NCBI GenBank assembly: GCA_016872875.1
Contig: VGYW01000078.1
Span: forward strand, 1-24,991
Direction: 5' to 3'
Length of the DNA stretch: 24,991 nt
Source of the DNA: Planctomycetota bacterium
GTDB taxonomy: Bacteria > Planctomycetota > PUPC01 > DSUN01
The notes beneath the pieces are model-generated. The model saw only the letters and a program-made list of their open reading frames with translations, was not told where the DNA came from and ran no database searches. The position numbers and the translations under genes were made by a program. Below are positions 1-24,991 of the stretch, in pieces (positions within the stretch are counted from its first letter, which is position 1; each line of letters opens with the position of its first letter).

Positions 1-136
1 GCCCCCTTCGGGGGCTTGGATGGGGGGCACGCGCGATCCCAGGGCTCCCTTCGGTCGCCCTGGGCTACGGCTGGGTCGCCCGCGTCGGCGGGCTACAAGG
101 CCCCGAGATGTGGGCAAAGATCAGGGCTTCGCCCTG
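1..136. repeat. Row of four short GC-rich hairpins
   Basis: Four perfect stem-loops follow one another in non-coding DNA: 1-6 with 10-15, 38-45 with 57-64, 78-83 with 88-93, and 122-127 with 131-136. Two have TTC loops (gcccccTTCgggggc and cagggcTTCgccctg style). The row lies downstream of the minus-strand transglutaminase gene, which ends at 223, so it may act as a terminator or be an extragenic palindromic cluster. No poly-T tract follows. I see no gene in 1-222. Confidence 0.6.
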
Positions 137-222
137 GGCCGATATAGTACGCCCCCGTGTGGGGCCGCCGAGCAGTTCACCACGATTGGGGGCCATGCTC
201 AGCCCCGTCATTGGCGAGCGGC

Positions 223-978
223 CTATCGGGGCAGGGGGTTGTTGATGATGCCGAACCGCCAGAGCTGGCCGCCGAGGGCCTGGGCGGTCTTGGCCCGCAG
301 CCCGTTGCGCGTGGCATCCGCCGCGGCAGCGACCTTTTCCTTCCGGCCGGCGGTCGCGTCGGAGCCGGCGAAGTGGCCTCCGACCAGTTCCTCGTCCGAC
401 ATTGCGATGAGCTTCTGGAAGCGGGCGAAGTAGGCTTCGCCGACGCGGCGGCGGGTGGGGCCTTCCTCGTGGCATTCGGCGGCGCTCATCAGATGGCCGT
501 CGGCGGCGGGGAAGACGCAGGACCAGCTCGAGTCCGCCATCGCCCAGCGGCCATCCGCGTAGAACTCCGAGACCGTGTGGCCCGTCCGCTTGTCCGAGTA
601 GAACAGGTGGACGATGCGTGCCGGGATGCCCGCCACGTGGCAGAGGCGTGTGAAGGCCCTGGCCTGCTCGTTGCAGAAGCCCGCGCCGCTCCTGAGGAGC
701 TCCTCGTCCGGGAGCGCGCGGTCGGCCCGCGCGGGCGCGCCCAGCGGCGGCATCGTCGGGTGGCGGAACTCGCGCGGCAGGGCCTCGGTGAGCAACGCGA
801 CGGCTCTCTCGCGGTCGGTCTTCAACCCAACCGTGTAGCGCGCGACGAGCTTCTCGAAGGCGGGCAGCGTGCCCGGCCGGTACTCGACCTTGAGCGGCGT
901 GTAGGCGCCGTAGAGGAACCTGGCGGTCTCAGCACGATACGCGATGAACCGGTTGGCCTGCCAGCGGCACGACGACAC
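223..978 (-). CDS. Transglutaminase-like domain protein
   Basis: A 251-residue protein with a transglutaminase-like (papain-fold) core. The triad is visible: Cys102 in GFCNEQARAF, His134 in TGHTVSEFY and Asp149 in WAMADSSW, in the order and spacing of the family. The segment HVAGIPARIVH after the Cys is also typical. Bacterial members act as proteases, amidases or cross-linking enzymes; the substrate cannot be read here. The start used is GTG at 978. No ATG exists in the frame between 978 and the in-frame TAG at 1048-1050, and there is only a weak purine-rich stretch upstream, so the N-terminus is uncertain. No signal peptide is evident from this start. The gene is in the same frame as, and just downstream of, the SmpA-like ORF at 1048, separated only by that single stop. 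The family call is solid; the start is not. Confidence 0.75.
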   Translation of the reverse strand: MSSCRWQANRFIAYRAETARFLYGAYTPLKVEYRPGTLPAFEKLVARYTVGLKTDRERAVALLTEALPREFRHPTMPPLGAPARADRALPDEELLRSGAGFCNEQARAFTRLCHVAGIPARIVHLFYSDKRTGHTVSEFYADGRWAMADSSWSCVFPAADGHLMSAAECHEEGPTRRRVGEAYFARFQKLIAMSDEELVGGHFAGSDATAGRKEKVAAAADATRNGLRAKTAQALGGQLWRFGIINNPLPR

Positions 979-1047
979 GGGGCGTGGCGCGGCCTCATCG
1001 CCTCGGCTCCAAGGGTGGCGTGGCGGCGAGCGGGCAGTCGAGCCCGG

Positions 1048-1266
1048 CTACCCTCCGCTCTTGATGTCAACGTCTTCGGAAGGAGCGAAATCATCAGCGT
1101 CCTGCCTCTTCACCTCGATCACGCTGCACGGCACGTTTGGCTGGTCGCTCAGCATCACCCAGTAGAAGCCGTCGTCCGCCCTGTAGATGAGGACGAGAAT
1201 CCCGACGGGGTTCCGCTTGGCCTTGTGCGGGCGCCCAAGCGTGCTGAGGACGGCGGCCTTGCTCAT
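1048..1266 (-). CDS. Short SmpA/OmlA (BamE-like) domain protein, probably N-terminally truncated
   Basis: The 72-residue product starts MSKAAVLSTLGRPHKAK, which resembles the first helix motif of SmpA/OmlA domains (GMskaeVlalLGxP). Residues that would precede it in the family (Pro-Gly) are present upstream in frame (1267-1293, possible TTG start at 1293). There is no signal peptide or lipobox, although family members are usually lipoproteins of the envelope. The missing N-terminus coincides with the left inverted-repeat end (1272-1289) of the non-coding block, so insertion or recombination may have removed it. The TAG at 1048 is followed in the same frame by the transglutaminase-like gene. 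It may be a relic rather than a working gene. Confidence 0.4.
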   Translation of the reverse strand: MSKAAVLSTLGRPHKAKRNPVGILVLIYRADDGFYWVMLSDQPNVPCSVIEVKRQDADDFAPSEDVDIKSGG

Positions 1267-1271
1267 GCCAG

Positions 1272-1904
1272 GTGCACGCTTCCGAACAAACAAGACACGC
1301 GCCCGCCCGCCCGCCCGCCTAAGACAAGAGGAGAAAACTGGGAATCTGTGGTGAAGAAGCGCACCAGTTTACTCTTGTCTAGTCGCCTCTCCGCCGCCGG
1401 GGTCGCCAGTCTGGCCGCTCCGTGGCGTGTCTCGCAGAGAAGGAAGTGTAGTGAACCGATGCCCCTGGTCACAAGGTTCTCTCTCATATCTCCCCGTCTG
1501 AAGGTGGCTCCTCTTGGGGGTCTCGGACGCCGGCGGGGGCCTTGTCCCGCCCCGTTGGGGCTGGCCCCAAAAAGCGTCAGGGGCATTGACGTGGCCGGGG
1601 CTCTGCCCAGCTTCAAGCCCGCCGTCGCCTCGACCCCCAAACCCCCACGATGGGTCGGGCGTGCGGCCCCTCCCCCCGCCCCGCCGTGAGGCACGGCGTT
1701 GCGTGCCACGCCCGAGCTCCTCGCAGACCTCAGGTCACACGGCAAGAGGGCGAGACGAAAGAGCCGGCGTTGTGGGCCAGAGTTCTTCGAGAGGGGTGCC
1801 CGCCGCCTGGCCGCGTGCCACACGCTGGCGGGGCGGGCGGGGCGGGCGGGCGGGCGGGCGGGCACGTTTTGATTGCGGTATGTCCGTTGTTCGGAAGCGT
1901 GCAC
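1272..1904. repeat. Non-coding block bounded by 18-bp inverted repeats, with CCCG/GGGC arrays inside each end
   Basis: The 18 bases at 1272-1289 (gtgcacgcttccgaacaa) recur as a perfect reverse complement at 1887-1904. Inside each end lies a tetramer array: CCCG repeats near 1303-1320 and GGGC repeats near 1835-1862, again inverted to one another. AGGTG occurs at 1270-1274 and 1906-1910 and could be a target duplication, though the left copy overlaps the repeat. Between the ends I see no transposase or other recognisable coding sequence. A frame that stays open across the whole block encodes a low-complexity Arg/Pro/Ala product and looks like a base-composition artefact. A non-autonomous mobile element is possible; a paired regulatory repeat is the alternative. 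Confidence 0.55.
1322..1380. repeat. Imperfect stem-loop
   Basis: Bases 1322-1341 pair with 1364-1380: agacaagag with ctcttgtct and aaactgg with ccagttt, interrupted by a small bulge, with a loop of about 22 nt. It sits inside the inverted-repeat block, upstream of the SmpA-like ORF. It could be a structured leader or terminator. Confidence 0.55.
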
Positions 1905-2092
1905 TAGGTGTGCTTTTCGGGAGAAAGTGTTTCCTTTTTCCGAATTGAAGAACGCGGCGGCACCCGCCGCCGCCCGCCCGCTTCGGGCGGCGGGGGCTTG
2001 ACTCGGCGTGGGTCATGCGGCAGTATTAGGGTAGAGGGGCCGGGCGAGGGAAGACCAAGATGTTCCCCATTCCTGCGCAAGGAGGGATTCGC
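1905..2092. other. Non-coding gap upstream of the thioredoxin-fold-like gene
   Basis: Together with 1294-1904 this makes roughly 800 bp with no gene I can support. A strong GC hairpin lies near 1968-1997 (cgcccg cttcg ggcgg core). A possible promoter begins with TTGACT near 1998-2003, but the only AT-rich -10 candidates (around 2021-2027) are at unfavourable spacing, so I do not call it. The sequence AAGGAGG at 2079-2085 is the ribosome-binding site of the next gene. Confidence 0.5.
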
Positions 2093-2740
2093 ATGGTCCG
2101 CACATCATACATAGTTCTGGCAGCGACCCTGGGCCTGTGCGTGCTTGGCGCGGCCGCGGTGGCGGTCTACGCCGCGTGTGGCCACTGCGGGGCGCCAACG
2201 ACGCCCGCGAGGGTCGAGGTCAAGCCCGAGGTGAAGGTCCTGGCCGAGGTGAAGGTGAAGGAGACGCCGCCGTTCGACGTTCTGGACGTGACCGGCCCGA
2301 ACAAGGACAAGGAGCGGGTGTGCTACATCTGCACCTACGGGGGCCGGCCGTCGTTCGTCATCCTCACCAGGGCGCTCGGGGGGCACTTCGGGGACTTGGT
2401 GAAGGCGCTCGACAAGTTCGTGTGCGAGCACGGGGACAAGCGGATGGCCGGCTTCGTGGCCTACCTGGGCGCGAACAGCGAGGAGAACCGCGAGGCGCTC
2501 AGGAAGCTCGCGAAGGACCTGAGCTTGACGATTCCGCTGACCATCGCGCTCGACGGCGAGAAGGGGCCGGGGGCCTACAAGCTCGACGGCCACTTCGACA
2601 CCGTGGTGCTCGTGTGCCACAAGGACAAGGTGGAGCGCTCGTTCATCCTCCACTGCGAGACGGCGGCGTGCACGAGCAAGGAGTGCATGAAGCTCGACTC
2701 GATCGTGGAGGCTGGAACCAACATGCTGAAAGGGATCTGA
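2093..2740 (+). CDS. Membrane-anchored or secreted thioredoxin-fold-like protein
   Basis: The 215-residue product starts at ATG 2093, chosen over an upstream in-frame start because AAGGAGG lies at 2079-2085, seven bases before it. Residues 5-27 form a hydrophobic signal or anchor segment, followed by a Cys pair (ACGHCG, 29-32) and a Lys/Glu/Val linker to about residue 60. The remaining domain has CYIC at 77-80 followed by a strand-like segment (RPSFVILTR) and alternating helix/strand content with a cis-Pro-like segment (LTIPLTIALD), as expected for redoxin or thioredoxin folds. More Cys residues lie near the C-terminus (188, 193, 198). A periplasmic thiol-redox or sensing role is plausible. 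The fold is inferred from pattern only, and no exact family is recognised. A GC stem (2768-2776 with 2794-2802) lies after the stop. Confidence 0.6.
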   Translation: MVRTSYIVLAATLGLCVLGAAAVAVYAACGHCGAPTTPARVEVKPEVKVLAEVKVKETPPFDVLDVTGPNKDKERVCYICTYGGRPSFVILTRALGGHFGDLVKALDKFVCEHGDKRMAGFVAYLGANSEENREALRKLAKDLSLTIPLTIALDGEKGPGAYKLDGHFDTVVLVCHKDKVERSFILHCETAACTSKECMKLDSIVEAGTNMLKGI

Positions 2741-2767
2741 CTCTGCGATCCTGCCTGGGAGGGTTGG

Positions 2768-2802
2768 CGAGGCGGGTGGCCGGCGAGGGGCCGCCCGCCT
2801 CG
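2768..2802 (+). terminator. GC-rich stem-loop after the thioredoxin-fold-like gene
   Basis: cgaggcggg at 2768-2776 pairs perfectly with cccgcctcg at 2794-2802, with a 17-nt GC-rich loop, 28 nt after the stop codon. There is no strong U tract, so intrinsic termination is plausible but not certain. Confidence 0.4.
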
Positions 2803-2830
2803 TTGCGCGCCATCGGCCCGCCGCCGCGGG

Positions 2831-2861
2831 GTATGACCCCCAGCAGGATCAGGGGCCATAC
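2831..2861. promoter_or_regulatory. Palindrome upstream of the regulator promoter (candidate operator)
   Basis: gtatgacccc at 2831-2840 and ggggccatac at 2852-2861 are inverted copies with one mismatch and an 11-nt centre. The right arm ends 16 bp before the -35 box at 2878. The unit cgccgccgcgggg flanks the palindrome on both sides. Autoregulation by the helix-turn-helix protein encoded downstream is a reasonable guess. Confidence 0.4.
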
Positions 2862-2877
2862 TCGCCGCCGCGGGGCA

Positions 2878-2906
2878 TTGACACGCTGTGCTAGGGCCGG
2901 TATAAT
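2878..2906 (+). promoter_or_regulatory. Consensus sigma70 promoter
   Basis: TTGACA at 2878-2883 and TATAAT at 2901-2906 match the consensus in all twelve positions, with a 17-bp spacer. Transcription would begin near 2913, leaving a leader of about 66 nt before the ATG at 2979. Confidence 0.85.
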
Positions 2907-2978
2907 CAGCAGGAAATGTCGGCCGCCAGGCATTGCTGCTGTTGAGCGGAACGTGGCCGGGAGACGGGGGACAGCGCG

Positions 2979-3371
2979 ATGGACTGGCCGGGGTGTGCGA
3001 ACCTGCGTGCGGTGCGCCGCCATCTGGGGAAGAGCCAGAGCGAGCTGGCGGCGATGCTGGGCGTCTCCGTGCGGGCCGTGCAGAGCTACGAGCAGGGCTG
3101 GCGGCACCCGCCGGCCACGGTGCAGAAGCTGGCCGCCCTGATGTGCCACCTGGCCTGGCGGAAGGACCACGGGCCGGTGAAGCCCTGCTGGGAGGTCCGC
3201 GGCTGCGAGCCGGCGGTCCGAGACGGGTGCACCGTCTACCAACTCTCCGCGGGCGACCTCTGCTGGATGTTCGAGCGCCGCCACCTCAAAGGGGGGCAAG
3301 GGGCGGCGTGCGCGGACAGGGATTGCGCGAAGTGCCCCGTGACCCGCTGCTGGATGCCGGCTGACGCCTAG
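2979..3371 (+). CDS. XRE-type helix-turn-helix protein with C-terminal two-CW (Cys-Trp) domain
   Basis: The 130-residue protein has an N-terminal XRE/Cro-like helix-turn-helix (about 8-58: GKSQSELAAMLGVSVRAVQSYEQG). A Cys-rich domain follows (about 68-126) with eight Cys, at 70, 76, 84, 95, 111, 116, 119 and 124. Three of these form Cys-Trp pairs (CW at 70-71, 95-96 and 124-125), the pattern of the small domain annotated as two-CW. Such domains probably bind a metal or cluster, making the protein a candidate metal or redox-responsive regulator. It has its own consensus promoter and is convergent with the hydrogenase operon, from which it is separated by a paired-repeat element. Control of the hydrogenase or of the neighbouring thioredoxin-like gene is only a suggestion. 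Confidence 0.8.
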   Translation: MDWPGCANLRAVRRHLGKSQSELAAMLGVSVRAVQSYEQGWRHPPATVQKLAALMCHLAWRKDHGPVKPCWEVRGCEPAVRDGCTVYQLSAGDLCWMFERRHLKGGQGAACADRDCAKCPVTRCWMPADA

Positions 3372-3588
3372 CCCGCATTTCTGGCGAAATGCGGGAATCA
3401 CCAAATGACAAGCTCCAAGAACCAGACAACGTCCAAACTCCAATCCCCAATCACCCAGACCGAGAGGACACTGAGCTTTCGCCGAAGGTCGGCGTTCTGT
3501 TTCGGTCATTGAGCCTCTGGGGCTTGAGGATTGTCTGGTGCTTGGTGATTGGCACTTGGGATTTCCCGCATATCGTGTGAAATGCGGG
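3372..3588. repeat. Convergent-gene element: end hairpins plus inverted heptamer arms
   Basis: The element fills the gap between two converging stop codons. It begins with a perfect hairpin (cccgcatttc 3372-3381, gaaatgcggg 3386-3395) and ends with a related one (cccgcat 3565-3571, atgcggg 3582-3588). Between them, left-arm units with 7-nt period (CCAAACT, CCAATCC, CCAATCA, CCCAGAC at 3433-3460, preceded by CCAAGAA CCAGACA at 3415-3428) face right-arm units TGTCTGG, TGCTTGG, TGATTGG and CACTTGG at 3532-3559 in opposite orientation. It probably serves as a two-way terminator. The same end hairpin recurs at 13221-13257. Confidence 0.75.
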
Positions 3589-5022
3589 CTAGGCGCTCAG
3601 CACCACGGTCTTCGCGTTGCCCCCAGGCCGCGCGACGTGGACGGCGCAGGAGAGGCAGGGGTCGAAGGAGTGGATGACGCGCAGGAGCTCGACCGGCTGC
3701 GCGATGTCGGCCACGGGCACCCCGAGGAGGGCCTGCTCGATGGGGCCGGCGAAGCCGCCGTCGTCCTTCGGCGAGGCGTTCCAGCCGGTCGGGGTGACGA
3801 CCTGGTAGCGTGAGAGCTTCCCGCTGGCGATGTTGGTCCAGTGGCCGAGTGCGCCGCGCGGGGCCTCGGTGAGGCCGACGCCCGTGGCCGTGGCCGGGAT
3901 GCGGCTGGGGGCCAGGGTGGGGGCGCCGGGGACGAGTTGGTTGAGCCACTCGCCCATCGCCACGGCGATCTTCCTGGCCTCGAGGGTGCGGGCCATGTTG
4001 CGGTCCATCGCCGAGATGCCGTCGCGGTAGTCCCCGTTCACCCACATGCGTGCCAGAGCCCCGACTTCGTGGACCTTGTTCATGTAGCGGGGGGCCTTGA
4101 TCCAGGAGTAGGCCTGGGCCTTGCCGGGGCTGAACCGCGTGACGCCCACGGCGGGGTTGAGGGCGGTGGTGGCGTTGTGGTACCAGGAGTAGCGCACGTA
4201 TTCGGCGATCAGGCGGGTGTCCACGCTGCCCAGGGCGCCGTCGGTGTAGCGGCCGCGGGCGAGGAGCTTGCTGGTGCCGGCCACGTCGAGGTCGAAGACC
4301 CCGTAGGCGGGGAGGTTGCCGCAGCCCTTGCCCATGAGGCCGTATTCGGGGAAGCGTGCGGCGAGGAGCTGGGCGTCGGGGACCTGGACGTCCTCGATGA
4401 AGGTGCGGATGTCGGCCAGGAGGGTTCGGAAGTCGGCGATCTTCTGCGCGGTGGCCGACTCGGTGCAGCCGCCTGGGTAGAAGGTGGAGGGGAGCGGCAG
4501 CTTTCCGCCGAAGATGGCGCCCATCTGGTGCGCCACGCGGCGCATGGCGAGTGCCTGGACGTAGTGGCCGATGAGGCTGGCGGCGTCGGCGCCGCGGAGC
4601 ATGTCGGGCGTCGAGTAGCGCGGCGTCCACGGCGCCATGTCCAGGGCGCCCGTCGTGTCCACGTAGTCGAGCGCCGCCAGGTGGTAGAAGTGGAGGATGT
4701 GGGACTGGAGGAAGTTCGCGCCGAGGACGAGGTTTCGGAGGATGCGGCCGTTGCCGGTGGGCTGGACTCCGAAGGCGGCCTCGAGGTTGAGGGAGGCGGC
4801 CATTCCGTGGGAGACGGGGCAGACGCCGCAGATGCGCTGGGTGTAGTGGACGGCGTCGAGCGGGTCGCGCCCGACGAGGATGAGCTCGAAGCCGCGCAGC
4901 ATCGTCCCCGCGCTCTTCGCCGCCACCACCTGGTTCCTACCATTCACAATGTCCACCGTCACCTCGACGTCGAGGTGGCCCTCAACGCGGGTGACGGGGT
5001 TGATCTTGATCGTCGTCGCCAT
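3589..5022 (-). CDS. [NiFe] hydrogenase large (catalytic) subunit
   Basis: The 477-residue protein carries the bimetallic site. The N-terminal ligand motif RICGVCPVSH puts Cys65 and Cys68 at the Ni, and the C-terminal motif DPCLSCAVH puts Cys456 and Cys459 there. The MATTIKINPVTRVEGHLDVEV start is typical of group 1 large subunits. After His462 there is a 15-residue tail (463-477). In this family a nickel-dependent endopeptidase cleaves after that His, so a protease encoded elsewhere is expected. The subunit has no export signal and would travel with the Tat-tagged small subunit. ATG 5022 is preceded by AGGAG. The gene follows the small subunit after a 57-bp gap containing a short hairpin. 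No cytochrome b, maturation (hyp) or protease genes lie beside it. Reaction: H2 to 2 H+ + 2 e-, probably uptake. Confidence 0.96.
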   Translation of the reverse strand: MATTIKINPVTRVEGHLDVEVTVDIVNGRNQVVAAKSAGTMLRGFELILVGRDPLDAVHYTQRICGVCPVSHGMAASLNLEAAFGVQPTGNGRILRNLVLGANFLQSHILHFYHLAALDYVDTTGALDMAPWTPRYSTPDMLRGADAASLIGHYVQALAMRRVAHQMGAIFGGKLPLPSTFYPGGCTESATAQKIADFRTLLADIRTFIEDVQVPDAQLLAARFPEYGLMGKGCGNLPAYGVFDLDVAGTSKLLARGRYTDGALGSVDTRLIAEYVRYSWYHNATTALNPAVGVTRFSPGKAQAYSWIKAPRYMNKVHEVGALARMWVNGDYRDGISAMDRNMARTLEARKIAVAMGEWLNQLVPGAPTLAPSRIPATATGVGLTEAPRGALGHWTNIASGKLSRYQVVTPTGWNASPKDDGGFAGPIEQALLGVPVADIAQPVELLRVIHSFDPCLSCAVHVARPGGNAKTVVLSA

Positions 5023-5079
5023 TCAGAAGCTCCTAGTGAGGTGTGGGCCGGCCGCCGCGGCGGTTCGAGCCGCCCCTGT

Positions 5080-6117
5080 TCAATCGTCGTGCTCGTCGTC
5101 CTCGTGGTCATCATCCCCACCGCCCTCATCGTCGTCGTCCACGCCCGGGCCTGACATCGTGGTGAAGGGCGACATCACGTCGGGGAAGCCGGGCTCCGTG
5201 CAACCGATGCAGGGGCTCTTTGCGCCGACGCACCAGTTGACGCCGACTCCGCCCGCGGCGGACGCGTTCCACTTGCGCGTAGGGCAGTCGCAGTTCGCCA
5301 CCCGCCCCTTGCAGCCGAGGGCGTAGAGGCACCCGCCCTGGTCCAGGGTGTCGGGGCCGCGAACGTCCCTGTCCCGCGAGCTGTGGCACGAGAAGCAGCT
5401 CAATCCCCTGGTGTGGCCGAGGCGGCGGCCGAAGAGCGAGTTGAAGCTCGCCAGGTAGGGGCACAGGTCGTGCATCGTGCGCCCGAAGTACTCCGTCGGG
5501 CGCAGGAAGCGGTCGAGCGGCGGCACCCGCCCGTTCCTCAGGATGTAGGCGATCGTGCCCGCCACCCAGTCGGGATGCGCCGGGCAGCCGGGGATGTTGA
5601 CGACCGGCCGCGAGCCTACGACGGTCTTGAGCGAGCGCGCCCTGGTCGGGTTGGGCCTGCCGGCGGACACGCCGCCGAAGGAGCTGCACGTGCCCACAGC
5701 CACGCACAGGAGGGCGTTCCGCGCGAAGTCCTGCACCGCCTTCAGCGCGGTCGTGCCGTTCCACACCGTGCAGGCCACGCCGCCCGCCGCGGTGGGGATG
5801 GCGCCCTCGACGACCAGGACGTAGCCGCCCCTGGTGCGCGCCGCCTTGGCCGCAGCAGCCGCCTGCTCGCCCGCCGCCGCCATCACGTTCGGGTGGTACT
5901 TCACGTCCAGCGTCCGAAGCAGCAGGTCGTCTATGCTCATCAGGCTGATGCTGTTGAGGAGGGACACCGAGCAGCCGGTGCAGGCCTGGGCCTGAAGCCA
6001 GACGACGGGGGTTCCGCCCTCGACGGCTTCCGCCTCGCGCATCCGCAGCGCCCCGTAGCCCAGGGCGGTCGCTATCGCCGAGGAGGCGCGGATGAAGTCA
6101 CGGCGCGTCATGCTCAT
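5080..6117 (-). CDS. [NiFe] hydrogenase small subunit, Tat-exported, with extra CxxCH insert and acidic/His tail
   Basis: The 345-residue electron-transfer subunit begins with a twin-arginine signal (TRRDFIR, residues 4-10, then a hydrophobic segment). Proximal cluster ligands are Cys46, Cys49, Cys144 and Cys178. Distal ligands are His216, Cys219, Cys263 and Cys269. Medial ligands are Cys278, Cys303 and Cys306 (PCIGCTEPGF). Two features are odd. Between Cys219 and Cys263 the loop is about 19 residues longer than in the classical Desulfovibrio enzyme and contains CFSCH (241-245), a c-type heme signature. The C-terminus has no membrane anchor but an Asp/Glu/His-rich tail (about 327-345). ATG 6117 is preceded by AAGGAG. 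Export to the periplasm with the large subunit is expected; the electron acceptor is not encoded here. The subunit call is certain; the heme is a possibility only. Confidence 0.95.
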   Translation of the reverse strand: MSMTRRDFIRASSAIATALGYGALRMREAEAVEGGTPVVWLQAQACTGCSVSLLNSISLMSIDDLLLRTLDVKYHPNVMAAAGEQAAAAAKAARTRGGYVLVVEGAIPTAAGGVACTVWNGTTALKAVQDFARNALLCVAVGTCSSFGGVSAGRPNPTRARSLKTVVGSRPVVNIPGCPAHPDWVAGTIAYILRNGRVPPLDRFLRPTEYFGRTMHDLCPYLASFNSLFGRRLGHTRGLSCFSCHSSRDRDVRGPDTLDQGGCLYALGCKGRVANCDCPTRKWNASAAGGVGVNWCVGAKSPCIGCTEPGFPDVMSPFTTMSGPGVDDDDEGGGDDDHEDDEHDD

Positions 6118-6226
6118 ACACAGGCTCCTTGGGTTCTCTCGGGAGGCGTGAAGAAGGGGGGAACCGTCACCAGAATCGGCCTTCCCCTGGCACGAGAGGC
6201 GAGTTGGCAGGCATCACGAGTGCTGC

Positions 6227-6239
6227 ATCACAACGTGAT
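6227..6239. promoter_or_regulatory. Palindrome over the hydrogenase transcription start (candidate operator)
   Basis: atcac-aac-gtgat at 6227-6239 is a dyad with 5-bp arms, placed just downstream of the minus-strand -10 box (6246-6251), where a repressor would block initiation. GCATCAC also occurs twice in the same orientation at 6211-6217 and 6225-6231. Confidence 0.35.
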
Positions 6240-6245
6240 ATATTG

Positions 6246-6274
6246 ATACTACCCATCCGTCTCCTCCGAGTCAA
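6246..6274 (-). promoter_or_regulatory. Promoter of the hydrogenase operon
   Basis: On the minus strand, TTGACT (plus 6269-6274) and TAGTAT (plus 6246-6251) are separated by exactly 17 bp. Transcription would start near 6239, about 120 nt before the small-subunit ATG. Confidence 0.6.
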
Positions 6275-6325
6275 GGGTGTTTTTGCAGGAAATCTCCCCA
6301 ACGCCCGCTGCCCGGTCATGCGGCG

Positions 6326-6354
6326 TTGACTTCGGGACGCCCGGCGCATACACT
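6326..6354 (+). promoter_or_regulatory. Promoter of the sugar-isomerase-like gene
   Basis: TTGACT at 6326-6331 and TACACT at 6349-6354 are spaced by 17 bp. The predicted start near 6361 leaves a leader of about 40 nt. It is divergent from the hydrogenase promoter. Confidence 0.6.
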
Positions 6355-6401
6355 GTTGGCTGCGGTACATCTTCCTCGGAGTCGTCGCAGGAGCAGTTCT
6401 C

Positions 6402-7250
6402 GTGCGAGCTATGCCCATCCTGGTTTGCCTGGCCGCGCTGGCGGCGTTCCCCGAAGCGCGGGGCGCCGCGCCCGCACAACCCTTCTTCGCCTTGTGCCAC
6501 GACACGCACGACGCGAAGAAGCGGGGGCTGAAGGAACAGGCGGAGCTCCTCAAGGACCTGGGCTTCGACGGCTGCGCGCACCTGTGGCTCGGCGGCGTGC
6601 CCGAGCGGCTCAGGACGCTCGACGACGCGGGCCTCAAGCTCGTCGAGATCTACATCCAGGTGAATGTCGCTCCAGGCAAGGCGCCCTACGACCCGAAGCT
6701 CAAGGAGGTGGCCAAGCTGTTGAAGGGGCGCGACACGCTCCTCGGCCTCCTGATGGCCGGCGCGCCGCGCGGGGCGCAGGAGGCCGACGAGCGCGGCGTC
6801 GCCATCCTCCGCGAGATCGCAGACCTCGCCGCCGAGAACGCCCTCCGCGTCGCAATCTACCACCACACCGGCGACTGGACCGAGCGCGTCGAGGACGCCG
6901 TCCGCGTCGTCAAGAAGGCCGACCGCAGGAACCTCGGCGTCCACTTCAACCTCTGCCACTGGCTGAAGGCCGACGGCAAGTGGGACCTCGATGCCACGCT
7001 GAAGCTGGCGGCGCCCCACCTCTTCGTCGTGACCCTCAACGGTGCGGAGAACGCCGACCCGAAGCTGGGCTGGGACAAGCTCATCCAGCCCCTCGGCCGC
7101 GGCGCCTTCGACGTCGCTGGCCTGCTCAAGAAGCTCAGGGAGCTCGGCTACGCCGGGCCGATCGGCCTCATGTGCTACGGCCTGGGCGGCGACGCCCGCG
7201 AGCACCTCAAAGAGTCCATGGCGGCCTGGCGCAAGCTGGCCGCCCAATGA
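6402..7250 (+). CDS. Secreted sugar phosphate isomerase/epimerase-like TIM-barrel protein
   Basis: The 282-residue protein has an N-terminal signal peptide (about 1-24, VCLAALAAFPEARGAAPA) and a xylose-isomerase-like TIM barrel (AP_endonuc_2 type). Typical segments are LLKDLGFDGCAHLW, LKLVEIYIQVNV, ALRVAIYHHTGDW, NLGVHFNLCHWL, HLFVVTLNG and GPIGLMCYG. His, Asp and Glu residues in these strands would form the divalent-metal site of the family. GTG 6402 is preferred because GCAGGAG (6388-6394) lies seven bases upstream; ATG 6411 is the alternative. Members in planctomycete-like genomes are often exported and thought to act on carbohydrates or their oxidised forms; the substrate here is unknown. 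It heads a likely operon with the Tat aldo/keto reductase and the tetraheme lipoprotein, though a repeat-filled 174-bp gap follows. Confidence 0.8.
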   Translation: MRAMPILVCLAALAAFPEARGAAPAQPFFALCHDTHDAKKRGLKEQAELLKDLGFDGCAHLWLGGVPERLRTLDDAGLKLVEIYIQVNVAPGKAPYDPKLKEVAKLLKGRDTLLGLLMAGAPRGAQEADERGVAILREIADLAAENALRVAIYHHTGDWTERVEDAVRVVKKADRRNLGVHFNLCHWLKADGKWDLDATLKLAAPHLFVVTLNGAENADPKLGWDKLIQPLGRGAFDVAGLLKKLRELGYAGPIGLMCYGLGGDAREHLKESMAAWRKLAAQ

Positions 7251-7262
7251 GAGCGCGTAGCG

Positions 7263-7279
7263 GCAAGCGTCACGCTTGC
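7263..7279. terminator. Short hairpin after the isomerase-like gene
   Basis: gcaagcgt at 7263-7270 pairs perfectly with acgcttgc at 7272-7279 around one base, 12 nt after the stop codon. The tight loop would open by a pair or two in RNA. No U tract follows. Confidence 0.35.
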
Positions 7280-7290
7280 ACAGTTGTGCG

Positions 7291-7380
7291 GGGGGATGAA
7301 TGGATGATTGGATGGGTGGATGAATGCCAGAGAGGTCGCGTCTCTCATTCATCCATTCATCCACCCATCCAATCATCCCC
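7291..7380. repeat. Inverted pair of octamer arrays
   Basis: The left arm is built of 8-nt units (ggatgaat, ggatgatt, ggatgggt, ggatgaat). The right arm (from 7346) is built of cattcatc, cattcatc, cacccatc and caatcatc. A 25-bp core, 7302-7326 and 7354-7378, is perfectly inverted, with an apex stem agaga/tctct between. It lies between the isomerase-like gene and the aldo/keto reductase gene and would form a long hairpin in the transcript. Confidence 0.85.
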
Positions 7381-7424
7381 TTTGGTTGCGGCCAATGGCC
7401 GCATTGACAGAATAGGAGCACCCA

Positions 7425-8465
7425 ATGGCATCGTCAGACCGAACGAGGCGCGAGTTCCTCAAGGCCGGCTCGGCAGCGGTGGCGGGGGCCGCCGCCGCGG
7501 GCGCACAAGACCCCAAGGGCGCGGACACCTCGAAGATCCTCAACTACAACCCGAAGATGGGCTACCGGCGCCTCGGCAAGACCGGGGCCATGGTCTCAGA
7601 GGTCAGCCTCGGCGGACACGGTTCCCTGGGGCTCGAAAACCGAGTCCAGGTCCTCGCACGCGCCGCCGAGCTCGGGGTCAACTACCTCGACACCAACATC
7701 GTGGGCGAGTGCGCCCAGTACGGCGAGGCACTCAATGGCCGACGCAAGGACTGGTACATCGGCTTCGCCTCCTGGCCCGAAAAGCTCACCCCCGACGGCG
7801 AGAAGCAGCTCTCGAAGGAGAGCCTCGTCCGCGAAATCGAAGGCCGCCTCAAACACTACAAGACCGACACCCTCGACCTCTGGCGCCCAGTCGGCGCAAC
7901 CTGGGGCGCGGGCCAGAACAAAATCGCCACGCTCCTCGACGTCAACGACTGGGTGCTCGACATGGTCGTCGAAGTCTTCCAGAAGGTCAACAAGGAGGGC
8001 AAGGTGCGCTGGCTCGGCATCTCCGCCCACAATCCCAAGCTCTTCCGAAAGCTCCTCGAGAAATACCCCACCTTCTCCGCCGTCGTCTTCCCCTACCTCT
8101 TCACCACCAAGGACCTCGGGGGCGACAGCCTGCTCGAGCTGGCGAAGCAGAAGGACGTTGGGGTCATCGGCCTCAAGCCCTTCGGCGCAGGAACCACCTT
8201 CGGCATCAGGCCCAACGAGATCAAGGGGAAGCTCGACCCCAACGCCCACGTGCTCGTGAAGAAGATGCTCCAGGAGCCGCGCCTCACCGCCATCATCCCA
8301 GGCGTCAATACGATCGAGCAACTGGAGGAGAACGTCAAAGGCTCCTACGAGCGCGACAAGCCGCTCACCCGCGGCGACGAGCAACTCCTCCGCCGCTACG
8401 CCGCGGCCATGCACGCCCACCTGCCGCCCAGCTACCACTGGCTGCGGCAGTGGGAGACCGTGTGA
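7425..8465 (+). CDS. Tat-exported aldo/keto reductase family protein with altered catalytic residues
   Basis: The 346-residue protein begins with a twin-arginine signal (RTRREFLKAG, then an Ala-rich hydrophobic stretch to about 27). An aldo/keto reductase barrel follows: MGYRRLGKTGAMVSEVSLGG, LGVNYLDTN, VRWLGISAHN, VGVIGLKPFGAG and LTAIIPGVNTIEQLEENV. Of the usual Asp-Tyr-Lys-His tetrad, Asp89 and a plausible Tyr99 are present. The strand that normally carries Lys reads YIGFASWP, and the strand expected to end in His reads LDLWRPVG. Reduction of a carbonyl by NAD(P)H in the usual way is therefore doubtful. Cofactor supply outside the cytoplasm is also unclear unless the protein is exported with a bound cofactor. 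The stop overlaps the next ATG, coupling it to a tetraheme lipoprotein, so it may pass electrons to or from that partner. Confidence 0.85.
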   Translation: MASSDRTRREFLKAGSAAVAGAAAAGAQDPKGADTSKILNYNPKMGYRRLGKTGAMVSEVSLGGHGSLGLENRVQVLARAAELGVNYLDTNIVGECAQYGEALNGRRKDWYIGFASWPEKLTPDGEKQLSKESLVREIEGRLKHYKTDTLDLWRPVGATWGAGQNKIATLLDVNDWVLDMVVEVFQKVNKEGKVRWLGISAHNPKLFRKLLEKYPTFSAVVFPYLFTTKDLGGDSLLELAKQKDVGVIGLKPFGAGTTFGIRPNEIKGKLDPNAHVLVKKMLQEPRLTAIIPGVNTIEQLEENVKGSYERDKPLTRGDEQLLRRYAAAMHAHLPPSYHWLRQWETV

Positions 8466-8893
8466 TGCGCGCGCCCGCGCTCGGCGGCATCGCCGTCGCG
8501 GCGGCGGCCATCGCCGCCGTTTCCTGCCGCTCTGGCCCGCAGCCGCAGAACGACCCCCTCGGCCCCAACGCCGGCTGCTACGTCTGCCACATGACCTTCC
8601 TCAACGAGCCCCTGAGCACCACCCACCTGCGGGCGGGCATCGGATGCGTGCGCTGCCACGGCGTGAGCGCCGCCCACGCAAACGACGAGAACATCGGGGC
8701 CACCAAGCCCGACGTGGTGATCAAGGCCAGCGAGGTCAACGCCTTCTGCCGCAAGTGCCACGCGAAGCACGACGTTCCGCCCGAGGCCATCGTCGCCCGC
8801 TGGCAAGCGCGCTTCCCCGCCGGCCCGAAGCCGCCGCCCACCCCCACCTGCACCGCCTGCCACGGCACCCACAAGATCGCCAGGAAACCATAG
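8465..8893 (+). CDS. Tetraheme c-type cytochrome lipoprotein
   Basis: The 142-residue protein has a lipoprotein signal with Cys21 after AAVS. Four CxxCH heme c sites follow: CYVCH (38-42), CVRCH (61-65), CRKCH (95-99) and CTACH (129-133). Additional His residues (54, 71, 102, 136) could be distal ligands, giving a small bis-His cytochrome of the c3/NapC-like type. The start codon shares its A with the stop of the aldo/keto reductase gene (TGATG), so translation is coupled. Anchored outside the cytoplasm, it is a natural electron partner for the upstream Tat-exported protein and perhaps for the hydrogenase. Maturation would need the cytochrome c assembly system, which is not in this window. 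Confidence 0.9.
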   Translation: MRAPALGGIAVAAAAIAAVSCRSGPQPQNDPLGPNAGCYVCHMTFLNEPLSTTHLRAGIGCVRCHGVSAAHANDENIGATKPDVVIKASEVNAFCRKCHAKHDVPPEAIVARWQARFPAGPKPPPTPTCTACHGTHKIARKP

Positions 8894-8928
8894 CCCCCGC
8901 GCCTGCCTCCTCGCTCGTGCTCGCCTGC

Positions 8929-9015
8929 CATCCTTACCCCCCAATCCACGCCGGCACACCGATGCGTGCCGAGGTGAAGAACTACAAGGTGCTCTGGAAG
9001 AAAGAGGGCGAGTAG
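8929..9015 (+). pseudogene. 3' remnant of a DUF1080 (3-keto-disaccharide hydrolase) gene
   Basis: The frame ending at 9015 reads IHAGTPMRAEVKNYKVLWKK then EGE and stop. It aligns with the last residues of the intact DUF1080 protein at 12298-13029 (LHGGGPMWVEFKDIKLKVLK then KKEG and stop), sharing H-G-PM-E-K-KV-KKEG. The DNA is also near-identical over the last 25 or so bases (aaggtgct..gaagaaagagggc). Only about 25 codons remain; the rest is replaced by the tetraheme gene and a short linker. It is a deletion relic or recombination scar, not a gene. Confidence 0.65.
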
Positions 9016-9024
9016 CCCTTCCAG

Positions 9025-9546
9025 CTACTTCCAGTATTCAAAGCGCAGGTCGGAGCCCGCAACTTCCACGATGTGGGACATGCGGTCGGTCGTGGCAAGG
9101 ATGCACCGCCGCTGGATTGCCTGACTGGCAATCCAGATGTCGTTCTCCTGGACGCCCAGGAGCTTGTCCGGGGTTTGCTCCCATAGGTCCGGGACCACCT
9201 TGGCCTTCAAGCGGCCCCGTCTGTCGGTGGGGGCATATCGCGCGAAGAGGCGCGCCCTCAACTCGGCATAGCTCTCGACGACGTGGCGGCCCAGCGGTAA
9301 AACCGCGAAAGACGACATCGACTCCCTCACGCGGGCCTGCCGTTCCTCGTCAATCCTGGGCGCAACCCGCAAGCCGTACTCCACCTCCGCAACGCTGACG
9401 ACGGACACGAACACGCGGTCCAATGCGAGCTTCTCCCACCTGCTCCGGAACAGGGCGTGCTTCGAATGGAGTTCGTCCCAGAGCGCGCTCGCAATGCTCG
9501 TATCGAGAAGGTAGGCATCTTCAAGCCGGCTATTGATCATCTGCAT
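9025..9546 (-). CDS. PIN-domain nuclease (VapC-like), partner of the methyltransferase gene
   Basis: The 173-residue protein has the four acidic PIN positions: Asp15 in YLLDTSIAS, Glu54 in VVSVAEVEYG, Asp136 in ENDIWIASQA and Asp154 in LATTDRMSH. PIN proteins are Mg2+-dependent nucleases, mostly RNases and often toxins. ATG 9546 is chosen because GAGGAG lies a few bases upstream; ATG 9540 is possible. Its start lies inside the 3' end of the methyltransferase gene (overlap of about 17 nt), so the two are co-translated. No small antitoxin gene is adjacent on either side, unlike usual VapBC pairs. Residues 100-130 form an insertion rich in basic residues (RGRLKAKVVPD). Its acting with the methyltransferase as a restriction-like or abortive module is inference. 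Confidence 0.85.
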   Translation of the reverse strand: MQMINSRLEDAYLLDTSIASALWDELHSKHALFRSRWEKLALDRVFVSVVSVAEVEYGLRVAPRIDEERQARVRESMSSFAVLPLGRHVVESYAELRARLFARYAPTDRRGRLKAKVVPDLWEQTPDKLLGVQENDIWIASQAIQRRCILATTDRMSHIVEVAGSDLRFEYWK

Positions 9547-12154
9547 CCAGCTCCTCAAGGTGCACAAGCGCCTCGTGGATCGCCTGGTCGCGTATGGTCT
9601 TGAGGCGCTTGAGCGTTTCGTCCGCGCGGGCGCGCTCCCAATCGGGGGAGACGTACTCGTGATAGGGAATACAGGGGCGGAAGCCTGTGGGGAAGAACCC
9701 ACGGAATGGGAACGGAACCGGACGCTCATGCCCGGCGAAGCAATCGAGCACTCTCCGCTCCAGCCGCGGCGGGAGATCGTAGCCCCTTAGCACTAGCGCG
9801 TCGATCTCCCGGAGAAGCGCACTTAGTGCGCGCTCCAGTGACGCGTTGGGGAATGCAACGGCAAGTTGCCTACGGGTCTCACAGTAACGCCCTGCCAAAG
9901 CCGAAAGACGTTCATGTTGGTCCGTCGTGAGGGCCGGCAGCGGCAGGGACTTGAGGGTCACAATCCTGTGGTCTCTCTGCGCATCGCGGTCCAGAAGGTA
10001 TGCGTTCGCGACTGGGCCATTCAGGGCACCCGCCAGGGCCAAAATGGACCACCCCCCGCTAGGCCAAATGCCGTGTAGCCTCTGGTAGCATACGAGACCC
10101 TTCGAGTCAGGCACGGCGAGCAAGCGCCATGGCCCTCGACTCACCCGCGCGGCGTTGACGACTACCTTTGGCGCCTGCCAGGGCAGCTTGTGGGCATTCC
10201 CCCTCATCACTTCTGGCGAGACATTTAGCCAGGCGTGGCCGTGGTGGACGAACGCTTCATCGAGTCGTCCCGGCACCTTCTCAAGTCCCGGTACGAACCC
10301 CGGTTGCCTCTTCTCCGAGATGAGTTTGGGCCGCGTCTCGTCGTCAAGTGGAATGGAGAATTCGATCCCCCGGTGTATCTCTGCAACCTGCCCCAGGGTG
10401 TTAAGGTGGCTGAGCCGATCCCAGACGTCCTGGAGCGGCGAGGTCCAAAGCGAGGGCTTGCCGCCACGCCAAACGTCGTCCCGGCTCATGCTCGGCACTG
10501 AGCATGCAAGGAACTGGTCACGATCTGGCTTGAGAACGACCGAAGAATGCACAGCGCATCGGGGTGTTTGCTCGGGCCTTCTTCCGTGACACATGACGAG
10601 CACCGTTTCGGCATCGGAATGTGTGAACACGCCGTCGGGGAGGGCCATCAGTTGGGCATGGGTGTACATCTTGCCTAGGCGGGCATTGAAGTCCCTGTAG
10701 GCACGGCCTGAGATGAACGAGCGCGGGAGGACGAGACCTAGCATCGGCGGCGGGTTAGGGTGCAGAATACGCCTGAGGAGCTCCGCCGGCTTCTGAACCA
10801 GTTGCACGGTGCTTCCGTAGGCCCGGCGTTCCTCGCGGCTGAAGTCCTCGAAGGGAGGGTTGCACAAGACCACCGCCGCCTGCCTCAACTCCCGCGACAG
10901 CGAGGGACCTGCAAAGACGTCCTCCTGGATGATCCGCCACCCGTCCGGGTTGGGGTAGTCGGCCAGCATCAGGGACAGGCGCGCTACCTCGCAGGCGAAG
11001 GGGTCCACCTCAATGCCCACCAGGCGCTCGACGAAGTGATCGTGCCTCTTCCGCGCAGTCATGTTCAACGGCAGCAGATCACGCATCCTCCGCATGGCGG
11101 CGACCAGGAAGACTCCGTGGCCTGCGCAGGGCTCGAGAACGCGAAGCTCATCCCAATGGGTATCCTGGAATGGGAGGTGCTGCACAAGGAACTCCGCGAT
11201 CTGCGGCAGAGTGCTGTGAGTGCCATATCTGTCCCGCGTCTCCGGGCTTACCAACGTGTTCTCGTAGACATAGGCCAGGGCGTCCACCGACAGATTCTGG
11301 AAGTGGAACGCATTCCGGATGCGGCCCCAAATCACGTCCTGGACTTCGCGGTCATCCATCGCAGGTGGCGCGGGTCTTGCTTGGAAGTAGAACGCCTCGA
11401 CGTTGCGGATCGCGGCCGCGGCGTCGTCTGCAAGCCAGTCGCCAGGATGGCCTCTATCTCCCATGACCTTCGCAGCCAGGAGCCTGAAGACCAATCTGAA
11501 AAGGCCATCGTAGTCGAACGGCCCGCCCTTCTGCTCCTTGTCGTGGCACTGCCGGGCATTGGACAGAGCATCTTCGAGCAGCGCGCCCAGCTTGTGGCTC
11601 ACGGCCTCGCCAATCGCCGGCATCAGTCCGGCATCGAAGAAGTCGAGCTGCCGTGCGGCGGCTTCCGTGGGGATGCTCTTCGCCCGGAGGATCGTCTCAG
11701 GCTTCCACTCAGTGCGGTGCTGCCAAAATGCCTGCCGGATGTTGCTCTGGGGGATACTTTCGAGGCGGGCCGGCTCGCCTGTGCCAGTGACCTTCCAGCG
11801 GACGAGGTCGCCTGCGGCGTTCACCTCAAAGAGCATGGGCGCGCCCAAAGCGCGCAATGTCACCACGAGCTCGGGCCCGCGTTGCCCGTCGGCACAGGCC
11901 ACGCTGATGCAGGCCGTATCGTAGGAGTGAGGTTCCCGTGCGAAGGCAGCCAGGTCTACCGTGCGGGGGGTTGGGACCCCGCTTAGGTAGTCAGCGAAGC
12001 GGTACTGGCGTTCGCGCACCGCCTCCCCGTACCCGATCTTGTCAAGACCGTGCTCGATCAGGCCGAGGCTGATGGTCTGGGCATGGGTCGGCAGCGCAGC
12101 AGGCTCCTCCGGGGATGGCACCTTCGGGCAGCGGCTCGGGGTAGCCGGCCACAC
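9530..12154 (-). CDS. N6-adenine DNA methyltransferase (large, stand-alone)
   Basis: The protein is about 874 residues. A helical region before the catalytic domain contains LAYVYENTL (293-301), as in type I/ISP/BREX-like methylases. Motif I is LEPCAGHGVFL (about 340-350), the acidic loop after the next strand is GIEVDPFACEVA (380-391), and the catalytic motif IV is CNPPF (431-435), giving N6-adenine specificity. The C-terminal half (about 600-870) has the layout of a target-recognition region (KSLPLPALTTDQHERL). The N-terminal 280 residues show no nuclease motif I can identify. The start used is GTG 12154, but no clear ribosome site precedes it; GGAGGAG occurs about 50 nt further in, so the true start may be later. 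The 3' end overlaps the PIN nuclease gene. It resembles solitary or defence-island methylases; no restriction or BREX/DISARM gene is in view. Confidence 0.88.
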   Translation of the reverse strand: MWPATPSRCPKVPSPEEPAALPTHAQTISLGLIEHGLDKIGYGEAVRERQYRFADYLSGVPTPRTVDLAAFAREPHSYDTACISVACADGQRGPELVVTLRALGAPMLFEVNAAGDLVRWKVTGTGEPARLESIPQSNIRQAFWQHRTEWKPETILRAKSIPTEAAARQLDFFDAGLMPAIGEAVSHKLGALLEDALSNARQCHDKEQKGGPFDYDGLFRLVFRLLAAKVMGDRGHPGDWLADDAAAAIRNVEAFYFQARPAPPAMDDREVQDVIWGRIRNAFHFQNLSVDALAYVYENTLVSPETRDRYGTHSTLPQIAEFLVQHLPFQDTHWDELRVLEPCAGHGVFLVAAMRRMRDLLPLNMTARKRHDHFVERLVGIEVDPFACEVARLSLMLADYPNPDGWRIIQEDVFAGPSLSRELRQAAVVLCNPPFEDFSREERRAYGSTVQLVQKPAELLRRILHPNPPPMLGLVLPRSFISGRAYRDFNARLGKMYTHAQLMALPDGVFTHSDAETVLVMCHGRRPEQTPRCAVHSSVVLKPDRDQFLACSVPSMSRDDVWRGGKPSLWTSPLQDVWDRLSHLNTLGQVAEIHRGIEFSIPLDDETRPKLISEKRQPGFVPGLEKVPGRLDEAFVHHGHAWLNVSPEVMRGNAHKLPWQAPKVVVNAARVSRGPWRLLAVPDSKGLVCYQRLHGIWPSGGWSILALAGALNGPVANAYLLDRDAQRDHRIVTLKSLPLPALTTDQHERLSALAGRYCETRRQLAVAFPNASLERALSALLREIDALVLRGYDLPPRLERRVLDCFAGHERPVPFPFRGFFPTGFRPCIPYHEYVSPDWERARADETLKRLKTIRDQAIHEALVHLEELDADDQ

Positions 12155-12169
12155 GCGCCACGACTGATA

Positions 12170-12198
12170 TACATACCATGCGAACTGCCCCGTGTCAA
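12170..12198 (-). promoter_or_regulatory. Candidate promoter of the methyltransferase-PIN operon
   Basis: On the minus strand TTGACA (plus 12193-12198) is followed after 17 bp by TATGTA (plus 12170-12175). The predicted start is close to the GTG at 12154, leaving a very short leader. Confidence 0.45.
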
Positions 12199-12228
12199 GG
12201 TGCGCTTCTCGACGCCCTTGCCCCCGTG

Positions 12229-12257
12229 TTGAAAAGGCACGGCGGAGTTGCTATCAT
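12229..12257 (+). promoter_or_regulatory. Promoter of the DUF1080 gene
   Basis: TTGAAA at 12229-12234 and TATCAT at 12252-12257 are spaced by 17 bp. Transcription would begin near 12264, with AAGGAG at 12285-12290 before the ATG at 12298. It is divergent from the methyltransferase promoter. Confidence 0.65.
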
Positions 12258-12297
12258 CTAGCCGACGTGGGAGGCAGCCTACTGAAGGAGAACTGGG

Positions 12298-13029
12298 ATG
12301 CGTCGAAGGACTGTCGCACTGCTGGTGCTGGGCTTGGTCACTTGCCTTGGCCTCGCGGCCGCGGCCGGCGAGGCGGACGACGAGGGCTTCGTGGCCATCT
12401 TCAACGGGAAGGACCTGACGGGGTGGGACGGCGACCCGAAGCTCTGGTCGGTGAAGGACGGGGCGATACGCGGCGAGCAGGAGCAGCGCCCCGGCAACAC
12501 CTTCTGCATCTGGCGCGGCGGCACGCTGGAGGACTACGAGCTCAAGATCAGCTTCCGCGTCGGCGGCGGCAACTCGGGCATCCAGCACCGCAGCGTGGAC
12601 TGCGGGAAGTGGGTGGTCGGCGGCTACCAGGCCGAGGTGTGCAACAGCCCAGCCGTCGGCTTCCTCTACGACGAGCGCGGCCGCGGCTCCCTCGTCAACG
12701 TCGGACAGAAGGTCGTCATCAGCGCCGATGGCAAGAAGGAGGTCGTCGGCGAACTGCCCGGCGCCAAGGAGAACTACAAGAACTACAAGGCGCAGGACTG
12801 GAACCACTACCGCCTCGTGGCCCAGGGCAACCACATCCAGCACTTCCTCAACGGCGTGCAGACCATTGACCTGGTGGACAACCAGCTCGAGGACCCGAAG
12901 GCGGAGAAGCCCGACCTCAGGAAGGGCCGCCTCAAGGGCATCCTGGCCCTCCAGCTCCACGGCGGCGGACCCATGTGGGTCGAGTTCAAGGACATCAAGC
13001 TGAAGGTGCTGAAGAAGAAAGAGGGCTAG
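12298..13029 (+). CDS. Secreted DUF1080 protein (3-keto-disaccharide hydrolase family)
   Basis: The 243-residue protein has a signal peptide (about 1-22, LLVLGLVTCLGLAAAAG) and a single DUF1080 lectin-like beta-sandwich. Family marks are GFVAIFNGKDLTGWDGD, WSVKDGAIRGE, YELKISFRVGGGNSGIQHR, GYQAEVCNS, WNHYRLVAQGNHIQHFLNG and LQLHGGGPMWVEFKDI. Characterised family members cleave 3-keto-glycosides made by periplasmic sugar dehydrogenases; others may only bind carbohydrate. The length is normal and the start is fixed by AAGGAG seven bases upstream. It has its own promoter and no operon partner. It links thematically to the isomerase, aldo/keto reductase and cytochrome set at 6402-8893, where a second DUF1080 gene has been lost (8929-9015). 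Confidence 0.9.
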   Translation: MRRRTVALLVLGLVTCLGLAAAAGEADDEGFVAIFNGKDLTGWDGDPKLWSVKDGAIRGEQEQRPGNTFCIWRGGTLEDYELKISFRVGGGNSGIQHRSVDCGKWVVGGYQAEVCNSPAVGFLYDERGRGSLVNVGQKVVISADGKKEVVGELPGAKENYKNYKAQDWNHYRLVAQGNHIQHFLNGVQTIDLVDNQLEDPKAEKPDLRKGRLKGILALQLHGGGPMWVEFKDIKLKVLKKKEG

Positions 13030-13262
13030 CCTGCACTTCCCACGAAGTGCTGGAGATCCGAAACCCCGAATCCGAAATCCGAAGGAATATCAAAGCCGAA
13101 AACCCCAATTGCCGAAACGTCGCCCCAGAAGATCGCCGCGCACTGTGTTGCTCTTGTCTTGGTCATTGGGATTTCGGGTTTCGGATTTCTTTCGGACTTC
13201 GTGCTTCGGATTTCGAGTCTCCCGCATTTCCCGCCAGCGACTGGTGAGAAATGCGGGCCTAT
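13030..13262. repeat. Second convergent-gene element with heptamer arms and end hairpins
   Basis: The element fills the gap between converging genes. The left end hairpin is gcacttc/gaagtgc (13033-13039, 13044-13050); the right is cccgcatttc/gaaatgcggg (13221-13230, 13248-13257) with an inner ccag/ctgg stem. The left arm has 7-nt units ATCCGAA, ACCCCGA, ATCCGAA, ATCCGAA (13056-13083). The right arm has seven units of TTCGG type in unbroken 7-nt register (13171-13219) in opposite orientation. It probably works as a bidirectional terminator. Confidence 0.75.
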
Positions 13263-13272
13263 CGGGCAAGGC

Positions 13273-14049
13273 TCACGCGATGATGCCCAGCTCCGCGAGG
13301 AGCTTCTTGAACTCCTCGGCGTTCACCGCGGCGTGGCCGGCGTGGCAGTTGTTGAAGAAGATGTAGACGTTCTCCGCCTCGGTGCCGAGCTGCTTGACCT
13401 TGGGGAGCCACTCCTGGAGCTCCTCGCGGCGATAGAGGTAGTTGTAGCGCTCCTTGCCGCCGCCCTCGTACCACTTGGAGGCGTCGCGGCTGTGGAAGCG
13501 GACGTAGGCCGTCGGCGCCGTGGCGACCGCGGTGCGCGGCATCAGGCCCCGAATCGCCGGCTCGTCCACGCAGCAGAAGCCGAGCCGCCGCGAGCGCAGG
13601 AAGCCGAAGACCGCCTCGTTCGCCCAGGCCGCGTTGCGGAACTCCACCACGAGGGGGTCGTGCGGGAAGTCCTCCGGCAGCGCCGCCAGGTAAGCCCGCG
13701 TCCGCTCCGTGTTCCGGAACGAGTAGGGGAACTGGCACAGGATGCCCGCCAGGCGCCCCGCCTCGCGGGCCGGCTTGAGCGCCTCGTTGAACGCCGCGGC
13801 CACCGAGCGGTCCTGCTGGTGCGTCGTCGCCTCGTTCGCCTTCACCCAGAAGGTGAAACCCGGCGGCGTCCTCTTCACCATCGCCTCGATTGTCTTGAAG
13901 CTCGGCATCCGATAGTAGGTGAAGTTCAGCTCCACCGCCCTGAACCGCTCCGCATAGTATTCCAGCTCCTGGCCCTTCGGCAGGTCCTCGGGGTAGAAGG
14001 TCCCTTTCCAATCCGCATACTGATAGCCCGAAGTCCCGATTGCGATCAC
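13273..14049 (-). CDS. DUF72 family protein
   Basis: The 258-residue TIM-barrel-like protein matches the DUF72 (YecE) family: MIAIGTSGYQYADWKGTFYP at the N-terminus, AVELNFTYYRMPS, PPGFTFWVKA, LAGILCQFP, LVVEFRNAAW, FCCVDEP, AYVRFHSRDASKW and VYIFFNNCHAGHA. The biochemical role of the family is unknown. The C-terminal FNNCHAGHAA segment near the last strand is a hallmark. The length is normal. Start is GTG at 14049. The gap upstream (14050-14392) carries a trinucleotide stem-loop and no clear promoter. Confidence 0.92.
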   Translation of the reverse strand: MIAIGTSGYQYADWKGTFYPEDLPKGQELEYYAERFRAVELNFTYYRMPSFKTIEAMVKRTPPGFTFWVKANEATTHQQDRSVAAAFNEALKPAREAGRLAGILCQFPYSFRNTERTRAYLAALPEDFPHDPLVVEFRNAAWANEAVFGFLRSRRLGFCCVDEPAIRGLMPRTAVATAPTAYVRFHSRDASKWYEGGGKERYNYLYRREELQEWLPKVKQLGTEAENVYIFFNNCHAGHAAVNAEEFKKLLAELGIIA

Positions 14050-14115
14050 AGGCTTCGCCTTTCGCCAGTCAAGTCTTGCCCCTCATCGTGGGTCCGTTCT
14101 CAAGTTCCAACTCCT

Positions 14116-14210
14116 ACTCGTCGTCGTCCTCGTCGTCGTCGTCGAGTCCACTGGCTTTCCCCCCTTCAGGGAATCCGACGACGAGGACGACGACGACCAC
14201 GACGACGAGT
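14116..14210. repeat. Trinucleotide (TCG/CGA) stem-loop, copy 1
   Basis: A (TCG)n-rich left arm (14116-14144) faces a (CGA)n-rich right arm (14176-14210) around a 31-nt loop containing AGTCC, CTGG, TTTC and CCCCCTTC. The same loop elements in the same order occur in copy 2 at 19335-19416. The rest of the gap (14050-14115, 14211-14392) shows nothing I can name. Confidence 0.75.
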
Positions 14211-14392
14211 GGGCACCCCAACGTCAATGGCCACGACCCCGCCAATCCCTCTGCCCCCGGCAGACGCTACCATACCACGAAAGCGGGGAGATTGCACCCA
14301 TCGCGCCGACCTTGCGCCCCGGCGCGCGCATGCCTGCGCAGTGCGGATGGAGCCAGACGCCCCTGCGCGGGAGGAAGGTCGCATGTGACGCG

Positions 14393-16195
14393 CTACGGCC
14401 TCGGGGCGGCCTGGGGCTTCTTCATCCACGCGTCGAGGTCGGGCAGGGCGGCGTCAACCTTGGCGACCTTCCAGTGGCTACGGCCCTGCTGAACGAGGGC
14501 GATGATGGCGGCGGCGCCGTCGAGCTTGAGCTCGACGGTCGCTTTGCCGCCGTCGGTCTTCGGCTCGCCCACCTGGATGTCCCTCGCGGCCCTCAGCCTG
14601 CCGAGCAGTTCGCCGATATAGTCCACGCCCGCGGCGGGGTCCTTCTCGCGGCGGCGGGCGAGGGTGCGGATGCTCGTGCGCGTGGCGTCGCTGAAGCAGA
14701 CGAAGGCGCCTGTGACGGCGCCCGGCCCATCCTTCCTCGCGGCCTGGAGCAGGGTCTCCACGGCGGCCTTCGGCGTGGCGAACTTGGGGTTCACGTCCAC
14801 GAACGTGCTACGCACGAAGAGGTAGGCGTTCCAGGCCACCACGATGATTGCGGCGGCCATGGCGAGGTTCCAGAGGCAGGCTCGGAGGCCCCGCGGCTTG
14901 TCGGCGCCCAGGTATCTCCCGCGGTTGTGGAGGACGGCAAAGCCGACATAGGCGATGGGCAACAGGATGGCGCAGATGGCCGACGTGGCGACCCCCAGCC
15001 ACAGGGGCACCTCGCCCCAGAAGACGGCTCCGAAGAAGCCGGGCACCGGGATGAGCGACGCCAGGCGATAGCGCCAGCCGGTAGGCTCGACCTTGAGCGC
15101 CTCGCACACGATGAACGCCGCCACCACCATGTGAAGGGTGATCGAGGACAGGGTCATCGAGAGTATCCCGAGGTCGAACATCACCCGCCCCAGGGTCTTC
15201 CCCGCGAAAACCTCCAGAGTCCCAGCCGCAACCACAGGCTTCACGTCCATCCGCGTCAGGGGGTAGAGCGTGTCCTGAAGGGTGTTGGCCGCGGCGATCA
15301 CGAGAAGCCCTGTCGCCACGACGAAGGGGAGGAACATGCCGGTCGCCAGGTCGAACTTCGCGAGGCCCCGATGCTCCCGGCCCCAGCCGCGCGCGAGCAG
15401 GGTGTAGGGGTAGAGGAAGGTCATGTTGATGCCCACGCAGGCCGACAGGCCGCCGACCATGACGGCGATGCCCTGGGGGTCGGTGGGCACGGGGAAGGTG
15501 AACAGCCCGCGCCAGAGCTCGCCCCAGCGGATGCCCGTCTTGGCGATGACGAGCACGAAGGCGACGATGATGACCCACACCATGAGCTTCAGTGCGAACT
15601 CGTAGCGCCGGATGCCGCGCGAGCTTGAGCCGTAGAGCCACGTGACACAGATGCAGATGGCGAGCATGGCGGCCCCGAAGGGCCAACGCGGCAGGTCCTC
15701 GGCCCCCGTGGCCGCCGACGCCATGTCCGCGAACACGCTGCTCCCGACCGAGTACTGGGGCACGTGCCAGATGAGGGTGGCGAGGAGCGAGGCGAACGCC
15801 CATGCCCAGGCCACGCTGGGGTGGACGAAGCGCGACATGGCCTCGAACGGCCGCATGCCCGTCGAGAGCGTCTGGTGCGAGATGACGGCGAACATCAGGA
15901 CCCCGAGCACCATGCCCAGCGGCTGCACCCAGAGGAGCGAGTAGCCGAGGAGCGCGCCGGCGAAGAGCGACGAGGTGGCGCTGCCCGCCCCGAGCGTGAG
16001 GGCGCTCTGGAGCCAGCCCGGGCCGCTCTTGCCCAGGTAGCCGCGCATGCGGGCCAGGAACGGCTTGGCCGCAAGCTCCGCCAGCATCGCCTTCTCGCGG
16101 GCCAGGGCCTCGGGGTCCCACTTGGCTACCATGGGCAGGCCGCGCTGAAGCTCGGAGGCGGGAGACACTCCCTCGGGACTCTTCTGCTCACTCAC
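14393..16195 (-). CDS. Nramp-like transporter with C-terminal NTF2-like soluble domain
   Basis: The 600-residue membrane protein has about eleven hydrophobic segments between residues 55 and 465. GPGWLQSALTLGAGSATSSL and NMTFLYPYTLLARGW lie where Nramp metal transporters have their broken helices 1 and 6. The classical DPGN and MPH metal-binding motifs are absent, so transition-metal selectivity is doubtful; related divergent Nramps have been linked to Mg2+ or remain unassigned. After the last helix (VVAWNAYLFVRSTF) comes a soluble domain of about 120 residues (TPKAAVETLLQAARKDGP, VELKLDG, HWKVAKVD) with the helix-plus-sheet pattern of NTF2/DUF4878-type domains, probably extracytoplasmic. GTG 16195 is preceded by AGGAG. 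It lies downstream of topA on the same strand, after an inverted-repeat gap. Confidence 0.8.
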   Translation of the reverse strand: MSEQKSPEGVSPASELQRGLPMVAKWDPEALAREKAMLAELAAKPFLARMRGYLGKSGPGWLQSALTLGAGSATSSLFAGALLGYSLLWVQPLGMVLGVLMFAVISHQTLSTGMRPFEAMSRFVHPSVAWAWAFASLLATLIWHVPQYSVGSSVFADMASAATGAEDLPRWPFGAAMLAICICVTWLYGSSSRGIRRYEFALKLMVWVIIVAFVLVIAKTGIRWGELWRGLFTFPVPTDPQGIAVMVGGLSACVGINMTFLYPYTLLARGWGREHRGLAKFDLATGMFLPFVVATGLLVIAAANTLQDTLYPLTRMDVKPVVAAGTLEVFAGKTLGRVMFDLGILSMTLSSITLHMVVAAFIVCEALKVEPTGWRYRLASLIPVPGFFGAVFWGEVPLWLGVATSAICAILLPIAYVGFAVLHNRGRYLGADKPRGLRACLWNLAMAAAIIVVAWNAYLFVRSTFVDVNPKFATPKAAVETLLQAARKDGPGAVTGAFVCFSDATRTSIRTLARRREKDPAAGVDYIGELLGRLRAARDIQVGEPKTDGGKATVELKLDGAAAIIALVQQGRSHWKVAKVDAALPDLDAWMKKPQAAPRP

Positions 16196-16218
16196 GGTTC
16201 ACTCCTCCGTCTTAAGAC

Positions 16219-16312
16219 AGCTTCGAGCCACGAGCGGCGAGCTACGAGCCTCGGAACCAGGAAAAGCCAAGAGAACCTTCGGCTCGAAGCTCGCGGCTCA
16301 TGGCTCGCAGCT
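16219..16312. repeat. Inverted heptamer repeat between topA and the transporter gene
   Basis: The arms 16219-16250 and 16281-16312 are inverted copies with four mismatches in 32. Each is made of 7-nt units of the form CGAGCNN (CGAGCCA, CGAGCGG, CGAGCTA, CGAGCCT at 16224-16251). The right arm abuts the topA stop codon, so it may be the topA terminator. Confidence 0.75.
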
Positions 16313-16314
16313 TC

Positions 16315-18936
16315 CTACGCGTTCTCGGTGTATCGGCACTTCGGATAGCCGGAGCAGCCGATGAAAGGCCCTCGGCGGCTCCGGCGGATGACGAGCGGCT
16401 TCTGGCATTCGGGACAATTCCGCCCGGCCTCCTGCGGCGGCGGTGGCGGGGGGGCCGACTTGTCGGGCTTCATGTTCCGGCACTTCGGATAGGCGGAGCA
16501 GGCCAGGAAGGCGCGCCCGCGCCACCTGCGGCGGACCATGGGCGCCCCGCACTTCTCGCACTTCGCCTCGGCGCCCTCGATGGGCGGCGCCCCCTCGCCC
16601 GCGGCGTCGCGCGTGTAGCGGCACTTCGGGTAGCCGGAGCACCCGAAGAACCTGCCCCGCTTCCCCTCGCGGGCGACGAGCGGCTTGCCGCACTTGGGGC
16701 ACTTCTCGCCCGCAGGCTCAGGCGGCTTGCTCTCGGGCGCCGCGGGCGGGGCTTCGCCGCCTGGGGCGGCCGGAGCGGCCGCCGCGTCGCGCGTGTAGCG
16801 GCACTTGGGGTAGCCGGAGCATCCGATGAACTTGCCGCGTCGCCCCTCCTTGGCCACGAGCGGCTTGCCACAGTTGGGGCACTTCTCGCCCGTGGGCTCG
16901 GGCGCCCTGCGCGCCGGGGCAGGCGCGGCCTCCTGGCCCTCGGCGGGGGCCGCCTCCACGTTCCGCGTGTAGCGGCACTTAGGGTAGCCGGTGCAGGCGA
17001 TGAACTTGCCCTTCCGCCCCGTTCGCACGACCAGCGGCTCGCCGCACTCCGGGCACTTCTCGTCGAGCTTCTCCACGGGCGTCGGCTCTCCTTCATCGTC
17101 CAGGGCCTGAGCGTAGCGGCAGTTGGGGAAGCCGGAGCAGGCCATGAAGCGCCCCTTCTTCGAGAGGCGCACGACCATCTCGGCGCCGCAGCGGGGACAC
17201 TGGACGCCGGTGGGCGTGGCGAGCGACTTCTTGACGCTGTGCATCTCGGCCTGGGCCTTCGCAAGGTCGGCGCTGAACGGCTCGTAGAACTCGCGCAACA
17301 CCTCCCGCCAGTCCCGCTTCGCCTCCTCGATGCTGTCGAGGTGGTCCTCGAACCGCGAGGTGAACTTCGTGTTGATGATGTTCTCGAAGAAGGGGAGCAG
17401 GGCGTCGTTGGTCACGATGCCCAGCTCTTTGACGTAGAAGACCTTGTCGCGGATTTCGGCGTAGCCGCGCTCCTGGATGGTGGAGACGATCTGCGCGTAA
17501 GTGCTGGGGCGTCCGATGCCCTCCTTCTCTAGCGTCTTGACGAGCGACGCCTCGGTGTAGCGGGGCGGCGGCTTGGTGAAGTGCTGAGAGGGCACAAGCT
17601 CAAGGCAACGGAGGCGTTGTCCCACCGCCAAAGGCGGTGGCGGCGGATTCTCGCGGACCAGAGGCGGATACACGCGCGTGTGGCCGTCGAAGACCACTGC
17701 TCGCCCCGCTGCCTTGAACAACCCGGGGCCTGCCTCGACGGCCACGCTCGCCGCGTCGTACTGAGCATCCGCCATCTGGCTGGCGACGAAGCGCTCCCAG
17801 ATAAGGCGGTACAGCCTGAGCTGGTCGGTGGTCAGATAGCGCTCTAGCTTCTCAGGCGTCCGCTCCACCGACGTGGGGCGAATGGCCTCGTGGGCCTCTT
17901 GCGCGCTGCGGCGCGATTTGTAAACCCGCTCCTCAGGCGACAAATAGCGCTCGCCAAACCGCTTGACGATCGAGTCGCGGCACTCTTGCACAGCCTCGGC
18001 CGCCACGCGGAACGAGTCCGTCCGCATATAGGTGATGAGCCCCACTGAGCCCTCGGGTCCGATCTCGATGCCCTCATAGAGCTGTTGGGCCAACATCATA
18101 GTCACCTTCGGTTTGAGCCCAAGCCGCACCGAGGCGGCCTGCTGGAGCTGGCTGGTCGCAAAGGGCGGGTTCGGCTTCACGAATTGACGCTTCGTCTCAA
18201 ACGAGACAACCCGATACTCCTTGCCTCGGAGGCTTTCAACGACGCGGTTGGCCTCCTCGCCGTTGGGGATTTCGACCTTCTCTCCATCGTATTCAGCCAA
18301 AAGGGCCTCGAAAACCCGCTGGCCTTCCGGGGCATCCATTGGCTGAAGCTTCGCCGCTATCTCCCAGTACTCTATGGGCACGAAGGCCTGGATTTCCTTC
18401 TCGCGTTCGACGAGGAGGCGGAGGGCGACGGACTGGACGCGTCCCGCGCTGAGGCCACGGAGGATTTTCTTCCAGAGCAGGGGCGAGAGCTGGTAGCCCA
18501 CGATGCGATCGAGGATGCGCCGCGCCTGCTGCGCGTTCACGAGGTTCATGTCTATGTCGCGCGGCTGGCTGAAGCCTTCCTCAATACCGCGTTCGGTGAT
18601 CTCGTTGAATGTCACCCGGCGGATCCGGCTCCTGGGCAGCTTGAGCGCCTCGGCCAGGTGCCACGCGATGGACTCCCCCTCGCGGTCGGGGTCGGGCGCA
18701 AGATACACGGCTTCGGCGCCCTTCGTGGCCTTGGCAAGCGCCTCGATCACCCGCCTGCGGTCGGGCAGCACCTGGTACTCGGGCACGAACCCCTTCTCGA
18801 TCTCCACGCCGAAGGCCCGCTTGGGCAGGTCACGGACGTGTCCCATGCACGACTCGACGTGGAAGTCTCTGCCAAGGACTTTGCCGATCGTGCGCGCCTT
18901 GGCCGGCGACTCGACGATGACGACTTTCTTTCCCAC
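16315..18936 (-). CDS. topA: DNA topoisomerase I with six C-terminal zinc ribbons
   Basis: The 873-residue type IA topoisomerase relaxes negatively supercoiled DNA. The TOPRIM domain carries VIVESPAKA (6-14) and the metal-binding DPDREGE (82-88). The active-site tyrosine is Tyr303 in ITYMRTDSFR. RGLSAGRVQSVALRLL (160-175) is a family hallmark. From about residue 585 six Topo_C zinc ribbons (CPxCG...CSGYPKCRYT type) follow, separated by Ala/Pro/Glu linkers; most homologues have three or four. The fifth has CEKCG and a final CRNMK, and the sixth has CPECQ. GTG 18936 is preceded by AAGGAG, and a strong promoter lies at 18965-18994. Confidence 0.97.
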   Translation of the reverse strand: MGKKVVIVESPAKARTIGKVLGRDFHVESCMGHVRDLPKRAFGVEIEKGFVPEYQVLPDRRRVIEALAKATKGAEAVYLAPDPDREGESIAWHLAEALKLPRSRIRRVTFNEITERGIEEGFSQPRDIDMNLVNAQQARRILDRIVGYQLSPLLWKKILRGLSAGRVQSVALRLLVEREKEIQAFVPIEYWEIAAKLQPMDAPEGQRVFEALLAEYDGEKVEIPNGEEANRVVESLRGKEYRVVSFETKRQFVKPNPPFATSQLQQAASVRLGLKPKVTMMLAQQLYEGIEIGPEGSVGLITYMRTDSFRVAAEAVQECRDSIVKRFGERYLSPEERVYKSRRSAQEAHEAIRPTSVERTPEKLERYLTTDQLRLYRLIWERFVASQMADAQYDAASVAVEAGPGLFKAAGRAVVFDGHTRVYPPLVRENPPPPPLAVGQRLRCLELVPSQHFTKPPPRYTEASLVKTLEKEGIGRPSTYAQIVSTIQERGYAEIRDKVFYVKELGIVTNDALLPFFENIINTKFTSRFEDHLDSIEEAKRDWREVLREFYEPFSADLAKAQAEMHSVKKSLATPTGVQCPRCGAEMVVRLSKKGRFMACSGFPNCRYAQALDDEGEPTPVEKLDEKCPECGEPLVVRTGRKGKFIACTGYPKCRYTRNVEAAPAEGQEAAPAPARRAPEPTGEKCPNCGKPLVAKEGRRGKFIGCSGYPKCRYTRDAAAAPAAPGGEAPPAAPESKPPEPAGEKCPKCGKPLVAREGKRGRFFGCSGYPKCRYTRDAAGEGAPPIEGAEAKCEKCGAPMVRRRWRGRAFLACSAYPKCRNMKPDKSAPPPPPPQEAGRNCPECQKPLVIRRSRRGPFIGCSGYPKCRYTENA

Positions 18937-18964
18937 TGGCTCTCCTTGTGAGTGAAGAATCGGC

Positions 18965-18994
18965 TTTATATCACAGCCCCCGCCAGCCTGTCAA
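18965..18994 (-). promoter_or_regulatory. topA promoter
   Basis: On the minus strand TTGACA (plus 18989-18994) and TATAAA (plus 18965-18970) are separated by 18 bp. Transcription would start near 18958, about 22 nt before the GTG start. Confidence 0.75.
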
Positions 18995-19005
18995 GCAAGG
19001 GGCGA

Positions 19006-19320
19006 TTCCGGGCGCGTGGAATCCCCTACGGCCAAGACAGCGCCTCTTGCAGCCTCCGTATGGAGGCGGGGGATTATAGCCCTCGGCGATGCTCGGAGAG
19101 CCGTGGGTTGACTGGTCGCCCGCGGCCCAGCCCCCGAAGCGGGGCGGCGGAACCTCGGGGACCACGGTTCCCCCGCCCCGCTTCGGGGGCTGGGCCTTGT
19201 TCTCGCACCCATACCCACGGCTCTCCGAGCATCGCCGTGGGCTATACTCCGCCACGCCCTTCGGGCGTTGGCTCTGCGCCCCTCGGCCGTAGGAGATTAC
19301 ACGCACCCGCGATTCCCGCC
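19006..19320. repeat. Nested palindrome of about 315 bp
   Basis: Two perfect stems are nested: an outer 25-bp pair (19084-19108 with 19213-19237), extended outward by ATAGCCC/GGGCTAT to about 19076 and 19245, and an inner 24-bp pair (19124-19147 with 19173-19196). Beyond the outer stem the flanks still match as diverged inverted copies: gaatcccctacggcc on the left against the complement of ggccgtaggagatta on the right. They also carry small side hairpins (cctccgtatggagg; cgcccttcgggcg). No coding content is seen. It lies between the divergent topA and uracil-DNA glycosylase promoters. Confidence 0.85.
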
Positions 19321-19334
19321 GTTTCGGTTCCCAT

Positions 19335-19416
19335 CTCCTCGTGCTCGTCGTCATCCTCGTCGTCCAGTCCCTTGGTTTCTCCCCCTTCCGAGTTCGACGA
19401 CGATAGCGACGAGGAT
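19335..19416. repeat. Trinucleotide (TCG/CGA) stem-loop, copy 2
   Basis: The left arm 19335-19365 is TCG-rich. The loop carries AGTCC, CTTGG, TTTCTCCCCCTTCC, as in copy 1 at 14116-14210. The right arm 19395-19416 is CGA-rich and pairs with it imperfectly. It directly follows the nested palindrome and precedes the promoter at 19442. Confidence 0.7.
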
Positions 19417-19441
19417 CAGAAACGCGAAGCGATCGTGCGGT

Positions 19442-19470
19442 TTGACGTCTGATCGCGCCGGCGCTATACT
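19442..19470 (+). promoter_or_regulatory. Promoter of the uracil-DNA glycosylase operon
   Basis: TTGACG at 19442-19447 and TATACT at 19465-19470 are spaced by 17 bp. The start near 19477 would leave a leader of under 20 nt, containing GAAAGGAG at 19478-19485 as ribosome-binding site. Confidence 0.75.
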
Positions 19471-19493
19471 GGCCGCGGAAAGGAGCGCGCGAC

Positions 19494-20456
19494 GTGTCGA
19501 GCGAAGCGGACCCTCGCCAGGAGTATGCGGCTCTCCTGCGCGCCGTGGCGGCGCGCGTGGAGCTGGAACAGGGCTTTGGCATCGAGAGCTGGCGCCTCCC
19601 ACTCCCGCCGCTTCCGTCGGCCAGGCCACCCAGCCCGGAGGCCACGCCGCGCCCCGCGGAGCCCCAGGCGGTCGGCAAGCGGCAGGCGGCAACCGGCAGT
19701 GAGCAGTCAGCAGCCGGCAGTCGGCAGCCAGCAGGCGGCAGTCGGCAGCCGGCAGCGCCGCGGCCTCCTGTCTCGGCTTCTGCTCCGCCGAAGGCGCCTG
19801 AGCCACAGGCCGCCCTCGACATCGCCACGGGCGCTAACGTGGACCTCTTCCAGGCGAAGGACTACGACATCCAGTTCCCCGAGGGGCTGACGAAGCAGGG
19901 CCAGCTCGACCACTTTGCGAAGGCCATCGCCGGCTGCACGCTCTGCCCGCTCCACGCCAAACGCACCCAGGTGGTCTTCGGCGTGGGGAACCCCGATGCC
20001 GAGCTGATGTTCGTGGGCGAGGCCCCGGGCCAGGACGAGGACGAGCAGGGCGAGCCCTTCGTCGGCCGCGCCGGACAGCTCCTCAACAAGATCATCACGG
20101 CGATGGGCTACAAGCGGGCCGACGTTTATATCGGGAACGTCAACAAGTGCCGCCCGCCCGACAACCGTGCGCCGCTGCCCGACGAGATGGACCGCTGTCG
20201 CCCCTTCCTCCTGCGGCAGATTGACATCGTGAGGCCCAAGGTCATCTGCCTCCTCGGCGCGACCGCCGTCCGCGGACTGCTCCAGTCCAAGGACAGCATC
20301 AGCTCGATTCGCGGCCGCTTCCTCCGCTGGCGCGGCATCCTCGTCATGCCCACCTTTCACCCAGCCTACCTCCTCCGCAACCCTGGCGAGAAGCGCACCG
20401 TCTGGGAAGACGTCCAGAAGGTCCGCGACCTCCTCCGCGGCAAGCTCACCGTCTGA
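19494..20456 (+). CDS. Family 4 uracil-DNA glycosylase (4Fe-4S) with repeat-derived linker
   Basis: The 320-residue protein removes uracil from DNA. The catalytic half (about 135-318) has 4Fe-4S ligands Cys148, Cys151, Cys219 and Cys235, motif [21 protein letters not shown] (175-194) and the late motif HPAYLL with His289. GTG 19494 is set by GAAAGGAG eight bases upstream. The N-terminal 130 residues are unusual: a short helical segment, then a Pro/Ala-rich linker whose residues about 60-88 (GSRQPA repeats) are encoded by a tandem 7-nt array (19671-19754). The core length is normal for the family. The next gene starts 11 nt after the stop and is probably co-transcribed. Confidence 0.93.
19671..19754 (+). 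repeat. Heptamer tandem array inside the uracil-DNA glycosylase gene
   Basis: Twelve consecutive 7-nt units, mostly of the form NNCGGCA (gtcggca, agcggca, ggcggca, accggca, gtgagca and so on), span 84 bases. That is 28 codons, so the reading frame is kept, and the peptide repeats with a 7-residue period ([14 protein letters not shown]). Confidence 0.85.
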
Positions 20457-20467
20457 AGGGCGTGCGA

Positions 20468-21361
20468 ATGAGTGCGTCACGGGCCTTGTCGCTTCTGGCC
20501 GCCGCCGTTGCTCTGGCCTCGTGCATGGCCCCGCCTCTGGGTCTGGAGCCGACCCGGTCGGGCCTCCTCGTGCTGCTGACGGACTTCGGCGACCGCGACC
20601 ACTACGTGGGCGCGATCAAGGGGGCCGCCTACCGCGCCAATCCCACCGTTCGCATCCAGTCCATCACCCACCAGATCGCGCCGTTCGACATCTGGGAGGG
20701 GGCAGTGACGCTCGCCCTCGGGGCCAAGGAGTTCCCCCCGGGCACCGTCTTTGTCGCGGTCGTTGACCCAGGCGTCGGCACCCGGCGGCGGGCTCTGGCC
20801 CTGCGGACCGAGGCCGGGCGCTTCTACGTGGCGCCCGACAATGGCCTGCTGACCTTCGTCGCCCGACGCGAGGGGGTGGTGGACGTGCGCGACATCTCGG
20901 CCCTTCAGCCCCTGGGCCACCGGCCATCGAACACCTTCCAGGGCCGCGACCTCTTCGCCCCCGCCGGCGCGCTCCTTGCCGGCGGGGAGTCCCTTGCCCG
21001 ATTGGGGCCGCGCCTCAAGCCCGCCGAGATCGTCATGCTCCCCGTTGTCGAGCCCGCGCTCGAAGGCGGCCGCCTCAAGGGCTCCGTGCTACGCGTGGAC
21101 CGCTATGGGAACATCGTGACAAACATCCCGGCCGACCTCGTGGCGAAGGCCGGCCTCAAGCGCGGCGGCAGGCTCGAGGCGAGCGTCGGCGCCGCCACCG
21201 TGCAGGCGCCCTTCGCCGCCACGTACGGCGACGTCGCCCGGGGTGAGGCAGTGGCCCTTGTTGACAGCATCGGCAACCTCGAGCTAGCCATCAACATGGG
21301 CGACCTGGCCGCCCGGCTCAAGGCCCGGCCTGGCATGCCCGTCGAGGTCCGAAAGCCGTAG
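20468..21361 (+). CDS. DUF62 / SAM hydroxide adenosyltransferase family protein with lipoprotein signal
   Basis: The 297-residue protein belongs to the SAM-dependent halogenase/hydroxide adenosyltransferase (DUF62) family. It shows LLTDFGDRDHYVGAIKG, the SITHQIAPFDIWEGA segment, FPPGTVFVAVVDPGVGT, FYVAPDNGLLTFV and a C-terminal barrel with VDRYGNIVTNI and LVDSIGNLELAINMG. Characterised housekeeping members hydrolyse S-adenosylmethionine to adenosine and methionine. Oddly, residues 1-19 form a lipoprotein signal (LLAAAVALASC, Cys19), which would place it outside the cytoplasm, where SAM is not expected. ATG 20468 is preferred over GTG 20462 because GAAGGG lies seven bases before it. It is co-transcribed with the uracil-DNA glycosylase. 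Confidence 0.88.
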   Translation: MSASRALSLLAAAVALASCMAPPLGLEPTRSGLLVLLTDFGDRDHYVGAIKGAAYRANPTVRIQSITHQIAPFDIWEGAVTLALGAKEFPPGTVFVAVVDPGVGTRRRALALRTEAGRFYVAPDNGLLTFVARREGVVDVRDISALQPLGHRPSNTFQGRDLFAPAGALLAGGESLARLGPRLKPAEIVMLPVVEPALEGGRLKGSVLRVDRYGNIVTNIPADLVAKAGLKRGGRLEASVGAATVQAPFAATYGDVARGEAVALVDSIGNLELAINMGDLAARLKARPGMPVEVRKP

Positions 21362-21381
21362 CCCTTGCCGGACGGTCCCGG

Positions 21382-21777
21382 ATTTCGGAGTTGATCAACT
21401 CCGAGATCACTTCGCCCAGCGCCGTGGGAAGGGCGCAGAGGCCGTTCATGCCGTCCAAGCCATCTCCCGGCCAGCCTCACAGTGAGGCGTGCGCTTCCCG
21501 CCCAGGCGCTCACTTGCGCGCCACGGGGATGAGCGCCTGGGAGCTCCGGCGGAGGTGGTTTTTCCCTGGCTCTAAGCGCCCAATCAGCAATGGCTTATGG
21601 CTCTCACCAGACCGCGGACCCGGCCTCAGCCGCCCAGGCGCTCACTTGCGCGCCACGCGGGTGAGCGCCTGGGAGCGCCAGCTCTGGCACACTATCCGGA
21701 CCGGCGAGTCCATGAGGATTGCTGAGGTCGAGTGAGCGGGGGGTGGTGTTGATCTCGGAGTTGATCAACTCCGAAAT
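21382..21777. repeat. 396-bp unit with 28-bp terminal inverted repeats and two internal hairpin copies
   Basis: The ends 21382-21409 and 21750-21777 are perfect inverted copies (28 bp), each containing the 20-bp perfect palindrome TCGGAGTTGATCAACTCCGA (21385-21404; 21755-21774). Inside are two direct copies of a 46-nt hairpin unit with 12- and 13-bp stems: 21501-21512 with 21530-21541, and 21633-21645 with 21661-21673 (cccaggcgctcac type). There is no transposase or other gene inside and no clear target duplication. It may be a MITE-like element or a compound regulatory region before the gene at 21830. Confidence 0.75.
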
Positions 21778-21829
21778 ATGCTCTGCCCGCGCTGAGGGCA
21801 GCCCCCGAGGCAATAGGAGGAGCCTTCCG

Positions 21830-24205
21830 ATGAAGCGCTTTGGAGTGTCCCTTGCACTGCTCGTCTGCCGGGGCCTGGCCCTGGCGGGCGAGAATCTCCT
21901 CGTCAACGGCGGCTTCGAGGAAGGGCTGGGGGGTTGGAGCAAGCTCTGGACGCGGACGCCGAACGCGGGCTCGGCGCAGCTTCGCCAGGAGGGCGCACAT
22001 GGCGGCAAGGGCTGCGCCCAGATCGAGCACACGGGCGCCAGCGACTGGAGCTTCGCACAGGAGAAGCCCGTCGCAGTCCAGCCGGGCCAACTCTACGAGC
22101 TGCGGGGCTGGGTCACGGTGGAGGGACGAGGCACCGCCGAGCTGTGCGTCGTGCTCCGCGATGCGAAGGGGGAGGTGCTGGACTGGGTGTTTGCGGGCCG
22201 CCGCTCGGGGGCCACGGCCCAGTGGCGGCTCCTCCGCTCGCGCTTCGTGGTGCCAGCCGGAGCGTCGAGCATCGTGCCGCGGCTCATCGGCAACGGGCCG
22301 GCAACCGTCCACCTCGACGACGCCTCTCTCACCCTGGAGGGCGCAATGGACGCTCTGCGCGCGAAGGACCTGCCCGAGACCATCAAGGTGTCGAGCGCAA
22401 CGCTGGATGTGACGCTTCACACGGCCGACGCCCGCCTGGCCGTGGCCGACCGCCGCACGGGCCAGGCCTGGGAGCAGAGGCCGAAGAGCGCCTCCGTGGT
22501 AGCCGTGGCCGCTAAGGCGGTTGAGGGCGGCCTCGACTTCCGCCTGCTCCAGCCCGAGGGCGCGAATGAGCTGGCGGCCACGCTCCGTCTCGACCGCGAC
22601 CGCCCCGAGATCGTCCTGGAGCTCGAGGGCAAGGGCGAGATGTCGAGCACCCTTGCCTTCCCGCCCCCCTTCGCCGCGGCTAAGGGACAGCTCCTCATCC
22701 TGCCGGTCAACGAGGGGATTAGCTACCCCGCCGACGACGCGACCCTGCCGCCAATGCACTACTACCTCTATGGCGGCCACGGACTGTGCATGCCGTGGTA
22801 CGGGCAGACTGACGGCGAACGCGGGGTGATGGCGATCGTGGGAACGGCGGACGATGCGGCGGTGCGCGTCCCGCGGCTCGATGGCCTGCTCCACCTTGCG
22901 CCCGAGTGGCAGCCGCAGAAAGGCCAGTTCGGCCCGAAGCGGGCCATCCGCTACATCTTCCTCGATAGGGGCGGCTACGTGGCCATGGCCAAACGTTACC
23001 GCGAGCACGCGAAGAAGACCGGCCTGTTCAGGTCGCTCGAAGACAAGCGCAAGGAGAATCCGAACGTTGACCTCCTCATCGGCGCGGTGAACGTGTGGTG
23101 CTGGGAGAAGGACGCGCCGGCCATCGCGCGCGAGATGCAGGCCGCGGGCATCACCCGCATCCTGTGGAGCAACGGTCGCCCGCCCGAACAGCTCAAGGCC
23201 CTCAACGAGCTTCCCGGCGTGCTGACCAGCCGCTACGACATCTATCAGGACACGATGGACCCCTCCCAATTCCCAAAGCTGCGGTGGACTCACGGCGACT
23301 GGACGACTGAGGCGTGGGCGAACGGCGACCTCATGCGGGGGCCGAGCGGCGACTGGCTCAAGGGCTGGAAGGTCGAGACCAAGGAGGGCCCGATGGTCCC
23401 CTGCGGCGTCCTGTGCGACCTGCGAGCGCCCGACTACGCCCGCCGCCGCATCCCCGCCGAGCTGAAGTCCCACCCCTACCGCTGCCGCTTCATTGACACC
23501 ACGACCGCCAGCCCCTGGCGCGAATGCTACGACCCCAAGCACCCCTGCACCCGCACCGAGAGCAAGCGGGCGAAGATGGAACTCCTCCGCCTCGTCGGCG
23601 AGGAGTGCGGCCTCGTGTGCGGCAGCGAGACCGGGCACGACGCCGCGGTGCCCTTCGTCCACTACTTCGAGGGCATGCTCAGCCTCGGCCCCTACCGCGT
23701 GCCCGACAGCGGCCGGGCCATGCAGAAGCTCTGGTTCGACGTGCCCGAACCCGTCGCCAAGTTCCAGACCGGCCACTTCTACCGCCTGCCCCTCTGGGAG
23801 CTGGTCTACCACGACTGCGTCGTCGCCCAGTGGTACTGGGGCGACTACAACAACAAGCTGCCGCGGCTGTGGGACCGCCGTGATATGTGGAACGCCCTCT
23901 ACGGCACGCCGCCGATGTTCATGTTCGACCGCAAGCTCTGGGCGGCGGGCCGCGACCGCTTCGTCCGCAGCTACAAGGCCATCGAGCCAATCGCCCGCGC
24001 CACGGGCTACAGCGAGATGCTCTCCCACCGTTGGCTGACCGCCGACCATGCGGTGCAGGAGACGCGCTTCCGCAATGGGGTGGTTGTCGTCGCCAACTTT
24101 GGCGAGAAGCCCCACAAGCTGGGCGATGGCACGGAGCTTGCGCCGCTTAGCCATCGCGTGGAGGGAGTTGCCGAGGAGAGACGACAGATGACAGATGACA
24201 GATGA
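21830..24205 (+). CDS. Secreted glycoside-hydrolase-like protein with N-terminal carbohydrate-binding domain
   Basis: The 791-residue protein has a signal peptide (1-19, VSLALLVCRGLALAG). A CBM4/9-like jelly roll (about 20-170) follows, starting NLLVNGGFEEGLGGW and ending VHLDDASLTLEG. A middle beta-rich part (to about 380) precedes a large catalytic-type domain (about 395-740). Within it, RFIDTTTASPWRECYDP (about 552-568) and VCGSETGHDAAVPFVHYFEG (about 595-615) hold Asp and Glu candidates for catalysis. The closest recollection is GH101/DUF5696-type planctomycete proteins, but the family is not certain. AGGAGG precedes ATG 21830. The last codons (RRQMTDDR, stop) run into a tandem heptamer array that supplies the stop codon, so the original C-terminus may have been replaced. 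Confidence 0.7.
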   Translation: MKRFGVSLALLVCRGLALAGENLLVNGGFEEGLGGWSKLWTRTPNAGSAQLRQEGAHGGKGCAQIEHTGASDWSFAQEKPVAVQPGQLYELRGWVTVEGRGTAELCVVLRDAKGEVLDWVFAGRRSGATAQWRLLRSRFVVPAGASSIVPRLIGNGPATVHLDDASLTLEGAMDALRAKDLPETIKVSSATLDVTLHTADARLAVADRRTGQAWEQRPKSASVVAVAAKAVEGGLDFRLLQPEGANELAATLRLDRDRPEIVLELEGKGEMSSTLAFPPPFAAAKGQLLILPVNEGISYPADDATLPPMHYYLYGGHGLCMPWYGQTDGERGVMAIVGTADDAAVRVPRLDGLLHLAPEWQPQKGQFGPKRAIRYIFLDRGGYVAMAKRYREHAKKTGLFRSLEDKRKENPNVDLLIGAVNVWCWEKDAPAIAREMQAAGITRILWSNGRPPEQLKALNELPGVLTSRYDIYQDTMDPSQFPKLRWTHGDWTTEAWANGDLMRGPSGDWLKGWKVETKEGPMVPCGVLCDLRAPDYARRRIPAELKSHPYRCRFIDTTTASPWRECYDPKHPCTRTESKRAKMELLRLVGEECGLVCGSETGHDAAVPFVHYFEGMLSLGPYRVPDSGRAMQKLWFDVPEPVAKFQTGHFYRLPLWELVYHDCVVAQWYWGDYNNKLPRLWDRRDMWNALYGTPPMFMFDRKLWAAGRDRFVRSYKAIEPIARATGYSEMLSHRWLTADHAVQETRFRNGVVVVANFGEKPHKLGDGTELAPLSHRVEGVAEERRQMTDDR

Positions 24206-24251
24206 CAGATGACAGACGACAGATGACAGACGACAGATGACAGATGACAGA
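24182..24251 (+). repeat. Heptamer array, left (ten YGACAGA units)
   Basis: Ten units of TGACAGA or CGACAGA run without interruption. The array spans the stop codon of the glycoside-hydrolase-like gene and ends 19 nt before the next start. Its unit CGACAGA is the complement of the TCTGTCG phase of the array at 24746. Confidence 0.92.
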
Positions 24252-24269
24252 GAAGAGAGGAGAAGAACC

Positions 24270-24662
24270 GTGAGTGAGAGGATTGAGAGCTTCCGGGACC
24301 TGAAGGTGTATAGGAAGGGATTCGAGCTTCAGCAGGAGGTGTTCGCGCTCAGCAAGAGATTCCCGAGAGAGGAGCGCTATTCACTCACTGACCAGATCCG
24401 CCGCGCGTCGCGGTCAGTCGGCTCAAACATTGCGGAAGGCTGGCAGAAGCGTCGCTATGCCGCGCACTTCGTGAGCAAGCTATCAGACGCCGACGGCGAG
24501 CAAGCCGAGACTCAGCATTTCCTAGACACGTCGCTCGCGTGCGGGTACGTCTCGCCTGAAGACCACCGGCGGCTCTTGGGCAGATGTGTTGAGATCGGCA
24601 AGATGCTGGGTGCTATGATGGCCGAGCCGGAGAAGTGGTGCGCTCGCTTCCATAGGACATAA
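24270..24662 (+). CDS. Four-helix-bundle protein (S23 / 23S rRNA intervening-sequence type)
   Basis: The 130-residue protein matches the four-helix-bundle family first seen in 23S rRNA intervening sequences and related to the bAvd accessory protein of diversity-generating retroelements. Marks are FRDLKVYRKGFELQQEVF, RFPREERYSLTDQIRRASRS, VGSNIAEGWQKRRY and DADGEQAETQHFLDTSLACG. The family forms small basic oligomers that may bind nucleic acid; its free-standing role is unknown. GTG 24270 is chosen because GAGGAG (24257-24262) lies seven bases upstream; an ATG at 24237 inside the heptamer array is in frame but less likely. The gene is flanked by inverted heptamer arrays. No reverse transcriptase or rRNA is nearby. 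Confidence 0.9.
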   Translation: MSERIESFRDLKVYRKGFELQQEVFALSKRFPREERYSLTDQIRRASRSVGSNIAEGWQKRRYAAHFVSKLSDADGEQAETQHFLDTSLACGYVSPEDHRRLLGRCVEIGKMLGAMMAEPEKWCARFHRT

Positions 24663-24745
24663 CTGTCGGCGGCACCTTTCGCGCCCTCGCTCACCCCCTG
24701 CGCGGCTACTCCGCCCCAGTGCGGTAGCTTTTCGTCGGTGTTGTA

Positions 24746-24991
24746 CCCTCTGCCCTCTGTCCTCTGTCGTCTGTCCTCTGTCCTCTGTCGTCTGTCGTCT
24801 GTCCTCTGTCGTCTGTCCTCTGTCCTCTGTCGTCTGTCGTCTGTCGTCTGTCCTCTGTCGTCTGTCGTCTGTCCTCTGTCGTCTGTCGTCTGTCGTCTGT
24901 CCTCTGTCGTCTGTCGTCTGTCCTCTGTCGTCTGTCGTCTGTCGTCTGTCCTCTGTCGTCTGTCGTCTGTCGTCTGTCCTCTGTCCTCTGT
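24746..24991 (-). repeat. Heptamer array, right (35 units, continues past the window)
   Basis: Two CCCTCTG units are followed by 33 units of either TCCTCTG or TCGTCTG with no indels, up to the window edge. The orientation is opposite to the array at 24182-24251. The stretch 24663-24745 before it shows no gene. Confidence 0.95.

Follow-up and report, generated by a model that had tools for sequence, protein, structure and literature searches.

STRRs are 7-nt tandem repeats that lie largely between genes, chiefly as direct arrays of one sequence. Similar heptamer repeats, largely intergenic and again chiefly direct arrays of a single sequence, are described for Beggiatoaceae and cyanobacteria (TAACTGA; PMC4679880) and for Chloroflexus (PMC6749651). 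A second type of described element is the intervening sequence (IVS) of 23S rRNA genes, found sporadically in Coxiella, Leptospira and other bacteria, which carries an S23p open reading frame (ORF) between stem-forming inverted ends and measures about 0.4 to 0.5 kb; in Coxiella, an ORF described as undergoing reductive evolution is directly preceded by GACAGAT heptamers, two or three of them depending on the strain (PMC4990558). In REPtrons/REPINs and TIRtrons, inverted ends flank a gene for a RAYT or TIRYT transposase, and some gene-less relatives of these ends are dispersed (PMC3733652). Finally, the PF05635 (IVP/S23) family has been noted to resemble Avd of diversity-generating retroelements (PMC10053308).

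We analyzed a planctomycete DNA stretch of 24,991 nt (the window), the right end of which combines traits of these systems. A left arm at 24179-24251 (+ strand; about 10 TGACAGA units; TRF period 7, 10.4 copies, 92%) is inverted relative to a right arm at 24756-24991 (− strand; at least 33 TCTGTCG units; TRF period 7, 33.7 copies, 92%), which runs past the window end. Between them lies an IVP/S23 four-helix-bundle gene (24270-24662, + strand; PF05635 E value of 7.4e-33, above the family cut-off). Its GTG start was picked by eye, behind a purine-rich stretch resembling a ribosome-binding site; the frame is also open from an ATG at 24237, inside the left arm. The frame of the upstream GH129-like gene stops at a TGA (24203-24205) within the left arm, and in a close relative, G001, the GH129-side frame likewise enters the array and has its stop codon there.

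The cassette shares with the 23S rRNA IVSs the protein family, the stem-forming inverted ends and, with the Coxiella IVS as described, the heptamer itself, GACAGAT (PMC4990558). Unlike these IVSs, it lies outside rRNA on its visible side, where it adjoins the GH129-like gene (the far side lies past the window end), and it carries periodic arrays on both sides; an Rfam search of the window gave no match at the gathering threshold. The IVP protein has a confidently predicted AlphaFold structure (pLDDT of 94.8) with fold matches to 2GSC and 2RLD and a weaker one to Avd (4DWL; TM 0.74/0.88, E value of 0.012), and it matches bAvd (PF22296) with an E value of 4.7e-9, below that family's cut-off. It thus shares fold and weak sequence kinship with Avd, but unlike in Avd systems, no reverse transcriptase was present among the ten window proteins scanned, which cover part of the window's frames. 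An obligate reverse transcriptase is unsupported elsewhere as well, as the IVP-bearing genomes G003 and G005 gave no RVT_1 match (both are MAGs and may be incomplete). Unlike in REPtrons and TIRtrons, the protein has the IVP/Avd fold and is not an HUH transposase: a Pfam scan at an E value of ≤0.001 matched PF05635 and bAvd alone, with no HUH (Y1) transposase, and no nuclease or transposase motif was visible by inspection. Compared with the G001 copy, the gene has a dN of 0.09 and a dS of 1.12, which places the protein under purifying selection, in contrast to the reductive evolution described for the Coxiella ORF (PMC4990558). G001 also has the IVP gene next to this GH129 gene, with a similar arm junction but in the opposite orientation. 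At synonymous sites, IVP has diverged roughly twofold more (1.12) than GH129 (0.57), so an independent insertion or a replacement may account for the flipped copy instead of an inversion.

We scored inverted pairing in the window by local alignment against 500 shuffles per pair. The cassette arms (pair E) gave an 89-bp inverted match (24173-24261/24816-24904) with a score of 128, and such complementary ends could form a stem. Three further pairs, all gene-less, scored 44 (pair C, 16219-16250/16281-16312), 37 (pair B, 13052-13105/13168-13222) and 28 (pair A, 3406-3429/3531-3554), A being the weakest of the four inverted matches; no shuffle reached the score of any pair. Lag 7 exceeded all other lags from 4 to 12 in both arms of each pair, with 19 and 18 matches out of 28 in A, 17 and 18 in B, 20 and 18 in C, and 27 and 27 in E. 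TRF independently assigned period 7 to B, C, E and a fifth locus, while A was absent from its output. The fifth locus is a direct array of CGGCAGN units (19673-19756, + strand; 84 bp or 12 units; TRF period 7 and 21) inside a uracil-DNA-glycosylase (UDG) frame (PF03167). An inverted partner was sought for it and none was found (158/500 and 128/500 shuffles scored as high), and no IVP arm matched it above a cosine of 0.15. These results bear out a preliminary description of the window, which had reported 7-nt-periodic inverted arms at four of five loci and thereby set the UDG locus apart. It had overlooked the IVP gene between the E arms and an inverted pair with period 8 whose 25-bp arms match perfectly (7302-7326/7354-7378).

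The gene-less pairs resemble IVP arms to different degrees. The period-8 pair, of the GGATGAAT family (7294-7378, + strand), has a cosine of 0.56 to the arms of an IVP cassette of G001 (L046), and stretches matching it occurred on seven G001 contigs among the candidates scored. When an origin by internal deletion was checked by eye, its arms matched the IVP cassette, and the spacers had no clear derivation from it. Pair C (16219-16312, + strand; CGAGCnn family), between the Nramp and topoisomerase I genes, has a cosine of 0.52 to another G001 cassette (L036); judged by eye, G001 also has a pair resembling C at the same place (L060). Pair B (13052-13222, − strand; TTCGGAT family), with small CCCGCATTTC-type hairpins outside, is nearest to the arms of L038 (cosine of 0.47 to 0.49) and was not seen beside either neighboring gene in G001. 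For pair A (3406-3562, − strand; TTGGnnn family), which is accompanied by CCCGCAT-type hairpins at 3372-3395 and 3566-3588, the top cosine to any IVP arm was just 0.30.

To place pair E in context, we surveyed 72 distinct PF05635 loci, of which 70 were evaluable for flank pairing, with an inverted-match threshold score of ≥26. Flanks were mutually inverted at 45/70 loci, compared to 0/66 for flanks at a distance of 450 to 700 bp and 2.9% for cross-locus pairs, and at 36 loci the two flanks were each other's best match. The 25 loci scoring under the threshold include some misframed by the match start, so the count is lowered: in 65/72 loci, no more than 150 nt separated the match end from the stop codon, and in a few out-of-frame loci (e.g., L002, L006, L010 and L013), kept in the count, the "downstream" flank fell inside or before the gene. 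Of 392 planctomycete genomes, 198 had PF05635 matches (188 above the family cut-off), and when 30 loci were drawn from these 392 genomes by HMM score, ignoring arms, 19 passed the threshold. Twelve control loci of DUF72 had no arms. Across the 72 loci, lag-7 arrays numbered 17 upstream and 19 downstream near the gene versus 1 and 1 farther away; for lag 8 the numbers were 9 and 8 versus 1 and 2.

Wherever both arms were clearly periodic, their periods agreed (34/34 loci: 7/7 in 21, 8/8 in 11, 9/9 in 2, none mixed). This supports a generating or homogenizing process on top of descent. A period length set by protein clade found no support: on the protein tree, which was built on few columns and leaves 34 of its 65 inner branches open, unit length changed 13 times versus a shuffled mean of 14.5, and 72/500 shuffles were as low, so clustering was not significant. 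This lack of significant clustering does not fit the protein dictating the unit.

We then asked whether arm sequence follows the protein, the site or the genome. Between genomes, the arm cosine rose with protein identity, from 0.04 below 40% to 0.12 at 50 to 60%, 0.25 at 60 to 70% and 0.47 above 70% (Spearman coefficient of 0.17; 1,776 pairs from 63 loci; 0/999 permutations as high). Arms within one genome were no closer (0.063, 66 pairs) than arms from different genomes (0.059). Among protein pairs at least 60% identical, 58/65 lacked common coding homology in the flanks, compared over up to 2.5 kb; related IVP elements thus sit at different sites, as expected of a mobile element, and the 55 of these 58 pairs that could be scored had an arm cosine of 0.277. 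Statistically, the arm sequences compared here track protein relatedness and not the host genome or site.

At the genome scale, an 800-kb sample of G001 (DUF72 protein 89% identical; genome of 8.9 Mb) contained 42 lag-7 arrays, compared to 0 in phase-preserving shuffles. Lag 8 gave 13 (0 shuffled), lag 9 gave 13 (2 shuffled), and lags 5 and 11 gave 0. In a first partner test with looser arrays, the counts of inverted, direct and no partner were 9/4/29 of 42 for period 7, 9/0/4 of 13 for period 8 and 4/0/9 of 13 for period 9. For tight arrays with a partner within 250 bp, 26 inverted versus 6 direct were found among 66 of period 7, and 19 versus 0 among 23 of period 8, with 0 at 1.5 kb for both periods. 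The excesses of 7-nt period and of inverted pairs, named beforehand as the points at which the preliminary description could fail, were hence both present in this sample, and many arrays had no partner. The G005 sample was mainly octameric (20 lag-8 versus 4 lag-7 arrays), with a slight or no excess of inverted partners (6 inverted versus 4 direct of 25 for period 8; 2 versus 2 of 8 for period 7).

Gene-less arrays matched the IVP arms of their own genome at a cosine of ≥0.5 in 17/65 cases in G001 (0.3 expected; 10 in one family and 7 in four others, with 6 of its 13 IVP matches plus the window's IVP compared), 16/66 in G006 (0.73 expected), 3/20 in G005 (0.10 expected; 13/20 versus 0.81 at ≥0.3) and 1/5 in G004 (0.00 expected). 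The remaining 48/65 in G001 and 50/66 in G006 stayed below 0.5 to any own-genome cassette examined, and over all G001 arrays, own IVP sets outscored foreign sets of the same size in just 62% of draws. Ten IVP-rich planctomycetes had 2 true lag-7 arrays in 328 kb versus none in ten planctomycetes without IVP (254 kb), two seeming arrays being runs of N that were dropped; this contrast is uninformative, and it indicates that IVP alone brings no abundant gene-less arrays. No clean empty site or movement was seen, the three G001 junctions without an element (two sides of B, one of the octamer pair) being synteny breaks too.

Taken together, these data uphold the earlier view that the period is kept while the sequence is not, that pairing is inverted and that a common process is at work. 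The period is not strictly 7, since units of 8 and 9 also occur. The arms had been placed at unrelated gene boundaries; they do not merely lie there, as arm families go with lineages of the PF05635 gene. A shared generating mechanism had been preferred over descent. The concerted change of the arms speaks for such a mechanism, but descent matters too: at different sites, the arm sequence still goes with how closely the proteins are related.

We consider it probable that the array pair at the right end of the window forms the ends of a small, putatively mobile IVP cassette with gene-less derivatives. Such a cassette consists of an arm at least about 40 bp long, the IVP/S23 gene and an inverted arm, as a rule about 0.5 kb in total. 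By the statistics above, the two arms of a cassette agree in unit length and belong to one sequence family, gene and arms co-occur at unrelated sites in several phyla, and the genomes concerned also contain scattered gene-less pairs and single arrays of cassette arm families; we infer that the window's gene-less pairs are non-autonomous (MITE/REP-like) derivatives. Slippage would change the number and sequence of units, and either template switching or gene conversion, copying one arm onto the other through a hairpin, could preserve the similarity of the arms at the DNA level and would at the same time invert the gene between them. The least secure step is that the IVP protein, which is related to Avd and forms an oligomer in a solved relative, may recognize its own arm family and aid spread, with cutting and copying left to enzymes encoded outside the cassette. 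More tentatively, and as a single reading, IVP/S23 proteins could represent a large unrecognized class of transposase-free bacterial mobile DNA; each cassette would build and rebuild mirrored ends of 7-, 8- or 9-nt units, alike in length and changing in sequence, and seed gene-less copies; and the rRNA IVSs would be those few members that inserted into ribosomal genes, with Avd a domesticated cousin.

Like 23S rRNA IVSs, IVP cassettes measure about 0.4 to 0.5 kb and are sporadically distributed; unlike them, they have 8- and 9-nt versions and scattered gene-less copies. Unlike the known heptamer repeats, they comprise numerous sequences in one genome, form inverted pairs and are tied to a gene family. 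We found no general account of mirrored-arm IVP cassettes in the open-access PMC literature. Here the inverted ends change unit length and sequence in concert, which to our knowledge is known in no other element. IVP relatives between similar mirrored repeats of 7, 8 or 9 letters in many unrelated bacteria point to an overlooked small mobile DNA element. The cassette reading gives the orphan family PF05635 a testable role, links scattered "satellite" arrays to a cause and offers an origin for rRNA IVSs; it predicts that each IVP should recognize its own arm family.

Alternatively, inverted 7- to 9-nt hairpins could be older, independent repeats into whose loops IVP genes enter, the arms being the target, much as rRNA IVSs replace helix tetraloops. 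The description of known IVSs at rRNA helix tips (PMC4990558) is in agreement with this, as are the opposite orientations of IVP beside the same GH129-side arm in the two relatives and the outnumbering of IVP genes by gene-less arrays (13 IVP matches in the whole G001 genome versus 42 lag-7 arrays in 800 kb of it). However, across sites, arm families go with the lineage of the IVP rather than with the genome, which makes a pre-existing genomic target unlikely unless each IVP lineage is target specific, and we regard this explanation as unlikely. It is very unlikely that the arrays are slippage-born satellites that pair by chance or hairpin repair and are only incidentally linked to IVP. Heptamer satellites such as (GATAGRA)n are indeed described in Chloroflexus (PMC6749651), unit length changes frequently, and the UDG array has no partner. 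Some isolated arrays may have arisen in this way; for the IVP-flanking arms this is hard to hold, given arms at 45/70 IVP loci versus 0/66 nearby flanks, armless DUF72 controls and gene-less arrays matching own-genome IVP arms.

An RNA-level function, with the arms acting as terminators, mRNA-stabilizing hairpins or RNase III sites under transcript selection, is hardly to be expected. The arms can form long hairpins and sit near gene ends, and rRNA IVS stems are described as RNase III substrates (PMC4990558), but over 48 aligned arm pairs read on the coding strand, G·U-type and A·C-type mismatches were equally common (116 versus 108; 19 versus 18 loci), giving no sign of strand-specific pairing selection, and the window lacks an Rfam match at the gathering threshold, as stated above. 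We also deem it highly improbable that an HUH (Y1) transposase of a REP/RAYT- or TIRtron-type system makes the repeats with IVP as a passenger. REPs are known in the Planctomycetes-Verrucomicrobia-Chlamydiae group, TIR families with tyrosine transposases are described in other bacteria (PMC3733652), and G001 has 19 Y1_Tnp matches; however, the flanks of the eight Y1_Tnp loci examined contained no 7- or 8-nt array at threshold. Inverted repeats were present at 6/8 of these loci (scores of 35 to 219), without 7/8-nt periodicity, and the octamer-rich G005 has one Y1 match. A separate search for a link between the Y1 loci and the long inverted repeat at 19010-19308 in the window gave no BLAST match. 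IVP cassettes themselves, with ends made of 7- to 9-nt arrays, share with REPtrons and TIRtrons the presence of dispersed gene-less end sequences, as seen in the own-genome matching and in the spread of the octamer pair over G001 contigs.

Tandem Repeats Finder returned period-7 arrays in the window (G+C content, 67%) at positions 13056-13083, 13169-13215, 16219-16249, 16280-16312, 24179-24251, and 24756-24991, as well as at 19680-19756 within the uracil-DNA-glycosylase (UDG) gene. Inverted pairs were then assessed against 500 shuffles per pair. The CCAA pair (3406-3429/3531-3554), the TTCGGAT pair (13052-13105/13168-13222), the CGAGC pair (16219-16250/16281-16312), and the pair surrounding the IVP gene (24173-24261/24816-24904), which is the strongest, each exceeded all 500 shuffles, with lag 7 being the best in every arm. 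The preliminary description had read these four loci as inverted, 7-nt-periodic pairs, and this is borne out for each of them. Its fifth locus, the UDG-gene array, was indeed of period 7 and unpaired, no inverted partner being found in the window by the same shuffle test. One more inverted pair, of period 8 and from the GGATGAAT octamer family, lies at 7302-7326/7354-7378, its 25-bp arms matching without a single mismatch.

The strongest pair encloses an open frame ending at 24662, for which GTG 24270 is a likelier start than ATG 24237. The frame matches PF05635 (23S_rRNA_IVP; E value, 7.4e-33); a bAvd match fell under the family cutoff. The AlphaFold model of the protein (pLDDT, 94.8) matched 2GSC and 2RLD, both of the S23 family; Avd (4DWL) was also matched (TM, 0.74/0.88), at the weaker E value of 0.012. 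Passages of PMC10053308 already note the likeness of PF05635 to Avd. The conserved core lies around Q42, R44, R45, S49, N53, and E56. No transposase or nuclease signature is visible in the protein, and no reverse transcriptase match was obtained in two IVP-bearing genomes. Compared with its counterpart in the close relative G001 (Planctomycetota MAG M_DeepCast_400m_m2_195, the genome of locus L001), the gene has a dN of 0.09 and a dS of 1.12, and the protein is thus maintained by selection.

To see how general the arms are, we collected PF05635 loci. Scanning genome contigs with the window IVP protein yielded 17 loci, with record titles naming Planctomycetota, Verrucomicrobia, Lentisphaerales, Kiritimatiellae, Caldilineae, Anaerolineae, Roseilinea, Acidobacteriota, and Saccharicrinis, and PF05635 searches gave at least 30 loci from 6 genomes and at least 30 from 392 planctomycete genomes. 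The set, window included, comprised 78 loci, or 72 after 6 duplicates were dropped. At each locus, the 250 bp 5' of the matched stretch was compared with the reverse-complemented 250 bp past the stop, a score of at least 26 being taken as a pass. Mutually inverted flanks were found at 45 of the 70 evaluable loci, compared to 0 of 66 at 450 to 700 bp out and 2.9% for cross-locus pairs. The 30 best planctomycete loci, chosen on HMM score alone, passed in 19 cases. Lag-7 arrays adjoined the 72 genes 17 times upstream and 19 times downstream (1 and 1 farther out), lag-8 arrays 9 and 8 times (1 and 2), and lag-9 arrays 2 times and once (2 and 0), while lags 6 and 10 to 12 gave no arrays around these genes. 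The complete structure of arms and gene measures about 522 bp (median of the 45 loci), the arms being about 40 bp long regardless of period, and it is more often the 5' arm that is rich in purines (36 of the 45).

We found no general account of periodic inverted arms around PF05635 genes in the portions of the open-access literature consulted. A precedent in sequence is the Coxiella rRNA intervening sequence (IVS), for which sections of PMC4990558 describe two or three GACAGAT heptamers, in strain-variable number, 5' of the S23 frame, and a 28-bp stem formed from terminal inverted repeats; this heptamer is that of the window's IVP arms. According to the same sections of PMC4990558, IVSs replace the tetraloops of rRNA helices, and RNase III cleaves them. 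In lifestyle, the closest analogue to the IVP cassettes is the REP/TIR families with tyrosine transposases, as presented in parts of PMC3733652.

Wherever both arms were clearly periodic, their unit lengths were identical (7/7, n = 21; 8/8, n = 11; 9/9, n = 2; mixed, 0), and unit length did not cluster significantly on the poorly resolved protein tree, which required 13 changes (shuffled mean, 14.5; as few in 72 of 500 shuffles). Changes of unit length therefore seem to be frequent and to affect both arms in concert. We next compared the 5-mer content of the arms at 63 loci with periodic arms (1776 different-genome pairs). The cosine rose with protein identity, from 0.04 below 40% to 0.06 at 40 to 50%, 0.12 at 50 to 60%, 0.25 at 60 to 70%, and 0.47 above 70% (Spearman, 0.17; 0 of 999 permutations as high), and was 0.063 within one genome (66 pairs) versus 0.059 across genomes. 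Judged by this measure, arm sequence tracks the protein and not the host genome. Among 65 different-genome pairs at least 60% identical, 58 had no common flanking coding homology (up to 2.5 kb; 1e-6). The arm cosine was 0.277 in the 55 scorable pairs without common flanks and 0.55 in the 7 pairs with them, individual pairs varying from 0.00 to 0.77. Arms and IVP gene have probably moved as one.

Mismatches compatible with G.U pairing in the coding-strand RNA were not commoner than A.C mismatches across 48 arm alignments (116 versus 108), and hence there is no sign in these that the arms are maintained as an RNA stem; a DNA-level process is the simpler reading. Under such a DNA-level process, slippage together with copying through a hairpin could produce both the concerted change of units and flipping, and the IVP protein may be an arm-recognizing oligomer that depends on other enzymes. 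The history of two sites was read from a comparison with G001 (DUF72 protein, 89% identical; long DNA matches, 73 to 89%). In the window as in G001, the GH129 frame enters the array and ends at a TGA within it, and thus the junction looks shared. The IVP gene beside GH129 has opposite orientations in the two, by either a flip of the cassette between its arms or an exchange of the gene; the dS of IVP is higher than that of GH129 (dN, 0.16; dS, 0.57), which keeps exchange among the candidates. At the Nramp/TopA site, both carry a gene-less pair with altered units (by eye). No element was found in G001 beside the 3-keto-disaccharide hydrolase gene, the DUF72 gene, and gene 6402-7250, where synteny is also broken.

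Arrays of period 7 to 9 distant from IVP genes numbered 65 in the G001 sample. Seventeen reached a cosine of at least 0.5 to the arms of seven IVP cassettes (six from G001 and that of the window), compared to 0.3 for seven random foreign cassettes; 10 belonged to the GGATGAAT octamer family and 7 to four others. Over all G001 arrays, own cassette sets were ahead in 62% of draws. Matches were also obtained in G006 (Candidatus Roseilinea, genome of L014; 16 of 66 versus 0.73), in G004 (1 of 5 versus 0.00), and in G005 (Anaerolineae, genome of L012; 3 of 20 versus 0.10, and 13 of 20 versus 0.81 at cosine 0.3), whose sample is mostly octameric (20 lag-8 versus 4 lag-7 arrays), like three G005 IVP cassettes. 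Within the window, the CGAGC and GGATGAAT pairs resemble the arms of the G001 cassettes L036 and L046, respectively, and the TTCGGAT pair those of L038 from G004; neither the UDG array nor the CCAA pair had a good match among the cassettes compared. The proposed tendency of arrays to face each other as inverted copies held in G001, where inverted partners within 250 bp outnumbered direct ones (26 versus 6 of 66; 19 versus 0 of 23), and in G006 (29 versus 4 of 87), but no clear excess was seen in G005. Array density is highly variable among genomes: true lag-7 arrays numbered 2 in the 328 kb sampled from ten other IVP-rich planctomycetes and 0 in the 254 kb from ten IVP-free ones (two N runs dropped).

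Other repeats were also observed. Hairpins of the TAGCCCGCATTTC...GAAATGCGGGCTA type (window 3372-3395, 3566-3588, and 13221-13257; L089 8450-8487) start at or near stop codons, outside the 7-nt arm pairs, and also adjoin a CGAGC pair in G001. Inverted CGCC tetramer arrays (1297-1319/1845-1867) lie about 525 bp apart, with outer ends reading TTCCGAACAA...TTGTTCGGAA (by eye), and inverted TCG/CGA arrays of period 3/6 (14113-14144/14182-14213) have dispersed matches on more than 10 G001 contigs. A 28-bp perfect inverted pair with GAGTTGATCAACTC (21382-21409/21750-21777) is separated by about 340 bp. Y1-transposase (RAYT-like) matches at L193, L109, and L122 (under the family cutoff) in G001 and at L194 in G003 have inverted-repeat flanks (scores, 50 to 219), in which no 7/8-nt periodicity was found at threshold; such loci apparently form a system apart from the IVP cassettes. 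A long nonperiodic inverted repeat (19010-19308) gave no BLAST match to the fetched Y1 loci; of the G001 contigs scored, six carry matches to it. Finally, the topoisomerase I gene contains a 180-bp tandem repeat (16605-17062) and shows six matches to C4 zinc ribbons.
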